IMG/VR virus record: IMGVR_UViG_3300032307_000705
Location: 19,723-83,722 of that record
Origin: a virus
Length of the DNA stretch: 64,000 nucleotides
Direction: 5' to 3' (one strand)
Made by a program: the position numbers and the translations under genes. Shown piece by piece: positions 1-64,000 of this stretch (positions are counted from its first letter, which is position 1; every line of letters starts with the position of its first letter). The notes under the pieces are model-generated. The model worked only from the letters and a program-made list of their open reading frames with translations. It was not told the DNA's origin and did not search any database.

Positions 1-346
1 ATACTGTGTTAGAATACTTCGATAGGGCATCTTTGATGACTAGTGGTCGTTGAATTAAAATCTTATAAATTGTTGGATTTTTTCTATCAATATAGAAATT
101 ATTATTATTTTTAAGATAAAGTTCATTCGATAAATCATTAATTTGTAAGTCCCATCTTATTGTTTTGGTATTTGAGACTTCAACTTGTTTGTCTGAGTTT
201 ATGAGATAGACTATAACAGGTAATTCACTGAATTCTCTAATAGATTTTACGCATTCGGTAAGAATATCAAAATAGTTTTCAGTTGAACACAAAACGAATG
301 ATTTATCGAATTTTGTTATATTTTCATTGGTGTTTGAATTATTCAT
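1..346 (-). CDS. Glycosyltransferase-like protein, N-terminal part (cut by window edge)
   Basis: An open frame reads from ATG at 346 leftwards off the window without a stop (115 codons visible). The N-terminus (about residues 16-50: FVLCSTENYFDILTECV, then SIREFSELPVIVYLINSD) has the look of a GT-A nucleotide-sugar transferase opening strand and helix, followed later by a segment of the type IYKILIQRPLVIKDAL seen in proteins that precede a DxD motif. The DxD itself would be outside the window. It starts 3 nt after the stop of the GT9-like gene, so the two are probably co-transcribed and may glycosylate a virion or host-surface component. Family assignment is from memory of the pattern and tentative. 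Confidence 0.55.
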   Translation of the reverse strand, partial: MNNSNTNENITKFDKSFVLCSTENYFDILTECVKSIREFSELPVIVYLINSDKQVEVSNTKTIRWDLQINDLSNELYLKNNNNFYIDRKNPTIYKILIQRPLVIKDALSKYSNTV

Positions 347-349
347 GGA

Positions 350-1297
350 TTAACTAAATTTTATAATTTCATTTACTTTATTGAATACTTGTGAAACGCT
401 CGGGTGACAAACAAATTCTTTTTTATTCTCCAAACAATTAACGATTGGAGGAACTCCACGGATGGAACCCCATTCTCTCACACCGTATCTCATATCAGAT
501 GCACACGCAATTTTACAATCACCATCAACATAGTGGTGTTTATATTCTTGTTTCCCATTTCGGAATGGAGCCCGTAATTTCCAATTAATTGAACTTCCAA
601 GTTGAATAATTTCAGAGTCAGTTGTGCCCGCAAGATGTAGAAGACCCGAATCCATAGTAACGAACGCCATACTTTTTTGTATTAACCACCAAGTTTGTGA
701 TATAGTAGTTTGATTCATTAAGTTAAGACCTAATTTAATCGGGAAATCAAAAACAGGTTTTTGAACCATATGCCATCCAACCTCACTTGAAGATTTACCA
801 ACAGAAACTACGGCAATTCCGTTATCATTTAACATGTTTGTCAATAATTTCCATTTTTCATAGTCCCAAGTTCTTGAGTCCCAACTTTGTACTGGATGGA
901 TTAAGATAAATTTATCAGGTAGATTTTCGATTGGTTCCCATTCATCTGGAGTATATTCTACAGTGCATTCTTCAGGTAATAATTGAAACCCTAAACCTGA
1001 TGCGTGAAACTGCCGAATGTCCATTACGTTATGACGTAACCCTAATTTATATTCATTTTCTAAATTAGGGGCAAAACTGACTAAAAGTTCGAATTCTTCT
1101 TGTAACCCTTCCCGTGAAATTTCTGTTGAATTGAAAATTCTGTCAACGTATTTGTTATTCTTGAAGATATTAGGGTGTTCTGTTAATACGGATATTTTTT
1201 TACCGTATGCAAAAAATAATTTACGTAGAGATGGGGTTGAACAAATGGTGTCTCCAAGTCCTCTACATAGATGTAAATCTAATAATGGTTCTTTCAT
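350..1297 (-). CDS. Glycosyltransferase family 9-like (heptosyltransferase-type) protein
   Basis: 315 aa. The N-terminus (LCRGLGDTICSTPSLRKLF) matches the GT-B family 9 signature of ADP-heptose:LPS heptosyltransferases, G-x-GD near a sugar-acceptor loop. The C-terminal half carries the nucleotide-sugar side: FILIHPVQSW, then AFVTMDSGLLHLAG, which corresponds to the conserved D-S-G-x-x-H-L-A segment. I chose ATG 1297 rather than the upstream TTG at 1306 because a TATATTTG promoter-like box (1304-1311) covers the TTG. The acceptor is unknown; phage GT9 proteins may modify virion glycoproteins or host polysaccharide. Neighbour: the GT-A-like gene directly downstream. Confidence 0.75.
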   Translation of the reverse strand: MKEPLLDLHLCRGLGDTICSTPSLRKLFFAYGKKISVLTEHPNIFKNNKYVDRIFNSTEISREGLQEEFELLVSFAPNLENEYKLGLRHNVMDIRQFHASGLGFQLLPEECTVEYTPDEWEPIENLPDKFILIHPVQSWDSRTWDYEKWKLLTNMLNDNGIAVVSVGKSSSEVGWHMVQKPVFDFPIKLGLNLMNQTTISQTWWLIQKSMAFVTMDSGLLHLAGTTDSEIIQLGSSINWKLRAPFRNGKQEYKHHYVDGDCKIACASDMRYGVREWGSIRGVPPIVNCLENKKEFVCHPSVSQVFNKVNEIIKFS

Positions 1298-1303
1298 ATT
1301 GAA

Positions 1304-1311
1304 CAAATATA
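1304..1311 (-). promoter_or_regulatory. Candidate Bacteroidota -7 box (TATATTTG)
   Basis: TATATTTG on the minus strand, 6 nt before the ATG of the GT9-like gene. It matches TAnnTTTG, but no TTG is found at the usual -33 distance, so support is weak. Confidence 0.3.
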
Positions 1312-1350
1312 TGAAAGGTGTGTAGAAAAATCTATTGACTTGGGATTAAA

Positions 1351-1521
1351 TTATCGTTTCTTTTTTTCTTCAGACTGATATAATCTGAGGAGTTTGAGAG
1401 AATCTTTGTAGCGCTTTTCAAGTTTATCCAATTCTTCAACTGGAACACAAGAATCACATGCATTGTTATATTGTTCCTCGGCTTCCTGAATAATTTTTTC
1501 GATAGTCTTTATAAGTTTCAT
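1351..1521 (-). CDS. Small protein with capsid-targeting-like N-terminus
   Basis: 56 aa, highly charged, with two Cys (CDSC, residues 22-25). Coding is supported by an in-frame ATG and stop filling an otherwise empty gap and by a TATTTATA motif 5 nt upstream of the ATG. The N-terminus MKLIKTIEKIIQEAEEQ is a short amphipathic helix ending in I-Q-E, like the N-terminal peptides found on several other proteins here (28208, 55430, 60975). No known domain recognised. It may be a small virion or internal head protein. Confidence 0.6.
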   Translation of the reverse strand: MKLIKTIEKIIQEAEEQYNNACDSCVPVEELDKLEKRYKDSLKLLRLYQSEEKKKR

Positions 1522-1526
1522 ACACA

Positions 1527-1534
1527 TATAAATA
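1527..1534 (-). promoter_or_regulatory. Late-motif TATTTATA
   Basis: TATTTATA on the minus strand, 5 nt before the start of the 56-aa ORF. On the plus strand it reads TATAAATA. Confidence 0.45.
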
Positions 1535-1606
1535 TTATTGGGATACTACTTTATTTAGTTTTCAACAAAACTATATTATTCAATGTGTAAAAACCTGTAA
1601 TCTGGT

Positions 1607-1614
1607 TATTTATA
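1607..1614 (+). promoter_or_regulatory. Late-motif TATTTATA
   Basis: TATTTATA 18 nt upstream of the first adhesin gene, the same element found before other putative late genes in the window. Confidence 0.45.
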
Positions 1615-1632
1615 TTATAAGAAAAAAATTTT

Positions 1633-4600
1633 ATGTCGAGTTGTGGTACAATCTTAAATAGTGGATACACAGGGTTTGATTCAATAACCCAAGTTTATGA
1701 CTTGGATTTTACGGGGTTAGCTAATGGGTCGTCTATTGATATTACAGTTGGTTCTGTTGAAAGACCTGATTATTTTACAGTTCGAATCGATGGAACTCCT
1801 GTTGAAAATTCTGGATGGATAGGATTCGCAACCTACGCCGGACCTTGGGGAGCAACCTTGAATGGACCAACTTCATACTTTTTTTCAACAATTACTTACG
1901 ATAATACAAAGTCATATTCAGTTGATATACTCATCGGACCTGCAGATCCAGGTGCTCCAACCTCTGATGCCTATGATATCGAAGTTGATTGTGGACCAGC
2001 GCCGACACCAAATCCAACACCTGACTCGACTCCTCCTGTAACACCATCAAATACGCCTACTAATCAAACACCAACACAAACTCCTACAAATACCGAAACT
2101 CCAAGTCCCACCCCAACATTAACTCCTACTTCAACTCTTCCCCTTGGACAATGTTGGAGATTACAGTCAGCTCCATTTGGAGGATGTACATTTGTATATG
2201 TAAATCAATTTGGAGGTACAACAACCCTCAACATACCACCAGAAGATGTGGGATTGTGTTTTACAGAGTGTGTTGTATCTGTAATAAGTGATGATTGCGG
2301 ATTCTTAAATGAACTAATTCCTTGTAATGATCCACAATGCGATTGTAGTGCAATTACGCCTACTCCCACCGCTACTCCAACTGAAACTCCTACCGAAACT
2401 CCAACACAAACTCCGACTACTACTACGACTGCAACAAGTGGAACAAGTCCAACCCCTACCGAAACTCCTACCGAAACTCCTACCGAAACTCCAACACAGA
2501 CTCAAACTCAGACTGCAACCAATACGAATACTCCAACAGAAACACCAACCCAAACACCTACAGAAACACCAACACAGACAGCGACTAATACTGCAACTCC
2601 AACTGAGACACCTACGCAAACTCCAACTGAGACACCTACACAAACTCAAACTGCGACTAATACTGCTACTCCAACTGAAACACCAACCCAAACCGCAACT
2701 GCAACTGAAACACCAACATCTACCCCAACAGAAACTCCTACACAGACTCAAACGCAAACCCCAACTCAGACCGCGACTAATACCGCTACTCCAACTGAGA
2801 CTCCTACACAGACCGCGACTCAAACCCAAACCCCAACTCAGACCGCGACAAACACTTCTACTCCAACTCAAACTCCAACTCAAACTTCGACCCAAACACA
2901 AACACCTACACCAACAAATAGTATAGTTGTACAATTCCAAGATTGTACAAATGGTTCAAATATTTTCAGATTTGGTGGGCCAAGTATTCCAACAGTAATC
3001 GGAAATGTATATTATATTACAGGGAGCACTGAGTTTGAGGGTTGTGCCACAATCGTGAGTGGATTCACTGCAGGGCCATTATACGATTCTGTAGGAGTCA
3101 CCTTTACACAAGTACCAACATGTGCTGACTCATTTTGTCCAAGAACTGCCGTCACAGCGGCTTTACTAACAAAGTGCTCAAATGGTGAAGTGTTATACGC
3201 TAACGTAAATGAAGACACTGCATTTGTTGGAGCTGCCTATCTTTACAATGGTGAATGTTATAGTTTTGTGGAATTTTCTGGACCAGGTGGTCCTGATTTT
3301 GGTGATCCTGACTTCGAGGATTGTTTATTATGTGTTCCAACGCCAACTCCAACTAATACTCCACAACCAACACCAACTAATACTCCAACTATTTCACCGT
3401 CCCCTTCGGCATGTGCATTTACAGATTTTTGTTTTTACACGACTTTACCGTCTTTTTCAGGTTACAATGGAAATTACGAGGTTGCTGGAAATTATAATTC
3501 AAGATTGTACTATACAGGAGATGGAATAACTTCTGCGGTCATTTATTACACAGGAAATTATTGGTGTTTAAGCACATCTTTGGGCGGATCTTGTCTGTTG
3601 AGAGGTTCTTACCCTTGTAATTCTCAATGTCCTGATATATCTGCTAACGATTTTAGTGGAGGTATTTGTCCAACACCAACACCGACAGGAGTTGATTGTT
3701 CTACGTTCGATTTCAATGCGTACTTCGATTGCGCTTATACTCCGCCAGTAACTCCAACTCCAAGTATTGCTTGTGATGATGTTAATTTTACAATCAGTTC
3801 ATTTGGAGTAACTCCAACACCATCCCCCACAGGTAACTTCTGTGTTGGTGTTGGGATTGATTTTAGTTTGAGTGGATATACTTCAACCACTCCGTCTGTA
3901 ACCTTAACTCCTTCGGTAACATTAACGAGAACTGTATCTATTGGAGGCAGTGTATCTTTCGAGTTAATGGATCAAACCTTCAGTTGTGTATCTGTAAAAG
4001 TATTAACTGATTGTAACACAGGTGAGGAATTCTATACTAATGATTCATTATCATTTGCAGGAACACCTGTATTGATTGGTATGACAATGTTCGTTCAAGT
4101 TAATGGAGTAAATCGTTGTGTTGTATATACAAGAGATGATAATAACTTGTCATCTAACAGTAATCTTGGAAGTATTGTACAAATTTACTCTTCTTGTGAA
4201 TTCTGCAGTGTAATACCTACACCAACTCCAACGGTAACATCAACACCAACAAATACTCCAACATCAACTGCGGGTATTACACCAAGTGTAACCGCGACTC
4301 AAACGGCAACACCATCTCAAACAGCTACAAATGGTACTACACCTCCACCGACACCAACTCAAACTAGAACTCCAACGGCTACAAACACACCTACACCATC
4401 TATAACCGCATCCCCATCGGCTACTCCTAATTTCCTATATGTTTATCAATCTTGTAATCGTATTGGTGGAGGAAGAGGGACGATAACTCAAGTTATTCAA
4501 ACTCAACCAGTATCTTTCCCAATTGTTGTAAACGAAACATTCAAAGATAACGATGCTAACTGTTGGTATTTTGTTGGTCAGTTTAATACATCTTATATTC

Positions 4601-4938
4601 CATCACCAAAAGTTACACCAATAAACTTTGGAGGTAATTATTTCACAGGTGTTCCAAGTCAAACTTATTCTAATTGTGAGACATGCGCAACAGGAAACAT
4701 CGGGGCTTTCGGAAATAGTGGAGTAAGTGATGTAAGTGTTACGGACGCTTGTTCTGATGCTATTATCAATCCGAAAACATTATATTCAAATTGTCAGACG
4801 ATTAGTGTTGGGTGTACATTATACACAGATTCAACATTACAGAATGTGGTTAGTGAAATATATGTATTCCACCAAGGGGCGAATTGGGACTTAAATGGTT
4901 CGGGAGTTGTAACTGGATTATCATCAACACAATGTTAA
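1633..4938 (+). CDS. Thr/Pro-rich stalk adhesin (probable tail fibre)
   Basis: 1101 aa. Globular Cys-containing modules alternate with long Thr/Pro/Gln stalks of the type [11 protein letters not shown] (residues about 125-175, 240-435, 575-595, 870-935). The N-terminal ~125 residues form a beta-rich lectin-like module without recognised motifs. Even spacing of Cys (for example [17 protein letters not shown]) suggests small disulphide-knit or beta-sandwich modules. The last ~75 residues ([16 protein letters not shown] onwards) resemble the ends of the two later adhesins at 6388 and 7099, so there is a shared tip domain. No signal peptide. Role inferred: extended host-recognition fibre; the stalks resemble mucin-like sequences and may be O-glycosylated. 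It heads a run of four similar genes and a structural gene. Confidence 0.7.
2041..2910 (+). repeat. Low-complexity minisatellite coding Thr/Pro/Gln/Glu stalk
   Basis: Short degenerate tandem units of the form ccaactgagactcct and acccaaacaccaac encode TPTETPTQ-type peptide. The densest part is 2353-2910, with interruptions at 2143-2350. Codon-level variation (act/aca/acc/acg) between units with constant protein pattern shows selection on the peptide. Similar shorter tracts lie at 4213-4425, 6601-6750, 7390-7560 and 7732-7860. The periodicity keeps the other frames open too. Confidence 0.85.
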
Positions 4939-4950
4939 AAAAAATATAAT

Positions 4951-6375
4951 ATGGCTGTACAAGTAACTATAAACGATATTTCAGGGCAAACTCCGTATGA
5001 CATTTATGTTTGTCAGGTAGATGGGTCAGGTTGTTTTTATATATCAACAATAACGGATTCATCATTTCCATATGTTTTTGATATACCGGCCCCTAATGAT
5101 ACATCTGCGAATTATATGATAAAGGCAATTGACGCAAACAATTGTGTAATATCGGGAACAAGTTCGGTTAATTTCTTTGTAACTCCAACTCCAACTCCAA
5201 GTTCAACACCTTGGAACTATTGCTTTAGTTTTAACGGGGGGTTCAATAATCAACCTGAAGACGCTGTCGAAGATAGTAGTGGTCGAATTATATTCGTAGG
5301 GGGTTTTACAACGTATAGTGGATTACCGTTCAATAGGATAGTTAGAATAAATGGAGATGCGACCGTAGATAATACATTCAATATAGGTACTGGATTCAAC
5401 GACGTGGTAACTGAAGTTAAGATACAACCTGATGGAAAAATACTTATTGGGGGTATTTTTACTTCTTATAATGGAACCCCCGCAAATAAAATTATTAGAT
5501 TGAATAGTGATGGGACTGTGGATGGTACATTTAATAGTGGTACGGGATTCGATCAAATTATTTATGCAATTAGTATTCAATCAGATGGTAAAATTTTGGT
5601 TGGAGGATTTTTCTCACAATATAACGGAGTTCCTTACAATCGTCTGATTAGGTTAAATAGTGATGGAAGTGTAGATAACTCATTTACAATCGGCACTGGG
5701 TTCAACAATACTATATTTGACATTAAACAACAGGTTGATGGTAAAAAGTTAATCTTTGGTGGATTTACAATATTTAATGGGGTAGCACACAATAGTCTGG
5801 TTAGATTGAATAATGATGGTTCGATAGATAATACTTTCAATACTGGAGTTGAATTTAATGGGGCGACTTATTCTGGATTAATTGACAATGGAAAAATAGT
5901 AGCAGTTGGAGATTTTTTTGAATATAGTGGACAAACAAATCGAAACATTGTGAGACTTAATCAAGACGGATCGATTGATAATACATTTAATTCTGGAAAC
6001 GGATTTACACGGACATCTGGATTATCTTATGCTTTGAGTATATCGAACTATCTTGGTAAATATTTCATCACAGGAGATTTTAATACATATAACGGAGGTT
6101 CATCAAATGGACTAATAATGCTGAACAATGATGGTAGTATTGACCCTACATTCAATGTGGGTACTGGATTAATTTTTGGATCTTCTACGGATAACCGTGG
6201 GTTTATACTATCTAATGGGATTCATGTTGTATATGGGACATTTATAGGATATAATGGGTATGAGGCTAATGATATTGCATTCTTAAACCCATTTGGAACA
6301 TTATTAAATTGTTTGTTACCCACCCCTACTCCAACGGCAACACCAACATATACTCCAACACCAAGTTCAACTTAA
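4951..6375 (+). CDS. Adhesin with seven delta-60 (DUF5122) beta-propeller repeats
   Basis: 474 aa. Residues 1-80 form a small beta module that is clearly paralogous to the start of the next gene (VTINDISGQTPYDIYVCQ versus VTITSVTANTPVDVYYCN). A short TPTPTPSST linker follows, then about 360 residues hold seven repeats of roughly 50 residues, each with the pattern DGKILIGGxFxxYNG...NxIIRLNSDGSVDxTFN. This is the delta-60/DUF5122 repeat and seven copies fit a seven-bladed propeller. The protein ends in another TPTPTYTPTPSST tail. Inference: receptor-binding propeller on a fibre. 12 nt after the previous stop, so the same operon. Confidence 0.8.
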   Translation: MAVQVTINDISGQTPYDIYVCQVDGSGCFYISTITDSSFPYVFDIPAPNDTSANYMIKAIDANNCVISGTSSVNFFVTPTPTPSSTPWNYCFSFNGGFNNQPEDAVEDSSGRIIFVGGFTTYSGLPFNRIVRINGDATVDNTFNIGTGFNDVVTEVKIQPDGKILIGGIFTSYNGTPANKIIRLNSDGTVDGTFNSGTGFDQIIYAISIQSDGKILVGGFFSQYNGVPYNRLIRLNSDGSVDNSFTIGTGFNNTIFDIKQQVDGKKLIFGGFTIFNGVAHNSLVRLNNDGSIDNTFNTGVEFNGATYSGLIDNGKIVAVGDFFEYSGQTNRNIVRLNQDGSIDNTFNSGNGFTRTSGLSYALSISNYLGKYFITGDFNTYNGGSSNGLIMLNNDGSIDPTFNVGTGLIFGSSTDNRGFILSNGIHVVYGTFIGYNGYEANDIAFLNPFGTLLNCLLPTPTPTATPTYTPTPSST

Positions 6376-6387
6376 CATTTTATAGAT

Positions 6388-7035
6388 ATGAGTCAACAAG
6401 TAACAATAACTTCAGTAACCGCAAACACTCCAGTAGATGTATACTACTGTAATGCATTTAGTGCAAGTTGTGTGTCTGTTGGAACAGTATCGACTTTTCC
6501 GTTTACTTTCTCTGTTCCACCACCATATGACCAAACAAATATTGTTATCAAAATAGAAGATAATAATGGTTGTATTGATGGTGAAATAATCTACATCACC
6601 CCAACGCCAACATCTACTGTTACTCCTACAGTTACGAAGACACCAACAAACACTCCTACCCCAACTCAGACTCGAACTAATACTCCGACAGTAAGTCCTA
6701 CCCAAACAAGTACTCCAACAACAACTCCCACATTCACACCAACACCATCTGTGACACCTGCGTTCTCACTTCATTTGATTGGACAAAATACCTTTTCAAC
6801 TTCAGCAAACACCTGTAGTGATGCACTTACACTTGTAAATTATTACACGTATATTAACCAGGCGAATATTATCCCTGTGGTTGGAGTAAAGATATATCAA
6901 ACTGCTTTTGGTGGAACATTATTCAACCCATACAATGGTAATAATCGATTTACTAAATTTACCTTTGGAGGAAACAATTATGCTGTTCAGGTAGATGGAG
7001 ATGGGACAATAACAAGTTTTGTTGCATGTTCATAA
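6388..7035 (+). CDS. Short Thr/Pro-stalk adhesin
   Basis: 215 aa in three parts: an N-terminal beta module (1-70) paralogous to that of the preceding propeller protein, a TPT/TQT stalk (about 70-125), and a C-terminal ~85-residue module containing the ACSDA-like signature TCSDALTLVNYYTY and a terminal Cys. The tip module resembles the end of the 1101-aa adhesin. It looks like a minimal version of the fibre architecture: attachment module, stalk, tip. No enzymatic motif seen. Probably part of the host-recognition apparatus encoded by this cluster. Confidence 0.65.
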   Translation: MSQQVTITSVTANTPVDVYYCNAFSASCVSVGTVSTFPFTFSVPPPYDQTNIVIKIEDNNGCIDGEIIYITPTPTSTVTPTVTKTPTNTPTPTQTRTNTPTVSPTQTSTPTTTPTFTPTPSVTPAFSLHLIGQNTFSTSANTCSDALTLVNYYTYINQANIIPVVGVKIYQTAFGGTLFNPYNGNNRFTKFTFGGNNYAVQVDGDGTITSFVACS

Positions 7036-7098
7036 ACTTCACAAATATATACAAAATATTGTGAGTTCTTATAATTATAGGATATAATAAATTAATAG

Positions 7099-9594
7099 AT
7101 GTCGGCTTGTACCTGTTATTACATTGAAGTCCCTTATGATTTAGCCACCAGTGGAGGCCAGGATTTATACGTTGTGTATACTGACTGTGATGGGCAAGCG
7201 GATAGTGCAGTTGCATTGAACTTACCTACCATTAATCTTGGAAGTTCATTTGCATTTTATATTTGTTCATCTATATTAGATACTCCAACATTCAAATATG
7301 GTTTCTTTGGAGATACAGTATTAATTGAAGGAATTACCGTGACTGACACGGAAACCGTTTGTACTAGTAATTCAAGTTGTTATCCGGTAGTTTCACCCGA
7401 ACCATCAGCAACACCAACACAAACTCCAACAAATACTCAAACTCAAACTGCGACTATAACGCCAACCCGAACACCAAGACCGACTCCTACTATTACATCT
7501 TCACCAACTGCGACACCAACTCAAACAAGGACTCCGAATCCAACTCCATCTTCTACCCCAATTTTATGTGGACAAGCGTTCACTTCAGTAAACCCTGGTA
7601 GTACGTATTTTTACACGGATTGTTGTGGCAATTTCCAACAAGGAAATCAGAGTGGATTATCCATTACAATGGATTATACCAAGCCATCAAATGGTGTTGT
7701 AAAATTGAACATAACTGCTTCAGTTAGTTGCCCAACTCCAACACCAACACAGACTCCAACCACAACACCTACAAATACTACTACTCCGACTATTACTCCT
7801 ACAAGTTCATCAACTCCATCAGTTACAAGAACTCCAACACAAACACCGACTAATAGTCAAGTTTTCTCATTAAAAAATAACTGTGATGTGTTTACCCTTT
7901 TCGATATGGGAGTGACTTGTTTTCCCATATCCATGCCAAGTTCTTCAAGTTCTTTGGATGGTATTTTATCTTTGAAAATTACTGGAGGTACAAGTCCTTA
8001 TTCTATTTATTGGGAAGGAGGACAGAGAACACAAACTTTGGTTGGTATACCTCAAGGAAATTATCAAGTAACTGTTGTCGATTATTATGGGGATTATACC
8101 GCAAATACTGTTTGTAGTTTGTTTCCTCCAACTGCAACTATTACTCCGAGTCCAACTGCAACACCAACAGTTACTCCATCAGGAGTTTGCCCTCAATTGT
8201 GTTTAATAGCTTTAAGTACTTCAACCGCTTATGGTCCATTACAATTTAATTGCAATGGAATGAGAAATGGACGAACTACTTGGACAACTGTAGATGGACA
8301 ATATAATATTGTTTGGAACTCCACATTAACGAGATGGGAAGTAACCGGATCTAATCCGACAATACCATTCAACCCTGTAGGTGGAGGTATATTCATTAGC
8401 ACATCTTCATCTTCAGTTCCGACTTCAGGTTGGGTCATTGCTGGTGGAGTTAATACATATAGTGTAACTATGACTCAAGGTGTTTGTCCTTCGGTGATAC
8501 CAATGCAAGTGGCCTTGTCTGTAAATAATAACTCATGTGATAGTGTTGTGAATTGTGATGGTGATATAACGGTCAATGCTCAATATGGTTATCCTCCATA
8601 TCTATTCTCTATTAATGGAGGATCTACTTATCAGTCGACAAATGTTTTTGAAGATTTGTGTGCTGGAACATATACAATAACAGTAAGAGATTCTGCTGGT
8701 AATACTGAAATAGAAAGTATTACAGTTGGATTCACTCAACAACCTGTAACTTATCAATTGTCCTTGAGTGCTAATACGTTAGCAACTCAAACCATTACTT
8801 TGAGTAATTACAATTCTAATACAACATATTATCAAGTTGTAAGCACTCCACCATTACCACCTGGAGTTACCATACCATTCAATTTGACACTATCATCCAT
8901 AAAAACTTATAACGGACCTGGTACTGGATTAATTACTGATACGTTCTCCATCACTGAGAATGGAGTGACTAAAACTCCAACAACAACTCAGACAGTAGTT
9001 CAGACTGGTAGCAGACCAAATTGTAGTCCTGAAACATTTACTGCGGTTACTGAGGCGGACACCTACCAATTACAGATTGGACTAAACTCTCCTGTCTTAA
9101 TAACCAGTACTTCTGTATTGTCTATTACAAGTGGACAAACTAACACTCAAAGCAACTGTATAACTAATCTTCAACAACAAATTAGTGCTCAGTTCACTCA
9201 AGCAAGTATTAATGGATGTAGATGTTGTACGGTGATTTCTGATACAACTTCGAATACAATTAATAGTAACAGTGTGAACTTCAGTTCGACAGGTAATATT
9301 CCATCCAAACCATTGGTTGCAACATCTAATGTACTTTGTGGATTTGGAGGAATTAATTCTGTGTTCATCACAGGTATCGCTGGAGGATCTGGTCAGTACG
9401 ACATGACAGATACATATTACACAACTTGTAATGATGCGTTGAACGGGATATTCAACTCGATACAAGGAAATACAACAGATTATCTTTACGTACCAAATGG
9501 AACGGTTTATTTTGGTTTGAGAGATACGAATAATCCAACCAACGTTACTTGTATAACTGTTGTAGTAAATTGCGACTTCGGACCGATATCATAA
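7099..9594 (+). CDS. Large adhesin with SprB-type repeats and Thr/Pro stalks
   Basis: 831 aa. An N-terminal Cys-rich module (1-95) is followed by two Thr/Pro stalks with a short module between them. Two regions match the SprB repeat: residues about 288-340 (ITGGTSPYSIYWEGG ... GNYQVTVVDYYGD) and 485-535 (YGYPPYLFSINGGSTYQ ... CAGTYTITVRDSAGN). SprB repeats are known from the gliding adhesin of Flavobacterium and related Bacteroidota surface proteins. The C-terminal part is beta-rich with regularly spaced Cys. Inference: tail fibre that has borrowed host-like adhesin modules. The last ~70 residues contain a TCNDALN segment resembling the tip module of neighbouring adhesins. Confidence 0.7.
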   Translation: MSACTCYYIEVPYDLATSGGQDLYVVYTDCDGQADSAVALNLPTINLGSSFAFYICSSILDTPTFKYGFFGDTVLIEGITVTDTETVCTSNSSCYPVVSPEPSATPTQTPTNTQTQTATITPTRTPRPTPTITSSPTATPTQTRTPNPTPSSTPILCGQAFTSVNPGSTYFYTDCCGNFQQGNQSGLSITMDYTKPSNGVVKLNITASVSCPTPTPTQTPTTTPTNTTTPTITPTSSSTPSVTRTPTQTPTNSQVFSLKNNCDVFTLFDMGVTCFPISMPSSSSSLDGILSLKITGGTSPYSIYWEGGQRTQTLVGIPQGNYQVTVVDYYGDYTANTVCSLFPPTATITPSPTATPTVTPSGVCPQLCLIALSTSTAYGPLQFNCNGMRNGRTTWTTVDGQYNIVWNSTLTRWEVTGSNPTIPFNPVGGGIFISTSSSSVPTSGWVIAGGVNTYSVTMTQGVCPSVIPMQVALSVNNNSCDSVVNCDGDITVNAQYGYPPYLFSINGGSTYQSTNVFEDLCAGTYTITVRDSAGNTEIESITVGFTQQPVTYQLSLSANTLATQTITLSNYNSNTTYYQVVSTPPLPPGVTIPFNLTLSSIKTYNGPGTGLITDTFSITENGVTKTPTTTQTVVQTGSRPNCSPETFTAVTEADTYQLQIGLNSPVLITSTSVLSITSGQTNTQSNCITNLQQQISAQFTQASINGCRCCTVISDTTSNTINSNSVNFSSTGNIPSKPLVATSNVLCGFGGINSVFITGIAGGSGQYDMTDTYYTTCNDALNGIFNSIQGNTTDYLYVPNGTVYFGLRDTNNPTNVTCITVVVNCDFGPIS

Positions 9595-9608
9595 AAAAAC
9601 AGAACAAC

Positions 9609-9616
9609 TATTTATA
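9609..9616 (+). promoter_or_regulatory. Late-motif TATTTATA
   Basis: ACTATTTATAGACA, with the 8-mer 4 nt before the ATG of the 728-aa structural protein. The same 14-base string occurs upstream of the small gene at 41159-41314 on the other strand. Confidence 0.5.
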
Positions 9617-9620
9617 GACA

Positions 9621-11807
9621 ATGGCTTATATTATTAAAAATACTGCAGGACTTATTAACACCCGACTTACAGACGTTGGACGTAGAAACCTTTCTCAAGG
9701 TAACTTCAATATTTCCTATTTCCAAATTGGAGATAGTGAGGTGAGTTATACTGCAGTACCGAACTATAATCAGACCAATAATAATATTTTGATGCCGGCG
9801 TTTAACGCACAAAATGATACAGGTTCACCGCAGTCGAACAAACAAAATATAAAATATCCATACTATGTACAAGGTTCGACAGGTAACACTTATGGAATAC
9901 CTTTTATGGATAGTAACTTCCAACAGGTCTATAATTCTGCGGGAGTAAAAGGATTTTTCACAACTGGAGTCACTCAAATACAGACAAGTACCGCATATAC
10001 AATGACCACAAGTTATTGGGTTGATATGTCAACGTTGTCAGGACAAACTTCCATGCAAATCGAATTTGATAATTCACCAACAAGTTGTTTGACATCAGGT
10101 ACTCCGTCTATTAATGATTTTGTTACGATTGTATATGATGGAAATGGAGGATGTGGAGATTTTACTACAAACCAAATTTTAACATATAAGATTCAGAATA
10201 TGAGTCCTGTTACAGGAACTACAGGAAGTACATTTACATTAACCTTAGATAGATCGTTACCAACGTTTGATAACTTACCAGTTCAAACGAACTTTGCAAG
10301 ACTATATGTTTATCCGTCAGGTATGACTGAATTGTATGATTTCATTACACCGGCACCTTATTGGCAAACAGATACTCTTAACTTTGAATCACCTTGTGAT
10401 GTAAGTAATCGAGAGAATACTCTTATTTGGAACATGAACATTCCTTGGACCGAGAGCCCCGCTGGATTATTCAGTAGTACATATGAAGACTATACCAAGT
10501 TTGGGTCAGTATCATACATAGGCACTAAAGAATATTTGGGATACAACGAACCATCAGGACAGACTGACACGAGTCAAGTGTTTTATTATAATTCCTTCGA
10601 TGAGAAAATTGTTGTAAGACCTCAGGACCAAAAAGCCATTGCGATTATTCATTATACTAATCAAGATATTGATAATGTCTATGGTGAGAAATTCTCAACA
10701 CAGCCATTTGACCCACAGAATCCGACAGACGATATTGGATTAGCGAGACACTTCAAATTGAACATGCCAACATTGATGTGGCATAAATCAACAGGAACTA
10801 CCATCGGACAAACTTTCTTTATTGACCCTCCAGGATATGACTTGTGCAAACCATATTACATCAAGTCAACTAAAAACATTGACATGAATGACCCTGGTAT
10901 AAGATACTATCATTTGTGGGACACCAATGCGGATAGTAATGGTAACTTGAATAGAATAGGTAAAGTATTCCCTGACCAAGAAATTATTGTGGTTGATGAT
11001 GAAGAAGTAATTGCTGCGTTATCCTATAAATCAAACAGGAACTTTACATTACCTGCACCAAAGTTGAGTTTATTAACTCCAAACATTTGTGATACGGGAA
11101 ACAATTCTAACGGACTCATGACAAATCCGGATCAGAGATTTTGGGTAAGTTATTTATTTGAATCACAAACTGGTGTTACAAGTTCGCTTCATTGTAATTA
11201 TTATTCTGTGGTACAACCAACAAGTTCGGTTACGGCAAACACTCAAAACGTTGCAGTAAGATTCGGAGGAGAATTTGGATTCTTGGGGGTTAATGAATTT
11301 ACAGGATACACCGCTACCTCCATGAAGATTATTTGTCAAATGGTGACAGGTGATACAAGACCATCACCAACTGCTTGGAGACAGATAGATGTAACCTCAG
11401 CGATGACATTATCAAATGGGTATATCACTCAAGCATCATTGACAGGAACAACATTCCAAATAGGACTTGATGATTATAACGGTGCGGCGGCATATCAGTT
11501 ACAGAATTATTTGGACATTCCATTGAATGGACAGACCGATGTTCTGAACTTTGGCGATGAGTATTATTTTTATGGGAACTTAGAAACTGATATCTCGGCA
11601 ACGATTTATGAGATGAAATATTTGGTAAACTTGAATCGAAATCAGTTTACAAATACATCTAACCCCACATGGACACAAGGGACAAAATCATATATTACTG
11701 AAATTGGCCTTTACGATCAAAATAATGATCTTATAGTTATATCTAAGCTACAATCTCCTGAATTAAGACAGGGTATTCAACAATTTGTAGTTAAGTTAGA
11801 TTTTTAA
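9621..11807 (+). CDS. Tail/baseplate-type virion structural protein
   Basis: 728 aa. The N-terminus (AYIIKNTAGLINTRLTDVG then GRRNLSQGNFNISYFQIGDSE) is a pattern I recall from large structural proteins of related metagenomic phages and reminiscent of proteins that sit between baseplate and fibres; no database check was possible. The rest is beta-rich without Cys clusters or Thr/Pro stalks, unlike the genes before it. It lies directly after the adhesin cluster and 2 nt before the RuvC-like gene. Inferred role: attachment of fibres or a baseplate wedge component. Function is by context only. Confidence 0.6.
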   Translation: MAYIIKNTAGLINTRLTDVGRRNLSQGNFNISYFQIGDSEVSYTAVPNYNQTNNNILMPAFNAQNDTGSPQSNKQNIKYPYYVQGSTGNTYGIPFMDSNFQQVYNSAGVKGFFTTGVTQIQTSTAYTMTTSYWVDMSTLSGQTSMQIEFDNSPTSCLTSGTPSINDFVTIVYDGNGGCGDFTTNQILTYKIQNMSPVTGTTGSTFTLTLDRSLPTFDNLPVQTNFARLYVYPSGMTELYDFITPAPYWQTDTLNFESPCDVSNRENTLIWNMNIPWTESPAGLFSSTYEDYTKFGSVSYIGTKEYLGYNEPSGQTDTSQVFYYNSFDEKIVVRPQDQKAIAIIHYTNQDIDNVYGEKFSTQPFDPQNPTDDIGLARHFKLNMPTLMWHKSTGTTIGQTFFIDPPGYDLCKPYYIKSTKNIDMNDPGIRYYHLWDTNADSNGNLNRIGKVFPDQEIIVVDDEEVIAALSYKSNRNFTLPAPKLSLLTPNICDTGNNSNGLMTNPDQRFWVSYLFESQTGVTSSLHCNYYSVVQPTSSVTANTQNVAVRFGGEFGFLGVNEFTGYTATSMKIICQMVTGDTRPSPTAWRQIDVTSAMTLSNGYITQASLTGTTFQIGLDDYNGAAAYQLQNYLDIPLNGQTDVLNFGDEYYFYGNLETDISATIYEMKYLVNLNRNQFTNTSNPTWTQGTKSYITEIGLYDQNNDLIVISKLQSPELRQGIQQFVVKLDF

Positions 11808-11809
11808 TT

Positions 11810-12412
11810 ATGTCAAAAAACATTAGGAAAGATTCGCCCAAAGTACTTGGGCTTGATGTGTCGACCAAAACGATAGGTTGGTCTTTATTCGACATCGGTA
11901 CTGGAAATTTATTAGAATTAACTCACATCTCACCAGTTCCAAAACCAAAGGTAGAAAATAAAATTGAAGAATTGCTACTCAAGGCACAAATCTTCAGAGA
12001 AAAATTATTATCCTATAAAGAACTTGGTATTCAGTATGTTGTCATCGAAGAACCTTTATTGAACTCCAATAACGTTTACACGGTCAGTACTTTGATGAGA
12101 TTCAATACATTAATTTGTAAAGAAGTTTATGATGTATTGGGAGTAGTTCCTGAATTTATTTCGACGTACAATTCACGAAAATTTGCATTCCCTCATTTAG
12201 TTCAACCTAATGACAAAGACAAATATGTTTTGTTTGGTGGTATGCCAAAAGATATTGATAAGAAAGTGGTTATATGGGAATTAGTTGCAAAGAGAGAACC
12301 ACAAATTACTTGGCAATACACAAAGAACAATACTCTCAAAAAAGAAAATTATGACCAAACTGACGCCTATTGTGCCGCACTTGGTTATATGAAGATGAAA
12401 GAAATTTGGTAG
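11810..12412 (+). CDS. RuvC-like Holliday-junction resolvase
   Basis: 200 aa with an RNase H-fold layout: strand 1 KVLGLDVSTKTIGW with catalytic D16, then YVVIEEPL with E80/E81, and the C-terminal helix NYDQTDAYCAALGY with D182 and D185. This acidic set is the RuvC active site, so the enzyme probably resolves branched DNA during late replication and packaging, the job done by gp49 in T4. It opens a block of DNA-metabolism genes and follows the structural gene by 2 nt. Confidence 0.8.
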   Translation: MSKNIRKDSPKVLGLDVSTKTIGWSLFDIGTGNLLELTHISPVPKPKVENKIEELLLKAQIFREKLLSYKELGIQYVVIEEPLLNSNNVYTVSTLMRFNTLICKEVYDVLGVVPEFISTYNSRKFAFPHLVQPNDKDKYVLFGGMPKDIDKKVVIWELVAKREPQITWQYTKNNTLKKENYDQTDAYCAALGYMKMKEIW

Positions 12413-12440
12413 GTTAATTTTTTTATAGTATCTTAGCTTT

Positions 12441-12806
12441 ATGAAAGGATACGTGACAAAAACCCCCGAAGCAAAAGCACTCAGACGAGTTGTCAAAAAG
12501 TACGGCACTTTGAATATCAAGGATGATAATATCGAAGGTACCATTCAGATTACTCACTATCGTCAGTATGACTACCAAGAAGAAGTTGATGTTACTTTCG
12601 TGGGTAAAATTCATGTTAGATACGGAGGTGGTCTAATGTGGATCGACCATCAAAGGATTACCAAAGACATGAAAAATATTTCCAAGTTAAAACTCAACAG
12701 AGTTTTACGAAAATTCTTTATCAGTCACTTACGATCACACCTGTCGATTTTTAGTGTTCAATTAAACTACGCCGCAGATATAAAAACCGTAAAATGGATT
12801 GGTTAA
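12441..12806 (+). CDS. Hypothetical basic protein
   Basis: 121 aa, basic, not recognised. A first half rich in Lys/Arg and short beta-like segments (GTIQITHYRQYDYQEEVDV) is followed by a basic helix region (KLKLNRVLRKFFISHLRSH). The location between RuvC-like and primase genes suggests a DNA-related role but nothing in the sequence proves it. Its end overlaps the next small membrane gene by 13 nt. Confidence 0.55.
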   Translation: MKGYVTKTPEAKALRRVVKKYGTLNIKDDNIEGTIQITHYRQYDYQEEVDVTFVGKIHVRYGGGLMWIDHQRITKDMKNISKLKLNRVLRKFFISHLRSHLSIFSVQLNYAADIKTVKWIG

Positions 12807-12961
12807 TTCTATTCTATTTCGTTTGTTTGGTTATAACAACCGTCTTCGCGATTGCATATTATTTTATTGAGAGGTATCTTGATGAAACTCACCCTGTTAT
12901 GAAGTGGTGGAGAAAAAACATTGTTGGTTTGAATTCATATCCTGATGATAATCAGGAATAA
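12794..12961 (+). CDS. Small single-pass membrane protein
   Basis: 55 aa. Residues 3-26 (LILFYFVCLVITTVFAIAYY) form one strong transmembrane helix, followed by a polar tail with WWRK. It overlaps the previous gene by 13 nt and ends 17 nt before the primase. Too short for gene-caller cut-offs. Unknown role. Confidence 0.6.
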   Translation: MDWLILFYFVCLVITTVFAIAYYFIERYLDETHPVMKWWRKNIVGLNSYPDDNQE

Positions 12962-12966
12962 TTGAT

Positions 12967-12974
12967 TATATTTG
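12967..12974 (+). promoter_or_regulatory. Candidate -7 promoter box (TATATTTG)
   Basis: TATATTTG ends 4 nt before the primase ATG, matching the Bacteroidota -7 consensus TAnnTTTG. No clear -33 TTG at 19-21 nt. If real, the primase mRNA has almost no leader. Confidence 0.4.
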
Positions 12975-12978
12975 TAGA

Positions 12979-13893
12979 ATGACAGACGAGGTTGACGTAT
13001 TAGTTGAATTACTCACGGAGTTTCTTGGTGACTTCCACCAACACTACGAATCAAAAGGGCAAATATCTTTTGACTGTCCTGTCTGTGCTGAAGAAAAAGG
13101 TTTGGATGGTGGTGATGGTAAAGGTAACTTGGAAATTAACTATGGTAAACACGTTTATAAGTGTTGGTCCTGTGGTGAGACTCACGGAACTCACGGACCA
13201 TTGGGTAAACTATTTGACCAATACGCGACCAAAAGTCAAAAGAAAGTCTACAACTTAATCAAACCTGAGGAACTCAAACAAGAGGATGTCAAACGACCCA
13301 AACTCAGACTACCTGAAGGTTATACCACCTTCCAAGATTCCAACCCAAGATTCATTCCACATATGGAAGCATACAGATACCTCCAATCAAGAGGTATTAC
13401 TGATGAGATGATTGAGAGGTTCAAGATAGGTTATACCGTAAGTGGGGACTTTGCCTACAGAATTATTGTACCTTCATTCAACAAGGAAGGAGCGTTAAAT
13501 TATTTTGTCGCCAGATCTTGGGTGCCCAAGAAGATGAAGTATAAGAACCCTTCCGTTCCCAAAGATGAGATAATCTTCAATGAGAGTTTGATTGATTGGG
13601 ATAAGGACGTATATTTGTGTGAAGGTGCGTTTGACTCCTTCTTCCTATCCAACTCTATTGTAATGTTGGGAAAGAAGATGAGTAAGTTGTTGTTTGAAAC
13701 TTTATACACCAAGGCGAATGCTCAAGTCATCATCTGTTGTGATGGAGATGCGTTTGAAGATGGACTCCGAGTTTATCATGAACTAAATGGAGGTAGGTTG
13801 TATAATAAAATTAAAATAGTTAAATTGCCAGTCGATAAGGACGTTTGTGACCTACGTGGGCAAATTGACGAGTATTACTACGAAATAAGATAG
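12979..13893 (+). CDS. DNA primase (zinc-binding plus TOPRIM)
   Basis: 304 aa. An N-terminal zinc ribbon has C33-x2-C36 and C62-x2-C65 (CPVC ... CWSC). A linker with a YLQSRGIT helix leads to a catalytic core and TOPRIM domain: DVYLCEGAFDS with E215, and IICCDGDAFEDG with D255 and D257. This is the DnaG/gp61 type, which makes RNA primers for lagging-strand synthesis. It is shorter than bacterial DnaG and lacks the C-terminal helicase-binding domain, as usual in phages. The helicase is not in this window. The following nuclease gene starts 1 nt after its stop. Confidence 0.85.
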   Translation: MTDEVDVLVELLTEFLGDFHQHYESKGQISFDCPVCAEEKGLDGGDGKGNLEINYGKHVYKCWSCGETHGTHGPLGKLFDQYATKSQKKVYNLIKPEELKQEDVKRPKLRLPEGYTTFQDSNPRFIPHMEAYRYLQSRGITDEMIERFKIGYTVSGDFAYRIIVPSFNKEGALNYFVARSWVPKKMKYKNPSVPKDEIIFNESLIDWDKDVYLCEGAFDSFFLSNSIVMLGKKMSKLLFETLYTKANAQVIICCDGDAFEDGLRVYHELNGGRLYNKIKIVKLPVDKDVCDLRGQIDEYYYEIR

Positions 13894-13894
13894 A

Positions 13895-14740
13895 ATGATA
13901 GATTTGAAATCGGTCGCCTCAGAGATACGTGAAATTATCTCTGAGAGACAAAAAAGTTTGGGATTGGTCTTTGAAGAAGACAATCACATTTACACTATGG
14001 GTGGTAGACAAGACTACCCTTCAGTATCCAAAATACTAAAAAAATTCTATAGAGAGTTTCCTTTAGATGAGGCGGCGTTGAAGAAGTCTGGTGGAGACCC
14101 TGAGGAGGCGGAGAGATTAAAAGAAGAGTGGGCAGCCGCAGGTGACTATTCCACGAACATGGGGTCTCGTGTTCACTTTATATTGGAGAAAAAAACCATC
14201 GAGAGAAACGGAAACTATAAGGAAGTAAGACAGCCTATTTTTACTTGTGACCCATCCCAACTTATCAAAGGAGACGCAATGATTAAGGGAGGTGAACAAT
14301 ATATCAAACTGATGGAAGAGAGAGGAGCGGTTCTTCTTGATACTGAAATGGTTTTGGGGGATCCTGAATTAGGATATGTTGGGCAACCAGATAAAGTTTG
14401 GATTATCCCTAACCGACAGAAAACTGAGTTCGGATTGGTGATAACTGATTGGAAAACCAACAAAGCAAAAAACTTTGTTGAAACGAGATATACTGATAGG
14501 ATGTATGAACCATTCCAAAAGTATCCAAATACAGCGTTAGGACACTACTATCTTCAATTACCTTTCTATGGTAAGTTGCTTGTAAAAATGTTACAGGGAA
14601 CCAAGTATGAAAATCTTAAGTTGTATGGATGTGTAATCTCCCATTTGAAAGAAGATTCTATGTATGATGAATACAAAGTTCCTCAAGAAGTTATCGATAT
14701 CATCATGGGAATGGATATGAAAAAGTATCTAAAGAAATAA
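13895..14740 (+). CDS. PD-(D/E)XK nuclease, RecB/Cas4-like
   Basis: 281 aa. The segment GYVGQPDKVWIIP followed by LVITDWKTNK gives the D-x(n)-D-x-K catalytic core of RecB-family exonucleases; a H in SRVHFILE earlier fits the upstream conserved His, and a QLPFYGKLL helix matches the motif-III Q-x-x-x-Y. Such phage proteins process DNA ends in recombination-dependent replication. Start ATG 13895 is 1 nt after the primase stop, so both are one operon, closed by the terminator at 14739-14764. Confidence 0.8.
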   Translation: MIDLKSVASEIREIISERQKSLGLVFEEDNHIYTMGGRQDYPSVSKILKKFYREFPLDEAALKKSGGDPEEAERLKEEWAAAGDYSTNMGSRVHFILEKKTIERNGNYKEVRQPIFTCDPSQLIKGDAMIKGGEQYIKLMEERGAVLLDTEMVLGDPELGYVGQPDKVWIIPNRQKTEFGLVITDWKTNKAKNFVETRYTDRMYEPFQKYPNTALGHYYLQLPFYGKLLVKMLQGTKYENLKLYGCVISHLKEDSMYDEYKVPQEVIDIIMGMDMKKYLKK

Positions 14741-14764
14741 CCACCGAAGGGTGGTTTTTTTTTG
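14739..14764 (+). terminator. Rho-independent terminator
   Basis: aaCCACC-gaag-GGTGG followed by nine T. It closes the primase-nuclease transcript. Confidence 0.85.
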
Positions 14765-14791
14765 AAAAGTCAAAAATTATTCGTACTATTG
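14761..14791 (+). promoter_or_regulatory. Candidate Bacteroidota-type promoter
   Basis: TTTG (14761-14764), 19 nt, TACTATTG (14784-14791): one mismatch to TAnnTTTG. It directly follows the terminator and would start transcription about 20 nt before ATG 14818. Confidence 0.45.
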
Positions 14792-14817
14792 TGTCTAACA
14801 TTAATTGTAAAGTCGAT

Positions 14818-15699
14818 ATGTCAAAGGTAGATGATTTGAAAAAAAAATATTCTGAGGTTTCCACGGCAAGTTTTACCAAATTTGTTGAAGGGGATACTAC
14901 ACCCACAAAAAAGTATTTGGAATTCATGTTGAAGACTTGGGAGGATAGGAAACTTGGAGGACATTACAGAACGACTAGTACCATCATTAAACATGTTACT
15001 AAGTTTAATGAGCTACTACCATACATCAGCAACAAAGACATTTATTCCAAAGAATATGGCAATTATCAAAAGTTAATTGATGTTATTGAAAATGCGGAAC
15101 AAGCAAGAGAAGAAAAATATTTCGTAAAAGAAGACCATATCAATGTTCTCCTTGAGACGGAAGAGTTTATTTTACTTCAACCCAAAACCCATAAAGGTTC
15201 CATGAAGTATGGTGCGAACACAAAATGGTGTACTACAACTAAAAACAACGAATCAATTTTTAAGAACTACACTCGAGACGGATTTCTTGCATACCTGATT
15301 GATAAATCAGAAACTAAGAATGAGAACTACAGGAAAGTTGCTTTGTACCTTGAGTTTGCTCAAGGAGGGTTGAACGAAAGTATTAAGATATATGATGTGA
15401 AGGATAAGTATGCCCATGAGAGTCACTTAATTGCTAGTGAATGGGAACTTGAAAAGTTATTTCAAATCTTCACAACCTTTAGATATCACTTTATTAAAAC
15501 GAGAGAGTGTAAACTGAGTAGAGATTTCGTCAACTCATTTGTCAATACAATCAGTAAACTTGATTTTACAAAGTTCGAGTTACACTTGTCTAGACTTGAT
15601 GAAGGTGGAGATTTATCTTATATTAATAAGGCACAAACAAAAGTAGAATCATTTATAGAAACATTAAACAATACAAAATATGGAGTTAGAAAAACCTAA
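14818..15699 (+). CDS. Phage protein with 'TKWCT' domain
   Basis: 293 aa from ATG 14818; a GTG at 14791 was not chosen because it lies in a promoter-like box. The centre (about residues 125-170) has GANTKWCTTT ... FKNYTRDGFLAYLIDK, a motif shared with the leucine-rich protein at 34183 (ETRWCTSAPG ... FDRYIKDGPLYVI) and loosely like the PcfJ-type segment of the gene at 36681. Invariant W-C-T plus an aromatic-Y-x-x-x-G-x-L strand suggests a compact domain of unknown activity. The rest is helical and charged. It overlaps the zinc-ribbon gene by 20 nt. Confidence 0.6.
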   Translation: MSKVDDLKKKYSEVSTASFTKFVEGDTTPTKKYLEFMLKTWEDRKLGGHYRTTSTIIKHVTKFNELLPYISNKDIYSKEYGNYQKLIDVIENAEQAREEKYFVKEDHINVLLETEEFILLQPKTHKGSMKYGANTKWCTTTKNNESIFKNYTRDGFLAYLIDKSETKNENYRKVALYLEFAQGGLNESIKIYDVKDKYAHESHLIASEWELEKLFQIFTTFRYHFIKTRECKLSRDFVNSFVNTISKLDFTKFELHLSRLDEGGDLSYINKAQTKVESFIETLNNTKYGVRKT

Positions 15700-15916
15700 A
15701 ATTAATTTAAGAGACGTACCGACCATCAAGTGCGATAATTGTGGAGGAGTTTATTTCAGAGAAGTTACTTACCTGAAGTTAGTCCCAAAGTTGATGACTG
15801 GTTCATCCGAAGACACAACTGTACCATTTCCAATCTACAAGTGTGATTCTTGTGGACACATAAACAAAGGGTTTAATCCCTTCGAAGAAGAACCGAAAGT
15901 TATCATTAATGATTAA
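15680..15916 (+). CDS. Small zinc-ribbon protein
   Basis: 78 aa. Two CxxC knuckles (KCDNCGG at about residues 18-22 and KCDSCGH at about 54-58) form a single zinc ribbon. Starts inside the previous gene and ends inside the SbcD gene (8-nt overlap), so it is translationally coupled to both. The function is unknown; nucleic-acid binding or partner contact with the SbcCD complex is possible from context. Confidence 0.7.
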   Translation: MELEKPKINLRDVPTIKCDNCGGVYFREVTYLKLVPKLMTGSSEDTTVPFPIYKCDSCGHINKGFNPFEEEPKVIIND

Positions 15917-16688
15917 TAGATTAGTTCATTTTTCTGACTTACACGTAAGACTATTCAAGGACCATGATTTGTATCGTGGAATCCTTGAGTCTGCGTTGAA
16001 AGAATGGAAAACACTACAACCTGATAGAATAGTTTTCACTGGAGATTTGGTTCATTCCAAAAATCAAATGACACCAGAGTTGGTGGAGTTTGTTGCTTGG
16101 ATATTGACCGAGTGTGCAAAAATTACAAAGACTATTGTAATTATTGGTAACCACGACTTCCTTGAGAATAACAATACTCGTTTGGATGCTTTGACTCCGA
16201 TTATCGATTCGTTGAAGAATGATAACATAGTTTATTATAAGAACCGTGGGGTGTATGAGGATGAGAATATTAATTGGTGTGTGTATTCTTTGATGGAACA
16301 CAACATTCAACCTGATATTCAGAAGTCCAAGAACAAGAACATTGGATTATTTCACGGACCTGTCACTGGTCTTTACACCGATATTGGATATAAGTTTGAG
16401 GATGGGTTTGATACGAGTAAGTTCAAGGGGTGTGACTTGGTACTTTGTGGAGACATTCACAAGAGACAAGTGTTTGACATTCCTGGTGGAAAGAAAGCGT
16501 ACATGGTTGGGTCAACTATCCAACAGAACTTTGGAGAGAGAGTAACTAAACATGGATATGGTGTTTATGACATTGAGAAAGACCAGTATGACTTTGTTGA
16601 CCTTCCGAACCCAAAACCTTTTCTATCATTCTATATAAACTCAATTGATAACTTGGTTAACGGAACCGAGAAACTTGTAAATTACTAA
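15909..16688 (+). CDS. SbcD/Mre11-like exonuclease subunit (T4 gp47 type)
   Basis: 259 aa calcineurin-type phosphoesterase. Motifs in order: HFSDLHVR (D10, H12), FTGDLVH, IIGNHDF, LFHGP, LCGDIHKRQ. These are the five metal-binding motifs of Mre11/SbcD, so the two-metal active site is complete. The capping domain is short, as in phage gp47. With the SbcC-like ATPase at 18628 it should form the nuclease that resects DNA ends for recombination-dependent replication and for degrading host DNA. Five unrelated small genes separate it from its partner. Confidence 0.88.
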   Translation: MINRLVHFSDLHVRLFKDHDLYRGILESALKEWKTLQPDRIVFTGDLVHSKNQMTPELVEFVAWILTECAKITKTIVIIGNHDFLENNNTRLDALTPIIDSLKNDNIVYYKNRGVYEDENINWCVYSLMEHNIQPDIQKSKNKNIGLFHGPVTGLYTDIGYKFEDGFDTSKFKGCDLVLCGDIHKRQVFDIPGGKKAYMVGSTIQQNFGERVTKHGYGVYDIEKDQYDFVDLPNPKPFLSFYINSIDNLVNGTEKLVNY

Positions 16689-17456
16689 ATGGAATATAAA
16701 CTAAACCTTTCTTCCACTGAAAACAAAGATCTCATATCATATTGTAATATGAATGACTTGAGAATTAGTGAGGTGATTAAGAAATCTTACCTTGAAGGAT
16801 TTAACATTGAGAGGTATGGTTTGTTAAATGTGGGTGGGACTCGTGAAAAACAGGTGGAAAAAGAGGTCATTGTTGAAAAACGGGTGGAGATTCCTGTTGA
16901 GGTAATTAAAGAGGTTGTCAAGATTGAGTATATTGAAGTTGAAAAACCTGTTGAAAAGATTATAGAAATTATTAAAGAGGTTCCGATTGAACGAGTTGTT
17001 GAAAAAATAGTCGAGATAGTTAAGGAAATACCTGTTGAAAAAGTTGTTTTGAAAGATGTAATCAAAGAGGTGGTTGTTGAGAAAGTTGTTAGAGTCTCTG
17101 ATGACACTCAAGTAAATGAACTGTTGTTGAAAATAGAAGAGTTAGAAAATAAACCTCCAAAAGTTTTAGAAGTGATTAGAGAAGTTCCTGTTGAGAAGAT
17201 AGTTGAAATTATTAAAGAAGTTCAAGTTGAAGTCATCAAGGAAGTAGTAGTTGAAAAAGAAAGTACCGATATTGGATTGAAATCAAAGTTGGATGCAATT
17301 CAGAATACTGTCCAAAAGTTGAAACAAGACAATATCGAGAAAGATAATAAAATCAGAGAATACGAAAAAACTATCGAAGACATTCAAAAGTTTCAAACAG
17401 ATAGGAAAGCGGCTTTTCTTAAAGGGTCCAACTTGGACGACACATTATATAAATAA
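16689..17456 (+). CDS. Coiled-coil protein with repeated 'EVPVEKVVE' units
   Basis: 255 aa beginning 0 nt after the SbcD stop. An N-terminal ~45-residue part (DLRISEVIKKSYLEGFNIER) may be a small helix-turn-helix-like module. Residues about 55-195 are a degenerate repeat of Val/Ile/Glu/Lys pentads and heptads such as KEVPIERVVEKIVEIVKE and EVIKEVVVEKE, alternating hydrophobic and charged residues. A normal coiled coil (residues 205-245) follows. VEK/KEV repeats occur in other phage and bacterial filament-like proteins. Position between SbcD and SbcC genes is unusual. No enzymatic motif. Confidence 0.6.
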   Translation: MEYKLNLSSTENKDLISYCNMNDLRISEVIKKSYLEGFNIERYGLLNVGGTREKQVEKEVIVEKRVEIPVEVIKEVVKIEYIEVEKPVEKIIEIIKEVPIERVVEKIVEIVKEIPVEKVVLKDVIKEVVVEKVVRVSDDTQVNELLLKIEELENKPPKVLEVIREVPVEKIVEIIKEVQVEVIKEVVVEKESTDIGLKSKLDAIQNTVQKLKQDNIEKDNKIREYEKTIEDIQKFQTDRKAAFLKGSNLDDTLYK

Positions 17457-17461
17457 AAATT

Positions 17462-17812
17462 ATGGTACAAATATTAATATGGATGATTATGGCTTATGGT
17501 ATGAGCAACATCCTCGTTTATGGAAGTATTTTCAATAGACCAAGAAATGCAATAAACAAATGGGCGGCAGATGTTGACTCAATTTTCCAAGATTTTTGGA
17601 TATTCTTATCCGATATGTTAAGATGTATGATGTGTACATCAACTTGGGTTGGATTCTTTATTGGAATTTTTGTATATTCGCCTTGGAATATAATCATTGG
17701 AGAATCATTATGGTACTCTTGGTTTTTTGATGGGATGTTTGCCTCAGGAGCCGTATGGGCAATAAATGCAATCGTAGAATGGTTCGAGGTAAACCGACCA
17801 AAATCAGAATAA
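17462..17812 (+). CDS. Integral membrane protein (DUF1360-like)
   Basis: 116 aa with three predicted membrane helices (about 2-22, 55-75, 88-108). The central MLRCMMCTSTWVGFFIG has a C-x2-C followed by T/S-W-x-G, which resembles the DUF1360 membrane family found in phages and spores; this assignment is from pattern memory. Role unknown; may sit in the host inner membrane. Confidence 0.6.
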   Translation: MVQILIWMIMAYGMSNILVYGSIFNRPRNAINKWAADVDSIFQDFWIFLSDMLRCMMCTSTWVGFFIGIFVYSPWNIIIGESLWYSWFFDGMFASGAVWAINAIVEWFEVNRPKSE

Positions 17813-17839
17813 AAAAACAAACAACAAAATAAAAACAAG

Positions 17840-18433
17840 ATGGCAAAGTATCAATTAAAAGTTTACGGGTGGGAATTGAATGCATCCGCACAATCTATTA
17901 CTGACCAACAGGTTCAAGATATTCAAGAATATCAAGAAGAAAATGGATATGAGGATCTGAGTGAAATGGCTTGGGACTTGGAAACAATCGTTGAAGGTTA
18001 TGAGCCCTTTAACACAAATATGTGGGTTATTGACAAACCTATGGACAATGATGGACTTAGTTTCATAATCGCAGATGAAAATGGTGAGGACATTGCTACA
18101 TTCAATTTGGATGAAATGACTGACCACTATGAAATTGATGAAAATTATGAAAGTATTGATTATCATGGATTTCCTTCTGAAGGAGAGAATGAGAATGTTT
18201 TGCTTTTCATGGAAGAGAATAAAGGAATGGTTTATGGATTCAATTTTGAATCTGAAGAAGTTCCAACACCAAAAGATTTTTCATATATTCCTGGTACAAT
18301 AGGAACTGACTACGCAGATTATGATTTCATTGATAAAGTTTTCTTCAAAGGAAGTGAATTGGAAGTGGATTATGACTTTCAAGCAACCAATGGAAAAGGT
18401 GTAACGGTTCAATTATTTACATTAAACGACTAA
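17840..18433 (+). CDS. Acidic hypothetical protein
   Basis: 197 aa, very acidic (many DE pairs), no Cys. The leader is A-rich (aaaaacaag then ATG), typical for this phage. Not recognised. Secondary structure looks like an alpha/beta protein with short strands. Acidic small proteins in phages sometimes mimic DNA, but no specific motif supports that here. Confidence 0.55.
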   Translation: MAKYQLKVYGWELNASAQSITDQQVQDIQEYQEENGYEDLSEMAWDLETIVEGYEPFNTNMWVIDKPMDNDGLSFIIADENGEDIATFNLDEMTDHYEIDENYESIDYHGFPSEGENENVLLFMEENKGMVYGFNFESEEVPTPKDFSYIPGTIGTDYADYDFIDKVFFKGSELEVDYDFQATNGKGVTVQLFTLND

Positions 18434-18437
18434 TAAG

Positions 18438-18626
18438 ATGGGAAAATCAAAAGTAAGAGGTGGAGCTAAGGCTCACAGAAAAAGAGTTGAGAACAGAAAC
18501 CAAAACATTAAGACGCAACAATCTGCAATTCAAAAACTTTTCAATGAAACGATGAAACTTCAAATGGAAGAGTTCAAGAAAAAACAAGAAGCTGAACAAA
18601 ACGGAACTTCTGAAACAAACCAATAA
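18438..18626 (+). CDS. Small basic protein
   Basis: 62 aa. The N-terminus (MGKSKVRGGAKAHRKRVENR) is strongly basic, followed by an amphipathic Gln/Lys/Glu helix. It ends 1 nt before the SbcC start. The pattern recurs in large phages as a conserved small protein, from memory. Possible nucleic-acid binding; function unknown. Confidence 0.6.
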   Translation: MGKSKVRGGAKAHRKRVENRNQNIKTQQSAIQKLFNETMKLQMEEFKKKQEAEQNGTSETNQ

Positions 18627-18627
18627 A

Positions 18628-21009
18628 ATGAAATGGGATTTATTCAATCCATATCCAACTTACAACTATTCAAATATGCCAACTAATTTAGATGTATCTA
18701 CATTAGAAACCCCTTACATTCAGGTAATTTGGGAAGACACACCCGAAAACTTTACTCAGGAAAGAATTAAGTCTGTGAAGCAGTACTTTATGAAAAAGTA
18801 TTATTCAACAAACATTAATGTGATTACCAAAGTGAAGACATCGGATGAAGACTCCATGCAGACCATTGATGTTTCAGTGAACATCATGGATAAGAATTAT
18901 CAGACAGAGTTGGTAAAAACTTATTTGGAATCCAAAGGTCAAGAACAATATTTCGACCAACTAATGAACATCGACCTTGCGGTTGAAAACAGAATGTTGG
19001 CAAACGAAGTTGAGGTAACTCCATTCAAAAGATGGTATATCAAAAAAATTGAGTTCGATAACTTCTTATCTTATGGACAGAATCAAGTAATTGATTTTGA
19101 CAAGTGTAATGGGATTACTGTAGTTGAATCGGATCCACCAAACTTTGGAGGGAAGACGGTATTAACCGTTGACCTTCTATTGTTTTTGTTCTTCAACACA
19201 ACAACCAAAACTCAAAAGGCTGAAGAAATCTTCAACAGATTTACTGATGTAAACAAAGTTAGTGTTAAGGGTGACATCACAATCGATGGTGAAGACTATG
19301 TGATTGTTCGTCAGATTGAAAGAAAGAAGTCCAAGGCGGGTGAATGGAACATTAAGACTGAACTTGAGTTCTTTAAGAAACTTGCTGATGGTCAACTTCA
19401 AAACTTCACTGGTGAACAAAGACGTGAGACAGAAAACTTCATGAAGAAATCCATCGGAAGTATGGAAGACTTTTTGATGACCATTGTTACAACTGCATCC
19501 AATCTTGAAGACTTGTTGGATGCAAAACCAACTGCTCGTGGACAGGTATTGACTCGATTCTTGGGATTAGAATTTCTTAAGAAAAAGGAAGAGACTGGCA
19601 AAGAACTTTATTCAGAGTTCTCCAAAGGAATGATTTCTAATGTGTATAACACAGAGTCTCTTAAACAGGATAATGAGACCTCTGGTGAGGAGATTATCCG
19701 AATGAAGGATGAGATTATCGAGATGTCCAAAAACATCTCAGATGTCGACAAAAGACTTCAGAAGGGACAGGATTATAAAGATAATTTGTTGAAATCCAAA
19801 TTCACTGATTTGGATAAGGAACTCATTACCTTGAATCCATTGTTATTACAATCTTCAATAAGCAACTTAGAGGACTCAAAACAAAAGACCGAACAGGACA
19901 TCAAGAATATTAAGATAGTTGAACCCAAAGAATTTTATCATGAGGATAAACATGATAACGTAAAAGAGGTTATCAAATCAAGATTCGCTGAACTTGTTAC
20001 TTGCGAGAATAAAGTTGAGGAAATTCAAGACCTTATCGAAAAGTATGGTGACGGAATTCAATGTGACCACTGTGGTATCAAATTGATGGAAGCTAAATTG
20101 ACCAACGAGAAAATTAAACAACTCGATTCATTCAAAAGACTTGTTCAGGACTTCAAAGAAGAAATTGATGGGTACGAAAAGAAAGAACAATCCTTTACAC
20201 AACTCAAAAAAGATTTTGATGAATATGAGAGAAATAAGCTCATAAAAGAAAAATATGAGTTATCTTTGGAATCCACTCAACTCAAATTGGAGCAAGTTAA
20301 AGATAAACTCAAAAGATATGAGGAAGTCCAAGACAAAATTAAGAAGAACAATGAGATTGATGCTCAGTTGTTAAAGGCTGGATTACGTATTGACGAATTG
20401 ATTAATGAGAAGAGAGGATATGAAAAGGTTCAAAATACAAACTCAACTCGTATTGAAACTATTGAATCAAGAATCGAAAAGAATAAAGACCTCATCTCGA
20501 AAATTGCTGAAGAGTTTGAAAGAGAAAAGATTTATAAAATCTATGTTGAAGTTTATGGTAAGAATGGTATCACCAAAATGATTATGAAAACCATGATGCC
20601 GTTAATCAATTCAGAACTTCAGAGACTCTTACAAGATTCTGCTTACTTCAATTTGGAGATTCGTATCAATGACAAGAATGAGGTGGAGTTCATGATGATT
20701 GATAATTCAACTGGTATTGAAAAACTGATGGTCTCAGGATCTGGTTATGAACGAACAATTGCTGCGATGGCGTTAAGAGCGGTGTTGTCTAAAGTATGTT
20801 CATTACCAAAACCAAATATCATAGTTTGGGACGAAGTTTTTGGTAAAATTTCCAATGACAATTTGGAAATGGTTGGAGAATTTTTTACCAAAATGAAAGA
20901 ATATTTTGAAAAGATATTCGTTATTACCCACAATCCTTTAGTGAATAACTGGGCGAACAACACCGTCAGAATTAATAAAATAGACAATATATCAAAAGTA
21001 ACACAATAA
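18628..21009 (+). CDS. SbcC/Rad50-like ATPase (T4 gp46 type) with N-terminal extension
   Basis: 793 aa. Residues 1-135 are an extra acidic domain not found in standard SbcC or gp46. The ABC-type head begins at about 137 (IKKIEFDNFLSYGQN). Walker A is SDPPNFGGKT (K176, T177); the first Gly of the P-loop is replaced. Two coiled coils flank a zinc hook QCDHCG (C479, C482). The signature MVSGSGYERT (about 700) and Walker B NIIVWDEVFG (about 730-738) are intact, as is the H-loop FVITHNPL. It pairs with SbcD (15909) to resect DNA ends. The shorter coil is as in phage homologues. Confidence 0.88.
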   Translation: MKWDLFNPYPTYNYSNMPTNLDVSTLETPYIQVIWEDTPENFTQERIKSVKQYFMKKYYSTNINVITKVKTSDEDSMQTIDVSVNIMDKNYQTELVKTYLESKGQEQYFDQLMNIDLAVENRMLANEVEVTPFKRWYIKKIEFDNFLSYGQNQVIDFDKCNGITVVESDPPNFGGKTVLTVDLLLFLFFNTTTKTQKAEEIFNRFTDVNKVSVKGDITIDGEDYVIVRQIERKKSKAGEWNIKTELEFFKKLADGQLQNFTGEQRRETENFMKKSIGSMEDFLMTIVTTASNLEDLLDAKPTARGQVLTRFLGLEFLKKKEETGKELYSEFSKGMISNVYNTESLKQDNETSGEEIIRMKDEIIEMSKNISDVDKRLQKGQDYKDNLLKSKFTDLDKELITLNPLLLQSSISNLEDSKQKTEQDIKNIKIVEPKEFYHEDKHDNVKEVIKSRFAELVTCENKVEEIQDLIEKYGDGIQCDHCGIKLMEAKLTNEKIKQLDSFKRLVQDFKEEIDGYEKKEQSFTQLKKDFDEYERNKLIKEKYELSLESTQLKLEQVKDKLKRYEEVQDKIKKNNEIDAQLLKAGLRIDELINEKRGYEKVQNTNSTRIETIESRIEKNKDLISKIAEEFEREKIYKIYVEVYGKNGITKMIMKTMMPLINSELQRLLQDSAYFNLEIRINDKNEVEFMMIDNSTGIEKLMVSGSGYERTIAAMALRAVLSKVCSLPKPNIIVWDEVFGKISNDNLEMVGEFFTKMKEYFEKIFVITHNPLVNNWANNTVRINKIDNISKVTQ

Positions 21010-21013
21010 AAAT

Positions 21014-21607
21014 ATGAGTGCAATTAAAGAATACATTAAAGAGTTATTATCCCAAAACTTAGTTGATTTTGAATTAGTTGATGGGGGAATGCAAAGAACT
21101 GTTGGTGATTTAATTGAAAACAAAATCAGTGATATATTGTTCAATTCTAATAGTGAATTGATTACAGAGAAACGGGAACCAAGAAGTAAAAAGTCAATCG
21201 AAGATGTTACACTTGTGTCAGATGGGGTTTTATACTACATCGACCCTAAGACTCATGATACAAATTCTGATTTTTCAATGCCGAATCTTACGTCGATAGA
21301 TAAGATTAAGAAATTATTTTCCTCTGATGAACAGGAACTAATCTATGTCTTTGTAAGTTATGGATTGGATAACGGAATGGTAGTTATTAGCGACATCAAA
21401 GTATTCTTTATTTGGGAATTGGATATTTCAATATTAGGTATTGGGGCGTTAGGTAAAGGTCAACTTCAAATAAAAAACGCAAACAATGAACTTGTTTTTA
21501 CAAACAAAGGAAAAGAGGAATGGTTTGAGGACTTTAAGAAATTGGTACAGGAGTATTTGAAAAAACAAATTACCAAGACAAACAAACAAATTTCTGAGTG
21601 GGTGTAA
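21014..21607 (+). CDS. Putative PD-(D/E)XK endonuclease-fold protein
   Basis: 197 aa. The segment KKSIEDVTLVSDGVLYYIDPKTHD, read as E/D-x(n)-D-P-K-T-H, followed by SDFSMPNLTSIDKIKKL, matches the catalytic pattern of restriction-type PD-(D/E)XK enzymes (D-x-K on a strand after an acidic residue). From memory, an 'xDVKTH ... SDFxMPNLxS' signature occurs in restriction-like endonucleases. 4 nt after SbcC, so co-transcribed. Might cut host or foreign DNA. Confidence 0.5.
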   Translation: MSAIKEYIKELLSQNLVDFELVDGGMQRTVGDLIENKISDILFNSNSELITEKREPRSKKSIEDVTLVSDGVLYYIDPKTHDTNSDFSMPNLTSIDKIKKLFSSDEQELIYVFVSYGLDNGMVVISDIKVFFIWELDISILGIGALGKGQLQIKNANNELVFTNKGKEEWFEDFKKLVQEYLKKQITKTNKQISEWV

Positions 21608-21626
21608 ATAATTGAAATCTTTCACA

Positions 21627-21634
21627 TATCTTTG
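21627..21634 (+). promoter_or_regulatory. Candidate -7 promoter box (TATCTTTG)
   Basis: TATCTTTG ends 5 nt before ATG 21640. It matches TAnnTTTG and the very similar box 500 nt downstream; no good -33 TTG. Confidence 0.45.
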
Positions 21635-21639
21635 TCTTT

Positions 21640-22113
21640 ATGAAGAGAACATTAAACCAAAATCAATTATCTAACATCGAAGAAACCTTGGAAGACTTCA
21701 AGGTATTGTTGGCACGTTATCGAAATATTAAAGGTGATGAGAACAAATTAAGACAATTCTTTGTCAGAAATAGAAATCCGATTTGGGATATTACCAACTG
21801 TAAATTTTTTAAGACAGGGTTAATGTCAGAGTCTGCAAAAAATATGACGTTAACACAATTGGTGGATGACCACTTCATTCAAAGAAGTAAAGCAATGAGA
21901 TTTATCTTTTCTGAGTTGGATAAAGACGAGAACATGGGATTGGATAGGTTCATTGGGTTATTAAAAAAATATTGTTCTACAGTAAAGTTATCGAAAGAGG
22001 AACATTCTAAGGTTACAGTTGTTGCGAAACAAAATCCAACTTATTTGAATTACGAAAGTTATTTGGCGTGTAAGATTCAAATAGATGGATTATCTGATTT
22101 AATGTTGAGCTAA
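21640..22113 (+). CDS. Hypothetical helical protein
   Basis: 157 aa, predominantly helical with basic and acidic patches, one region DDHFIQRSKAMRFIFSEL. Not recognised. It has its own promoter-like box and is followed by another promoter, so it is probably an early monocistronic gene. Many early genes of large phages encode small host-modifying proteins; no more can be said. Confidence 0.55.
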   Translation: MKRTLNQNQLSNIEETLEDFKVLLARYRNIKGDENKLRQFFVRNRNPIWDITNCKFFKTGLMSESAKNMTLTQLVDDHFIQRSKAMRFIFSELDKDENMGLDRFIGLLKKYCSTVKLSKEEHSKVTVVAKQNPTYLNYESYLACKIQIDGLSDLMLS

Positions 22114-22136
22114 TATCAAATTAATTCATATCTTTG
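22105..22136 (+). promoter_or_regulatory. Bacteroidota-type promoter
   Basis: TTG (22105-22107), 21 nt, TATCTTTG (22129-22136), 4 nt before ATG 22141. Both elements match the Bacteroidota primary-sigma consensus, and the -33 lies at the end of the preceding gene. Confidence 0.6.
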
Positions 22137-22140
22137 TGGT

Positions 22141-22641
22141 ATGCAAACATTCCTACCATACGCGGATTTAACCGAATCACTCAGAGTCCTTGATAATAAG
22201 AGACTTGGCAAACAACGAGTTGAAACCTATCAAATTATCAGTGCAATCACTGGCAGATTAAAGCTGGATGGTACCCCCTACAAAGGGTGGATTAACCATC
22301 CATGCTCTGTTATGTGGAGAAACCATGTTCCACTCCTTAAGATGTACTTGAACGCAAGTATAGATGAGTGGGTTAGTCGTGGATTCAAGAACACAATGGA
22401 TAAGGAGGATATCGATGAGGAGGTGACTTATCCTGATTGGTTCGGTAATCAAAAGTTTCATGACTCACACAAATCCAATCTATTAAAAAAAGACTTCGAC
22501 TTCTATTCTCAATATAGATGGAGTGTTGACCCAACCAATCCTTACGTTTGGAAAGATAAAGAAGGTAAGTGGTACGAGCAACATTCGGGAACTAAAGGAA
22601 GAGTATATTTTGTTAGTAATATTAAATCAGTATCTTTGTAA
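22141..22641 (+). CDS. MSMEG_6728-type pyrimidine-dimer glycosylase-like protein
   Basis: 166 aa. MQTFLPYADLTESLRVLDNK, then RLGKQRVETYQI, GWINHPCSVMW, and FHDSHKSNLLKKD fit the MSMEG_6728 family, related to the DenV-type pyrimidine-dimer DNA glycosylase fold. The conserved L-D-x-x-R-L-G-K-Q-R segment and H-P-x-x-x-M-W are both present. Activity is inferred: excision of damaged bases from phage DNA. Has its own host-type promoter, fitting early expression. Confidence 0.65.
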   Translation: MQTFLPYADLTESLRVLDNKRLGKQRVETYQIISAITGRLKLDGTPYKGWINHPCSVMWRNHVPLLKMYLNASIDEWVSRGFKNTMDKEDIDEEVTYPDWFGNQKFHDSHKSNLLKKDFDFYSQYRWSVDPTNPYVWKDKEGKWYEQHSGTKGRVYFVSNIKSVSL

Positions 22642-22655
22642 AAAAAATCAAACAC

Positions 22656-23228
22656 ATGAAAAACTATTTAGCCACAGTTATCGGTAATTTCATCACAGAC
22701 GAAAGTTGTAATCAACTAGTAATGGCAGTCGCGCCATTGGTGGATTCACCAAACATGAAGTATCAATTCGGAGGAGGAATTGTAATGATGTATTTCGCAA
22801 CAGATGTTCCCAAAGACGAAATCTTTGAATATATCACTGGACTTATCCATGTTGATAGTGAAATACTAATTTTGACAGAAGTATCTGACAAAGTGTCAGT
22901 TCACGTTCCTTATGAAAAGTCTGGTCATTTATTTGATTTGGATAATCCTGGTCAAAATAATGACTATTCAATCGACATGAAAGGTGTTGTTGAGAATACT
23001 GATTTGTATAGTGACTATGATGAGGATGATATCGACATCAGTTTTTCAAATGAAATGATTCTTCCAAACGAATTACATTCAGAGATTAAGTCTAAGATTT
23101 CACAATGGATGGGTACTCCAGCAACTAAAACAACTTTGGATTCCATCTTGGATAAGATTAATGTCTTAGGAATGGACTCACTTACTAAACACGAATTAAC
23201 TCTACTTCAAAACTACAGTAATAGCTAA
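22656..23228 (+). CDS. Hypothetical protein with DUF6576-like C-terminus
   Basis: 190 aa. The body is not recognised and is acidic in the middle (DYDEDDIDISF). The last 30 residues (LDSILDKINVLGMDSLTKHE then LTLLQNYS) match the short tail 'LDxILDKIxxxGxxSLTxxEKxFL' common at the ends of Bacteroidota proteins such as rhomboid family members. This supports a Bacteroidota host and suggests domain acquisition. It lies 1 nt before the sigma-factor gene, so the two are probably expressed together; a regulatory partnership is possible but unproven. Confidence 0.55.
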   Translation: MKNYLATVIGNFITDESCNQLVMAVAPLVDSPNMKYQFGGGIVMMYFATDVPKDEIFEYITGLIHVDSEILILTEVSDKVSVHVPYEKSGHLFDLDNPGQNNDYSIDMKGVVENTDLYSDYDEDDIDISFSNEMILPNELHSEIKSKISQWMGTPATKTTLDSILDKINVLGMDSLTKHELTLLQNYSNS

Positions 23229-23229
23229 T

Positions 23230-24027
23230 ATGAAAGAAAAATCTTCAATTCCCATCAACCAAGAAGAGATAAGTCATTATCTAAAAGACATCAGAAAGAT
23301 TAGGGTCATGACTCCTGAGAGGGAGCGTGAACTTGCTGAAAGAATGTTATCAGGGTTTATTACTGAAGAAGAGAAGAAAGAAATCCAAAAAGAATTATTG
23401 GAAGGTAACTTACGTTTCGTTATCACCGTATCGAAACAATATCAGAATCAAGGTTTGGATTTGTGTGACTTGATTGCTGAAGGTAATCTTGGATTGATGA
23501 AGGCGATTGAAAACTTTGATTGGACAAAAAGATTAAGATTCATCTCTTATGCGGTATGGTGGGTTAGACAATCTATTTTGCAATCTTTGAATGAGAATGC
23601 AAGAACTATTCGTCTACCAGTCAATGTAGTTCAAGAACTTCATAAGGCTAAGAAAGAACTTGAAAAGGCTGGTGTTGAATTACCTGAAAAGATGGTGAAT
23701 CTACCTTATACCATTAACTTGGACAATCCACTTAATGAAGAAGGTGATACATTGTTGGATATTTTGGTAAACCCAAATGCTGATTTGGCGGACAAAAACT
23801 TATCTACAGAAGACACTTTGAAAGAAAAACTTTTGAATATGTTGGATGTTTTGGACGAGAGAGAAAAGGTTATTATCGAAGATTATTTTGGGTTATCTGG
23901 TTCAACAAGAACCCTTGAGGACATTGGAACTGACTTCGATTTAACCAAAGAAAGGGTTAGACAAATCAAAGAAAAGGCTTTGAGAAAGTTACGAAACGAA
24001 ACAGGTATTCTCTTCGACTATCTGTAA
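23230..24027 (+). CDS. RNA polymerase sigma factor, sigma70 family, RpoD-like
   Basis: 265 aa with the layout of a group 1/2 sigma factor. Region 1.2 (ISHYLKDIRKIRVMTPERE), region 2 (NLRFVITVSKQYQNQGLDL, then LIAEGNLGLMKAIENFDW and FISYAVWWVRQSILQSL, the -10 recognition helix), region 3 (short, with ENARTIRLPVNVVQEL) and region 4 (LEDIGTDFDLTKERVRQIKE helix-turn-helix). It most resembles Bacteroidota RpoD, so it was probably taken from a host. It likely redirects host RNA polymerase to phage promoters; the TATTTAT motif upstream of many late genes is a candidate target. T4-like phages usually use a gp55-type factor instead. A terminator follows. Confidence 0.88.
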   Translation: MKEKSSIPINQEEISHYLKDIRKIRVMTPERERELAERMLSGFITEEEKKEIQKELLEGNLRFVITVSKQYQNQGLDLCDLIAEGNLGLMKAIENFDWTKRLRFISYAVWWVRQSILQSLNENARTIRLPVNVVQELHKAKKELEKAGVELPEKMVNLPYTINLDNPLNEEGDTLLDILVNPNADLADKNLSTEDTLKEKLLNMLDVLDEREKVIIEDYFGLSGSTRTLEDIGTDFDLTKERVRQIKEKALRKLRNETGILFDYL

Positions 24028-24036
24028 TTTAGAATA

Positions 24037-24066
24037 AAGGGTGTATTTATTTAATACACCTTTTAT
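24037..24066 (+). terminator. Terminator-like hairpin
   Basis: GGTGTATT-tattt-AATACACC followed by TTTT. It closes the sigma-factor transcript. The loop region also contains TATTTATT, so it may double as a late motif for the next gene. Confidence 0.7.
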
Positions 24067-24096
24067 ATTTTAAGGATAAATCAAAATAAAATTGTT

Positions 24097-24384
24097 ATGA
24101 AAAAATTTATTGAAAACAACTTTGTTATAATCGTTTTGGTAATCACCTTGCTCACATTATTCAAGTCCTGTGGTGATTCAAGAGAGTTAACCAAAGTAAG
24201 ACAAGAGATTACCGCAATCAAAGACTCAACATATACCAAACAAGAATTAAACATTGAACTACAAATCTCAGGATTGGAAGCGGAAAAAAGAATGATTCAG
24301 GCTACCGATAGAAAATTATTTGATGTCAGAAGACAAACTGAAATCGAAGATGAGATAAAGAAACTTAAATCACAGAGAAAATGA
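24097..24384 (+). CDS. Small membrane-anchored coiled-coil protein
   Basis: 95 aa. One N-terminal membrane helix (about 7-24) ends in LFKSCGDS; a Cys here could be a lipid attachment site, but the preceding residues do not form a good lipobox. The rest is a charged coiled coil. It is the first gene of a run of membrane and lysis-related genes and overlaps the next gene by 4 nt. It might take part in lysis (holin- or spanin-like) by context only. Confidence 0.55.
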   Translation: MKKFIENNFVIIVLVITLLTLFKSCGDSRELTKVRQEITAIKDSTYTKQELNIELQISGLEAEKRMIQATDRKLFDVRRQTEIEDEIKKLKSQRK

Positions 24385-25091
24385 ATTGGGTTCAGAAGAA
24401 TTTCAAGGCGATAATTTATATCTCATTTTTAGTTCCAATCTTAACCGTTGCATTTGTATCCATATCTCACGTAACTTCTTGGTATGGATTATCAAATCCA
24501 TTAAGTTGGGCAATTTATTTGTCAGTGGGTATTGAAATCGCGGCACTTTCTGCATTGGCGGCAATCTCAGCACAGATGGGATCTAAGGTATATTTCCCAT
24601 TCGGTATTGTGACACTTATTCAATTCATAGGAAATATTTTCTTTGCCTATCAATACATTGATGTTGATTCACAATCATTTAAGGATTGGGTTGATTTAGT
24701 TGACCCTTTTGTTAGTTATTTGGGTGTTGAATCTGGTGATTTTGTTGGTCATAAAAGATTTTTGGCTTTGTTTGCTGGAGGTATGTTACCAATAATTTCT
24801 CTTTCATTCTTGCACATGTTAGTTAAGTTTGAAGAAGAGGAAAAGAAAAAAACACCAACACCACAACCTCAAGTTTTGGATATTGACCAATTAAGTATTC
24901 AGGCTGGCAAAATGGAGGCGGAAGTTGATAAAGAAAAATATACACCGACTCAAGAAGAATTGGAAAAGTTGGAGAATGAATTAAGAAAACTGAATGAACA
25001 AAAATTTGGAGTTTTAGAAAATGAACTCCAAGAAGAATCAAATTCTGATTCTGAAGTTAAAAGGCTCAGTTATTTGAGAAGTCATGGTTAA
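24381..25091 (+). CDS. Multi-pass membrane protein with coiled-coil tail
   Basis: 236 aa. Four predicted membrane helices (about 9-29, 39-60, 70-90, 128-148) and then a cytoplasmic tail (150-236) rich in Glu/Lys/Gln that forms a coiled coil. No known family recognised. Directly upstream of, and overlapping by 8 nt, the amidase gene. A holin-like or membrane-scaffold role is possible, though holins are normally smaller. Confidence 0.55.
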   Translation: MNWVQKNFKAIIYISFLVPILTVAFVSISHVTSWYGLSNPLSWAIYLSVGIEIAALSALAAISAQMGSKVYFPFGIVTLIQFIGNIFFAYQYIDVDSQSFKDWVDLVDPFVSYLGVESGDFVGHKRFLALFAGGMLPIISLSFLHMLVKFEEEEKKKTPTPQPQVLDIDQLSIQAGKMEAEVDKEKYTPTQEELEKLENELRKLNEQKFGVLENELQEESNSDSEVKRLSYLRSHG

Positions 25092-25689
25092 TATTGAAAG
25101 ATACGGAAAATTCAAACCAACAGGAAAATACAAACAAAAGACGCAAATAATTTTGTGTCATACTTCAAGGGAAGTCGAGGAATACTTGGCTTCCCTTACG
25201 TTTAGATACAACACCAAATACGATAAAATACCAAACTATGTTGTGACTCGAGATGGAAGGGTATTACAATTATTGTCCAATGAAGGATATAGTAATTTCT
25301 TTAACGATGTAATAACAAACAAACTTTCGATAGTTGTGAGTTTGGAGAATTTGGGATGGTTGGAAAAGAAACCATTATCTAACCATTATATTAACTGGAA
25401 AGGAAGTATTTATAATCAACAGGTTTACGAAAAAAAATGGAGAGACTATTATTTTTGGCAACCTTACACTCCTGAGCAAATTCAAACAACTGCTGAGCTG
25501 TGTAAGTATTTGACAGATACTCTTCAGATTGAAAAGACGTGTGTAGGTCATAACACGAAAGTGGATGGTATAGAAAACTTCGAGGGTATTTGCTCGAGAA
25601 GTAACTACGACTCCACATTCACAGACTTAAGCCCATCATTCAATTTCGAAACCTTTATTAAATTTTTGGAAAATGAGCAATTTGCATAA
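25084..25689 (+). CDS. N-acetylmuramoyl-L-alanine amidase (endolysin, Amidase_2)
   Basis: 201 aa. The fold order is IILCHTSRE (H26, zinc ligand), PNYVVTRDGRVLQLL, IVVSLENLGWL, YTPEQIQTTAELCKYL, VGHNTKVDGIENFEG (H about 156) and ICSRSNYD (C about 170), matching T7-lysozyme/Amidase_2 zinc ligands H-H-C. It cuts the amide bond between N-acetylmuramic acid and L-alanine. There is no signal peptide, so it would need a holin. Surrounded by membrane genes, which fits a lysis cassette. Overlaps its neighbours on both sides. Confidence 0.82.
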   Translation: MVNIERYGKFKPTGKYKQKTQIILCHTSREVEEYLASLTFRYNTKYDKIPNYVVTRDGRVLQLLSNEGYSNFFNDVITNKLSIVVSLENLGWLEKKPLSNHYINWKGSIYNQQVYEKKWRDYYFWQPYTPEQIQTTAELCKYLTDTLQIEKTCVGHNTKVDGIENFEGICSRSNYDSTFTDLSPSFNFETFIKFLENEQFA

Positions 25690-26245
25690 CGAAAGGTACG
25701 ACGAGATTAAATCTCTATTAAAGAAGTCTAAATTACTCTTTGAGCAAGACGGACAAATAAACGTTGCTAAAGATGTTGAGAGTAGAATCCAACAGGATGT
25801 TGAGTATGATACTGCTGAGACTGAGGTTGATGCTGGTGAAGAACCAACTCCAAAAGATAAGTCCCAAAAATACAGAATTTCTGGAGGTATCTTGAAACTT
25901 CACGGTAAAGATAGAAGTGATTTGGATATCACCACAGATGAGAAAGTTGCTTTCCAAGAGACTATGGACGAATTCGTTGAGGAGGTTTCTGACTTGGTTG
26001 ATTTCAACACATTGAATGTATATAAAAATAGTGTTGAGTGGTCGGGAAAACTTATTGACGAGGACATTGACTTCATTTTTACAATCGGAGAAGACAGTGG
26101 AATCTATATCAACGGAGAAATGATTAAAGTTGACCAAGAGTTCTTGGATATGATTAATAAACTTCAACAATTCTATCAAAAGTTTAAGTCCAAGTGGGGT
26201 AAAGTTTTGGCGAATAGAAAAAAGACAGCAGAATCACCAGTTTAA
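25673..26245 (+). CDS. Putative virion/prohead-associated protein
   Basis: 190 aa. The N-terminus RYDEIKSLLKKSKLLFEQDG is an amphipathic basic helix ending in L-F-E, close to the capsid-targeting-like peptides seen elsewhere in the window, though it starts a few residues later. An acidic linker (about 40-60) precedes an alpha/beta domain (FTIGEDSGIYINGEMIKVDQ). Overlaps the amidase by 17 nt. Function unknown; association with the prohead is inference from the N-terminus. Confidence 0.5.
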   Translation: MSNLHNERYDEIKSLLKKSKLLFEQDGQINVAKDVESRIQQDVEYDTAETEVDAGEEPTPKDKSQKYRISGGILKLHGKDRSDLDITTDEKVAFQETMDEFVEEVSDLVDFNTLNVYKNSVEWSGKLIDEDIDFIFTIGEDSGIYINGEMIKVDQEFLDMINKLQQFYQKFKSKWGKVLANRKKTAESPV

Positions 26246-26246
26246 G

Positions 26247-26597
26247 ATGAGAGAGAAAATAATCAATAACAGACAAGACATATTACTTGCAATAGTAATG
26301 GTGTTAGCGTTATGGAATATTTTTAATACAAATGGGATTAAAACAGATGTGAAATCCTATAAAGAAAAGATTGAGAATATTCAAGTTGAAATTGATTCAG
26401 CTCAATCTGTCAACAAAGAGATGGATGAAAAAGTTTTGGTAATAAAAGAAACAGTAAATTCTATTACCAACGAAATTCATGAAATCGATAACAATATAGA
26501 AATGGTAAAAGAACAAACTGATGAAAAAGTTATTAGTGTTGGTTTTATTGGTAATGATGAGCTCGAGAAGCTTTTCGCAGACCGTTATTCAAACTGA
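26247..26597 (+). CDS. Spanin-like inner-membrane coiled-coil protein
   Basis: 116 aa. Residues 1-27 (REKIINNRQDILLAIVMVLA then LWNIF) give one N-terminal membrane helix; the remainder is a long coiled coil of Glu/Lys/Ile heptads. This is the shape of an i-spanin (Rz). The next gene begins inside its 3' end (77-nt overlap) in another frame, as o-spanin genes often do. Family-level sequence similarity to Rz is not evident, so this rests on architecture and position after the endolysin. Confidence 0.55.
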   Translation: MREKIINNRQDILLAIVMVLALWNIFNTNGIKTDVKSYKEKIENIQVEIDSAQSVNKEMDEKVLVIKETVNSITNEIHEIDNNIEMVKEQTDEKVISVGFIGNDELEKLFADRYSN

Positions 26598-26946
26598 AAC
26601 AACAGATTCTTCCAAAGTAGTATTAAGTGTTAGAGTTGCTAGATTGGTCTATCAAGATTTGTTAAAATATGATGGATTGAAGGAAGAGATGGGATTTATG
26701 AAACTTAAACTTCAAAAAGTAGAGGAAAGAGAGTTTCAAAAAGATAATATCATTACTATTTTGACACAAAAAGATGAGAACAATCAGTTCATCATTGGAA
26801 AAAAAGATGAACAACTTAAACTATCCAAAGAATTAACGGATAGTTTACATAAAGAATTAAAAGGTCAAAGAGCCCAAACATTCCTATGGAAAGTTGGGAC
26901 TTTTGTTGGCTTGGGATTAACATCGTTTTTATTAATAGGTAACTAA
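26521..26946 (+). CDS. Secreted/anchored coiled-coil protein, possible spanin partner
   Basis: 141 aa. An N-terminal signal peptide (MKKLLVLVLLVMMSSRSFSQ, cleavage predicted after SFSQ) is followed by a periplasmic coiled coil and a C-terminal membrane helix (FLWKVGTFVGLGLTSFLLIG). There is no lipobox Cys, so it is not a standard Rz1-type lipoprotein. It overlaps the preceding gene by 77 nt. Together the two genes look like an Rz/Rz1-type pair in which the outer partner differs. The start is supported by the signal peptide at the ORF start. Confidence 0.55.
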   Translation: MKKLLVLVLLVMMSSRSFSQTVIQTETTDSSKVVLSVRVARLVYQDLLKYDGLKEEMGFMKLKLQKVEEREFQKDNIITILTQKDENNQFIIGKKDEQLKLSKELTDSLHKELKGQRAQTFLWKVGTFVGLGLTSFLLIGN

Positions 26947-27191
26947 TGGCACTCACAAGTTCAGAAGCTAAAGAAATAGAAGTTATGATTCGTAAAGAAA
27001 TAAAATCCTTTATGAATAATAACACTATCAAACAATTTGAAGACCAATTGATGGACAGAATTCAAAAAGAAATAAAAAGAGGGAAGCTCGAAGGAGAAGT
27101 CAAAGACATTACTCTAAGAATGTTCCGAGAATTCTACCAATTCATGTGGATGAATAGAAGTTATTGGGAGCCAAGGCTTAAGAATGCCTAA
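26946..27191 (+). CDS. Small conserved helical protein
   Basis: 81 aa, wholly helical, with charged residues and an aromatic C-terminus (REFYQFMWMNRSYWEPRLKN). Starts on the last base of the upstream stop. The pattern is familiar from large-phage gene sets as a conserved protein of unknown role. No motif seen. Confidence 0.55.
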   Translation: MALTSSEAKEIEVMIRKEIKSFMNNNTIKQFEDQLMDRIQKEIKRGKLEGEVKDITLRMFREFYQFMWMNRSYWEPRLKNA

Positions 27192-27202
27192 AAATAAATG
27201 AA

Positions 27203-28180
27203 ATGAAAAGTTCAGCAGATTTATTCAAGAATAGTTTAGATAAAGCGTTTTCGCAGATAAGTCTGAACTCATCAACATTACAAGATCATATGAAATACAA
27301 ACAAGGATTCACAGAGGAAAATTTAGAAGGTGGTATCGCTGACAAAAAAACCGTTGAAGACATTGCAAAAAAATATAAGTTAGATGTTGAAGTCATCAAT
27401 AAACACTTGAATGATGGGATAAAAGTTGAAATGGAACATACCAATCTGAAAACTAAGGCAAAAGAAATTGCCATGGACCATTTATTTGAAGACCCTAATT
27501 ATTACACAAAATTAAAAAAAATGGAAGCAAAAGAATCTAAAGATTTGAAATTAAGTAAAAATGATAATGAGATGGTACGTGGTATCGTTGATATCATTAA
27601 TCAAGTCAAAGATGTTGAAAATAAAAAACAGATTGCTCGAAACATGGTTAAACAATTCAAAAAGGAAAACATTGAAGTCGACACCAATGAATTTTTGAAG
27701 ATGTGTAAGTTGAATGGTATGAAGAAAGAGGAAAATAACGAGGCGACAGGTTCTGGATCATCAGGAGCATATGTTGGGCCAGTATTTGGTGGTGATGATG
27801 AGTTTTGGGAAAGAAGTAGAAGTGAGACACCTAAATTGAAGGAAAGTGATGTGGAAAAGGTTGAAGCAAAAGAAGCGACGACAACAGGATCTTCAGGAGG
27901 ATATGAGACACCGGCAATGTGGGCAAAGTCTACAAAGAAAAAAGATTGGGGACCAAGTAGAAAAACTCAATACAAAGGTGGATCGTTTGTAAAGATTAAG
28001 AAGAAATGTACAACATTCCCATATTGTAATCAGGGTGATATCACAAACTTGAAACTAAGTAAAAATGAATCAGTTAAAGAAGCAATTAAGAATGTTGCGA
28101 GTAAATTGAATATTGATGAATCTCTTATTATAACTATTTTGGAACATGAGTACCAAATGAAGAATAAAAGGAACAAATAA
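27203..28180 (+). CDS. DUF5661-like virion-assembly protein
   Basis: 325 aa. Residues about 50-105 (TVEDIAKKYKLDVEVINKHL then GIKVEMEHTNLKTKAKEIAM and DHLFEDPNYYTKL) match DUF5661, known from phages. The middle holds a duplicated Gly/Ser motif (GSGSSGAYVGPVF at about 183 and TTGSSGGYETPAMW at about 230), and the region KGGSFVKIKKKCTTFPYCNQ recurs in structural proteins of related phages from memory. A C-terminal helical domain (KLSKNESVKEAIKNVASKL) follows. With the next gene it looks like a prohead core or internal head component. Confidence 0.6.
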   Translation: MKSSADLFKNSLDKAFSQISLNSSTLQDHMKYKQGFTEENLEGGIADKKTVEDIAKKYKLDVEVINKHLNDGIKVEMEHTNLKTKAKEIAMDHLFEDPNYYTKLKKMEAKESKDLKLSKNDNEMVRGIVDIINQVKDVENKKQIARNMVKQFKKENIEVDTNEFLKMCKLNGMKKEENNEATGSGSSGAYVGPVFGGDDEFWERSRSETPKLKESDVEKVEAKEATTTGSSGGYETPAMWAKSTKKKDWGPSRKTQYKGGSFVKIKKKCTTFPYCNQGDITNLKLSKNESVKEAIKNVASKLNIDESLIITILEHEYQMKNKRNK

Positions 28181-28183
28181 AGA

Positions 28184-28191
28184 TATTTATT
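28184..28191 (+). promoter_or_regulatory. Late-motif TATTTATT
   Basis: TATTTATT 16 nt upstream of ATG 28208. Confidence 0.5.
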
Positions 28192-28207
28192 ATAAAAAAT
28201 AAAAACA

Positions 28208-29641
28208 ATGAGAATCAACATAGACAAATTAGTTTCCAAAATATTGAACGAGGAAATTGAAAATAAAGCAAAACAAATTTCTGAACAGTTAGAAGAAGGA
28301 GAGTGGACTGAAATTGAAGTTGACGAACAACTTAAAGGTGGTCAAAAAAAGATTGATGTCGCCGAACCAAAAGGTAAAATCACAGCAGCAGACTTCAAAA
28401 AACTTAGAGATAATAAAACGAATAAAAAAGAAGTTGACGAGTTTTACTTTGAGTTTGATGGGGATGATTCTGAAGATGAAGAAATGGAAATGGGTAGAGA
28501 TAAATTTCATGTGACTCGTAAACCAAAAATGATGGGTTCATTTGATGATGATCACGGATTTTATGACGAAGACGAAAGACGATATACTGGAGATTTTGAC
28601 TTTGACTATGATGAAGAAGAGTTTGACGATTTCGATTCATTTGATTCTAAGTATGGAGGGAAACAAAGATTATTCGCGCCAGGTAAAGAGGGTAAAAAAT
28701 TCTTCGACATGTATAAAGAAAGGTTCGGTAAACCATTTAGAGTTAGAACTCCAAGAGACATGGGAGAAGCTGAGACTGAAGAAGGAAATGCATTTAGTGG
28801 AGCATTAGCAGACGCGAAGAAATCTGGTAAAGATTCATTTGAAGTTGATGGAAAAACATACAATGTTAAGGAAAATAGAAAATCTTCTTTGAAATTGACT
28901 GAAGATGAATTGATTGACCTAATCGAACAAATCGTGTTGGAGCAATCAGTAAAAGATAAAGACGAAAAATCAAATATTTCTAACAAGAGTCCTGAAGGTT
29001 TGAAAAAAACTGATAAGGTGTTGGGTCTTAATAAGAAAGAAAATGATGATTATGCTAAAGAGGTTGTCAAGAAGATGACAGATTATATGAAGGATATGGT
29101 TTCAGGTGGTAAAGGATATGATGAAAATCCTGACGACTTCCCTCAAAGTAATTATGACATGGAAAAAGACCATAAAGAAAAGAAATACCATCCGTCTGAT
29201 GCTGTTGAAGAATATATTGAAGCCTTTGCTTATCCTGGTATGACTAATTTGGTTTATGACGAAATCAAACCTGATGATGAAATGATTGAAAAACAAATCA
29301 AGGGAGATTCTAAAAATGGAAATGCGGTTACTGGTAAAGATGGTAAAGCATTAGGTAATGTTTCAAAAAGAAGTGAAAAAGTTGGAGAGAGATTCAAAAA
29401 GAATTTTGACGAAAACTTGTACGGAGCGGAACAAATGAACGTATCATATAAAAGACAACCACAACCTGTAGATATCGCTGGTGAAAAGAAAGAATCAGGT
29501 GGATTGAAGAAAGGTTCTACCGCAAAGGCTCAGAAAATAATGAACCAACTTGAGTCAAAAGAAGATAAGAAGTCTAAAGTTATTTCTGAAGAGATGGAAA
29601 AGATGAAAAATCTTATCGGATACAACAGAAAAACACAATAA
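28208..29641 (+). CDS. Acidic prohead-core-like protein with repeated targeting/cleavage motifs
   Basis: 477 aa, very acidic (residues 75-150 mostly D/E/F/Y/G), as in T4 head core and scaffold proteins. The N-terminus MRINIDKLVSKILNEE ends in L-N-E. A second copy of the same peptide type lies inside at about 228-246 (LTEDELIDLIEQIVLEQ, V-L-E). A third, near the C-terminus, is KVISEEMEKMKNLIGYN (V/I-S-E), related to the N-termini of the genes at 57046-58608. If a prohead protease cuts at (I/L/V)-x-E, this protein would be released in at least three pieces. A TATTTATT motif precedes it. Role inferred from composition and motifs. Confidence 0.65.
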   Translation: MRINIDKLVSKILNEEIENKAKQISEQLEEGEWTEIEVDEQLKGGQKKIDVAEPKGKITAADFKKLRDNKTNKKEVDEFYFEFDGDDSEDEEMEMGRDKFHVTRKPKMMGSFDDDHGFYDEDERRYTGDFDFDYDEEEFDDFDSFDSKYGGKQRLFAPGKEGKKFFDMYKERFGKPFRVRTPRDMGEAETEEGNAFSGALADAKKSGKDSFEVDGKTYNVKENRKSSLKLTEDELIDLIEQIVLEQSVKDKDEKSNISNKSPEGLKKTDKVLGLNKKENDDYAKEVVKKMTDYMKDMVSGGKGYDENPDDFPQSNYDMEKDHKEKKYHPSDAVEEYIEAFAYPGMTNLVYDEIKPDDEMIEKQIKGDSKNGNAVTGKDGKALGNVSKRSEKVGERFKKNFDENLYGAEQMNVSYKRQPQPVDIAGEKKESGGLKKGSTAKAQKIMNQLESKEDKKSKVISEEMEKMKNLIGYNRKTQ

Positions 29642-29657
29642 AAATTCACATTTATTT

Positions 29658-29665
29658 TATTTATA
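29658..29665 (+). promoter_or_regulatory. Late-motif TATTTATA
   Basis: TATTTATA 15 nt before ATG 29681, inside an AT-rich spacer. Confidence 0.4.
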
Positions 29666-29680
29666 TTATATTCTCCATAG

Positions 29681-30157
29681 ATGAACTCTATGGAGAATTT
29701 TTTTAATTGGATAGCCAAACCAGTTCCCAATGACGAAGTGGTCATTTGGTTTAACGTGCACAATATGATTTATGAAAAAATTGAATTATATGGTGATATA
29801 TTCAAATCATTGAACTATGTGATTACTGATACCTATATGGGTGATTCAAATGGCAACGCAATTGAAACTAAAATAGTTTTATCTCAAGATGATAAAAAAT
29901 CTCATTTTGACTGGTGCTGGGAGAAAATGATTGAAAATTTCAAGAAAGAAAATATAGTAATTACTTTGAATGGAGAACATAAAGACTATTTGAAATCATT
30001 TTACATGGATACGTTTTATAACCAAAGTGAAAAAAAAGTTAAAGACTCCGTTCCAATATTTCTAAACGATATATTCAATATGTCAAAACCATTTAGCAAG
30101 TCAGATTTAGATATGCTCACGGAGATTTACAAAATGATGGAAAAAAATGTTAAGTAG
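29681..30157 (+). CDS. Conserved phage protein of unknown function
   Basis: 158 aa. The start is at ATG 29681; a second Met follows at residue 4. Aromatic-rich N-terminus (MENFFNWIAKPVPNDEVVIW then FNVHNM) and a central HFDWCWEKMIENFKKENI. This arrangement is familiar from conserved proteins of large phages, but no function is known to me. Alpha-helical second half. Confidence 0.6.
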   Translation: MNSMENFFNWIAKPVPNDEVVIWFNVHNMIYEKIELYGDIFKSLNYVITDTYMGDSNGNAIETKIVLSQDDKKSHFDWCWEKMIENFKKENIVITLNGEHKDYLKSFYMDTFYNQSEKKVKDSVPIFLNDIFNMSKPFSKSDLDMLTEIYKMMEKNVK

Positions 30158-30237
30158 AAAAAAACCATACTCTATTTACACAGGGACAAATAAAGTTATT
30201 TTTATCACATAAACAATAAACATTAATTAGATTAGAA

Positions 30238-30420
30238 ATGGAAACATTAGAACAAATTAAAGAACTTACTGAACTATTGTCAGTTGATGCTGCTAAATTC
30301 TATAAAGGTAATAAAAGTGCGGGTACCCGTGCAAGAAAATCTGCACAAGAACTAAAAGCGTTACTTCAACAATTCAGAACTGAAGTTCTTGAACACAGCA
30401 AAACTGAAAAGAATGCATAA
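30238..30420 (+). CDS. Histone H1-like protein (Hc1 family)
   Basis: 60 aa. The sequence (IKELTELLSVDAAKFYKGNK then SAGTRARKSAQELKALLQQF) matches the short Hc1-like DNA-binding proteins common in Bacteroidota: an N-terminal helix with D-A-x-K-F-Y, a G-N-K-S-A-G-T-R-x-R-K turn, and a second helix. It probably binds DNA non-specifically and may compact phage or host DNA. Likely acquired from a Bacteroidota host. Followed with 8-nt overlap by a membrane protein. Confidence 0.72.
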   Translation: METLEQIKELTELLSVDAAKFYKGNKSAGTRARKSAQELKALLQQFRTEVLEHSKTEKNA

Positions 30421-30601
30421 CATTAATACAATATATTTTTTTATATTTGTGTTTACAATATTAGTGTCATTACGGCACGTGTTGAAATTTATAAGAGCCC
30501 TGTTAGCTAAAGAGCCAAAACCTTTGGTTTATTCTAACAGGGAACTTATAACCTTAGGATTATCAATAAGTTACATCATCACCTACATATATCTATCATG
30601 A
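30413..30601 (+). CDS. Small membrane protein
   Basis: 62 aa from ATG 30413, which overlaps the end of the Hc1 gene. Two membrane helices (INTIYFFIFVFTILVSLRHV and LGLSISYIITYIYL) with a basic loop. An upstream start at 30389 exists but would lengthen the overlap. Unknown role. Confidence 0.55.
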   Translation: MHNINTIYFFIFVFTILVSLRHVLKFIRALLAKEPKPLVYSNRELITLGLSISYIITYIYLS

Positions 30602-31068
30602 GTTTTTATAAAGAATTATTGCCATTTGTTGAGTATCTACACTCAATTAGAAAACTAAAAACTTACTTAAGTTTTGACATGGTTTTTCCTACTAAATGGT
30701 CTTTACCTAAAAGTATTGTTGAAGAAGGCCAGATCGTCGGATTTGAGGCAGAAAATCAAAACCTGAAAGGGATTTCATTTGTTTCTCCTATAGATGATTC
30801 TGAAGTCTCTAAGACTATGATAAAAATATCTAAGGTTATTAAGTTGAACAAAGAAAAAGAATTAAAAGAAAGACTATTCAAAGAAACTGTTGAACGATTG
30901 AAATCCACATTTGAAAAAACTGATTTAGATAAACTCCAAAATTTATATTTTGACTTCGATGATGGTGATACACCAGAATTAGATGTTGAATTGGATGATG
31001 ACGATAATGATTCTGACTATGAGCAAGACGAACAGGGACCAGTCGATACTGAATTGGTTGGAAAGTGA
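30598..31068 (+). CDS. Conserved phage protein with acidic tail
   Basis: 156 aa. N-terminal alpha/beta part (YLSFDMVFPTKWSLPKSIVE, then GQIVGFEAENQNLKGISFVS), a helix, then a C-terminal tail almost wholly D/E. The tail and the FPTKW motif recur in T4-like phages from memory. Overlaps the previous gene by 4 nt. Function unknown. Confidence 0.6.
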   Translation: MSFYKELLPFVEYLHSIRKLKTYLSFDMVFPTKWSLPKSIVEEGQIVGFEAENQNLKGISFVSPIDDSEVSKTMIKISKVIKLNKEKELKERLFKETVERLKSTFEKTDLDKLQNLYFDFDDGDTPELDVELDDDDNDSDYEQDEQGPVDTELVGK

Positions 31069-31213
31069 AAAATTAAAAGATACCAAAGATATTGAGAATA
31101 CTAAAAGAAAATATATTGAGGAGATTCGAGGTATCAAGAAAGAAGAATTGTTTAGAGTACCTAAAAAACTAACATTATGGCAGAAAATAAAGATAATAAT
31201 TTTGGGGAGTTAG
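31019..31213 (+). CDS. Small basic protein with hydrophobic C-terminus
   Basis: 64 aa from ATG 31019, read in a different frame over the acidic tail of the previous gene, then alone across 31069-31176 where no other gene fits. Helical and charged (KYIEEIRGIKKEELFRVPKK), ending LTLWQKIKIIILGS, an ending that I recall from small proteins of related phages. The overlap with both neighbours is long (50 and 37 nt). Confidence 0.6.
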   Translation: MSKTNRDQSILNWLESEKLKDTKDIENTKRKYIEEIRGIKKEELFRVPKKLTLWQKIKIIILGS

Positions 31214-31407
31214 AAAAGTTGGCGTTAATTGCTGAGTCCTGTCAGACTATTTTTAGTGGCAAGGCGACCGTTGTGTTTGAGTTACCAAAGGGAGAATATA
31301 CCAGCGTTATTAATCATTTTAGAGAGGTTGACAGACATCACAAACAATTTTCTATTGATATTTCAGGTACGGAATTTCATTTCATTTTGACTGAGGTAGA
31401 GTCGTAA
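31177..31407 (+). CDS. Hypothetical small protein
   Basis: 76 aa, alpha/beta, not recognised (ATVVFELPKGEYTSVINHF; FSIDISGTEFHFILTE). Starts within the previous small gene and ends 26 nt into the convergent minus-strand gene. Typical of the packed arrangement here. No function can be proposed. Confidence 0.55.
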   Translation: MAENKDNNFGELEKLALIAESCQTIFSGKATVVFELPKGEYTSVINHFREVDRHHKQFSIDISGTEFHFILTEVES

Positions 31408-32026
31408 ATTTCCGATATAATATTTTTTTATCGATACCTGCAGATTCCAATAATGTGTATAATGATTTCCTTTGTGCTGTGGAATAATCTTTTACAAACA
31501 AACAATCTCCTCTTTTGATTTTGAAAAAGTGCGAGGAAAGATTATCAACAAATCTTGAAGATTCACTTTCTGACTTTAATGTAAAGATGTGAATCTTTTC
31601 ATCTTCCTGAAGTACAATTTTATTGTTAAGGACTGAAATCATTTTCAAACCATCTCCCTTCAAATATTTTTTAATAAAGGATTGTGTTGTTATTTTTTTC
31701 TGTTCCTTGATGTCGTAAATGGTTTCTTCTTTTTTGTAAGGGTTAATCTTAAATAAAGTCATACCATCCTCATCTAATTTCACTTTGATATTCCTTCCAT
31801 ACTCGTCAGTCATGTAAACTGGTATTAATTGTTTTGAACTCATTTCAACAATTCCAACTTCATACCTACATTCAGATCCACCTTCAACTTTAACTTCGAA
31901 TAATACTTCATTTGATTCTTCGATTAATTTGTCATAAAATTGTTTTGCGCGGGAGAATGTTATAAACTTCTTTATAATTTTTTTCTTTTTTTTATTCTTG
32001 AATAAGACTACCACGTAGTTCTCCAT
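31382..32026 (-). CDS. Conserved phage protein of unknown function
   Basis: 214 aa from ATG 32026 (MENYVVVLFKNKKKKKIIKK). An upstream in-frame extension to 32113 would overlap the J domain of dnaJ and is rejected. Lys-rich N-terminus, then alternating strands and helices, with SSHFFKIKRGDCLFVKDYST near the end. The opening 'NYVVVLFKNKKKKK' is familiar from other large phages. Divergent with DnaJ: the two start codons are only 2 nt apart, so each promoter must lie in the other gene or the genes are served from afar. Confidence 0.6.
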   Translation of the reverse strand: MENYVVVLFKNKKKKKIIKKFITFSRAKQFYDKLIEESNEVLFEVKVEGGSECRYEVGIVEMSSKQLIPVYMTDEYGRNIKVKLDEDGMTLFKINPYKKEETIYDIKEQKKITTQSFIKKYLKGDGLKMISVLNNKIVLQEDEKIHIFTLKSESESSRFVDNLSSHFFKIKRGDCLFVKDYSTAQRKSLYTLLESAGIDKKILYRKFTTLPQSK

Positions 32027-32028
32027 AT

Positions 32029-32946
32029 ATGAAAGATTACTATAAAATATTAGAAGTTGAAGAGAAAGCCTCTCAGGATGAAATAAAAAAGTCTTATCGA
32101 AGACTTGCAGCACAATACCATCCAGATAGAAACCCTCAAGGTGAAGAAAAGTTCAAAGAAATTGCCGAGGCATATGAAACTTTAGGTAATCCTGATAAAA
32201 GGACTGAATACGACAATCGAGGAAACAATCCATTTCAAGGTACCGCTTACGAACAAATGTTTTCACAAATGTTTGGTGGAGGAGGATTTCAACAACCAAA
32301 ACGAAAGAGCGCTCCTGATAAGATTGTACGAGTACAAATCAATCCTATTGAATCATATAAGGGTGAGGAGAAGACTATCCAATACATGAAGGATACTCAT
32401 TGTAATGTATGTAGTGGCGCTGGTGGAGAACAACAAAAGTGTGTATCTTGTAATGGACAAGGGTTCTTTATGAAATCTTTTGGTACTGGATTTATGACTC
32501 AACAAGTTAGATCTGCTTGTCCAACTTGTGGAGGTAGGGGATATACTTTGGTTCACAAATGTTATGGGTGTGATGGTAGAGGTACCAAACAAAACGCTGC
32601 AGACTTAAGGTTTATGATACCTAAAGGAGTTGACAGTGGACAGTACTTGAAAATAGAAAGGGCTGGAGATTTTAAGAATGGAGAGTATGGTGATTTGGTA
32701 ATTCAAATTGAGGTTGTACCTAAAGACGGTTTTGAGAAATTCAACAACGACTTAATTTATAACTTATTTTTGAACTTGGAAGATTTGAAAAAGGATAAAT
32801 ACAATATCCCACATCCTGATGGTGAGTTAAGAATTGACTCACCAAAGATATTTGATACTTCCAAACCTCTGAGATTGAGAGGTAAGGGTTATAATGGTGG
32901 GGATATGTATTTGAAATTGAACGTAAAGTTCGAGAGGACTAATTAA
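32029..32946 (+). CDS. dnaJ: DnaJ-type Hsp40 co-chaperone
   Basis: 305 aa. J domain 1-65 with the HPD triad (H31-P32-D33), a short G/F region, then four CxxCxGxG zinc-binding units (CNVCSGAG, CVSCNGQG, CPTCGGRG, CYGCDGRG; residues about 124-188), then the peptide-binding C-terminal domain (DLRFMIPKGVDSGQYLKIER; LVIQIEVVPKDGFEKFNNDL). It is complete but shorter than bacterial DnaJ because the G/F linker and the final domain are reduced. It would recruit host DnaK to fold phage proteins. Phage-encoded DnaJ is uncommon. Confidence 0.92.
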   Translation: MKDYYKILEVEEKASQDEIKKSYRRLAAQYHPDRNPQGEEKFKEIAEAYETLGNPDKRTEYDNRGNNPFQGTAYEQMFSQMFGGGGFQQPKRKSAPDKIVRVQINPIESYKGEEKTIQYMKDTHCNVCSGAGGEQQKCVSCNGQGFFMKSFGTGFMTQQVRSACPTCGGRGYTLVHKCYGCDGRGTKQNAADLRFMIPKGVDSGQYLKIERAGDFKNGEYGDLVIQIEVVPKDGFEKFNNDLIYNLFLNLEDLKKDKYNIPHPDGELRIDSPKIFDTSKPLRLRGKGYNGGDMYLKLNVKFERTN

Positions 32947-33079
32947 TTAATCCAATTAGTAATTCAAATATTTTTACTGTTCCGTAAATTGATGAACCTA
33001 ACAGATAGAAACCTGCGGCTATTGTAAAATATTGAGTTTTACTTGTTGGTTTTTGATTACATTTTTTACATTCTGCCAT
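32939..33079 (-). CDS. Small membrane protein with N-terminal CxxC
   Basis: 46 aa. N-terminus AECKKCNQK is a C-x2-C knuckle; residues 18-45 (FTIAAGFYLLGSSIYGTVKI then FELLIGL) form one or two membrane helices. Convergent with dnaJ with an 8-nt overlap. The same pattern recurs in Bacteroidota phages from memory. Probably real although below usual length cut-offs. Confidence 0.65.
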   Translation of the reverse strand: MAECKKCNQKPTSKTQYFTIAAGFYLLGSSIYGTVKIFELLIGLIN

Positions 33080-33089
33080 AATTATAAGT

Positions 33090-33263
33090 ATGTTAAGTGA
33101 ACAAATTCGTAGAATCCTTTATATGTACCTTGACGAGAAGGAACAAGGAAAATATAAAAAACCTCGCAAATATAGTAAATCGTATTGTGAATCTACACCA
33201 TGTGATGAAATGGGATTCACACAGAAAGCATCTTGTCGCCCATACAAAAATTGTTATAAGTAA
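33090..33263 (+). CDS. Small Cys-containing protein with capsid-targeting-like N-terminus
   Basis: 57 aa. MLSEQIRRILYMYLDEKEQ is a basic amphipathic helix ending in L-D-E. A basic linker (KYKKPRKYSK) precedes SYCESTPCDEMGFTQKASCR and PYKNCY, four Cys in a conserved layout that I recall from T4-like marine phages. The cargo part would remain after cleavage at L-D-E. Starts 10 nt from the divergent CxxC membrane gene. Confidence 0.68.
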   Translation: MLSEQIRRILYMYLDEKEQGKYKKPRKYSKSYCESTPCDEMGFTQKASCRPYKNCYK

Positions 33264-33298
33264 TTGCCTTTGTTGAATTTTTTTATTATCATTGTGTC

Positions 33299-34138
33299 AT
33301 GATAAGTTATATTGGAGGTAAATCAAAAATAGGTAAGTGGATAGTACCATTTTATCCAACAGACATGGAAACATACGTAGAACCTTTTTCAGGTATGTTC
33401 TGGTGTTTTTTTAATATGGACTTGGAGAAGTATCCAAACCTGAAGAAAGTCGTTTACAATGACTTTAATCCACTAAATTACAATCTATTTCAGTGTGTTC
33501 AAAATCCATCAGAACTTCAACGTGTGATGGATGAAATTGAAGTACAACAAGTTGGGGTAATCGATACCTCAATCGAACTTAAAGAAAAGTTTAATACGTT
33601 CCAATCTGAAATTTTTGGAGAGGGGTTCAAAGTTGGGAACTGTGATTATCTAACTGCTGCTAAGTACGTTTATGTATTGTCTCAAGTCTTCAGTGGTAGT
33701 AAACCTGAAATATCTAATTTCATTGATTTGAAAGGTAAGTATAGATCGAAATATCTTGCGTTCAGGGACAAACTTAGTAAACCAAATTGGGTCGACCATT
33801 TCCTTAAAATTACTGACGTGGAGAATTTAGACTTCCAAGATGTAATTGAGAAATATGATTCTCCATCCACTTATTTTTATGTTGACCCACCTTATTGGAA
33901 AACTGAAAACTATTACAGTAACCATGATTTTGATAGGGATGACCATGAAAGATTGGCGATTGCGTTGAATAATATACAAGGTAAGTTCAGTTTATCCTAC
34001 TACGATTTTGAACTATTACACGATTGGTTTCCTGAAACCAAAAATCGATGGGAGAAAAAAGAATTTGCAAAGGCGGCGGCAGCGAAAAAAGGTACAAAAC
34101 AAAATATGGGAGAAGAGCTGTTAATATTGAATTATTAA
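33299..34138 (+). CDS. Dam-like N6-adenine DNA methyltransferase (D12 class)
   Basis: 279 aa. N-terminal MISYIGGKSKIGKWI corresponds to motif X of D12-class enzymes, followed by ETYVEPFSGMFWCFF (motif I, SAM binding) and, at about residue 195, FYVDPPYWKTE, the catalytic D-P-P-Y. The target-recognition region is short. It methylates adenine in a short site, perhaps GATC, though the specificity is not readable. Possible role: protection from host restriction. A second methyltransferase of another class is at 44640. Confidence 0.85.
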   Translation: MISYIGGKSKIGKWIVPFYPTDMETYVEPFSGMFWCFFNMDLEKYPNLKKVVYNDFNPLNYNLFQCVQNPSELQRVMDEIEVQQVGVIDTSIELKEKFNTFQSEIFGEGFKVGNCDYLTAAKYVYVLSQVFSGSKPEISNFIDLKGKYRSKYLAFRDKLSKPNWVDHFLKITDVENLDFQDVIEKYDSPSTYFYVDPPYWKTENYYSNHDFDRDDHERLAIALNNIQGKFSLSYYDFELLHDWFPETKNRWEKKEFAKAAAAKKGTKQNMGEELLILNY

Positions 34139-34158
34139 TTATTTTTGTAATAACAATA

Positions 34159-34166
34159 TATTTATT
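34159..34166 (+). promoter_or_regulatory. Late-motif TATTTATT
   Basis: TATTTATT 16 nt before ATG 34183, same spacing as at 28208 and 53024. Confidence 0.5.
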
Positions 34167-34182
34167 AATAAATTAAAGTTAA

Positions 34183-35523
34183 ATGAAATTTACTTCGTTA
34201 TTAAAGTCAATCATAGTTGAACAGTCAAGATTTGAGGTTTTGATGAACGCTTTAACTAAATCTGGTAAGGACAAAGAGGGCAATAAGTTAAGACCTAAAC
34301 TTTCAAAGAAAGAGTTTGTTGATTTGGTATTGGCAGACCCAACAACTAGATTAAACAATGTGGACATAGAAACCGCAACTCCTGAGGAATTGGGTAAAAT
34401 TAAAGCGGGAAGTTATGTTCCATGGTTGGTGAAACATTATTTGATACCAAAAACTGAGACAAGTCCTGGTGACTATACCTATGAAAAAGATGTAAAACGG
34501 GCGAAGGATGTTTTCATGGAAGACCTTTACAAGGTTACTGATGACCTTAAAAAGTTTGATAGATTCAAAGGACGACTTCCTAAAGAAATGAGAGACATCA
34601 ACAAGTTAACACCAGATCAACTTTATGATGCGGTTAAAGATTTTGATTTAACATTAGCGACTACAACAAAGGCAGAAAGAAAGTCTGCACCTGTTCATCC
34701 AGGAGCAAAGTTAGTTTATGACGGGGAAAATTGGAGGGTTGTTGAAATTGAGGACAAAGGACAAGTAGGTAAGGAGGCGGCTTGTTTCTATGGTGGAAAC
34801 AACCAAGAAACGAGATGGTGTACTTCAGCACCAGGGGCTAGTTGGTTCGACAGATACATAAAAGACGGACCGTTATATGTTATTTTCAATCCTAATGATA
34901 CTGATGTCAGTCCAATGACAGGTCTTCCTAAAGAAAGATATCAATTCCATTTCCAATCTAATCAATTCATGGATAAGGATGACAGACAACAAGATTTAGT
35001 TCAATTATTGAATGGGTCTATGTCTGAGTTGAAACCTTTCTTCAAACCTGAATTTGCAAAAAATATTGTACTCGGAGGTAAAGAATTGAAAATTGAGAGT
35101 TTAACTTCAGGTTCTGTTGGTAAATTCATTGCATTATATGGTTTAGAGGATTTGATGGACAGTTTACCTAAATCTTTGGAAAGAATTCTAATTCAAAACA
35201 GAGACAGTAAAGACCCAATACATGTGGAATTACCTGAAGATATCGGCAAGCTTCAAAACTTGACGAATATTCTTACAGACAATATTACATTCTCAAAAAT
35301 ACCTGATTCAATATGTAATCTTAAAAATTTGAATTTTTTAGCGATTACTAGAAATCCTGAATTAACAACAATACCTGATTGTGTTGCTGATTTACCGAAT
35401 CTTATGTTTTTGAATCTAAAAGGATCTGACAACGCAAGAATACCTAAGAAAATAGAAGAAAAAGGTGATCCAATAGGCCCTAACATGTGGGATTTGGAAT
35501 TAATGGACAAAAGTGAAGATTAG
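34183..35523 (+). CDS. Leucine-rich-repeat protein with 'RWCTS' domain and capsid-targeting-like N-terminus
   Basis: 446 aa. N-terminus MKFTSLLKSIIVEQ is a basic amphipathic helix ending in I-V-E. Residues 15-200 are helical (KKEFVDLVLADPTTRLNNVD; PWLVKHYLIPKTE). At about 210 lies ETRWCTSAPGASWFDRY, the W-C-T domain shared with the gene at 14818. Residues 346-425 have leucine-rich repeats (LPEDIGKLQNLTNIL; IPDSICNLKNLNFLAI; IPDCVADLPNLMFLNL). LRRs normally bind proteins. If the N-terminus targets the prohead, this would be an injected LRR effector. TATTTATT precedes it. Confidence 0.65.
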   Translation: MKFTSLLKSIIVEQSRFEVLMNALTKSGKDKEGNKLRPKLSKKEFVDLVLADPTTRLNNVDIETATPEELGKIKAGSYVPWLVKHYLIPKTETSPGDYTYEKDVKRAKDVFMEDLYKVTDDLKKFDRFKGRLPKEMRDINKLTPDQLYDAVKDFDLTLATTTKAERKSAPVHPGAKLVYDGENWRVVEIEDKGQVGKEAACFYGGNNQETRWCTSAPGASWFDRYIKDGPLYVIFNPNDTDVSPMTGLPKERYQFHFQSNQFMDKDDRQQDLVQLLNGSMSELKPFFKPEFAKNIVLGGKELKIESLTSGSVGKFIALYGLEDLMDSLPKSLERILIQNRDSKDPIHVELPEDIGKLQNLTNILTDNITFSKIPDSICNLKNLNFLAITRNPELTTIPDCVADLPNLMFLNLKGSDNARIPKKIEEKGDPIGPNMWDLELMDKSED

Positions 35524-35549
35524 TATTTCGTAAATTAATTTTAATTGAT

Positions 35550-35831
35550 ATGGTTGATGTTGAAATATACATGAATAACATCATTAAGTTTTTTAGGGAA
35601 AATCCTACTGACTTATTGAATCTGGTCCCCAAAGACAAGGAAGAATACTTTTACACAAAAATCAAAAAAGTGGCGATTGAAAATTATGAGAAGGGTGAGG
35701 ACGTAAGCCTCACCCAATCTCAATTAATTGATGTCTGCTCCGAAATTAATCAACCTGATAAACAGGTAGTTGAGGAAATTTCAAAAAATTTTATTCAAAA
35801 AACGAAATTTGGTTATCTTTTTTTGAATTGA
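35550..35831 (+). CDS. Conserved small phage protein
   Basis: 93 aa; a second ATG at 35571 (MNNIIKFFRENPTDLLNLVP) is an equally good start. The run FFRENPTDLLNLVPKDKEEY then FYTKIKKVAIENYEKGEDVS is familiar from conserved proteins of large phages. All helical, no motif of known function. Confidence 0.6.
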   Translation: MVDVEIYMNNIIKFFRENPTDLLNLVPKDKEEYFYTKIKKVAIENYEKGEDVSLTQSQLIDVCSEINQPDKQVVEEISKNFIQKTKFGYLFLN

Positions 35832-35832
35832 G

Positions 35833-35864
35833 TTTGGCGAATTAAATTTCTTATCATATCTTTG
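35833..35864 (+). promoter_or_regulatory. Strong Bacteroidota-type promoter
   Basis: TTTG (35833-35836), 20 nt, TATCTTTG (35857-35864). Both elements match the consensus exactly. Start site expected near 35871, upstream of ATG 35884. Confidence 0.75.
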
Positions 35865-35883
35865 AATTCTAAATCAATAAGAC

Positions 35884-36633
35884 ATGATAACGACAGACTA
35901 CCTCAAGAGAATCGCTCCCTCAGTGTTCACCACCTCTCCATCTCCAAAAATGTCGAACAAGTACACTTTTGTACCGACTTTGGATATTCTCGAAAACTTT
36001 GAGAATGAAGGATGGAAAGTATTCTCCGCTAAACAAAATGGTAGAGGAGATTACAATCAACATGAGTTAAGACTACGTAATGTGGAATTTCCACAGGTAG
36101 GAGATTCTTTGGTAGAGGCGATTATTAGAAACTCCCACAACGGAATGAGTACGTTCTCAGTAAGTGCTGGTCTTCATCGATTAGTTTGTTCCAATGGTTT
36201 AACAGTACCAACATCCCTTTCGGATAAAATTTCTGTTAAACACATGAAGTTTGACATGGGGACAGTGAGACAAATCACAGACCAATTTGCGGAAAGACTG
36301 CCAGTAATCCAAAGGTCTGTAGGTAAGATGGAGACCACATTCTTGGATGAAGAAAAAGTGGTTGACTTTGTCACCAAAGCCACCTCAATCCGTTGGGAAA
36401 GTGGGTCAATCCCTAAAATCAAATTTGAGGACTTCCTTCGTCCTATCAGACATGAGGATTCAGGAAGTTCAGTTTGGACTACGTTCAACGTAATTCAAGA
36501 GAAGTTTGTTCGAGGGGGTTTGAGATACCAATCCGAAAAAGGAAGATTCACTTCGATGAAAGAATTGAAAAACTTCCAATCCATCAACAAGATTAATACT
36601 AATCTTTGGGAGTTGGCTGAGTCTTATTGTTAA
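35884..36633 (+). CDS. DUF932 phage protein
   Basis: 249 aa. FVPTLDILENFENEGWKVFS, then SVSAGLHRLVCSNGLTVPT match the DUF932 (TIGR03299-like) family found in phages and plasmids: an N-terminal domain, a 'RxVCsNG' motif and a helical C-terminus. Family function is unknown. It is a self-contained transcription unit: consensus promoter upstream, terminator downstream. That suggests strong early expression. Confidence 0.75.
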   Translation: MITTDYLKRIAPSVFTTSPSPKMSNKYTFVPTLDILENFENEGWKVFSAKQNGRGDYNQHELRLRNVEFPQVGDSLVEAIIRNSHNGMSTFSVSAGLHRLVCSNGLTVPTSLSDKISVKHMKFDMGTVRQITDQFAERLPVIQRSVGKMETTFLDEEKVVDFVTKATSIRWESGSIPKIKFEDFLRPIRHEDSGSSVWTTFNVIQEKFVRGGLRYQSEKGRFTSMKELKNFQSINKINTNLWELAESYC

Positions 36634-36636
36634 TTA

Positions 36637-36667
36637 AATGGGGGGTTTATATCCCCCATTTTTTTTA
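36637..36667 (+). terminator. Rho-independent terminator
   Basis: AATGGGGG-gtttatat-CCCCCATT followed by seven T. Confidence 0.88.
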
Positions 36668-36680
36668 TTATAATTAAAAT

Positions 36681-38357
36681 ATGAAAGAAGAAATTTTCAA
36701 AGTTAGTTATGAGGCTTACACTACGATCGTATTCCACGACACCGTCCCGATTACCTTCCCACACTCAAGGAACAAATATTTTTTCGAGGACGAAAATGAG
36801 GCGGATATTTGGGACCAATTACTTTATGCAAATGATAGAGTAAACTTATCGAAAAAATCTGATGTTTATTTAGAGGATTTCGTTTCTAATGTTGAGGAGG
36901 ACTTTGTGTTACACTACGGAAATCCTTTAGCCAGAGTACTCAAATCTTATTTGATGATTCTGGTCGAACGTGATGGAGATAAGGTCTCTATGAAGGTCTT
37001 TAATGGGTTCAGGGAAAGAAGAGTTGGAAACAAGTGGTTCAAAGTTGCTCGGAGCGTGGACTATATTACCGTCAACACCAAAACTGGTGATGTATACTCA
37101 GGATTTCTACACAATTATCAAAATAAGAAGAAGGTACGGAAAAAACTTAACAAAAACTTTTTTTTGAATGAACCAATAGCACAAGTAATGTATACCATTA
37201 GAGACAAAGGGTGGTCATACTCACACAATAGTTCCGAGATTGCTAATGACGCGGTATCAAAATTCATGTATGAGATTGACGGTAGGGAAGAACCATACGA
37301 ATTCAACTTCGAAAAGAGATTATTCAAGTTCTATTTGGATAAAAAAAGAATAAGATACCCGAACAATTTCCGTTTGTATTCTTCTAAATTAGTTGGTCCA
37401 ATCTTTAGAAAGATACTCAAAAAGAATGACAATCGATTGGTGGACGCGTTTATGATACATAATGGACTGACTGGAAAGAAATTAAAAAAATGTCTTCATA
37501 GTTGTAAATCACTTAACTTGGACTTGTACTTGATAGCAAGAAAATTATTCGGTGATGATTGGATTAATCAGGATGATGATTTTATTTTACAAACTTTGAA
37601 TTCTGAATTCAACATCAAAGATAGGGATATTCCCGCTGAGTTTGTAAATGTAATTGGTAAAGATGAACTACGTAGGGTATTCAATCTATTCAAGAAAGTA
37701 TATTTTGAGGAAATGCTAGACACCTATACATTCATCGACCACATTGAAATTTACACCCAATTAAAAATGTATGGTGAAACTGATTTGAGGTGGATGAGTA
37801 ATGATGTGGATGTCTTTAGAAATGAACATTTGGATTGGTCGGATAAATTAACATTCTATAAAAATGGCCACTATGAAAGGATTTATCCCATCTATTCTTA
37901 CGAACATTTGGAACAACCATTGGGAGAGTATTACCCTGTATTATTGGATGATTCAACATCATATAATCAAGAAAGTTCAATTCAATCAAACTGTGTAAAA
38001 ACTTATATTGGTAAGTCGTCAAATATAATATTATCTTTGAGAAAGGGTTCAAGATATTCTGAGGAAAGGGCGACTATTGAATATCAGTTATATCGAGAAG
38101 ATGATAAGGTCAAATGTCGTAGAGTACAAAGTTTGGGGAAATACAATGGGAAATTATCAGATGAATGGACACACTGGCTATTGAAATTGGATTTGAAAAT
38201 GTTATATTACGTAAACGATGACAGATTTGAACCTGTAAAAATAACCAAAAAGTGTTACAATGGGGCTTTCTTTGAATCTGGTTCATATTGGGATGAGGAT
38301 GGTTTCTTGAAATGGACACATAAAACAATCGAGGGACCTCGTACATTAGACTTTTAA
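36681..38357 (+). CDS. PcfJ-like protein
   Basis: 558 aa. The C-terminal part (about residues 430-520) has QSNCVKTYIGKSSNIILSLR, then ERATIEYQLY, which fits the PcfJ/PcfJ-like domain (N-C-V-x-x-Y ... I-x-L-R ... T-I-E) known from conjugative plasmids and phages. The first 400 residues are helical and charged. PcfJ was found in a conjugation operon but its biochemical role is unknown. Transcribed after its own A-rich leader. The N-C-V motif echoes the W-C-T motif of the genes at 14818 and 34183. Confidence 0.7.
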   Translation: MKEEIFKVSYEAYTTIVFHDTVPITFPHSRNKYFFEDENEADIWDQLLYANDRVNLSKKSDVYLEDFVSNVEEDFVLHYGNPLARVLKSYLMILVERDGDKVSMKVFNGFRERRVGNKWFKVARSVDYITVNTKTGDVYSGFLHNYQNKKKVRKKLNKNFFLNEPIAQVMYTIRDKGWSYSHNSSEIANDAVSKFMYEIDGREEPYEFNFEKRLFKFYLDKKRIRYPNNFRLYSSKLVGPIFRKILKKNDNRLVDAFMIHNGLTGKKLKKCLHSCKSLNLDLYLIARKLFGDDWINQDDDFILQTLNSEFNIKDRDIPAEFVNVIGKDELRRVFNLFKKVYFEEMLDTYTFIDHIEIYTQLKMYGETDLRWMSNDVDVFRNEHLDWSDKLTFYKNGHYERIYPIYSYEHLEQPLGEYYPVLLDDSTSYNQESSIQSNCVKTYIGKSSNIILSLRKGSRYSEERATIEYQLYREDDKVKCRRVQSLGKYNGKLSDEWTHWLLKLDLKMLYYVNDDRFEPVKITKKCYNGAFFESGSYWDEDGFLKWTHKTIEGPRTLDF

Positions 38358-38362
38358 TTACT

Positions 38363-38701
38363 ATGATAAAAAAACCAAAATTTATAAAGAATAATGAAAA
38401 ATCTTTAGGAGTTTTTTCCAGTTTAAGATTGGATTTTCCTGGTCATTCTATTTATAAATTCATCGATAATAGAAGTTTAGAAGTCGTTTGGAGTGAGGCA
38501 TTCACAGGTATTATTAATGTAAAAACTGAATTCAATAAAAAAATTTATAAAACAAAACAGGGATTTTATTTATATTTATTGTTAGGTGAAGTTGAATCGA
38601 ATTTGATTGTCTATTACAATCAGAGCCAATACAGTGAACTAACAATTTTTATACAACAACTATTAAAACAATTTAACAATGACAAAACAACTAACAAGTG
38701 A
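38363..38701 (+). CDS. Hypothetical protein upstream of thioredoxin
   Basis: 112 aa, not recognised, with alternating strands (FYLYLLLGEVESNLIVYYNQ). Starts 5 nt after the PcfJ-like gene and overlaps the thioredoxin start by 23 nt, so it belongs to the same transcript. No functional evidence. Confidence 0.55.
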   Translation: MIKKPKFIKNNEKSLGVFSSLRLDFPGHSIYKFIDNRSLEVVWSEAFTGIINVKTEFNKKIYKTKQGFYLYLLLGEVESNLIVYYNQSQYSELTIFIQQLLKQFNNDKTTNK

Positions 38702-38996
38702 AGAACTAAAACAAAAAATTAACAACAAGGAAAACTTCGTCCTTGACCTATTTGCAACTTGGTGTGGACCGTGCAAAATAATGTTGGGGAACCTTGAAAA
38801 AGTTAATGAATCTTTAATTCAAAAAGGAACACCAAAATACAGTGTTTATAAATTTGACATTGAACAAGATATGGACCTTATGAAAGAGTGGAACGTTAGA
38901 GGAGTTCCGACGATTAAAATATTCGAGAATGGTGAGGAAACTTTCTCAAGACCAGGTGTGATGTCACCAGATCAACTTCTTAAATTATTAGATTAA
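38679..38996 (+). CDS. Thioredoxin
   Basis: 105 aa with FATWCGPCKIM (C29-G-P-C32) and the cis-Pro loop VRGVPTIKIF. This is a complete thioredoxin fold. It reduces disulphides and probably supplies electrons to phage or host ribonucleotide reductase. It starts inside the previous gene and is followed after 5 nt by a glutaredoxin. Confidence 0.9.
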   Translation: MTKQLTSEELKQKINNKENFVLDLFATWCGPCKIMLGNLEKVNESLIQKGTPKYSVYKFDIEQDMDLMKEWNVRGVPTIKIFENGEETFSRPGVMSPDQLLKLLD

Positions 38997-39001
38997 AGGT
39001 T

Positions 39002-39301
39002 ATGAAGGATCTGAATGTAATTGTCTATACTATGAAAGGATGTCCTTTTTGTGTCGACTTCAAAAAAATGTTGAAGGAAGAAGGAGTTGAATTTTTTGAT
39101 AGAGATATCGATGAGTATAAAGATGAGTACGACATTTTCAGTGAAATAACTGACAATGACATGATTCCAGCATTATTGATTATTGAAGGTAGTGGGAAGG
39201 ATTATAAATCCTTCCTATACACACCTGAAAAAAATTATAACGAGTTAACCGAGGCACTTCAAATAATCAATGAACATCGAAAGAATGTTGGGATTATTTA
39301 G
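39002..39301 (+). CDS. Glutaredoxin-like protein
   Basis: 99 aa. YTMKGCPFCVDF (C14-P-F-C17) at the N-terminus, then a fold of glutaredoxin length. The usual T-V-P cis-proline segment is modified (DNDMIPALLIIEG retains I-P). It would use glutathione or thioredoxin reductase to reduce target disulphides. Forms an operon with thioredoxin. Its end overlaps the convergent gene by 4 nt. Confidence 0.82.
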   Translation: MKDLNVIVYTMKGCPFCVDFKKMLKEEGVEFFDRDIDEYKDEYDIFSEITDNDMIPALLIIEGSGKDYKSFLYTPEKNYNELTEALQIINEHRKNVGII

Positions 39302-40044
39302 AAAATAATAAAGTCCTTATTTTTCTTTTTAATAAAAGAATATTCCTCAAGTGGATTTGTGAGTTCAATACTCCAATCCACTTTTTTCATTTCAGATGAT
39401 AACCAAGACATATCAAAATCGAACACATCTAAGATTGCCGATTTCAAAGTTTCATCTTCAGAGTTTTTGTCTACATTAAAGATTGATATGATATTATCAT
39501 TATCATCATCTTTATCCAAAGACAGATTAAAAATAATGGATGAATCTGTGTAGTTAGTTGGGATACTATAAAAAATATGTTTTCCGTAAAGATAGATAAG
39601 TCTTCCTTGACTCAATGAATAACCATGAGGAAATTCGGATGTAACAATTAATTCATCATCAGATACTTCTGATGGATAACAACTGAAATCAAATGATGAC
39701 TCACTTGATAAGAATTTTTCTATTTGGGTTTTATGATAAGAACAGTTTTCTGACTTATGTAAGATGAACTCCAAATTTTTTACTTTGGATAACTTACAAT
39801 CATATTCAATTAAATCTATTGTATGGGAGATTGGTGTCTCAGGTTCGTATTTTTCGTTAAACTCTTTTGTTATTGAACTGATATCCAAAATTTCTTTATG
39901 GGAGGTCTTACCTTTTATAATAATGAAATTTTTACAATCTACGACAGAGAAAATTGATTCTTCTGTGTTTGGGATTTTGGTTAGTAGATAGTCTGAAAAT
40001 AAATTTATTGTATAAACCCTGCTGTTAGTCTTCTTTAATATCAT
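39298..40044 (-). CDS. Conserved hypothetical protein
   Basis: 248 aa, alpha/beta, N-terminus VYTINLFSDYLLTKIPNTEE followed by NFIIIKGKTSHKEILDISSI. The opening is mildly like the first strand-helix of AdoMet synthetases (a G-K-T-S turn), but the ATP-binding residues are not identifiable, so I do not assign that function. Acidic C-terminal third. Convergent with glutaredoxin, tail-to-head with the acidic gene at 40102. Confidence 0.55.
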   Translation of the reverse strand: MILKKTNSRVYTINLFSDYLLTKIPNTEESIFSVVDCKNFIIIKGKTSHKEILDISSITKEFNEKYEPETPISHTIDLIEYDCKLSKVKNLEFILHKSENCSYHKTQIEKFLSSESSFDFSCYPSEVSDDELIVTSEFPHGYSLSQGRLIYLYGKHIFYSIPTNYTDSSIIFNLSLDKDDDNDNIISIFNVDKNSEDETLKSAILDVFDFDMSWLSSEMKKVDWSIELTNPLEEYSFIKKKNKDFIIF

Positions 40045-40101
40045 TTAATTAACTGATTTGTTGAATGATAATAAATTGTACTTACAAAAAGAATAGAATA
40101 A

Positions 40102-41097
40102 CTAGATGTAATCTGTGAAAATTTCATTGATATTATTTTTAACTTCACTAAAGTCAGGATAGTCTGGATAGTATGCTGTTAAACAATCTTGTTCATCTTG
40201 AACCATTGGTATGTAATCACCCCAATATTCTAATAATCCACGAGATCCTTGATTTTTGTTTGAAATTAAATAGTCCAAAATTATTTCGTCAAAGTTTGAT
40301 GCAACAGGAACTCTGAAACGTTGTGTCATGGTATCTTTTTTGAAACGGTGAGGTTTCGAATAATATTCACCATTACCATTTATATATTCTTGTAATTCAC
40401 TGAAAATTTTTCCGTAAAGTTCACTCTCATATGCTTGGCTGTAAGCACTATTGTGAATGGACTTTAGTTGGTCATCTAAGTCTTCAAGATAAGTATTCAA
40501 AAGGTAATTCATTGACTCTTCATCGTCTATGATAGTCTGTGCTGTTGTAGGATTATCAACTGTCACGTATTCTGGATGACCTTGTTCTTTAGCAATATCT
40601 TGTAGTTCAATAGTTTCAGTTTCTATTTTTTGACCTTTTAGATTTTCGACTACATATTCTCTAAGGTGTTTCATATTTTTTGGGGATAGTTCTTCAATAA
40701 CATCACTATAAACATTACCAGTTGTGTCGTAATCGAAGAAGTTATCGTATTCACCTGAAAGAATTTCCTTAATACTATCCATTGAAAGACCATTTCGGGA
40801 ACGGTCACAGAAAAAATTTGATAATTCAGACCTATCATCCAAATCCAAATAAATTGTACCGTTTTCGTCCATATCAACATCGGACAATTTATCTATGACA
40901 AATTCATGAAATCGTTTACGGTCTCGTCCATGAAGCCAAATTAACAATGAATTCTGTACTTCCGTGTTTTCAATATCGATTTGAGAAATCAATCCTCTCT
41001 TATCCAATACGGTAAAAAATGTGTTCCAGTCACCGAAAAAAAGTTCAGCGTCAAACTCACCATCATTGAAGTCGTCAATTATTTTTTGAAAATCCAT
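40102..41097 (-). CDS. Acidic hypothetical protein
   Basis: 331 aa from ATG 41097; the open frame extends upstream, but the TATTTATT motif 3 nt before this ATG decides the start. Strongly acidic with Asp/Glu spread throughout. No known domain. Its mirror neighbour at 41401 is similarly acidic. May be a virion or DNA-mimicking protein; neither is proven. Confidence 0.55.
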   Translation of the reverse strand: MDFQKIIDDFNDGEFDAELFFGDWNTFFTVLDKRGLISQIDIENTEVQNSLLIWLHGRDRKRFHEFVIDKLSDVDMDENGTIYLDLDDRSELSNFFCDRSRNGLSMDSIKEILSGEYDNFFDYDTTGNVYSDVIEELSPKNMKHLREYVVENLKGQKIETETIELQDIAKEQGHPEYVTVDNPTTAQTIIDDEESMNYLLNTYLEDLDDQLKSIHNSAYSQAYESELYGKIFSELQEYINGNGEYYSKPHRFKKDTMTQRFRVPVASNFDEIILDYLISNKNQGSRGLLEYWGDYIPMVQDEQDCLTAYYPDYPDFSEVKNNINEIFTDYI

Positions 41098-41100
41098 ATT

Positions 41101-41108
41101 AATAAATA
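41101..41108 (-). promoter_or_regulatory. Late-motif TATTTATT
   Basis: TATTTATT on the minus strand, 3 nt before the ATG at 41097. Confidence 0.5.
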
Positions 41109-41109
41109 C

Positions 41110-41134
41110 AAAAAAGGGACAAAAAATTGTCCCT
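41110..41134 (-). terminator. Rho-independent terminator, minus strand
   Basis: On the minus strand: GGGACAA-tttt-TTGTCCC followed by TTTTT. It ends the transcript of the small gene at 41159-41314. Confidence 0.75.
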
Positions 41135-41158
41135 CTCATAAATCCCTTACACTAAAAC

Positions 41159-41314
41159 TTAGTTAGAAGTTTTATTTACGTTGTAATACTTCTCCACAGT
41201 TTTTTTGATAGCCGCCTTAACACTCTCATTTTGTTGTTCTTTTACTAATTGAGTTGTTGTTGGTTGTTGAGCCTGAGGCTGAGGTTGATTATTGTTTTTG
41301 CATCCGCATCCCAT
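41159..41314 (-). CDS. Small Cys/Gln/Pro protein
   Basis: 51 aa, MGCGCKNNNQPQPQAQQPTT then a helix SVKAAIKKTVEKYYNVN. The MGCGCK start recurs in small proteins of Bacteroidota phages from memory. There is no signal peptide before the Cys pair, so it is unlikely to be a lipoprotein; metal or thiol chemistry is possible. Has its own late-type motif (TATTTATA at 41343-41350, minus strand, 28 nt upstream) and terminator, so is a single-gene unit. Confidence 0.65.
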   Translation of the reverse strand: MGCGCKNNNQPQPQAQQPTTTQLVKEQQNESVKAAIKKTVEKYYNVNKTSN

Positions 41315-41342
41315 AGTGATGATAATTTAATTTGTTTATGTC

Positions 41343-41350
41343 TATAAATA
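41343..41350 (-). promoter_or_regulatory. Late-motif TATTTATA
   Basis: ACTATTTATAGACA on the minus strand, the same 14-base string as before the structural gene at 9621. Confidence 0.5.
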
Positions 41351-41380
41351 GTTCCTTACTTTAATTATATTGCATAAAGA

Positions 41381-41388
41381 TATTTATT
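41381..41388 (+). promoter_or_regulatory. Late-motif TATTTATT
   Basis: TATTTATT 12 nt before ATG 41401. Confidence 0.5.
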
Positions 41389-41400
41389 AAATAAAAACTG

Positions 41401-42246
41401 ATGAATTTTTTAGAACAAAATGAATCCGCTGAAGATAGAACCAAATTATACATGGAAAATAATCCCTCACTAAAAACAAGAGCTAAACTTCTTTTGAGTT
41501 GGTTGAAAGATGTTGGGGATTTAGGTGAGGACGCTACATTGGAAGATATCATCTTCGTTGGAGATTACTACGATTTAGATAGATTCAGTGTTGAAGGTTC
41601 TGAATATGCGGTAGGTAGTGAATATGACACACATGCATCTGCTGAACAATATATCAAAGATATGATAGATTCCGAAGGGGTATCGGTATTTAATCAAGAT
41701 TTCCTAAAAAGTCACTTGGACATCAAAAGAGTCATGGAATACGCCCAAGATTATTATACTGAAGATGTTTATGATTACGCTGAAGGGTATTTCGATGATA
41801 CAGATAGGATGTTGTCATCTAAACAACAAGAACAAGTTGAAATTTTAACAAACAAACAAAAAAGATTAGAAAATGGAGTAAAACAATTTCAAAATTTTAT
41901 GGAGAAAGGGAATGAAGATTTTTATTCATCCAAAATATCTGAGTTTGAAGAATTAATTGATGATTATGTTTTAGAAATTTTGGAAATAAGATCTGATCCG
42001 CAAGGAGAATTCCCTGATGAATTAATTGATGATATGATTGAAACCAAATTACGTGAGGTTAAAGCCGACCCTTGGGAGTTTATAGGGAGTTTAGATTTAG
42101 ACTATGAACCATTTATAGATGTTGATAGTCTAATAGAAGAAGCGATAGACACGGACGGTTACGGACATTTCCTTGCGACCTACGATGGAGAAGCTCACGA
42201 GGTTTATGATGACAGAGACTTATTTTATATAATGAGAATTGATTAA
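41401..42246 (+). CDS. Acidic hypothetical protein
   Basis: 281 aa, rich in Asp/Glu/Tyr. N-terminus MNFLEQNES has an L-E-Q start that might be a minimal targeting peptide (F-L-E), but it lacks the basic helix of the other examples. A coiled coil lies at about 140-165 and acidic helices follow (DELIDDMIETKLREVKADPW). No known domain. Preceded by a late motif. Confidence 0.55.
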   Translation: MNFLEQNESAEDRTKLYMENNPSLKTRAKLLLSWLKDVGDLGEDATLEDIIFVGDYYDLDRFSVEGSEYAVGSEYDTHASAEQYIKDMIDSEGVSVFNQDFLKSHLDIKRVMEYAQDYYTEDVYDYAEGYFDDTDRMLSSKQQEQVEILTNKQKRLENGVKQFQNFMEKGNEDFYSSKISEFEELIDDYVLEILEIRSDPQGEFPDELIDDMIETKLREVKADPWEFIGSLDLDYEPFIDVDSLIEEAIDTDGYGHFLATYDGEAHEVYDDRDLFYIMRID

Positions 42247-42272
42247 TAGTTAATAACTATTATAATTTCCCT

Positions 42273-43052
42273 ATGGGTAGAAAGAAAAAAATATCATTCA
42301 AACTAAATCCCGAATGGATGTTCAAAGAGCCATTGGATTTCGAGTACAACAAATATACCTTGTTGGACTATCTTCAGAAATGTGACCAAAGTTTTGACAA
42401 GTTTGAGTTATACCCAAATTTTGTAGAATTATCATTACATTTAGCAAATGTTCAATCAATCTCAAAGGAGAATACACTTTTATTAACCAACAAGAAATTC
42501 GAATCTCCTGATGATGAAATACTTGTTAAAGAATTAACTCCAAAGAAACCAAGACAGTTAACCGAACAAGAAGAAAATGAATTAGACAAAACTCTGAGGT
42601 TTTCGGGGCCAAAACTATTTGACGCCTTCAACATTGCCAAATCAATATGGAACATCGCATTCGAATCTATTGATTTGTATTTACGAAAAAACAAAAACAA
42701 TTTAGTATCAAGTTTAGGATATATTTTTTTCTATCGAAAATCCGAAGAAAAGATGTATGTGTGGGAGTATGAAATTAAGTCTGACAAAAAGGATAAATCC
42801 ACAAACAGAACACATTTGAGTTTGATATCTGAGGGTGGAATTGATGAACGGACACTTACTGAAATTATTGATTCAAATTCAAAATGGAATCAAACCGAAT
42901 TTTACAAATCCTTACCAATATTCGAAATCAAATGTTCGCAGAATTTTCCATTCGAGGAAACGATGGTACCCATCATCAAAAGAAAAGTTATGTCTTACAT
43001 TTTTCAAGTTGTTAATTTCGAAAAAATTAATAACTTTGACTCTCAGAACTAA
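42273..43052 (+). CDS. Conserved phage protein of unknown function
   Basis: 259 aa. N-terminus GRKKKISFKLNPEWMFKEPL then DFEYNKYTLLDYLQKCDQSF is a pattern I recall from conserved proteins of large phages, often near DNA-metabolism genes. Helical with some strands; a basic segment GRKKK at the start. No catalytic motif. Followed after 18 nt by a chain of small genes. Confidence 0.6.
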   Translation: MGRKKKISFKLNPEWMFKEPLDFEYNKYTLLDYLQKCDQSFDKFELYPNFVELSLHLANVQSISKENTLLLTNKKFESPDDEILVKELTPKKPRQLTEQEENELDKTLRFSGPKLFDAFNIAKSIWNIAFESIDLYLRKNKNNLVSSLGYIFFYRKSEEKMYVWEYEIKSDKKDKSTNRTHLSLISEGGIDERTLTEIIDSNSKWNQTEFYKSLPIFEIKCSQNFPFEETMVPIIKRKVMSYIFQVVNFEKINNFDSQN

Positions 43053-43070
43053 CTTTATTATATTTTCAAA

Positions 43071-43253
43071 ATGAGCGTTAACAAGAGATGGGTAAAACTT
43101 GACCAGTGTGTCTCTGCCCTAAAAGAAGGAAGATTGAAAGAATACTACGGAAAAAGTGATATGTTGTATTTTGAGAATGATACTTGTTCTCTTATTTTTA
43201 ACTTGTATGTGGAGGGAAAAACTGATAAAGAAATATTGAATCTAATTAAATAA
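43071..43253 (+). CDS. Small hypothetical protein
   Basis: 60 aa. KRWVKLDQCVSALKEGRLKE then YYGKSDMLYFENDTCSLIFN, with a YVEGKTDKEILNLIK ending. Small alpha/beta protein with two Cys. Seen in related phages from memory. 2-nt gap to the next gene. Confidence 0.6.
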   Translation: MSVNKRWVKLDQCVSALKEGRLKEYYGKSDMLYFENDTCSLIFNLYVEGKTDKEILNLIK

Positions 43254-43255
43254 AA

Positions 43256-43477
43256 ATGAAAGTTATGAATAAAAATCTAATCAAAATGTTAAAGACCTCA
43301 GCGGAGGCAGATAAAGCAAAAGCACTATTAACTTTAGACTTGTTGGGTAATACTGGTGTAGGTATTGGTGACCACTCAACAAAAGACTTTTATGAGAATG
43401 CTGAAGAAGCTCTCCGTATGTTGGCAGATGCTGATGAACGACTTGAAACTATTGAACAATATTTTGGAAAAAATTAA
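43256..43477 (+). CDS. Small hypothetical helical protein
   Basis: 73 aa from ATG 43256; a second ATG follows at residue 4. KTSAEADKAKALLTLDLLGN then TGVGIGDHSTKDFYENAEEA: two helices around a G-x-G-D-H-S/T turn. Familiar as a conserved small phage protein; role unknown. Confidence 0.6.
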   Translation: MKVMNKNLIKMLKTSAEADKAKALLTLDLLGNTGVGIGDHSTKDFYENAEEALRMLADADERLETIEQYFGKN

Positions 43478-43601
43478 AAAAGGACTTAAAAAGATAGAAT
43501 GGTTCATTGATATCTATTTTGTTTGGATGTTGTATAGTCCAAGAAAATATGATAGATACAATGAATACATCGGAAAAAAGTGGGGTAAAAACAATGAGTA
43601 A
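43434..43601 (+). CDS. Possible small basic protein in overlapping frame
   Basis: 55 aa from ATG 43434. Its first 14 codons overlap the previous gene in another frame, but 43478-43593 has no other gene and reads IEWFIDIYFVWMLYSPRKYD then RYNEYIGKKWGK, which looks like real protein (aromatic helix, basic end). It ends 8 nt into the DUF3310 gene. Start uncertain. Confidence 0.45.
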   Translation: MNDLKLLNNILEKIKKGLKKIEWFIDIYFVWMLYSPRKYDRYNEYIGKKWGKNNE

Positions 43602-43818
43602 AGAAATGGTAAATCATCCTAACCATTATGGTGGTGAAGACAATACGTACGAGGTTATTAAAGTATGTGAGGCTTGGGAACTTGATAAAGATGCTTACCT
43701 ATTCAACGTGGTTAAATACGTTGCAAGGGCGGGTAAAAAAGACCAAACCAAAGAACTTGAAGACCTGAAGAAAGCAGCATTTTATTTGGACAGAAAAATC
43801 AAAAATTTAGAAAAATGA
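43594..43818 (+). CDS. DUF3310 protein
   Basis: 74 aa from ATG 43594; longer upstream frames are rejected because the family begins at NHPNHYGG. VNHPNHYGG, then YLFNVVKYVARAGKKDQTKE match DUF3310, common in phages and sometimes called nucleotide-kinase-like, though without a P-loop. Overlaps the APS-kinase-like gene by 4 nt. Confidence 0.8.
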   Translation: MSKEMVNHPNHYGGEDNTYEVIKVCEAWELDKDAYLFNVVKYVARAGKKDQTKELEDLKKAAFYLDRKIKNLEK

Positions 43819-44258
43819 TAATTTGGTTAACAGGACAACCTGGTTCGGGTAAGACAACTCTATGTAAACAAATGATGTTAAACATGGGTTCGGATGTATT
43901 TCATATTGATGGTGATGATTTGAGGGATTTATTTGATAATAAGGATTACTCTGAAGTTGGACGTAGAAAAAATATTGAACTTGCACAACAAATCTCAGAA
44001 TATCTTCATAATAAAGGTAAACACGTATTTGTTTCTTTGGTATCTCCATATAAAGACCAAAGAGATAAGTTCAAATTAAAGATGGAAGATAATCTTTTCG
44101 AAGTTTATCTTTATACAAGTGAGATTAGAGGAAGGGAAGATTACTTCGTAAATGAATATGAACCACCAACTGAAAAGTATCTCAGATTAGACACAACAAA
44201 CGATAGTGTTGAAGAATCAGTAAAAAAAGTTTTAGAGTATGCAAAAAATTCACGTTGA
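43815..44258 (+). CDS. Adenylylsulfate-kinase-like P-loop kinase
   Basis: 147 aa. P-loop LTGQPGSGKTTLCKQ (G7 to T14), then DVFHIDGDDLRDLF, a motif shared with CysC (V-x-x-x-D-G-D-x-x-R), and FVSLVSPYKDQRDKF matching the CysC 'x-x-S-P-Y/F' helix. It is shorter than bacterial CysC (about 200 aa) but keeps the core. It could phosphorylate adenylyl sulfate or another small nucleotide. Next gene is a nucleotidyltransferase, and the pair may act together on a modified nucleotide. Confidence 0.75.
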   Translation: MIIWLTGQPGSGKTTLCKQMMLNMGSDVFHIDGDDLRDLFDNKDYSEVGRRKNIELAQQISEYLHNKGKHVFVSLVSPYKDQRDKFKLKMEDNLFEVYLYTSEIRGREDYFVNEYEPPTEKYLRLDTTNDSVEESVKKVLEYAKNSR

Positions 44259-44646
44259 GGGAGACCCAAAGTTAAAAAATACTGGTGGGAAACAATATTC
44301 TATGTTTGTGGGGAGATTTCAACCTTTTCATGCAGGACATAGGTGGATTGTGGATGAAATATTAAACGAAGGTAAAAATGTTCTAATTTGTATCAGGGAC
44401 ATTGAACCTGACGATAAAAATCCTTATACTTCACAAGAGGTTGAGAATAGAATTACTGGAGAACTTATAGACTTAATTATGGACGGTAGAGTTAGAGTTA
44501 TGATAATACCTGATATTGAATCGATAAACTTCGGAAGAGGAGTTGGATACGATATTATAGAACATATTCCACCTCAAGAAGTTAGTGATATTTCTGCAAC
44601 CAAAATTAGAGAACAATTAAGAAACGAAGGTAAATTACGATGTTAG
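44239..44646 (+). CDS. Nucleotidyltransferase (NMN adenylyl-/cytidylyltransferase-like)
   Basis: 135 aa. GRFQPFHAGH (H31-x-x-H34) is the HxGH motif of the nucleotidylyl transferase superfamily, and DISATKIRE near the end is its ISSTxxR counterpart. Shape closest to NadM-type NMN adenylyltransferases or cytidylyltransferases; substrate cannot be read. It overlaps the kinase gene by 20 nt and the methyltransferase by 7 nt, so all three are co-translated. Confidence 0.75.
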   Translation: MQKIHVEGDPKLKNTGGKQYSMFVGRFQPFHAGHRWIVDEILNEGKNVLICIRDIEPDDKNPYTSQEVENRITGELIDLIMDGRVRVMIIPDIESINFGRGVGYDIIEHIPPQEVSDISATKIREQLRNEGKLRC

Positions 44647-45500
44647 AAACAAATAAGATTATAAATGGTGACTGTGTTGAGGAAATGGGTAAACTACCTG
44701 AGTCATCAATCGATTTGGTTGTTACATCACCACCATATAATGTGGGGATTGATTATGATACACATGATGACAATCAATCAATGGAGGATTATTGGAAGTT
44801 CACTGAGGATTGGTTGACCCAAGCGTTTCGTATTCTTAAAGATGACGGTAGAGTTGCTATCAACATACCCTACGAAATCAATGTACAAGATAGAGGAGGT
44901 AGAGTATTATTCATGTCTGAATTTTGGTCAGTTATGAAAAAGGTTGGATTCAAATTTTATGGACTTGTTGACCTTGATGAGAACTCACCACACAGAAGTA
45001 AGACCACCGCTTGGGGTTCTTGGATGTCTCCCTCTTCACCTTACATTTACAATCCAAAAGAATGTGTAATCCTTGCTTACAAGAAAGATAGAATCAAGAA
45101 AGTTAAAGGGGAAACACAGTGGGAGTTTGAGATTGTGGATGTAGAACAAGAAGATGGTACATTGAAAAAGAAAACGGTATACAAAGAAGAGGATAAAAAA
45201 GAATTCATGTCTTTGGTTTATGGCCAGTGGGAATATTTCGCAGATACAAAACAACAAACAAAGGCGACATTCTCAATGGATATTCCATCTAAAGCGATTA
45301 AGATTCTTACTTATAAGAATGATATTGTGATGGATCCCTTCACTGGAAGCGGAACTAGTTTGGTCGCTGCGGAAATCTTAGGACGCAGGTGGATTGGGAT
45401 TGAACTAAGTCCTAATTATTCTGAAGTGGCGAGTAAGAGAGTACAACATTTTATTAATCAAAAAAAACAAGGGGTTTTTGATTTTGAATCTAAAACTTAA
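44640..45500 (+). CDS. DNA methyltransferase, N4/N6 beta class
   Basis: 286 aa. Catalytic TSPPYNVG (residues 29-36) comes first and the SAM-binding MDPFTGSGTSLVAAE (about 230) comes last, so the order is that of the beta-class N4-cytosine/N6-adenine methyltransferases. Between them lies a target-recognition region with KKVKGETQWEFEIVDVEQED. It probably modifies phage DNA at a specific sequence against host restriction. There is no linked restriction enzyme. Followed by a terminator. Confidence 0.85.
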   Translation: MLETNKIINGDCVEEMGKLPESSIDLVVTSPPYNVGIDYDTHDDNQSMEDYWKFTEDWLTQAFRILKDDGRVAINIPYEINVQDRGGRVLFMSEFWSVMKKVGFKFYGLVDLDENSPHRSKTTAWGSWMSPSSPYIYNPKECVILAYKKDRIKKVKGETQWEFEIVDVEQEDGTLKKKTVYKEEDKKEFMSLVYGQWEYFADTKQQTKATFSMDIPSKAIKILTYKNDIVMDPFTGSGTSLVAAEILGRRWIGIELSPNYSEVASKRVQHFINQKKQGVFDFESKT

Positions 45501-45524
45501 AAAGGTCTTCAGGACCTTTTTTTT
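45499..45524 (+). terminator. Rho-independent terminator
   Basis: AAAAAGGTC-ttcag-GACCTTTTTTTT. Confidence 0.8.
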
Positions 45525-45535
45525 GTTTATTGTTA

Positions 45536-45542
45536 TATTTAT
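45536..45542 (+). promoter_or_regulatory. Late-motif TATTTAT
   Basis: TATATTTATGAAG then ATG 45547: 4-nt spacing. This supports 45547 as the start rather than the ATG at 45541. Confidence 0.5.
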
Positions 45543-45546
45543 GAAG

Positions 45547-45918
45547 ATGAAAGAAGAATTAATTAAAAAATTGGTACAAGTACAACTTCAATGGAAGTTT
45601 TTACATTGGCAAACATACGGAGATGCGAAACACAGAACTTATGGTGAATTATATGACGGACTTGGTGATTTAATTGATGAATTCACTGAAGTGATGATGG
45701 GAAAATACGGTAGACCTGAATTCGAACCTGAATTTGCTTTGATGTTTCAAGACATTTCCTCCATCAGTATACAAAATTTTATGGATGGGATTACAGAATT
45801 TTTAGTTAGTTTTTCAGACCAATTGGATACAAGATATGATACAGACTTGTTGAATATTAGAGATGAAATGTTGGCATTGATTAACAAATCTAAATTCTTA
45901 TTAACCTTAAAATCTTAA
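45547..45918 (+). CDS. DUF5856, ferritin/Dps-like helical protein
   Basis: 123 aa. LQWKFLHWQTYGDAKHRTYG then ELYDGLGDLIDEFTEVMMGK has the layout of DUF5856 and of the Dps/ferritin first helix pair (H-W-x-x ... H ... E/D spacing). Whether it binds iron is unknown. It lies between a terminator and the CTS-bearing genes 45921 and 46280, and shares a late motif with them. Possibly a virion or infection-stage protein. Confidence 0.65.
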   Translation: MKEELIKKLVQVQLQWKFLHWQTYGDAKHRTYGELYDGLGDLIDEFTEVMMGKYGRPEFEPEFALMFQDISSISIQNFMDGITEFLVSFSDQLDTRYDTDLLNIRDEMLALINKSKFLLTLKS

Positions 45919-45920
45919 TC

Positions 45921-46283
45921 ATGGCAAAAGTAATAAAATTAACTGAATCGGATTTAACAAGAGTTGTTAGAAGAGTGATTAACGAACAAATGTATCACCG
46001 AGAACATATTTACAGAATACAGGCTTTTCTGAATAAAAGAATGAATGCGGGTTTGGTAGTTGATGGTAGAACTGGTCGAAATTCAAAGACTGAGGAAGCA
46101 ATTGCTAAATACCAAGACATGATCGGAGTATATCCTACAGATGGACAATTTGGGGACAAAACTTACGCCAAAATGCCTGAAAAGGACAAAATTATGTTGA
46201 AAAACATAAATGCTAATGAGTATGGTGTACACGAAGATTATTGGGGAAATTTTCTCGATTGGGTCAAAAAACAGTTCCAATGA
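45921..46283 (+). CDS. Peptidoglycan-binding protein with capsid-targeting-like N-terminus
   Basis: 120 aa. KLTESDLTRVVRRVINEQ is a very clear example of the N-terminal basic helix ending in I-N-E. Residues about 30-95 (YRIQAFLNKRMNAGLVVDGR then TEEAIAKYQDMIGVYPTDGQ and FGDKTYAKM) match the PG_binding_1 fold (repeat of 'IQ..L...G...DG.fG..T..AI..fQ'). If packaged and processed after E, the cargo is a peptidoglycan-binding domain, which fits a role at genome entry through the cell wall. Overlaps the DHH gene by 4 nt. Confidence 0.75.
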   Translation: MAKVIKLTESDLTRVVRRVINEQMYHREHIYRIQAFLNKRMNAGLVVDGRTGRNSKTEEAIAKYQDMIGVYPTDGQFGDKTYAKMPEKDKIMLKNINANEYGVHEDYWGNFLDWVKKQFQ

Positions 46284-47683
46284 AAAAAATATTAAAAGAG
46301 AGTGGTATTCGGGATATTAAAGAATTAAGTAAACGATATCCCAAGGCAGAAATCTACTTCCATCAGGATTTAGATGGGGTAACGACTGCGATTGCAATGA
46401 AAAAGTACCTTGAGAGTAATGGTATTGATGTTGTTGACGCTCACGTAATTCAATACGGGGACAAAGAATTCGCAGTAAAAAAGAATGACGCAATGGGAGA
46501 TACCATGCCAGTACTTGTTGACTTTGCACATGGAAAACCAATGTTTGTTATTCACACAGACCATCATGATAGACAGGCTGGTGCTGAAGATACAAAGTCT
46601 ACATCATTTCGACAGTCTCGATCTAATGTTGCAACAATATCACAGGTTGTTTCACCAAAAGACCTTTTTCCATCATCAGATATATTGTTAATCAATACAG
46701 TTGACTCAGCAGATTTTGCAAGACAAAACTTAAGTCCCGAAGACGTAGTTAATTATCTTTACCGATTTGATAGAGAAACTTCCCTTCAAGGAAATAAGAT
46801 GTTGTTAGGATTGGTGATTAACAAATTATTGCTAGCGTTCAAGAACAAACCTGGTTTCTTAGAGATGTTAGTTATGGATTCACAACCATCTCTGATGTCT
46901 ATTTTGAATAATATCAAATCTTGGATGAAGTCTGTTGGAGCTCCAACACCTGAAGAACTACAGAAGAACGCCGAAGATTATACACAGAAAATGAAATCAT
47001 TTCCAACTGTAACGGATAATATCATTTTCCAATATGGTGGAGGAAGTATGTTTAAGCCAGGTTCTTATGATAGATACACTCCTTATAAGAACAATCCTGA
47101 GGCAGATTTTTTAATTATGGCATGGCCGATGGGACTTGTCCAAGCATCTTGTAACCCATTCAAACAAGATAGAGAACTTAAAGGTGTAAATTTGGGTGAG
47201 ATTGCTCAGGAAGTATTGGGTAAATGGGAAGAACAATTAAGACAAAAAACTGTCCCATTATCAACAATAAAGTGGGTTAGTGAAACAAGTGTTGGACCTG
47301 AGAGTATTGGATTCACATTCAAAGATTTTAAGGCGTTGTATGGGGACAAAATAATGTTCATGGATAATGGTGAAAAAGTCATGAGTAAAATTGAATCTAT
47401 GATGGAAAAACCTTTCAAGAGTTTGACTGAAGATGAGATGAGAATTTTGGATAAAATTGGAGTCAATGCTTGGGATTTGATACAATCTAACTCAGGTGGA
47501 CACAAATGTATTACAAATATATCAGGGTTAAACTATCTTGGTAGAAGTACAAGACCTCCTCAAGGTGGATACAAGTATAATGATTCAGAAGATAGTCCAA
47601 CAGTTAAGTTTACAAAAATGATTGCAAATCAATTCCAAAAAATTTTGAAGGAAAAAATAGCGGAATCTAAAACAAGTAATTAA
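46280..47683 (+). CDS. DHH-family phosphoesterase-like protein with capsid-targeting-like N-terminus
   Basis: 467 aa from ATG 46280, coupled to the upstream stop (ATGA). An in-frame upstream start at 46241 is rejected. MKKILKESGIRD starts with a short I/L-K-E peptide. Then IYFHQDLDGVTTAIAM (H28, D30, D32), VDFAHGK (D81) and IHTDHHDRQ (D94-H95-H96) form the DHH phosphoesterase metal site. A C-terminal SSGGHKCI-like segment (NSGGHKCITNISGL) fits the DHHA1 G-G-G-H motif. The substrate may be a small nucleotide or RNA/DNA 5' end, as in RecJ/NrnA/GdpP; none can be fixed. Convergent overlap of 17 nt with the DUF192 gene. Confidence 0.75.
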   Translation: MKKILKESGIRDIKELSKRYPKAEIYFHQDLDGVTTAIAMKKYLESNGIDVVDAHVIQYGDKEFAVKKNDAMGDTMPVLVDFAHGKPMFVIHTDHHDRQAGAEDTKSTSFRQSRSNVATISQVVSPKDLFPSSDILLINTVDSADFARQNLSPEDVVNYLYRFDRETSLQGNKMLLGLVINKLLLAFKNKPGFLEMLVMDSQPSLMSILNNIKSWMKSVGAPTPEELQKNAEDYTQKMKSFPTVTDNIIFQYGGGSMFKPGSYDRYTPYKNNPEADFLIMAWPMGLVQASCNPFKQDRELKGVNLGEIAQEVLGKWEEQLRQKTVPLSTIKWVSETSVGPESIGFTFKDFKALYGDKIMFMDNGEKVMSKIESMMEKPFKSLTEDEMRILDKIGVNAWDLIQSNSGGHKCITNISGLNYLGRSTRPPQGGYKYNDSEDSPTVKFTKMIANQFQKILKEKIAESKTSN

Positions 47684-48014
47684 CTGTATCTCCAGGTTTG
47701 ATATCTAACTTTTGACAAGCACCTCCACGTAATTCTAATACGATATTCCCATTACCGCAATAAGAAGGACAATCATCTTGAAGACACGGAGGACAATCAT
47801 GATGGATGTTGACAATGACATTATTTTTTATTATAATAATGTCCAAAGGTATAATACAGTTTTTCATCCAAAAACATTGTTCCTTTCCTCCCATTAAAAA
47901 TAACATACCTTGTTTGATATGGGAAAATCTTTTACCCATCATTCCAATTTGTTGAGAACGTGGGTCTAAAAGAGTAATAACTTCGAATCTGTGATTATTT
48001 ATTGAAACATCCAT
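47667..48014 (-). CDS. DUF192 protein
   Basis: 115 aa. GMMGKRFSHIKQGMLFLM then CFWMKNCIIPLDIIIIKNN and ELRGGACQKLDIKPGDTV match the DUF192 family (G-L-M-x-R ... F-W-M-K-N-T ... P-L-D). Most members have a signal peptide; this one does not. Function of the family is unknown. A Cys-rich insertion (CPPCLQDDCPSYC) is unusual. Late motif 3 nt upstream of the ATG. Confidence 0.8.
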   Translation of the reverse strand: MDVSINNHRFEVITLLDPRSQQIGMMGKRFSHIKQGMLFLMGGKEQCFWMKNCIIPLDIIIIKNNVIVNIHHDCPPCLQDDCPSYCGNGNIVLELRGGACQKLDIKPGDTVNYLF

Positions 48015-48017
48015 AAT

Positions 48018-48025
48018 TATAAATA
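48018..48025 (-). promoter_or_regulatory. Late-motif TATTTATA
   Basis: Minus-strand TATTTATA, 3 nt before ATG 48014. Confidence 0.5.
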
Positions 48026-48039
48026 CAAATTAAGTTAAA

Positions 48040-48450
48040 ATGTACTCAGGTGTAATACTAAAATACAGAGATAAGTTTTTATTATGTAAACGTAATGAAA
48101 ACCAATCTCATGCAAATCAATGGTTCATTCCCACAGGTAAAATTGAGAGGGGAGAAACTCCAAGAGAAGCTGCGGTTCGTGAATTATATGAGGAGACTGA
48201 CTTTGAATTATCAGAGAATGATATAGATTTCATTGGAACAATTCCTACAATTGACAATGATGAGTCCAACAATAACTTTATTTATGTGTTTATATCTGAA
48301 TTGAGTGATGAAATACTACCTGATTTGGATGCAGCATCAGATGGACACGAGCATAGTAAATGTGGATATTTCACTTTGAAAGAAACAAAAAAATTGGGAT
48401 TGGAGTCGAATTTACGGACAATATTAAAAAAATATTTTTCTACCAGTTGA
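48040..48450 (+). CDS. Nudix hydrolase
   Basis: 136 aa. The Nudix box is complete: GKIERGETPREAAVRELYEE then TDF (G-x5-E-x7-REUxEExxU). It follows FIPTGKI. It would hydrolyse a nucleoside diphosphate linked to another group. Phage Nudix enzymes clean up nucleotides or decap RNA (NudE in T4). Divergently transcribed from the DUF192 gene, with starts 25 nt apart. Confidence 0.85.
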   Translation: MYSGVILKYRDKFLLCKRNENQSHANQWFIPTGKIERGETPREAAVRELYEETDFELSENDIDFIGTIPTIDNDESNNNFIYVFISELSDEILPDLDAASDGHEHSKCGYFTLKETKKLGLESNLRTILKKYFSTS

Positions 48451-48526
48451 TTTTTAATAAATGTTGTCTATATTTATATAACTGAATCGAGAGATTCAAC
48501 ACCCCCACAAAAAAGTTTCACTACAA

Positions 48527-48558
48527 TTTGATTTTGAAAAAGAGAATTGTTATCTTTG
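48527..48558 (+). promoter_or_regulatory. Strong Bacteroidota-type promoter for RNA locus
   Basis: TTTG (48527-48530), 20 nt, TATCTTTG (48551-48558). Both match the consensus. Start site expected near 48565. Confidence 0.7.
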
Positions 48559-48564
48559 TGAAAC

Positions 48565-48617
48565 ATTTGTCCCACAAATGAGAATTCGAGAGAAAAGGAG
48601 TTTGTGGGACTTTTTTG
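48565..48617 (+). ncRNA. Short hairpin RNA or attenuator
   Basis: GTCCCACAAA (48569-48578) and TTTGTGGGAC (48601-48610) form a perfect 10-bp stem around a 22-nt loop, then six T. With the promoter just upstream this gives a discrete RNA of about 50 nt. Either a stable small RNA or an attenuator limiting the tRNA transcript. Its purine-rich loop (GAGAGAAAAGGAG) could contact another RNA. Confidence 0.55.
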
Positions 48618-48640
48618 TCGAAAGTTCTTAAAAAATATAT

Positions 48641-48712
48641 CGCAGGATAGAGCAGTGGAAGCTCGTCAGGCTCATAACCTGAAGGTCGAAAGTTCGAATC
48701 TTTCTCCTGCTA
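48641..48712 (+). tRNA. tRNA with CAU anticodon (Met, or Ile2 if modified)
   Basis: 72-nt cloverleaf: acceptor CGCAGGA/TCCTGCT (six pairs plus a C1/U72 mismatch), D arm GAGC/GCTC with loop AGTGGAA, anticodon stem TCAGG/CCTGA with loop CTCATAA (anticodon CAT at 48673-48675), T arm GAAAG-TTCGAAT-CTTTC. CCA is not encoded. It lacks the three G-C pairs of initiator tRNA, so elongator Met or Ile2 (lysidine at C34) are the choices. Confidence 0.85.
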
Positions 48713-48716
48713 CATC

Positions 48717-48780
48717 GTGAGTTAGAGAACCGGTTATCTAAACGTTAGTTCGTGAAGAGCCATACGTCATACTAACTCAC
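48717..48780 (+). other. Structured element after the tRNA (long inverted repeat)
   Basis: GTGAGTTAG (48717-48725) pairs with CTAACTCAC (48772-48780). In between are a possible small stem AGA/TCT with a GG-containing loop and further T/A-rich sequence. The 7-9-bp closing stem and 64-nt length recall a tRNA body, but no anticodon or T arm can be formed. Possibly a degenerate tRNA or an RNA of unknown role in the same transcript. Confidence 0.4.
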
Positions 48781-48811
48781 AAAACTTGAGATAAATTTTA
48801 TTTTTATTCTC

Positions 48812-48846
48812 ACCCCTACTAAAAAAAGTAGGGGATTTTTTTTTAT
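48812..48846 (+). terminator. Rho-independent terminator
   Basis: CCCCTAC-taaaaaaa-GTAGGGG followed by a long T run. It ends the RNA locus. Confidence 0.85.
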
Positions 48847-48862
48847 TATTGTAGGAGTTTAC

Positions 48863-48870
48863 TATATTTG
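48863..48870 (+). promoter_or_regulatory. Candidate -7 promoter box (TATATTTG)
   Basis: TATATTTG 19 nt before ATG 48890, with a T run at the -33 distance. Confidence 0.45.
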
Positions 48871-48889
48871 TAAGACAAACGACGAAGAT

Positions 48890-49171
48890 ATGAACATGAC
48901 ATCCCACAACATCAAGATTCAACACGAAAAGTTCGGAATTCTTTTGAATGAGACATTTGTGAATGGAACTCAATTCAAACTTTTTCTTAAGATGATTCAG
49001 GGAAGTATTGAATTGAAAAATGATTTGACGTTTTTCAATGGTGTGGATTTCTTTGTTCACGTTCCTTATAAACACTTGGTAGATTCCATCATTACCACGA
49101 ATGTGGATAGTTATACATTAGCAGAACATCTTATTAATAAATCTAAAATCGAAGCGGAGGTAACAAAATGA
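48890..49171 (+). CDS. Hypothetical early protein
   Basis: 93 aa; a second Met is at residue 3. Mixed alpha/beta (IKIQHEKFGILLNETFVNGT), no motif. Preceded by a promoter-like box. 4-nt overlap with the next gene. Probably an early accessory protein. Confidence 0.55.
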   Translation: MNMTSHNIKIQHEKFGILLNETFVNGTQFKLFLKMIQGSIELKNDLTFFNGVDFFVHVPYKHLVDSIITTNVDSYTLAEHLINKSKIEAEVTK

Positions 49172-49467
49172 TAACAATCGAAGATATTAAAAGTTATTCA
49201 AAACCACATCCAGTTGGTAAGGGTGGAAGAGTTACAAACATATTCAACAATAAATATGAACTATCAATTGTTGGCGGAGCTACAGGTTTGTATGGTGATT
49301 TCGATGAGACATTCGAAGTTGCAATTTTTGACACTGAAAGTAGGAACTTTATCACAAGATATTTCTTCCCTGAACTTGGTGATGATGTGATAGGTCATAT
49401 GAAAGCTGAAAAGTTGGAGGAATTGGCTAACTCTATTTTCAGAAACAACGGTTTCCAAGTCCGATAA
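49168..49467 (+). CDS. Hypothetical early protein
   Basis: 99 aa. VTNIFNNKYELSIVGGATGL then YGDFDETFEVAIFDTESRNF, a beta-rich small protein. Unrecognised. Shares a transcript with the gene at 48890 and ends at the terminator 49510-49533. Confidence 0.55.
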   Translation: MITIEDIKSYSKPHPVGKGGRVTNIFNNKYELSIVGGATGLYGDFDETFEVAIFDTESRNFITRYFFPELGDDVIGHMKAEKLEELANSIFRNNGFQVR

Positions 49468-49509
49468 AACTTGGTGGTGGAAGTTGTACAAAACCTGTAC
49501 AGCCCTATA

Positions 49510-49533
49510 AAGGAGACTTCGGTCTCCTTTTTC
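49510..49533 (+). terminator. Rho-independent terminator
   Basis: AAGGAGAC-ttcg-GTCTCCTT followed by TTT, with the stable UUCG tetraloop. Confidence 0.85.
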
Positions 49534-50363
49534 TATTTCAAATAATCTAAATCTCGAATGTATCTATTTCGTGGTCTGATGAGCATGTTTTTTTGTAAGT
49601 GCATTTCAGGTTCGTTAGAGTAATCAAGACAGTACATTTGGTCTTTATCTATATTAAGTTCGGCTGATCCGTCCCATCTAGTCAACTGTAAATAATCGTT
49701 GCTTAACCTGAGAAATTGTGTCAAAGACATAACGGGTTCTAATGACTCAGCACGTAATTCACAAAGATCTTGAATTTGTTTGTTCCAAGTAGCGATGAAA
49801 TAAATCTCATAGGATACTTCATCTTCACTTGTGATTTCACCTTCACCTCCACATGTTTCACAAACTGTTTCACCATCCCTATTACATGAAGGGCAATATA
49901 CTCCGCCGCTACCTTCACAGTTATTACAATTCATAGTTTCACTTCCATTACATTCCTCACATTCATCACCGTCATAGTCGTCGCACCATTCACAAGATAC
50001 TTCACCATCACCATCACATGTTGGACATTCTATAATACCTGAACCTTTACATCTTTCACATCTTTCCATACCACTTCCATCACATGATTCACACTCCTTT
50101 ATTGTTGATTTATTTTCGGTTGTCAAAAGTTGTACAAAAGATAAATTGTTAATCATTTTTTCACCTAATTTCAAATCTCCAGTTTTCTTGAGTGAATAGA
50201 TGTATAATGCCAATTTGATTATATTGTCAGGGCCTAAGTAATAGAAGTAATCACTTTGGGTTTCGGCGATCTTTCTAACATCGTAATAAACTTCACCAGG
50301 GTCATCGTAATGTTTTACTAAACCCTGAAGTTTGGTGGCGGTTTTTTTTATTTTCTCATCCAT
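49533..50363 (-). CDS. Zinc-finger protein with eight DnaJ-type CxxC units and no J domain
   Basis: 276 aa. Residues about 89-175 hold eight CxxC knuckles of the CxxCxGxG type (CESCDGSG, CERCKGSG, CPTCDGDG, CEWCDDYD, CEECNGSE, CNNCEGSG, CPSCNRDG, CETCGGEG), twice the number in DnaJ. Flanks are helical (N-terminal 1-85, C-terminal 180-276) and no HPD triad exists. Such zinc domains bind unfolded protein; role in the phage is unknown. The phage has a true DnaJ at 32029. Convergent with the terminator above. Confidence 0.7.
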   Translation of the reverse strand: MDEKIKKTATKLQGLVKHYDDPGEVYYDVRKIAETQSDYFYYLGPDNIIKLALYIYSLKKTGDLKLGEKMINNLSFVQLLTTENKSTIKECESCDGSGMERCERCKGSGIIECPTCDGDGEVSCEWCDDYDGDECEECNGSETMNCNNCEGSGGVYCPSCNRDGETVCETCGGEGEITSEDEVSYEIYFIATWNKQIQDLCELRAESLEPVMSLTQFLRLSNDYLQLTRWDGSAELNIDKDQMYCLDYSNEPEMHLQKNMLIRPRNRYIRDLDYLK

Positions 50364-50366
50364 AAT

Positions 50367-50732
50367 TTAATCTTTGTCAAGATAATGAACTAAAAAAGAA
50401 ATAGTAAAAATATGTGTATCTTCAATCTTATACTCAATTTGATCGATAAAAGATTCGACCTCAACTTTCTGAGATAAAGATAATTTTCTTTCAGGGGTGA
50501 TTGTAACTTTGGATACAATTTTTTCTATTTTTTCTATCATTTTAGATATATCCGTGGCAAAGCCAGGCATCTGAGAATTGATTACCCCAAAGTAATCAAA
50601 CTTAATGATTAATTGATAACCACTGTTTCCGTCATAAAAATCCACATCCAAATCCAATATTTCGAATTGTCGATTCGATTCTTCTCCGATTAAGTATTTT
50701 AACTTTTCTGATAATGTTTTTATGTTAATCAT
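50367..50732 (-). CDS. Hypothetical protein
   Basis: 121 aa. FEILDLDVDFYDGNSGYQLI then IKFDYFGVINSQMPGF: alpha/beta, no family recognised. Directly upstream of the zinc-finger gene (3-nt gap), so the two form one operon. Late motif 3 nt before the ATG. Confidence 0.55.
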   Translation of the reverse strand: MINIKTLSEKLKYLIGEESNRQFEILDLDVDFYDGNSGYQLIIKFDYFGVINSQMPGFATDISKMIEKIEKIVSKVTITPERKLSLSQKVEVESFIDQIEYKIEDTHIFTISFLVHYLDKD

Positions 50733-50735
50733 ATT

Positions 50736-50743
50736 GATAAATA
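50736..50743 (-). promoter_or_regulatory. Late-motif TATTTATC
   Basis: Minus-strand TATTTATC, 3 nt before ATG 50732. Confidence 0.5.
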
Positions 50744-50794
50744 CATTTATTTTTTCTTTTTAACTAATTATGTTTTGAATATAAAAAACATATT

Positions 50795-51109
50795 ATGTCA
50801 ATCAAAATTACTTTTACTGAAGAAGAGATTTTATCAACGTCAAATTATTATGATATGGGTAAGAAAGTCCATGATAGATTTTGGCAAGCAAAGAGGGACT
50901 TAGAAGGACCTCAAATTGATGATGAACATGTTGGACTAACTATTAATGAAGATGGATTGGTGACAGCTATAAATCGTCCTGATGACTATGATACTTGCGT
51001 TGTGTGTGGGAAGAAAACTCCGTACCTCAAAAGTACAAATATTAATCTTAGATATGGATATATTGAAGGAGCTGGTCAAGCTTGTCCTCACCCTGATAAT
51101 TGCGATTGA
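50795..51109 (+). CDS. Hypothetical protein with Cys cluster
   Basis: 104 aa. The C-terminal third has CVVCGKKTPYLKSTNI and GQACPHPDNCD, four Cys that could bind zinc. The rest is helical and acidic. Seen in large phages from memory. Function unknown. Confidence 0.55.
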   Translation: MSIKITFTEEEILSTSNYYDMGKKVHDRFWQAKRDLEGPQIDDEHVGLTINEDGLVTAINRPDDYDTCVVCGKKTPYLKSTNINLRYGYIEGAGQACPHPDNCD

Positions 51110-51120
51110 ATTTTAGTATA

Positions 51121-52203
51121 ATGTTGAATGTTTATCATACGTACATACCCAAACAAATAATTTGGAAGGAAGAAATGTACCCACAATTATTGAGTGTACT
51201 TGAGGCAAAGAAAAATTACGGGAATATTTCAATTTACACCAATACTTCTACTAAAAAACAAATGAAGGATATAGGATTACCCTATGACTATGTTAACACC
51301 TCATTGTTGAACAAAGAGAAAAGTAGGATGTACAGTTATTATAAACTCAAGGTTTATGAAAATATTAAAGAAGAGTTCTTACATATAGATACTGACACAA
51401 TATTATACAAGAATTTTCATTTCCAAGATTCAAATAAAGAATTCATATTTTCAAGTCCTAGTGACGTAGGACCCGAAGGATTGAATGAACATGATTTTCC
51501 GAATCTTGTCAAAACATACGCTGGACTTTTTTATGTTTTGGAGAAACAACACAGTGATTTCAAGAAAGATAATTTCAAGGTTTCTGAGATACCAAATATG
51601 TCAGTCATATATGCCAAGGATTATGAGTCAATGAACTTGGCAGCAAAGAAATCTATTGAACACTATCAAAAAAATAAGAAATTTATTGACGATGCTGGTG
51701 GGGAATGTTACATCGAACAACTGATGATTCATTTGAATTTAATGGAAATCAATGAAACTTACAAGAATCAAGTTAGAAATAAAGAAACTTTCTTATCACA
51801 CAAAGAATTTTTGATGGTTGAACAAGAGTATCAAGGGATTACGAATAGTAATTATACTTTTCCATTCAAATTTATTGTAACAACACCGAAAGGTTATAAC
51901 CAATGTAATAGTCTATTATCGTATTCTCATGATGATAGAAATGAAAAGGAACTGACACTCAGAAGTGAAGAAGATATAATTAAACTTTTCGATTTTGATT
52001 TTTTCGGAGTTCAACATCTTACATATAGGAAATGGGATAGAATATTACAATGTATTTGTATTGGATACTTACATAAAAACTATGGAGAACATTGGATTAG
52101 ACAGATACATGATTACTACAAATCTATCTATCCAAGTTATGTTAGAGAAACACTTTCAGAAGGGGAAAAACTTTACGAAAGACTCACAGGGTTCAAATTT
52201 TAA
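51121..52203 (+). CDS. GT-A glycosyltransferase-like (DUF6734-like) protein
   Basis: 360 aa from ATG 51121; an upstream non-ATG extension is not used. The strand-turn EEFLHIDTDTILYKNF has the D-x-D metal-binding motif, after LNKEKSRMYSYYKLKVYENI, as in GT-A enzymes that use nucleotide sugars; this layout is known in DUF6734 proteins of Bacteroidota. No membrane helix. It may glycosylate phage structural proteins or host targets, together with the two glycosyltransferases at 1-1300. Confidence 0.6.
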   Translation: MLNVYHTYIPKQIIWKEEMYPQLLSVLEAKKNYGNISIYTNTSTKKQMKDIGLPYDYVNTSLLNKEKSRMYSYYKLKVYENIKEEFLHIDTDTILYKNFHFQDSNKEFIFSSPSDVGPEGLNEHDFPNLVKTYAGLFYVLEKQHSDFKKDNFKVSEIPNMSVIYAKDYESMNLAAKKSIEHYQKNKKFIDDAGGECYIEQLMIHLNLMEINETYKNQVRNKETFLSHKEFLMVEQEYQGITNSNYTFPFKFIVTTPKGYNQCNSLLSYSHDDRNEKELTLRSEEDIIKLFDFDFFGVQHLTYRKWDRILQCICIGYLHKNYGEHWIRQIHDYYKSIYPSYVRETLSEGEKLYERLTGFKF

Positions 52204-52251
52204 TTTTTTCTAAATTCTTGATATATATGTAAGAAATTACATAATAAATTG

Positions 52252-52650
52252 ATGGAAAAATTTAATCCTTACCACCAACATTTATTACTTAGATGTTGGG
52301 CTACTAATCCACCTAAAAAGGTGGAAGAATTGAATAATTGGTTCATAAACTTGGTTGAAAATGTGGGGATGAAGGTTGTTGCTGGGCCAACAAGTGTCTA
52401 TGTTTCAGATCCAGGTAATGAAGGCCTGACAGGAACTGTAACTTTGGCAACCTCACATGCATCAATTCACATTTGGGACAATTTGGAATTACCGATGGTG
52501 CAATTCGACATTTATTCCTGTAAATCTTTTACCTTAGAACAAGTAATGGAATGTTTCGAATCATTCGGATTGACCAGAGCGGAATGGATTATGATTGACA
52601 GAAATAGTAAACCCATCATCACTTCTGAAGGTGTGTGGGAGAAAAAATAA
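52252..52650 (+). CDS. S-adenosylmethionine decarboxylase-like protein
   Basis: 132 aa from ATG 52252 (a TTG lies directly upstream). YHQHLLLRCWATNP then ATSHASIHIWDNLELPMVQF and DIYSCKSF match the AdoMet decarboxylase fold: the T-S-H segment corresponds to the E-S-H where self-cleavage makes the pyruvoyl group, and DIYSC to the conserved 'DVFTC' strand. The E before S is T here, so activity is uncertain. Phages use related enzymes for polyamine supply or, in T3/T7-like relatives, for SAM removal. Confidence 0.62.
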   Translation: MEKFNPYHQHLLLRCWATNPPKKVEELNNWFINLVENVGMKVVAGPTSVYVSDPGNEGLTGTVTLATSHASIHIWDNLELPMVQFDIYSCKSFTLEQVMECFESFGLTRAEWIMIDRNSKPIITSEGVWEKK

Positions 52651-52680
52651 GTGGTTAAAATTAACCACTTATTTTTTTTT
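52647..52680 (+). terminator. Rho-independent terminator
   Basis: AAGTGGTTAA-aa-TTAACCACTT followed by a T run. Confidence 0.85.
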
Positions 52681-52729
52681 ATGGATTATTTTCTTTACTT
52701 TTAGGGATTGAAACTCACTAAAAAAAGAT

Positions 52730-52981
52730 ATGAAGAAGGAAATAAATATTGAAAATAGAAAATCAGCGTTTGTTGATTTGGAAGATTTTTGTCACCATTC
52801 ATTAGGTGATAGAAAAGGGAAAGGTGATTTTTTGGAAGTTACTGAATGGTCAAATGGTGATGGGTATGATATACATATTGAGGACGTGAACGGTCCACTT
52901 CGATTCATGTTAACTTGGGGTCAGTTCGAAGCTATGAAAAAGTGTATTAAAGCAATTGACAAATCACACAACACCAAATAA
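52730..52981 (+). CDS. Small hypothetical protein
   Basis: 83 aa. FVDLEDFCHHSLGDRKGKGD then WSNGDGYDIHIEDVNGPLRF, ending in a helix (FEAMKKCIKAIDK). Small beta-alpha protein; not recognised. Leader is A-rich. It stands alone between a terminator and the 44-aa gene. Confidence 0.55.
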   Translation: MKKEINIENRKSAFVDLEDFCHHSLGDRKGKGDFLEVTEWSNGDGYDIHIEDVNGPLRFMLTWGQFEAMKKCIKAIDKSHNTK

Positions 52982-52999
52982 TATTTGGTTAGAAACAAG

Positions 53000-53007
53000 T
53001 ATTTATT
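53000..53007 (+). promoter_or_regulatory. Late-motif TATTTATT
   Basis: TATTTATT 16 nt before ATG 53024. Confidence 0.5.
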
Positions 53008-53023
53008 AAATAAACAAAATATC

Positions 53024-53158
53024 ATGAAAGTAAGAACATTAGAATCGGAAACCCGAATGAGATACCTATTAGGAAATAATCCTATGGGAGAGTTGGTCAA
53101 AGTCGTATCGGCTGCATATAAAGTAAGAGAGAATAGAAAACAAAAAGTTACCGTCTGA
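53024..53158 (+). CDS. Small basic protein
   Basis: 44 aa, MKVRTLESETRMRYLLGNNP then MGELVKVVSAAYKVRENRKQ. Found by reading the gap after a late motif. The N-terminus contains T-L-E before S, possibly a processing site, but it lacks the amphipathic helix. Unknown function. Confidence 0.5.
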   Translation: MKVRTLESETRMRYLLGNNPMGELVKVVSAAYKVRENRKQKVTV

Positions 53159-53201
53159 GTAAACGGAATTCACCCATCACGAAAATAACCATATTTCATA
53201 A

Positions 53202-53209
53202 TATTTATA
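53202..53209 (+). promoter_or_regulatory. Late-motif TATTTATA
   Basis: TATTTATA 4 nt before ATG 53214. Confidence 0.5.
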
Positions 53210-53213
53210 CCTG

Positions 53214-54032
53214 ATGAAAGTTTGTATTAAAAGTCCAAAATCAGAAGTTAATCAGGAACAATTAGAGGTTATTTCTTCATTTATTAAATTTCTACAAAGC
53301 CAACTCCCACTGTCTTCAGATGTGGAGGTTAATCTTACTGGTGACCAATCCACCACAGGTACTACTGGTGTAAGAATGCCAGGAAGTAAAATGTATATTT
53401 TGGCTAAAGGTAGAATGCTAATTGACATCTTGAGAACCATATCTCATGAATGGGTTCATGAATATCAATATCAAGAGATGGGATTGGACGACAAGAAAAA
53501 GATACAAGACATTGGGGGACCTGAGGAGAACATGAGTAACGTTCTCTCAGGTATTTTTATTAAAAAGTTTGACAAACAAAATCCTGATTTCAAAGAAAGA
53601 CTTTACGAAGATAAAAAAGTCGTTTCTCTTCGGAGAAAAAAAGATCCCATCGATGATGAAATAGAAGAAATCGAAAGAACGGTGGAGGATTTATCGAGGA
53701 ATTATGGGGTCGATACATCAGTTAAAGATATTGTAAAAGCATTCAGAAACGGTGTTGAAATTGAAATTCCTTATGAAGTGTGGAGTAAATTGGAAAACAC
53801 ACATTCCAACAAAATCAAGGTGGGAGAAATGGATAAGGTAAGGCAAATTGCCAAAGAATTCAACAAAACCAATCCAACAAAATTATCCAAAGCTCTCATG
53901 GGTGGAGTTTATGATAGGCCAATGATACTTAAGTTTGGTGATAGATATTACTTGGTTGCAGGTAATACAAGACTTTCAACCGCTGCCGCATTAGGGATGA
54001 CTCCTATGGTTTTGATTGGTGAACTACAATAG
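53214..54032 (+). CDS. HExxH metallopeptidase-like plus ParB-like protein
   Basis: 272 aa. Residues 1-115 look like a small zinc peptidase: RTISHEWVHEYQYQ (H78-E79-x-x-H82), with E104/E105 in GGPEENM as a possible third ligand. A helical linker (120-165) leads to a C-terminal module (180-272) with GGVYDRPMILKFGDRYYLVA then GNTRLSTAAALG, the ParB/Srx-like core (phosphate-binding G-x-x-R). Such a fusion is unusual. The late motif upstream suggests virion or late function. Peptidase activity is inferred. Confidence 0.6.
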   Translation: MKVCIKSPKSEVNQEQLEVISSFIKFLQSQLPLSSDVEVNLTGDQSTTGTTGVRMPGSKMYILAKGRMLIDILRTISHEWVHEYQYQEMGLDDKKKIQDIGGPEENMSNVLSGIFIKKFDKQNPDFKERLYEDKKVVSLRRKKDPIDDEIEEIERTVEDLSRNYGVDTSVKDIVKAFRNGVEIEIPYEVWSKLENTHSNKIKVGEMDKVRQIAKEFNKTNPTKLSKALMGGVYDRPMILKFGDRYYLVAGNTRLSTAAALGMTPMVLIGELQ

Positions 54033-54035
54033 TCA

Positions 54036-54689
54036 TTAGGGATTATAGTCCCAATTCTCATCTGAAGGACGCCATTTACTATAGTCCTCTGATTTCCAAA
54101 TTTTTGTCGAATATCTGAAATAAGGGATTTGTGATATATCCGAGGTTCTACTCGGTTGATACCATCTTGTTCGGTTATTAGGTTGAGCACATATCTGTCC
54201 ATTTTCTAATTTGGATATATTGTAACATTTGTGTTCATTAGGAGTTTCACTCCATCCACAATCTATTTCATTTGGATCCGAGTGAGTCGTATCGATAGTA
54301 AACAAATACTCACCTTCAACAATACTTTGGTCCTTCATCGTAGTGTAGGTTTTAACACCTCTAAGGACACGTTTCTCAATTACAGATATGTTGTATGACA
54401 GGCAATCCCAAAGTTGTAAGAAATCCAAAGGAAACACCTTATCGTTCGGTTGTGGTTCCCTCCAACGAAATGCGTGTATTGGTAATTTATCGTAAACTGC
54501 TCCGAACTTATCGACATAAGTTTCGAATAATAATGCACGGTTTGGAATAGATTTTACGCTGACCCAATGTCCTTTTTCCCATTCACCATCACCCAAGTAT
54601 TTTCCTGATTCATCTTTTTGAAAATCGTATAAAAACTTTTTATCTATAAAAACTTCTACGGGTGGGATGTTTGCGACTAAGTAACTCAT
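54036..54689 (-). CDS. Conserved phage protein
   Basis: 217 aa. MSYLVANIPPVEVFIDKKFL then GHWVSVKSIPNRALLFETYV and AVYDKLPIHAFRW; this opening is familiar from conserved proteins of T4-like marine phages. Beta-rich, with W-rich C-terminus. A TATTTACC variant of the late motif lies 3 nt before the ATG. Convergent with the HExxH gene (3-nt gap). Function unknown. Confidence 0.6.
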   Translation of the reverse strand: MSYLVANIPPVEVFIDKKFLYDFQKDESGKYLGDGEWEKGHWVSVKSIPNRALLFETYVDKFGAVYDKLPIHAFRWREPQPNDKVFPLDFLQLWDCLSYNISVIEKRVLRGVKTYTTMKDQSIVEGEYLFTIDTTHSDPNEIDCGWSETPNEHKCYNISKLENGQICAQPNNRTRWYQPSRTSDISQIPYFRYSTKIWKSEDYSKWRPSDENWDYNP

Positions 54690-54701
54690 ACTGGTAAATA
54701 G

Positions 54702-54965
54702 TTATTCTATTTCTTTTACATCAAGTTTATATGTCTTTTTGAACCAATAAGAAACTACGGTCAAAAGGACATTATCAATATAACCCTTCCCGAATCTTTT
54801 GTATAGTTCATTTCGAGCGATGTCAGAGATAAACATTGTTTGTGTTTTTATATCAAATAGAAAAAACTCATTTACCCATGTCTGTTCTTCTCGGCTATAA
54901 TGTAAATAAGGAAATCCAAACTTATCATCAATATATTTTACAATATGTTTTTCGATGGTTGTCAT
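54702..54965 (-). CDS. Hypothetical protein
   Basis: 87 aa from ATG 54965. MTTIEKHIVKYIDDKFGFPY then TWVNEFFLFDIKTQTMFISD and VLLTVVSYWFKKTYKLDVKE. Its ending (V-x-x-W-F-K-K-x-Y-x-L-D-V) resembles the end of the MKYIISE paralogs at 58616-59878 (ITNWFENEFHVKV), and 'IEKHIVKYIDDKFG' resembles their helix 1, so it may be a distant relative. TATTTCTT, a variant late motif, 3 nt upstream. Confidence 0.55.
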   Translation of the reverse strand: MTTIEKHIVKYIDDKFGFPYLHYSREEQTWVNEFFLFDIKTQTMFISDIARNELYKRFGKGYIDNVLLTVVSYWFKKTYKLDVKEIE

Positions 54966-55047
54966 ATTAAGAAATATACACAAAAATAAGATTGGAAAAA
55001 CGTATTCGCTTTCTTTATAATCAGAAACTTTTTATTATTTTTACAAT

Positions 55048-55392
55048 ATGGGTATAAATAAGTTTTTAGAGAAAGTTTCATGGAAACTACATAGAGTCAG
55101 TTTCAAAGTTAGTTTATTTACTATTGGATATTATGGAGATTCTTCTTCATTTAACTTCAGAGTTTTTACAGTCCTTAATAAACTTCAGGAGAGTTCATTA
55201 TTATCTTTTTCTTTTAGGTTACCAAATAAAACTTATGTAAAGAGGTTTGTTGTTGACCATTGGGATTTTTTGTTTCTAAGACATTACCTTTACAAGAAAT
55301 ATGATAGTTTGATTGATAAGGAGTTATGGACTATAAAAGGGACCACAAAGATAGATAACATTAAACTCAAAGTCTTACGAAAGTTATTTTAA
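55048..55392 (+). CDS. Hypothetical basic protein
   Basis: 114 aa, basic and aromatic, SWKLHRVSFKVSLFTIGYYG then FLRHYLYKKYDSLIDKELW. No membrane helix long enough to be sure, no known family. Monocistronic; unknown role. Confidence 0.5.
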   Translation: MGINKFLEKVSWKLHRVSFKVSLFTIGYYGDSSSFNFRVFTVLNKLQESSLLSFSFRLPNKTYVKRFVVDHWDFLFLRHYLYKKYDSLIDKELWTIKGTTKIDNIKLKVLRKLF

Positions 55393-55417
55393 TCAGCAAA
55401 GTATTTCGTTCTTTGTG

Positions 55418-55425
55418 TATTTATA
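55418..55425 (+). promoter_or_regulatory. Late-motif TATTTATA
   Basis: TATTTATA 4 nt before ATG 55430. Confidence 0.55.
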
Positions 55426-55429
55426 TATA

Positions 55430-55861
55430 ATGAGAGACCTTATCCGAAAAATATTAAGAGAAGAACGAAACGTTGATTATACTCGTCTAATACAGAAACT
55501 AGTTGATAGCTCTATAGTTTCCAAATATCCTGATGATATTTGTAAAATAGAAGTTGATGGGAATACTAAAAATGTTCAATATCCAAGATATTGGGTTTCA
55601 GTGATATTCAAAGTCAGTCTCAATCATCTTACGGTCCATGATTTAGCAAAAAATATAATGAATGAAATTTACACTACTGTAAATGATTACTTTGGGATCC
55701 CACCTCAAATGCGTTCGGCATTTGTCCGTAATTGTGAGGAGGATACTACAGATTTATTCGAAGGTGAAATAACTGAAAGATGTTGGAAAGGATATACTCA
55801 GAAAGGGATGAAAACCATGTTTGGAAAAAGATATCCGAACTGTGTTAAGAAAAAGAAATAA
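55430..55861 (+). CDS. Capsid-targeted cargo-type protein with C-terminal 'PNCV' motif
   Basis: 143 aa from ATG 55430 (an upstream ATG at 55415 would place the late motif inside the gene). MRDLIRKILREE is a basic amphipathic helix ending in L-R-E. An alpha/beta domain follows (VSVIFKVSLNHLTVHDLAKN), then the C-terminus ERCWKGYTQKGMKTMFGKRY and PNCVKK, a motif that I recall at the ends of structural/head proteins of related phages. Strong candidate for a packaged internal protein. Terminator follows. Confidence 0.68.
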   Translation: MRDLIRKILREERNVDYTRLIQKLVDSSIVSKYPDDICKIEVDGNTKNVQYPRYWVSVIFKVSLNHLTVHDLAKNIMNEIYTTVNDYFGIPPQMRSAFVRNCEEDTTDLFEGEITERCWKGYTQKGMKTMFGKRYPNCVKKKK

Positions 55862-55877
55862 TATTTAACAAATCAGG

Positions 55878-55906
55878 AACCTCACCATAACGGTGAGGTT
55901 TTTTTA
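55878..55906 (+). terminator. Rho-independent terminator
   Basis: AACCTCACC-ataac-GGTGAGGTT followed by a T run. Confidence 0.88.
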
Positions 55907-55921
55907 TTCAGATATTTTTTT

Positions 55922-55929
55922 TATATTTG
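55922..55929 (+). promoter_or_regulatory. Candidate -7 promoter box (TATATTTG)
   Basis: TATATTTG 26 nt before ATG 55956; the terminator T run occupies the -33 position. Probably drives the early operon 55956-56991. Confidence 0.5.
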
Positions 55930-55955
55930 GTACACACCTAAAATAAAAATAACAC

Positions 55956-56081
55956 ATGTTACGACTTATCAATGTTTTGATTGTAGGATTCATTGTTGTT
56001 TGGGGGATAAACAATATCCCGAACTTTATGATGTACCTTATCATCGGAGCAATAGCATTATATTTCTTAAAAGGAAAATAG
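55956..56081 (+). CDS. Very small membrane protein
   Basis: 41 aa, almost all hydrophobic: LRLINVLIVGFIVVWGINNI then MMYLIIGAIALYFLKGK. Two membrane helices in a hairpin. Not long enough for usual cut-offs but has a promoter-like box upstream and a clean stop. Unknown role. Confidence 0.55.
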   Translation: MLRLINVLIVGFIVVWGINNIPNFMMYLIIGAIALYFLKGK

Positions 56082-56137
56082 GTATTGTGTTTATTTGACA
56101 ATATCAAAATAAATTATTACCGTTAAATAAAAAAGTT

Positions 56138-56386
56138 ATGGCAAAAAAGAAATTTACATTTATTGGTGAAAGAACACTCGTTACCGCTTGGACGTATAGT
56201 GTATTGGCAGAAGATGAAGACGAAGCACGTGATCTTATCGAGTCATGCGCTGATGGTGGATGCGATGACATTTACCACCACGACGATGAAAAGGTTTACA
56301 CTGATGACATCGAATTTTCATATGACGATGAAGTAGAATTAAACGAAGAAGAATTAGAACGATTAACACAATTATATAAAAAATAA
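56138..56386 (+). CDS. Small acidic protein, tandem paralog 1
   Basis: 82 aa. KKKFTFIGERTLVTAWTYSV then LAEDEDEARDLIESCADGGC. Clearly homologous to the next gene: same MAKKKF start, same W, E-rich helix and C-x-x-C-D spacing. The pattern is a beta-alpha-beta unit with an acidic tail. Function unknown. A-rich leader, probably the early transcript from 55936. Confidence 0.65.
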   Translation: MAKKKFTFIGERTLVTAWTYSVLAEDEDEARDLIESCADGGCDDIYHHDDEKVYTDDIEFSYDDEVELNEEELERLTQLYKK

Positions 56387-56393
56387 AAAAGTT

Positions 56394-56618
56394 ATGGCAA
56401 AGAAGAAATTTATCATTGTTGCAGAACGATATGTAGAAGAGGCGTGGACCCTTCACGTTGAGGCTGAAACAGAAGAAGAAGCGTTACAAATAGTTGAAGA
56501 TTGTCCTTGGGACGAATGCGATGGAGTGGAACACCAACAAGATGTCACTTCATACAGAGATGAGGTTGAATACCGTTGTAGTGGAGAAATAGATGAAGAG
56601 GAAGATACAGAAGAATAA
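56394..56618 (+). CDS. Small acidic protein, tandem paralog 2
   Basis: 74 aa. KKKFIIVAERYVEEAWTLHV then EAETEEEALQIVEDCPWDEC. Tandem duplicate of the preceding gene (7-nt gap); protein identity is clear in the first 50 residues while the tails differ. Both carry an identical leader, aaaaaagttATG. Confidence 0.65.
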   Translation: MAKKKFIIVAERYVEEAWTLHVEAETEEEALQIVEDCPWDECDGVEHQQDVTSYRDEVEYRCSGEIDEEEDTEE

Positions 56619-56652
56619 GAAAAAATAACAAACAAATACAAAAAATAAAACT

Positions 56653-56991
56653 ATGGAAATTTTATCAATTATCGGATGGGCACTATCCGTTGTAACCGCA
56701 CTCTTTTTAGGAAAAGGTGCAATCGATAAACTTGTTGGAACACAAGAAATGGTGGGGAACTTCGCATTCATGAAGTTAGAGAAGTACAGAGTCGTTACAG
56801 GATTAGGTGAATTGTTAGGAGTTGTACTACTATTGATTCCTGCAACATCATTGTTCGGAGCAATTCTAATCGCGTCATTCATGAGTGCGGCGGCAGTAAT
56901 GCACCTATCACTAATGGGTGGAGCAAAAACCTACATTCCAATTATGATCGGAGTAACGGGTCTCTTGGGACATTTTCTAAGAGTATTTTAA
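56653..56991 (+). CDS. DoxX-like membrane protein
   Basis: 112 aa with four membrane helices (about 4-22, 46-64, 68-88, 92-110). GKGAIDKLVGTQEMVGNFAF then GLGELLGVVLLLIPATSLFG match the DoxX-like family, where the G-x-x-K-L and G-x-x-E-L-x-G motifs recur. Bacterial members are linked to redox or stress functions; why a phage carries it is unclear. Closes an early operon that began at 55956. Confidence 0.65.
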   Translation: MEILSIIGWALSVVTALFLGKGAIDKLVGTQEMVGNFAFMKLEKYRVVTGLGELLGVVLLLIPATSLFGAILIASFMSAAAVMHLSLMGGAKTYIPIMIGVTGLLGHFLRVF

Positions 56992-56996
56992 TTAAG

Positions 56997-57024
56997 GCCC
57001 TCACCCAAAAGGTGGGGGTTTTTT
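56997..57024 (+). terminator. Rho-independent terminator
   Basis: CCCTCACC-caaaa-GGTGGGGG followed by TTTTTT. Confidence 0.85.
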
Positions 57025-57034
57025 ATTTCCTGTA

Positions 57035-57042
57035 TATTTATC
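57035..57042 (+). promoter_or_regulatory. Late-motif TATTTATC
   Basis: TATTTATC 3 nt before ATG 57046. Confidence 0.55.
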
Positions 57043-57045
57043 TAT

Positions 57046-57927
57046 ATGAATTTGCATGAAGACATAAATAGGATTAAGGAAGTCATGGGACTCGACAGGA
57101 AACCTGAAGTTGTTAGGAAAGGTGAACTTACTAACAAATACGGTGAAGAGATAACTATGATATTATTTGATGATGGGGAAGTAAATTTCAAACATACTGA
57201 CTATGGTAATGAATTCCTACCACTAAGAAGTCTGTTACGTAAAGATTCTGAAGGAAACTCAATGTTTATGGTGGTTCTGAATCAAGAGGAAAAAGATTTT
57301 GTTAATAACTTCCTCCGAGATACAAAATATCAAAATGAAAGTTACAATCCGACAATCACTGAAAGCCGTGATATGTTCTTCAGGAGAAGACAGGACGAAT
57401 TTCTTGATGATCTTATTACTTCTTTCGAGTGGATGGAGGTAGAAGAAGCGGATAGTTTTGAAGAATATCTTGAGATGATTTTAACACATTCAATAGATGG
57501 TTTCTTTGGTCATAATAATATTCTTCTGACTTATGAAGAAATAGAGGAGCTAATCCCATTTGCTCTTCAAACATTACGTAATGACGAAAGATTATTTAGA
57601 AAAATCAGACACCATTACTATTCAAGTGAAGACTCATCAATCAATGAATCCAAGGAACTTGTTCGTGTCAAAAGAAGAATGGATGCTTTGCTTGATTATA
57701 TTGAAGCTTCATATGATTGGTTGTCACCACGTAGATTCAAAGACTTTGATGATTTTTTAGAAAGGGTTGCATTCTCAGCAACAAGAGATTTTGTTGCCGA
57801 TGAAATAGGAGGGGAATACCAAGAACAGTTAAAAATATGTGACGAGTTAGAGCCAATGGTATTGGATTTAATAAAGAAACATTCGATATACGATGAGATT
57901 TACGATCACTATATCTCCAACATATAA
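57046..57927 (+). CDS. MNLxEDINRIKEVMG family protein with two domain copies
   Basis: 293 aa. N-terminus MNLHEDINRIKEVMGLDRKP is the founder of a three-gene family. Residues 20-85 are a unique part (KYGEEITMILFDDGEVNFKH). Then two copies of an ~80-residue helical domain follow: about 104-196 (FRRRQDEFLDDLITSFEWME ... LFRKIRHHYY) and about 205-293 (KRRMDALLDYIEASYDWLSP ... YDEIYDHYIS). The same domain is single in the next two genes. I-K-E in the N-terminus is a candidate cleavage site. Function unknown; probably packaged virion proteins. Confidence 0.62.
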   Translation: MNLHEDINRIKEVMGLDRKPEVVRKGELTNKYGEEITMILFDDGEVNFKHTDYGNEFLPLRSLLRKDSEGNSMFMVVLNQEEKDFVNNFLRDTKYQNESYNPTITESRDMFFRRRQDEFLDDLITSFEWMEVEEADSFEEYLEMILTHSIDGFFGHNNILLTYEEIEELIPFALQTLRNDERLFRKIRHHYYSSEDSSINESKELVRVKRRMDALLDYIEASYDWLSPRRFKDFDDFLERVAFSATRDFVADEIGGEYQEQLKICDELEPMVLDLIKKHSIYDEIYDHYISNI

Positions 57928-57931
57928 CCAA

Positions 57932-58276
57932 ATGAATTTACAAGAAGATATAAATAGAATCAAGGAGGTTATGGGGATCAATGAAGGTTTCCTTAATACT
58001 TTTCTAAGAAGAAGAATTCCTGCGTTTTTAGATGCAGTTGTTGATGTTGCTGACCAAATATATGTTAGGGGAGACAGAGAATATTCTGACGATGATTTCA
58101 GGAATTTTTTAGACAGGTCAATATTTGCTTCAGTAAGAGACGTAGTAGAAACTTATGATTTAACCCACGAAGAATTAAGGGAACTTGAAATTATTTTATT
58201 AAGAACAATCAATAGAGACAGAGAACTGTTTCAAACACTCAAACAAATCTACATAAGCAAACTCCATTTAGAATGA
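57932..58276 (+). CDS. MNLxEDINRIKEVMG family protein, single domain copy
   Basis: 114 aa from ATG 57932 (frame is open further upstream over the end of the previous gene, rejected). MNLQEDINRIKEVMGINE then GFLNTFLRRRIPAFLDAVVD and one ~80-residue helical domain ending LFQTLKQIYISKL. Paralog of the genes on both sides. Candidate cleavage after I-K-E or I-N-E. Confidence 0.65.
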   Translation: MNLQEDINRIKEVMGINEGFLNTFLRRRIPAFLDAVVDVADQIYVRGDREYSDDDFRNFLDRSIFASVRDVVETYDLTHEELRELEIILLRTINRDRELFQTLKQIYISKLHLE

Positions 58277-58608
58277 ACTTAAAAGAAGATATAGATAGAA
58301 TCAAAGAAGTGATGGGGATTAATGAGAGTAACCCATATCTTAAGAGAAGATTCCCTGAACTTATTCCTGCGGTTATTCAAGCCGCAGAGTGGTACGTTCC
58401 ATCATTCATGCCTGACTTTGAGACATATGTAGATAGAGCAATATACTCGGGGATTATAAGTGTAATACCTGATAGTTATGCTGATTCACACGCGGATGAA
58501 ATGTATGAGTTAGAAGATATGGTCAGAAATTACATCTACAATAATGAGGAAGCACACGAGAAGTTTAAGTCTTTATATATGGGTAGTGGCAAAAAATATA
58601 AAGGGTAG
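58273..58608 (+). CDS. MNLxEDINRIKEVMG family protein, single domain copy
   Basis: 111 aa, start overlapping the previous stop (GAATGA). MNLKEDIDRIKEVMGINE then YLKRRFPELIPAVIQAAEWY and a domain ending AHEKFKSLYMGS. Third member of the family. It converges with the minus-strand MKYIISE family. Confidence 0.65.
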   Translation: MNLKEDIDRIKEVMGINESNPYLKRRFPELIPAVIQAAEWYVPSFMPDFETYVDRAIYSGIISVIPDSYADSHADEMYELEDMVRNYIYNNEEAHEKFKSLYMGSGKKYKG

Positions 58609-58615
58609 TAACCAA

Positions 58616-58900
58616 TTACCCAGCCATATAAACTTTCACATGAAATTCATTCTCAAACCAATTCGTAATGAATCTAACTGCTTCCTTTCGAGTAAGACCG
58701 AACATAGTTTCGAACTCATCCAAGAATTCGCCCAATATGAATAGTTCTCTTTTTCTTGGGAAATATTCTAAATAGTTCTCCTCATCATCATACACGGCGA
58801 TACCCGCTTGATTATCGATTACATCCTTACTTAATAAGAAAGAATCCAAATACTTTTTCATGATGTTATCAAGTCGACTCTCGGAGATAATATATTTCAT
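58616..58900 (-). CDS. MKYIISE family protein, copy 1
   Basis: 94 aa from ATG 58900 (the frame extends into the upstream gene; not used). MKYIISESRLDNIMKKYLDS then FLLSKDVIDNQAGIAVYDDE, RELFILGEFLDEFETMFGLT and RKEAVRFITNWFENEFHVKV. Four tandem copies plus one distant copy exist. The first 7 residues end in I-S-E. Small alpha/beta fold with a helix-strand-helix pattern; function unknown. Confidence 0.65.
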   Translation of the reverse strand: MKYIISESRLDNIMKKYLDSFLLSKDVIDNQAGIAVYDDEENYLEYFPRKRELFILGEFLDEFETMFGLTRKEAVRFITNWFENEFHVKVYMAG

Positions 58901-59190
58901 TTTACATTGAATTCTTTCTTGAACCAATCTTTTATAAAGGTAATAGATTCTTCATAATCTTTATTAAACAAATAGCTGAATTCCTCAATAAATTGATTGT
59001 TCACCCATAAGTCCTCATCGTCATGGTTATAGAACATATATTCAGTCCAAAAAGAAGTGTCATCATCAGTATTCCGATCCGCGATTACCAAACTATCACC
59101 ATAATCCAAGATTTGTTTGGAGGTTAAGAATGAATCCAAATAACTTGTCATGATTTTATCAAGCCGACCCTCAGATATAATATATTTCAT
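58897..59190 (-). CDS. MKYIISE family protein, copy 2
   Basis: 97 aa. MKYIISEGRLDKIMTSYLDS then FLTSKQILDYGDSLVIADRN and LFNKDYEESITFIKDWFKKE. First of the coupled pair 59190-58616 (4-nt overlap with copy 1). Late motif 3 nt upstream of its ATG. Confidence 0.65.
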   Translation of the reverse strand: MKYIISEGRLDKIMTSYLDSFLTSKQILDYGDSLVIADRNTDDDTSFWTEYMFYNHDDEDLWVNNQFIEEFSYLFNKDYEESITFIKDWFKKEFNVK

Positions 59191-59193
59191 ATA

Positions 59194-59201
59194 GATAAAT
59201 A
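59194..59201 (-). promoter_or_regulatory. Late-motif TATTTATC
   Basis: Minus-strand TATTTATC, 3 nt before ATG 59190. Confidence 0.55.
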
Positions 59202-59209
59202 TAAGGAAA

Positions 59210-59503
59210 TTAAAACGAGGTCATTGATTTTCGGACTGTAACTCCAAATTGGTTTTCAAACCAACCGAGAATGAATTGGAGAGCTTGGGGTCTTGTAAGG
59301 TTAAACATGGTTTCGAAAGTATCTAAAAAGTCCTCTAATGTAAATAACTCTCTTGGTCTTGGCAAGTAAGTAAAAAGTAAGTTATCTCCATCGTACACGA
59401 GGGTACTTGTTTGGGTATTAATTATATCTTTATCCAATAAAAAACTGTCCAAGTATTTTATCATGATTTTATCAAGCTGACTTTCAGATATAATATATTT
59501 CAT
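59210..59503 (-). CDS. MKYIISE family protein, copy 3
   Basis: 97 aa. MKYIISESQLDKIMIKYLDS then FLLDKDIINTQTSTLVYDGD and LEDFLDTFETMFNLTRPQAL. Very close to copy 1 in the second half. Its upstream 83 bp are nearly identical to those of copy 4, so this was a recent duplication. Late motif 3 nt upstream. Confidence 0.68.
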   Translation of the reverse strand: MKYIISESQLDKIMIKYLDSFLLDKDIINTQTSTLVYDGDNLLFTYLPRPRELFTLEDFLDTFETMFNLTRPQALQFILGWFENQFGVTVRKSMTSF

Positions 59504-59565
59504 GTTAATAAATATCGGTTAAATAAAAAGGGGGTTGGGGGAAAATCGAACCCGGTGTACGACAG
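59483..59565 (-). repeat. Direct repeat, copy A (upstream region of MKYIISE copy 3)
   Basis: About 83 bp covering the first codons, the late motif and a GGGGG/CCCCC-rich stretch. Repeated at 59858-59941 with only a few differences. It ends in a T-arm-like GGGTTCGATT segment on the minus strand. Confidence 0.75.
59507..59514 (-). promoter_or_regulatory. Late-motif TATTTATT
   Basis: Minus-strand TATTTATT, 3 nt before ATG 59503, inside repeat A. Confidence 0.55.
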
Positions 59566-59566
59566 A

Positions 59567-59878
59567 TTAATAGGTGAATGGTTCATCAGGAAATAACAAC
59601 CATACTGTCCTTGCTCGTGTATTATATTCGTCCTGAAACCAATTTCTAATATATCTCATACTTTCTTTTCGACTTAAATTAAAAATGGTGTCTATATCTT
59701 CAATTAAATCAGTGCTAATGTATAATCTCTCTTCTTCATAACGGTAAGCCAGTACTTCACTATTACCCTGCATTATATCGAACCCATCGGCATCATCATT
59801 CCCTTCTGTGAACCCCAAAGAACTTAAGTACTTATTCACCAATCTCTCTAATCTTTGTTCAGATATAATATATTTCAT
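59567..59878 (-). CDS. MKYIISE family protein, copy 4
   Basis: 103 aa. MKYIISEQRLERLVNKYLSS then GNDDADGFDIMQGNSEVLAY and IEDIDTIFNLSRKESMRYIR. The most divergent packaged copy, with a longer linker after helix 1 and a proline-rich C-terminal tail (LLFPDEPFTY). First gene of the minus-strand cluster. Late motif 3 nt upstream. Confidence 0.65.
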   Translation of the reverse strand: MKYIISEQRLERLVNKYLSSLGFTEGNDDADGFDIMQGNSEVLAYRYEEERLYISTDLIEDIDTIFNLSRKESMRYIRNWFQDEYNTRARTVWLLFPDEPFTY

Positions 59879-59941
59879 GTTAATAAATATCGGTAAAATA
59901 AAAAAGGGGGTTGGGGGATAATCGACCCCGGCATACGACAG
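59858..59941 (-). repeat. Direct repeat, copy B (upstream region of MKYIISE copy 4)
   Basis: About 84 bp nearly identical to 59483-59565; includes the first codons of copy 4, TATTTATTAAC and the GC-rich block. Confidence 0.75.
59882..59889 (-). promoter_or_regulatory. Late-motif TATTTATT
   Basis: Minus-strand TATTTATT, 3 nt before ATG 59878, inside repeat B. Confidence 0.55.
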
Positions 59942-59994
59942 TTATATTGTTACAAACTATTTAATATTATAATAATATAAGTATATTAGAAATT

Positions 59995-60477
59995 ATGTAC
60001 AAAAAATTATTCACTAAAAATGAATGTGACGACCTTATATCCTTTGCTGAAGGTCAAAACGAATGGGAGAAAATTACTGATTTTTCAAGTTATCAGATTT
60101 TTACTTTCCAACCGGGTAATCATGTTTCCGATAGGATAATTAATTACGGAAAAGAAAAATTAGGACTATCAATTTTATCCGTCAACCTGGCGATATTAAA
60201 GTATGAGGTGGGAGACCATTTTCCGAGACACATAGATAGAACTCAAGAAAAAGAATTCAACAAAGATTTTTTATATAACATTAATGTTAAACTTAATGAC
60301 GACTACGAAGGTGGGGAATTTTTCCTCAATGATAAATTGTTTGTCGCAGATGTGGGAGATGTCTATCATTATAAATCTACGGAGTTTCATGAAGTTAAAC
60401 TTGTAACCAAAGGATTAAGATATTCAGGATTATTCTACATCAGAGAAAGAGATCTCGGAGTATCAAAATTAATATGA
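59995..60477 (+). CDS. 2-oxoglutarate/Fe(II)-dependent oxygenase
   Basis: 160 aa. GDHFPRHIDRTQ (H79-x-D81), distal EFHEV (H132) and LRYSGLFYIR (R142, binds 2-oxoglutarate) complete the catalytic set of prolyl-hydroxylase-like 2OG oxygenases. NVKLNDDYEGGEFFLND is the typical 'L-x-x-x-Y-x-G-G-x-L/F' strand. Phage members may hydroxylate proteins or nucleobases. An AT-rich leader precedes it; no promoter recognised. Confidence 0.82.
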   Translation: MYKKLFTKNECDDLISFAEGQNEWEKITDFSSYQIFTFQPGNHVSDRIINYGKEKLGLSILSVNLAILKYEVGDHFPRHIDRTQEKEFNKDFLYNINVKLNDDYEGGEFFLNDKLFVADVGDVYHYKSTEFHEVKLVTKGLRYSGLFYIRERDLGVSKLI

Positions 60478-60480
60478 CAG

Positions 60481-60894
60481 TTACAATGTCATACCACATT
60501 CCTTAGTCACGGGTTCTAGGACCCATTCTTCCTTTAATACTTCAGGTAAGTCACTTATTTTATTTGTCACGGGTACAAGAACTTGCTCGTCCATAGACTT
60601 TCTCACGTACTTATACTTAGGTCGACAGTCCACCCAATGATTCACTACGGTGTCAGCGGTGATATAATTCACAGAGAACATCAACTCCAATCTGGCGATG
60701 ATTTCCTTTCTCATGTCAAACCAACTATTTTTAGACCTACCGACTCTTCTATCGTCAAACCAATTTCCTTGTGCATCCTTATCAAAGGTCTCTACCACAT
60801 CGCCCAAGTGATTTAACTCCAATAGATAAATCTCAGGGTACATGGAGTCCAAGTACGACATCATCAATCTCTTAAGTTTCAGGGTATTCTTCAT
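60481..60894 (-). CDS. MKYIISE-family domain without targeting peptide, early-type promoter
   Basis: 137 aa from ATG 60894. LKRLMMSYLDSMYPEIYLLE then ELMFSVNYITADTVVNHWVD aligns with the four copies at 58616-59878 (KKYLDSFL ... ETMFGLTRKEAVRFITNWFE), but the N-terminus is MKNTLKLKRLMMS, with no I-S-E peptide. Instead of TATTTAT it has a host-type promoter (TTG-N20-TACCTTTG). The C-terminal ~35 residues (SMDEQVLVPVTNKISDLPEV) are extra. So this copy is probably made early and stays in the cell. Confidence 0.62.
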   Translation of the reverse strand: MKNTLKLKRLMMSYLDSMYPEIYLLELNHLGDVVETFDKDAQGNWFDDRRVGRSKNSWFDMRKEIIARLELMFSVNYITADTVVNHWVDCRPKYKYVRKSMDEQVLVPVTNKISDLPEVLKEEWVLEPVTKECGMTL

Positions 60895-60899
60895 AGTTC

Positions 60900-60930
60900 C
60901 AAAGGTACGAATAATAATCAGATTATCCAA
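60900..60930 (-). promoter_or_regulatory. Bacteroidota-type promoter
   Basis: On the minus strand TTG (60930-60928), 20 nt, TACCTTTG (60907-60900), 5 nt before ATG 60894. Confidence 0.6.
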
Positions 60931-60962
60931 CAAGTTCGTTCATTCAAAAGGTGGGGGTTTTA

Positions 60963-60970
60963 TATTTATT
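60963..60970 (+). promoter_or_regulatory. Late-motif TATTTATT
   Basis: TATTTATT 4 nt before ATG 60975. Confidence 0.55.
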
Positions 60971-60974
60971 AAAG

Positions 60975-62177
60975 ATGAGAGAACTTATTAGACATATTAT
61001 TCGAGAACAAACGAGGGAAGTTATTTTAGAGATGCCAAAAAAATCAACCCAAGATGAATTTATTACGAAAGCTAAGGGAATTCATGGTGATAAATACGAC
61101 TATTCTGAAGTAGAATATAAATCTAATCATGTACCTGTCACTATTATTTGTCCGATTCATGGGTCATTTTCACAAACGCCTGCTTCTCATTTAATGGGAA
61201 GGGGTTGTAAACCATGTGGTTACAAAACCACTACAGAAAAAAATACATTTTGGACTAAAGAGGAAGCATTCAAAGAGGCTTCAAAATATGAAAACCTGAC
61301 TGATTTCCAAAGGTTCTCTGGAGGTGCATATGCTTCAGCAAAAAAAAATGGTTGGGTAGAGGATATTACAAAAAACTACGTAGTAAAAAAAATAGATTGG
61401 ACAATCGATAAATTGAGGGATATTACCTTACAATACGATAATGTCAAAGATTTTAGAAGAGACTATTATAATGCATATCATGCCCTTAGAAGAAAAGGAC
61501 TTCTTTATGACTTCACATCTCATATGGTCAGACCAAATGAATGGTCTGATGAGGATATAGAGAACGAGGCACGTAAATATAAAACAATTCAAGATTTTTG
61601 TAATGCCTCTCCGAATTTGTGTAATTATGCTAGACGCAGGGGATTAATGTCAAAGTTCAAAGAGTTTTTAGATTCTAAACTAACAAATTGGACTGATGAT
61701 ATGTTAAAAAAAGAAGCATTAAAATATCAAACATCTGTGGATTTCGCTCGAGAATCAGGAGGAGCTTATAAAGCAGCAATTAAGAGAGGAATTTATAATC
61801 AAATAACTTCTCATTTCTTAACAAAAGTATCTTCAGGCGAAATACTTATCGAAAACTTATTGGTTAAAAATAAAATCAAATTCTATAAACAACATAAATT
61901 TTTAGATTGTCATAATAGTAGACAAGGAACTGCATGTAAACAATTACCATTCGATTTTTATTTACCAAAATATAATTGTTGTATCGAATATGATGGTGAA
62001 CAACATTTCAAACCTAAAAAATTTTTCGGAGGAGAAGAAGGGTTTTTAAGAAGGCAACAATTAGATAAAATCAAAGACCAATACTGTGAAGAAAACGGAA
62101 TCAAACTTATCCGAATTCCTTACACGATGAAGAAGGAAGATATAGAACCATATATCTTAAGTGAATTAGGAATGTAA
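60975..62177 (+). CDS. Vsr/PD-(D/E)XK-like endonuclease with DUF723-like and repeat domains, capsid-targeting-like N-terminus
   Basis: 400 aa from ATG 60975; an upstream frame (60951) is rejected because of the late motif. MRELIRHIIREQ ends in I-R-E, followed by a second site V-I-L-E before MPKKS. Then a DUF723-like zinc part (FITKAKGIHGDKYDYSEVEY; CPIHGSF; GCKPCG), three helical repeats (WTIDKLRDITLQYDNVKDF; WSDEDIENEARKYKTIQDF; WTDDMLKKEALKYQTSVDF), and a C-terminal nuclease core: QLPFDFYLPKYNCCIEYDGE then QHF and GIKLIRIPY. Close to phage homing-type or Vsr-like nucleases. If packaged, it would enter the cell with the DNA. Confidence 0.72.
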   Translation: MRELIRHIIREQTREVILEMPKKSTQDEFITKAKGIHGDKYDYSEVEYKSNHVPVTIICPIHGSFSQTPASHLMGRGCKPCGYKTTTEKNTFWTKEEAFKEASKYENLTDFQRFSGGAYASAKKNGWVEDITKNYVVKKIDWTIDKLRDITLQYDNVKDFRRDYYNAYHALRRKGLLYDFTSHMVRPNEWSDEDIENEARKYKTIQDFCNASPNLCNYARRRGLMSKFKEFLDSKLTNWTDDMLKKEALKYQTSVDFARESGGAYKAAIKRGIYNQITSHFLTKVSSGEILIENLLVKNKIKFYKQHKFLDCHNSRQGTACKQLPFDFYLPKYNCCIEYDGEQHFKPKKFFGGEEGFLRRQQLDKIKDQYCEENGIKLIRIPYTMKKEDIEPYILSELGM

Positions 62178-62181
62178 TCAG

Positions 62182-62211
62182 ACCCTCACTCAAAAGGTGG
62201 GGGTTTATTTT
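62182..62211 (+). terminator. Rho-independent terminator
   Basis: ACCCTCACT-caaaa-GGTGGGGGT followed by TTATTTTT; near-copy of the terminator at 56997. Confidence 0.85.
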
Positions 62212-63055
62212 TAACAGTCCTTAAAGATTATCCAATAAGAGAACTCATTTCGGGACAGACATGATCCACTACACTTCGTTCCGTGGATTGTCCCTCCATT
62301 CATTCTCTCATCGTATAATCTTCCAAATCTTATTTTTTAACACACATTTGGAGAGTTATACCTTATCGGGATAGTTTTTTCAATATTCACGTATAAAGGA
62401 AACTTTACATCCCTAAAGGGTATAATTCCTACATGGGGACAAACTGTCCCCACCTAATAGAGTGTCCCCCGCCAAATGATAGGACATCAAATGACATGGT
62501 GATATTGTGTGAAGGTGAGATGTTAAATAAAACTATCCTATTCGGATAATTTCCGAATTAACATACATTATTTCACATTACAATTCTATGGTGAGATAAC
62601 ATTAAAGATAAGACCTTCGGTAGTAATTAGATGTTATATTCATTAGTCCCACCATCTACGATATGTCGTTGAAGGGGACTATAATCATCCATACGAGGTG
62701 ACCATAATAACCTATGGGATTCGTTGAAGAGGGGATAAAACACTCACTACGTTCGTTCCCCGCGACCTTACACTTACTATTACTTTTTTTGCTAGGTTTT
62801 ACATATAGTAAAAATATGGTCCTCACACTATCGTCAGGGGGGAAAAAGTGGTCATTACACTATAACCAGCCATAAATACACTACTCATGGTGGGGGAAAG
62901 TGGTAGAGTGTGGGGGAACCAAAACCCCCCAAAGGGATTATCCCCCATGTAACGCTCCCCTGACATTATGACAAAGTCAAGTTTTTCCCCCTATTTATTT
63001 ATCCACAAAGGAAAAAGTTTTCCACATGTTGCCCCCTACAGACAGAATGTCAGTA
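62212..63055 (+). other. Non-coding, hairpin-rich intergenic region (about 850 bp)
   Basis: No ORF with phage-like codon pattern on either strand. Contents: hairpin TGGGGACA-aac-TGTCCCCA (62434-62452); ATTCGGA/TCCGAAT (62540-62558); TTTTAC-atata-GTAAAA (62797-62813); repeated words CACTAC(G/A)...TTCGTTCC at about 62262-62276 and 62744-62758, and TCGTTGAAG(A)GGGGA at about 62669 and 62722; several GGGGGAAA/GTGGT blocks at 62837-62935. Composition differs from the coding DNA around it. It ends in the DnaA-box-like cluster. Best guess: replication origin or structured RNA locus. Confidence 0.6.
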
Positions 63056-63064
63056 TGTGGATAA
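62999..63064. other. Cluster of three DnaA-box-like sites: putative replication origin
   Basis: TTATCCACA (62999-63007, plus), TTTTCCACA (63018-63026, plus, one mismatch) and TGTGGATAA (63056-63064, i.e. TTATCCACA on minus). Two perfect 9-mers in opposite orientation plus one variant within 66 bp. An AT-rich stretch follows (63065-63080). Located at the end of the non-coding region, immediately before the next gene. Confidence 0.5.
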
Positions 63065-63101
63065 CTTTATTTTTATATGTTCCGATGATATACTTATCAA
63101 C

Positions 63102-63356
63102 ATGACAGATTTTATTTATAAGATGGATAAGATGGAGGATAGGATAAGGTTCATTATCTCCTTCAATGAGCAAGAGGTTGGTTCTCTGTATTTTGAGAAA
63201 GCAAAGAGGGGATTTAACAGGAAACCTATTGGCATGGATGCTTGGGTATGTGTTGACGCCAAGATTGAGAAGTTATACGAAGTGTCTGACTATGAGATAT
63301 TCCCCAAGGAAATTGTGGAGGTATGCCAAAAGATGATTAAGACTGAGTATTTATAA
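63102..63356 (+). CDS. Hypothetical small protein
   Basis: 84 aa from ATG 63102; a GTG at 63057 lies inside a DnaA-box-like site and is not used. MTDFIYKMDKMEDRIRFIIS then FNEQEVGSLYFEKAKRGFNR and GMDAWVCVDAKIEKLYEV: a beta-alpha protein. Not recognised. First gene after the putative origin, 15 nt before the next gene. Confidence 0.55.
   Translation: MTDFIYKMDKMEDRIRFIISFNEQEVGSLYFEKAKRGFNRKPIGMDAWVCVDAKIEKLYEVSDYEIFPKEIVEVCQKMIKTEYL
63348..63355 (+). promoter_or_regulatory. Late-motif TATTTATA
   Basis: TATTTATA 15 nt before ATG 63371, at the end of the previous gene; could be by chance. Confidence 0.35.
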
Positions 63357-63370
63357 TAAACAATATTGAC

Positions 63371-63805
63371 ATGTGGTTACCAACCCCCGAAAAAATTTAT
63401 GACATATATGCTTTCAAGTTGATTAAGAGAGCATTAAAAAAGAAGTTCCCATGGATTAAGGATGTGTTTGTCAGACAGGATGACTTGAATAATTATACAA
63501 CACTTTTTTTGAACTTTGAGTTCGATCCCACCGAATTTTCTAAGGCTTATGGTCATGAGACAAAGGCATGGATTCAGGAGTTGATTGATGCGGGGTATTA
63601 CATTGACTACTCCTACCCCAACCTTATTAACGATATGTCCTATGAGGAATACAAGACAGTCCGTGAAGATATAAGGAGAACAATCAAAGATGTATCTGAG
63701 AACCCCGCCCTTCCTGATGAGTTTAAGTTTGACAAACGTAATATTGAATTGGGGACATGGCATATCAATCGTAAGCCAGGGGAAACTCCTTACATGTCCA
63801 TCTAA
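63371..63805 (+). CDS. Hypothetical protein
   Basis: 144 aa. LIKRALKKKFPWIKDVFVRQ then FLNFEFDPTEFSKAYGHETK and WIQELIDAGYYIDYSYPNLI. Basic start, then alpha/beta. No family recognised. Same orientation as the gene before it, which it probably follows on one transcript. Confidence 0.55.
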   Translation: MWLPTPEKIYDIYAFKLIKRALKKKFPWIKDVFVRQDDLNNYTTLFLNFEFDPTEFSKAYGHETKAWIQELIDAGYYIDYSYPNLINDMSYEEYKTVREDIRRTIKDVSENPALPDEFKFDKRNIELGTWHINRKPGETPYMSI

Positions 63806-64000
63806 ACTTTTTAGGTGTGTCTAAACATTCCCCACATAATACAATAAAAGGTTGGGGGAGTTATAGAAGTATGTTACATAATCTGGATTATGTTAAGTAG
63901 TGCGTACGATTCCAAGATATAATTGTACTGTGTATACAGAACATTCTTTGGTTACCCCTACGTGGTTTTTATTCCTGACTGCATGTCATACCACTTATCC
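63806..64000. other. No gene seen
   Basis: 195 bp to the window edge. Contains short GGGGGA and CCCCAC words like the region before 63056. I see no ORF, tRNA or clear promoter. Confidence 0.5.

What the first reader, a model, noticed from the sequence alone, without database searches (positions are those of the whole stretch)
25673..62177. A shared N-terminal peptide ending in (I/L/V)-x-E on a dozen unrelated proteins: a probable capsid-targeting and injection system
Seen: MRINIDKLVSKILNEE (28208), MLSEQIRRILYMYLDEKE (33090), MKFTSLLKSIIVEQ (34183), LTESDLTRVVRRVINEQ (45921), MKKILKES (46280), MRDLIRKILREE (55430), MNLxEDINRIKE (57046, 57932, 58273), MKYIISE (58616-59878, four copies), MRELIRHIIREQ (60975), and less clearly 25673 and 1351. 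Each is a short amphipathic, mostly basic helix at the very start, ending in hydrophobic-x-Glu, on proteins with otherwise different domains. Established: T4 internal proteins start with a capsid-targeting sequence cut by prohead protease gp21 after (L/I)-x-E. Inference: this phage has a large set of packaged, possibly injected effectors (nuclease, peptidoglycan-binding, DHH phosphoesterase, LRR).
Basis: partly seen in the sequence, partly recalled or inferred. Interest (0 to 1): 0.9.

Follow-up and report, generated by a model that had tools for sequence, protein, structure and literature searches.

The report
Capsid-targeting tags on many phage proteins
This jumbo phage of Bacteroidota attaches a short removable address tag, of the kind phage T4 uses to load a few proteins into its head, to dozens of otherwise unrelated proteins, which suggests that each virus particle carries a large cargo of proteins into the host cell.

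Summary
The window is part of an 83.7 kb fragment of a T4-type jumbo phage of the freshwater Bacteroidota group. Relatives of 326 and 321 kb encode the T4-type prohead protease (S77) and the gp23 capsid protein; 80 of 80 related capsid proteins carry LINE|A, which aligns with T4's known cleavage site. By excess over shuffled sequence, about 36 and 58 genes in these relatives carry the N-terminal peptide. An unanchored scan of viral contigs for its core found 88 of 88 sites at protein starts, on 47 unrelated bodies. The final Glu, not part of the search pattern, was invariant; conservation stops just after it. Tagged genes share a putative late promoter with structural genes, and one tag class resembles the scaffold's C-terminal tail. 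The same DHH enzyme carries a T4-like tag in 634-642 kb phages; the nuclease at 60975 usually lacks a tag elsewhere. Best reading: capsid-targeting propeptides removed by the prohead protease. Packaging is strongly implied, cleavage inferred, injection untested. The mechanism is known from T4; the scale, lineage-specific 'dialects' and cargo (wall enzymes, proteases, nucleases) appear undescribed in the literature I could search.

The parts
1351..1521 (-). 56-aa ORF, peptide MKLIKTIEKIIQEAE
   Evidence: orthologues in G001 (303350) and G002 (314187); TATTTATA 13 bp upstream
25673..26245 (+). weak candidate, MSNLHNERYDEIKSLLKKSKLLFEQ
   Evidence: conserved in G002, but no promoter motif and not matched by the peptide profile
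28208..29641 (+). 477-aa protein: N-terminal peptide, internal peptide LTEDELIDLIEQIVLE|Q at about 231-246, scaffold-like tail ISEEMEKMKNLIGYNRKTQ; probable head or core protein with a long propeptide
   Evidence: promoter motif 24 bp upstream
33090..33263 (+). 57-aa Cys-rich protein, peptide MLSEQIRRILYMYLDE
   Evidence: G002 orthologue MILEQIIKRVLYQYLDEKE
34183..35523 (+). 446-aa protein with leucine-rich repeats, peptide MKFTSLLKSIIVE|Q
   Evidence: promoter motif 24 bp upstream
45921..46283 (+). 120-aa protein with a weak peptidoglycan-binding match, peptide MAKVIKLTESDLTRVVRRVINE|Q
46280..47683 (+). 467-aa DHH-family phosphoesterase-like protein, peptide MKKILKE|S
55430..55861 (+). 143-aa protein, peptide MRDLIRKILRE|E
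   Evidence: promoter motif 12 bp upstream
57046..57927 (+). 293-aa protein, peptide MNLHEDINRIKEVMG (scaffold-tail-like class)
57932..58276 (+). 114-aa protein, peptide MNLQEDINRIKEVMGINE|G
58273..58608 (+). 111-aa protein, peptide MNLKEDIDRIKEVMGINE|S
58616..58900 (-). MKYIISE paralogue 1 (94 aa)
58897..59190 (-). MKYIISE paralogue 2 (97 aa)
59210..59503 (-). MKYIISE paralogue 3 (97 aa)
   Evidence: promoter motif 11 bp upstream
59567..59878 (-). MKYIISE paralogue 4 (103 aa)
   Evidence: promoter motif 11 bp upstream
60975..62177 (+). 400-aa homing-endonuclease-like nuclease, peptide MRELIRHIIRE|Q
   Evidence: promoter motif 12 bp upstream

Best explanation
The peptides are capsid-targeting propeptides, as on T4's internal proteins and Alt. 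Each is a short amphipathic helix that docks the freshly made protein on the assembling prohead core. The T4-type prohead protease then cuts after hydrophobic-x-Glu, frees the protein inside the head, and DNA is packaged around it. The cargo probably enters the host with the DNA and acts before phage genes are expressed. Shown by sequence: the shared peptide, its strict N-terminal place, the invariant Glu, the T4-type protease and matching cleavage rule in near relatives, the shared putative late promoter, and the mobility of the peptide between bodies. Inferred: cleavage, packaging, injection, and the roles of individual cargo proteins.
For: S77 protease (E 1e-22) and gp23 capsid protein (E 1e-62) in relatives. 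Capsid cleavage site: T4 FLTE|A aligns with LINE|A, LISE|A, IVSE|A and LLKE|A in four lineages, and LINE|A is in 80/80 related capsid proteins. Peptide: 88/88 N-terminal, 47 bodies, P1 Glu 47/47, P3 I/L/V 46/47, P2 variable, conservation lost after the site. 113 tagged proteins in three genomes fall into 79 body families. Putative late promoter: on 36/61 and 21/46 tagged genes against 66/360 and 57/369 others; on 9/21 structural and 0/17 replication genes, and no replication gene is tagged. The scaffold tail resembles the MNLxEDINRIKEVMG class: immuto ranks 2nd and Mel-JY01 5th of 1087 C-termini. The same DHH body carries MKKILKE|, MKNLITE| or the T4-like MISKYNQFINE| according to phage lineage. 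The 60975 nuclease lacks the tag in most phages. The isolated Flavobacterium phage immuto has such genes next to its head genes. T4 precedent: PMC9026906, PMC12373910.
Against: No virion proteomics exists for this group in what I could search. The window's own record lacks the head genes, so protease and capsid are read from relatives. The window alone gives only modest statistics (19 against 11 +/- 3). In the MKYIISE class the cut could lie after IISE or further on. Several tagged proteins are wall hydrolases, which might instead serve lysis. The number of tagged genes is large for one capsid, and copy numbers are unknown.
Confidence: 0.84

Rival explanations
1. The peptide is an uncleaved docking helix that brings proteins to some other place during infection, for example a replication compartment, the membrane or the tail, and the final Glu is part of the binding surface.
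For: No cleavage has been shown; the helix is conserved along its whole length, not only at the end.
Against: Conservation falls off just after the Glu; P2 is variable while P3 and P1 are fixed, as in a protease site. The same rule is fixed in the capsid protein. One class resembles the scaffold tail. No replication gene is tagged.
Confidence: 0.08
2. The tagged proteins are packaged and cleaved but are structural core or filler proteins that stay in the head or are degraded, not injected effectors (a variant of the best explanation that differs only in the last step).
For: T4 core proteins are cut in the same way and mostly removed (PMC9026906); the 28208 protein looks like such a core protein.
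Against: Many bodies are enzymes: M23 peptidase plus lysozyme, glucosaminidase, L,D-transpeptidase, C39-type protease, DHH, homing-type nuclease. T4's tagged Ip1-3 and Alt are injected.
Confidence: 0.12
3. The peptide is an export signal that sends wall enzymes to the periplasm for lysis.
For: Several cargo proteins are peptidoglycan enzymes.
Against: The peptide is charged and amphipathic without the hydrophobic core of a Sec signal; it also sits on nucleases, DHH and LRR proteins and ends at the capsid protease rule.
Confidence: 0.03
4. Chance, wrong start codons or simple paralogy.
For: (I/L/V)-x-E is common, and the four MKYIISE genes are paralogues.
Against: 88/88 N-terminal sites on 47 unrelated bodies; excess over shuffles of about 58 and 36 genes.
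Confidence: 0.01

Closest known systems
T4 capsid-targeting sequence of internal proteins IPI, IPII, IPIII and Alt, cut by gp21
   Same: Short N-terminal propeptide on unrelated proteins, ending in hydrophobic-x-Glu; T4-type protease and capsid protein in the relatives; the 642 kb phage uses nearly the T4 peptide itself (MKHLKTYKIFE|S against MKTYQEFIAE|A).
   Different: T4 has a handful and at least ten are reported in T-even phages; here dozens per genome, about 85 above chance in the 642 kb phage. Peptides are longer (about 22 residues in the commonest class), of several classes, and the cargo includes wall enzymes, proteases and nucleases.
phiKZ / SPN3US inner-body and ejection proteins
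   Same: Many head proteins cut by a phage prohead protease and ejected into the host.
   Different: Their cleavage rule is S/A-x-E in phiKZ and A-x-E in SPN3US (PMC9026906, PMC10052503), which is not the rule here; most SPN3US propeptides are long (111-254 residues) and are not a shared tag.
bS21-encoding Bacteroidetes phages of Chen et al. 2022 (PMC9723584)
   Same: Same kind of phage: 293-331 kb, freshwater, a bS21-like gene on the opposite strand between protease and portal genes.
   Different: The parts of that paper I read (abstract, and part 1 of 2 of its Results) do not mention N-terminal peptides.
Mahaphages of Al-Shayeb et al. 2020 (PMC7162821)
   Same: 634-735 kb phages predicted to infect Bacteroidetes; the 634 and 642 kb ones carry the tagged DHH protein.
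   Different: No such peptide turned up in a term search of that paper.

Membership tests
T4-type capsid-targeting propeptides | Shared short N-terminal peptide on otherwise unrelated proteins | tested here: met
T4-type capsid-targeting propeptides | Peptide ends in hydrophobic-x-Glu, the gp21 rule | tested here: met
   P3 I/L/V 46/47, P1 Glu 47/47
T4-type capsid-targeting propeptides | Phage encodes an S77 prohead protease and a gp23 capsid protein with the same cleavage rule | tested here: met
   in near relatives, not in the window's own fragment
T4-type capsid-targeting propeptides | Targeting runs through the scaffold or core | tested here: inconclusive
   one peptide class resembles the scaffold C-terminal tail
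T4-type capsid-targeting propeptides | Late expression with head genes | tested here: inconclusive
   shared putative late promoter motif, no transcript data
T4-type capsid-targeting propeptides | Protein found in the head with the peptide removed, and injected | not testable with these tools
   needs virion proteomics and infection assays
phiKZ-type inner-body proteins | Cleavage after S/A-x-E | tested here: not met
   no S or A at P3 among 47 representatives; capsid site LINE|A
Sec signal peptides | Uncharged hydrophobic core | tested here: not met
   by reading the sequences: charged amphipathic helices; no signal predictor was available

The most novel reading that the evidence does not exclude
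T4-type jumbo and megaphages of Bacteroidota run a general protein-delivery system: each lineage has its own tag 'dialect' matched to its scaffold, any gene that acquires the tag becomes head cargo, and dozens to about a hundred different proteins per phage are loaded and injected to disarm the host before gene expression.
Probability: 0.5. Interest if true: 0.88.

Novelty: new variant of a known kind. Interest (0 to 1): 0.76.

Why it matters
Most genes of jumbo phages have no assigned function. A readable tag at the protein start would sort dozens of them per genome into one class, proteins carried in the virion, and say where each mature protein begins. It gives a direct way to list candidate injected anti-defence and host-takeover proteins in uncultured phages, including the largest known ones. 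It also raises a testable question about tag 'dialects' matched to each scaffold.

Tried and rejected
A 24-residue tblastn query of the commonest peptide against annotated phages found nothing; it is too short, so a degenerate DNA pattern was used instead. The profile trained on G002 N-termini is biased to protein starts because it was trained on them, so it is not used as the main proof. AlphaFold of the 28208 protein was poor (mean pLDDT 51.6); no fold search was run on it. No solved structure matched the DHH protein by sequence. No proteomics paper on phage immuto was found. The per-genome counts (46 and 61) include hand-chosen patterns, some wrong (four of 117 removed), so the excess over shuffles is given as the objective figure. 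Rejected: phiKZ-type cleavage, Sec signal, chance. Not tested: whether these phages build a phage nucleus.
Full report
What the window is. The window is bases 19723-83722 of an 83,722-base virus record. Its 28208 protein finds relatives at 41-96% identity (best segment) in 20 viral contigs, among them records of 326 kb (G001, 92%) and 321 kb (G002, 68%). G001 has a short gene (141697-141888, plus strand) between the protease and portal genes, on the opposite strand, which by its sequence I read as ribosomal protein bS21. That is the diagnostic layout of the Bacteroidetes phages described by Chen et al. 2022, PMC9723584. So this is a T4-type jumbo phage of freshwater Bacteroidota; the host assignment rests on that paper.

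Noticed in passing
L159 (LR756502), whole record fetched as L175-L207: The 642 kb megaphage has about 85 more genes than chance with a T4-like start such as MKHLKTYKIFE|S, on 130 body families among 140 pattern matches.
   Followed up: partly
G001 and G002 genome-wide; in the window e.g. upstream of 28208, 34183, 55430, 60975: Upstream motif RTATTTATW with two preferred distances to the ATG, 11-13 and 20-28 bases; the short distance would imply nearly leaderless messages if it is a -10 element.
   Followed up: partly
G001 237671-238441, G001 103324-103734, G002 77581: Tag-like sequences at the very C-terminus (EKLQEEIIRIKELLYL; VTESLKRINEIMKQL), possible C-terminal targeting tails.
   Followed up: no
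L156 (LR756508) 17721-23600: A row of genes beside the capsid gene with tags MRLKEILLE, MKFKELLKEQ and an LYRGT-type motif that recalls ADP-ribosyltransferases such as T4 Alt; not tested by profile.
   Followed up: no
G002 255156-257312: The DHH protein of G002 carries an extra C-terminal domain matching the T6SS effector TseH (E 6e-8), absent from the window's version.
   Followed up: no
window 48641-48713: Single tRNA-Met(CAT) gene.
   Followed up: no
G001 134094-134789 and G002 101177-102019: Head-region protein with a tag-like segment toward its C-terminus (NESLRDLIVKILKE, NESLRGLIKRVLKE); only the G001 copy also has a clear N-terminal tag.
   Followed up: no

What the first reader, a model, noticed from the sequence alone, without database searches (positions are those of the whole stretch)
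58616..60930. One domain, two deployment modes: four copies with targeting peptide and late motif, one copy without and with a host-type early promoter
The four tandem MKYIISE proteins have TATTTAT-type elements 3 nt before their ATGs where the upstream is free. A homologous fifth copy (60481-60894) lacks the MKYIISE peptide, starting directly at the YLDS helix, and has TTG-N20-TACCTTTG in front. This pairing of peptide with late signal, and no peptide with early signal, is what one would expect if the peptide targets the capsid and the same activity is needed both at entry and during early infection.
Basis: partly seen in the sequence, partly recalled or inferred. Interest (0 to 1): 0.75.

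Follow-up and report, generated by a model that had tools for sequence, protein, structure and literature searches.

The report
Packaged and early phage protein paralogs
A giant T4-like phage of Bacteroidetes appears to make the same small protein domain in two ways: copies with a short cleavable tag, made late and probably packed into the virus head for injection, and an untagged copy made from a host-type promoter in the newly infected cell, much as phage T4 does with its enzymes Alt and ModA/ModB.

Summary
Four tandem minus-strand genes start MKYIISE. Three have TATTTAT ending 4 nt (not 3) before ATG; the fourth (58616-58900) overlaps its neighbour's stop (ATGA). The fifth gene (60481-60894) lacks the peptide and has TTG-N20-TACCTTTG ending 5 nt before ATG. 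Its homology is supported by profile methods (hhalign E 6e-6; tagged-family profile E 1.4e-4), not by a fold: its own AlphaFold model was poor. The tagged family folds confidently (pLDDT 94), and only the first ~6 residues are disordered. The pairing generalises. Over 11 related contigs, tagged gene clusters carry late versus host-type motifs 71:1, untagged 159:77 (p=1e-9; replicated in eight contigs not used to set the rules, p=6e-8). Larger relatives encode T4-type prohead protease (gp21), gp23 and portal. MKYII[ST]E ends in gp21's L/I-X-E motif and sits on unrelated bodies. TATTTAT precedes structural genes whose late transcription is published. Best reading: T4-like capsid-targeting propeptides on late, injected proteins plus an untagged early paralog; precedent T4 Alt versus ModA/ModB. 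"Same activity" is unproven: the fifth protein is 18-21% identical and basic, the tagged cores acidic. Packaging and timing are inferred.

The parts
58616..58900 (-). Copy 1, 94 aa, MKYIISE-tagged; ATGA overlap with the stop of copy 2, so probably translationally coupled in one transcript
   Evidence: AlphaFold pLDDT 94; dN/dS 0.13-0.25 against orthologs
58897..59190 (-). Copy 2, 97 aa, MKYIISE-tagged
59210..59503 (-). Copy 3, 97 aa, MKYIISE-tagged
59567..59878 (-). Copy 4, 103 aa, MKYIISE-tagged
59195..59201 (-). TATTTAT, 4 nt before the ATG of copy 2 (late-type motif)
59508..59514 (-). TATTTAT, 4 nt before the ATG of copy 3
59883..59889 (-). TATTTAT, 4 nt before the ATG of copy 4
59858..59878 (-). 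Codons for MKYIISE in copy 4 (the same 7 residues begin copies 1-3 at 58880-58900, 59170-59190 and 59483-59503); predicted propeptide, predicted cut after E7 (I-S-E)
   Evidence: L/I-X-E rule from PMC9026906
60481..60894 (-). Fifth paralog, 137 aa, no tag, basic
60900..60930 (-). Bacteroidetes sigma-A-type promoter TTG-N20-TACCTTTG, ending 5 nt before the ATG (near-leaderless start)
   Evidence: box position -12 to -5 from PMC9723704
54702..54965 (-). Possible further untagged paralog (MTTIEKHIVKYIDDKFG...), marginal
   Evidence: body-only profile E 0.003-0.009; tagged-family profile E 9e-4
57046..57927 (+). Neighbouring gene with another tag type (MNLHEDINRIKEVMG) and TATTTAT at 57035-57041
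57932..58276 (+). Tagged MNLQEDINRIKEVMGINE protein
58273..58608 (+). Tagged MNLKEDIDRIKEVMGINE protein, converging on copy 1
59995..60477 (+). 2OG-Fe(II) oxygenase gene lying between the fifth copy and copy 4; the gap is only 62-63 bp in four relatives

Best explanation
A T4-like jumbo phage of Bacteroidetes carries a family of about 90-residue proteins (helix, four strands, two helices). Most copies begin with a 7-residue propeptide, MKYII[ST]E. It works like the T4 capsid-targeting sequence: it takes the protein into the prohead core and is cut after the Glu by the gp21-type prohead protease, so the mature domain is packaged and injected into the next cell. These copies are made late from TATTTAT promoters. 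The fifth copy lacks the propeptide and is transcribed from a host sigma-A-type promoter, so a related domain is made inside the newly infected cell. This is the deployment logic of T4 Alt (packaged) versus ModA/ModB (early). Shown here: sequences, homology by profile, the predicted fold of the tagged family, the motif statistics, and gp21/gp23 in relatives. Inferred: targeting, cleavage, injection and timing.
For: (1) Relatives holding this family encode T4 gp21 protease (8 of 17 contigs) and gp23; the 326-kb relative also has Portal_T4, T4-type terminase and S21. (2) T4 gp21 cuts after L/I-X-E and trims Alt at ITE-6 (PMC9026906, PMC5694885). MKYIISE and MKYIITE end in I-[ST]-E; this phage group's own gp23 has LINE|ASSTSDTG near residue 60. 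(3) The tag is disordered and helix 1 starts at residue 7. (4) The tag sits on unrelated bodies with its codons varying synonymously. (5) TATTTAT ends 4-5 nt before ATG in 50 of 667 genes against 0.6 per position and precedes the scaffold-like, gp21, S21 and portal genes; MCP, protease and S21 units are reported as late-transcribed (PMC9723584). (6) Tagged clusters late:host 71:1, untagged 159:77, p=1e-9; the eight replication contigs alone 57:1 against 142:71, p=6e-8. (7) Within this family: tagged 27 late, 0 host; untagged lineages A, B and E have TAnnTTTG. (8) dN/dS 0.13-0.55 between orthologs.
Against: No proteomics or infection time course. The window's own contig fragment holds no gp21 or gp23. 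Tagged cores are acidic (median pI 4.9), whereas T4 internal proteins are basic. The fifth copy's own structure model failed (pLDDT 51). Exceptions to the pairing exist (an untagged lineage with TATTTAT, an untagged lineage in an operon behind a late motif, two fifth-copy orthologs with TAnnTTTA). Within the domain family the tag state changed only about 4 times on a weak tree, so the family-level test has no power.
Confidence: 0.62

Rival explanations
1. Deployment differs as described, but the fifth protein has diverged to another job (another target, or control of the tagged set), so it is not the same activity used twice.
For: 18-21% identity, an extra ~40-residue C-terminus, pI about 8-9.4 against 4.1-5.0 for the tagged copies; across the family untagged cores are less acidic (p=8e-5); the branch to the fifth-copy lineage is very long (2.87).
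Against: The hydrophobic pattern is kept over about 80 residues and the gene stays beside the tagged copies in five genomes. T4 Alt and ModA differ in specificity yet share a target residue (PMC2988021).
Confidence: 0.45
2. The peptide is a cleavable assembly or propeptide signal for the prohead core, but the proteins are scaffold or structural helpers and are not injected effectors.
For: T4 gp22, gp67 and gp68 are also gp21 substrates. No effector-type fold match was found.
Against: Variable numbers of paralogs in accessory clusters, far from head genes, and unrelated bodies on the same tag, look like T4's diverse internal proteins, not conserved core parts.
Confidence: 0.2
3. TAnnTTTG promoters are simply housekeeping-type promoters active throughout infection, so there is no early/late contrast between the copies.
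For: No time course. Host-type sites also precede accessory genes of unknown timing. The TTG-N20-TAnnTTTG pattern alone is expected about 2 times per window by chance.
Against: Host-type sites precede a pyrimidine dimer glycosylase gene and an operon encoding a phage sigma factor but none of the head genes inspected. TTG-N20-TACCTTTG is conserved in three genomes with diverged spacers.
Confidence: 0.25
4. The MKYIISE start is a translation-initiation or codon effect near an AT-rich start, not a protein signal.
For: The spacing from the motif to ATG implies near-leaderless mRNAs, where early codons could matter.
Against: Synonymous codons vary freely (ATA/ATC/ATT; TCN/AGY/ACN) while the peptide is kept (the instances were selected on the peptide). 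Several different tag peptides share only the late motif and L/I-X-E.
Confidence: 0.04

Closest known systems
T4 Alt versus ModA/ModB ADP-ribosyltransferases
   Same: Alt is packaged, injected and trimmed at an N-terminal I-T-E; ModA and ModB are made as early products in the infected cell (PMC2988021, PMC5694885). Same deployment logic.
   Different: No sequence or fold relation found. Here a small unknown domain, many tagged copies, acidic.
T4 internal proteins IPI, IPII, IPIII with capsid-targeting sequence
   Same: A short N-terminal propeptide shared by unrelated small proteins, ending in the gp21 site; variable accessory repertoire (PMC3012670, PMC9026906).
   Different: A 7-residue peptide instead of 10-19, several tag types in one phage, acidic instead of basic cores, no homology.
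bS21-encoding jumbo phages of freshwater Bacteroidetes (PMC9723584)
   Same: The 326-kb relative has S21 on the strand opposite to the protease and portal genes, 34% GC and a similar size.
   Different: The window's 83.7-kb fragment does not include that region, so membership is by relatives only. The paper does not discuss tags or promoters in the parts read (no occurrence of 'promoter').
T4 late promoters (TATAAATA, no -35 box)
   Same: A short -10-like box without a conserved -33/-35 element, before structural genes. The T4 consensus is from general knowledge.
   Different: Sequence TATTTAT; the recognising factor is unknown, though a phage sigma-70-like factor is encoded (window 23230-24027).

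Membership tests
T4-type capsid-targeting propeptide | Short N-terminal peptide ending L/I-X-E | tested here: met
   rule from PMC9026906
T4-type capsid-targeting propeptide | Phage encodes a gp21-type prohead protease | tested here: met
   8 of 17 related contigs, E about 1e-22; not in the window's own fragment
T4-type capsid-targeting propeptide | Same propeptide on unrelated bodies | tested here: met
T4-type capsid-targeting propeptide | Protein found in the virion with the propeptide removed | not testable with these tools
   needs virion mass spectrometry
T4 internal proteins (IPI/II/III) | Sequence or fold homology to a T4 internal protein | tested here: not met
   no significant PHROG or Pfam match; no PDB fold match
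T4 internal proteins (IPI/II/III) | Basic protein | tested here: not met
   tagged cores median pI 4.9
Alt/ModA/ModB | ADP-ribosyltransferase fold | tested here: not met
Bacteroidetes sigma-A promoter | TTG about 20 bp upstream of TAnnTTTG | tested here: met
   box from PMC9723704
T4-like late promoter | Short -10-like box, no -35 element, before late structural genes | tested here: met
T4-like late promoter | Sequence TATAAATA and gp55/gp33/gp45 dependence | tested here: not met
   The sequence is TATTTAT; TATAAAT is not enriched. Factor dependence was not tested
One domain family including the fifth copy | Significant profile similarity over the domain without the tag | tested here: met
One domain family including the fifth copy | Same predicted fold | tested here: inconclusive
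   fifth-copy model pLDDT 51

The most novel reading that the evidence does not exclude
These jumbo phages run a systematic two-channel delivery scheme. A large, sequence-readable set of late, propeptide-tagged proteins is packaged and injected. For some domains, untagged paralogs driven by host-type promoters continue the same activity in the new cell, and proteins move between channels by gaining or losing a 7-residue peptide together with a promoter change.
Probability: 0.35. Interest if true: 0.72.

Novelty: new variant of a known kind. Interest (0 to 1): 0.56.

Why it matters
If right, the injected protein set of an uncultured phage group can be read from sequence: an L/I-X-E-ending N-terminal tag plus a TATTTAT start. 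That gives tens of candidate takeover or anti-defence proteins in this group. It would also extend the T4 Alt/Mod idea to a new, structurally unmatched domain family and give a way to call early and late genes in Bacteroidetes jumbo phages.

Tried and rejected
Pairwise BLASTP of the fifth copy was too weak to decide homology, so profiles with the tag cut off were used. AlphaFold of the fifth copy with its three orthologs failed. No relatives of copy 3 or the fifth protein in the INPHARED phage records by tblastn. No relatives in 84,980 prokaryote genomes by the pattern scan. No PDB fold match; only uncharacterised proteins of uncultured phages in BFVD. The Phi29 gp16.7 hint in copy 4 (E 0.005) is below Pfam's cut-off and alone in the family, so it was dropped. 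No RNA family in 58550-61000. A phylogenetically independent test of tag against promoter inside this domain has too few state changes. Literature searches for the tag peptides found nothing.

Full report
Setting. The window is part of an 83.7-kb virus record. Its closest long relatives are a 163-kb contig (L005/G001) and a 326-kb contig (L009/G005). G005 encodes the T4-type portal, T4-type terminase, gp21-type prohead protease and ribosomal protein S21, and gp23. It therefore resembles the S21-encoding jumbo phages of freshwater Bacteroidetes (PMC9723584). The window's fragment itself lacks the head region.

The observation. Four minus-strand ORFs start MKYIISE. TATTTAT ends exactly 4 nt before the ATG of copies 2, 3 and 4. 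Copy 1 overlaps the stop of copy 2 (ATGA), so it may need no promoter of its own. The fifth ORF starts MKNTLKLKRLMMSYLDS, without the peptide, and TTG-N20-TACCTTTG ends 5 nt before it. In four relatives the fifth gene and copy 4 are adjacent in the same orientation, 62-63 bp apart. In the window a 2OG-Fe(II) oxygenase gene on the other strand lies between them.

Are the five homologous? Pairwise BLASTP is marginal. A profile of tagged members with the tag cut off finds the fifth ORF at E 1.8e-4 in the first round. After iteration E is 6e-19 (iteration inflates this value). hhalign of the 32 tagged proteins against the 4 fifth-copy orthologs gives 85% probability, E 6e-6. Searching each genome with the tagged profile alone finds the fifth-copy orthologs at profile positions 9-92. 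I take homology as shown at sequence level. The fold check is only half done: the tagged family models well (pLDDT 94, pTM 0.84; helix 7-22, strands 26-30, 33-37, 42-47, 52-55, helices 57-67, 71-86), the fifth copy does not (pLDDT 51). The fold has no PDB match; the good BFVD matches are uncharacterised proteins of uncultured phages.

The peptide. The first six residues are the only disordered part of the model, and helix 1 begins at residue 7. MKYII[ST]E occurs on family members and on unrelated bodies, and its codons vary synonymously (these were picked by peptide, so only the codon variation is informative). T4 gp21 cuts after L/I-X-E, trims Alt at ITE-6, and T4 internal proteins use 10-19-residue targeting propeptides (PMC9026906, PMC5694885). 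The gp23 of G005 has LINE|ASSTSDTG where the T4 propeptide would end, and its gp21 begins MKNLRILE|A; both cut sites are predictions. Other recurrent starts in the same genomes (RLTES, NLxEDINRIKxVMGINE, RDLIRKILxEE) also end in or contain such a site. In 614 distinct N-termini, [IL]xE peaks with E at residues 7 and 9 (27 each against about 9). Some family members keep the shape but lack the Glu (MKINITK, MKYQINQ, MRYIITQ). In T4 a change at the cut residue blocks processing but not targeting (PMC9026906), so these may be packaged uncut; that is inference.

The motifs. In G000, G001 and G005, TATTTAT ends 4 or 5 nt before ATG in 29 and 21 genes against 0.60 per position, with a second cluster at 14-19 nt; the reverse complement is not enriched. 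Aligned on the motif there is no -33 box. It precedes the scaffold-like, gp21, S21, neighbour and portal genes of G005. PMC9723584 finds core structural genes and S21 highly transcribed in late-stage infections, with MCP and its upstream gene, protease and its downstream gene, and S21 and its neighbour as probable units, so the late label has outside support. TAnnTTTG is the flavobacterial sigma-A box at -12 to -5 (PMC9723704). In these phages it also clusters 4-5 nt before ATG, so genes such as the fifth copy should give leaderless or near-leaderless mRNAs. Such sites precede a pyrimidine dimer glycosylase gene and the operon that holds a phage sigma-70-like factor (window 22656-24027). 'Early' is inferred from this.

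Tag and motif together. Tag rules were set on three contigs. There, protein clusters gave tagged late:host 26:0 and untagged 68:22 (p=0.003). Applied unchanged to eight further contigs they gave 57:1 and 142:71 (p=6e-8); all eleven together 71:1 and 159:77 (p=1e-9). Some of the eight are close relatives of the first three, so this is replication, not full independence. Inside the domain family, 27 tagged members have the late motif and none has only a host-type motif. Of the clearly untagged lineages, A (the fifth copy; 3 of 5 orthologs exact, 2 with TAnnTTTA at the same spacing), B (MNPRLKK/MIHDKLKK; most members) and E (MKDKIY; 1 of 2) have host-type boxes. F (L013:2958-3365) has TATTTAT. 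C sits behind a small gene with a TATTTAT site upstream. D has no clear box. The family tree needs about four tag changes and is weak, so a phylogenetically independent test has no power.

Interpretation. The simplest mechanism joining these facts is T4's: propeptide-tagged late proteins enter the prohead core, are trimmed by gp21, and are injected; untagged paralogs are made in the infected cell. T4 itself does this with Alt versus ModA/ModB (PMC2988021), so the idea is not new, but the domain, the tag set and the late motif are. Tagged cores are acidic (median pI 4.9) and the fifth copy is basic; identity is 18-21%. Orthologs of copies 1, 2, 4 and 5 are under purifying selection (dN/dS 0.13-0.55), so these are working proteins.

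Limits. Gene calls are simple longest-ATG ORFs; contigs are fragments; motifs are consensus matches; no virion proteome or time course was available.

Noticed in passing
window 60975-62177 (+): An HNH/homing-endonuclease-like protein (phrog_559, E 2.5e-47) starts MRELIRHIIREQ, a tag-like N-terminus, with TATTTAT 5 nt before ATG: an endonuclease that may be packaged with the DNA.
   Followed up: no
L015:1311-2072, G001:20968-21894, G005:212471-213190: Untagged family members of lineage B carry degenerate tandem repeats of the domain's last helix-strand (VEEVLNxxVVST) after the domain; the fifth copy's C-terminus (EQVLVPVT...EWVLEPVT) may be a trace of the same.
   Followed up: no
eleven related contigs: Both TATTTAT and TAnnTTTG tend to end either 3-6 nt or 13-20 nt before ATG, suggesting two classes of start: leaderless and short-leader.
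   Followed up: partly
window 22656-24027 (+): A host-type promoter (TTG-N18-TATCTTTG) lies before a gene pair whose second gene is a sigma-70-like factor (Pfam r1.2, r2, r4), a candidate for reading TATTTAT promoters.
   Followed up: partly
window 59504-59570 and 59879-59945: A duplicated intergenic segment (TGCCGGGKTCGATTWTCCCCCAACCCCCTTTTTTATTTTA...TATTTAT) conserved upstream of copy 4 in five genomes; it looks partly like a tRNA T-arm or a terminator, but ARAGORN and Rfam find nothing.
   Followed up: partly
G014:26635-26943, 39910-40245, 40268-40582; G005:216079-216381; G016:88802-89206: Family members with tag-like starts that lack the cut-site Glu (MKINITK, MKYQINQ, MRYIITQ), several with the late motif: possible targeted but unprocessed proteins.
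   Followed up: no
window 59995-60477 (+): A 2OG-Fe(II) oxygenase gene lies between the fifth copy and copy 4 in this phage only, among five genomes compared.
   Followed up: partly
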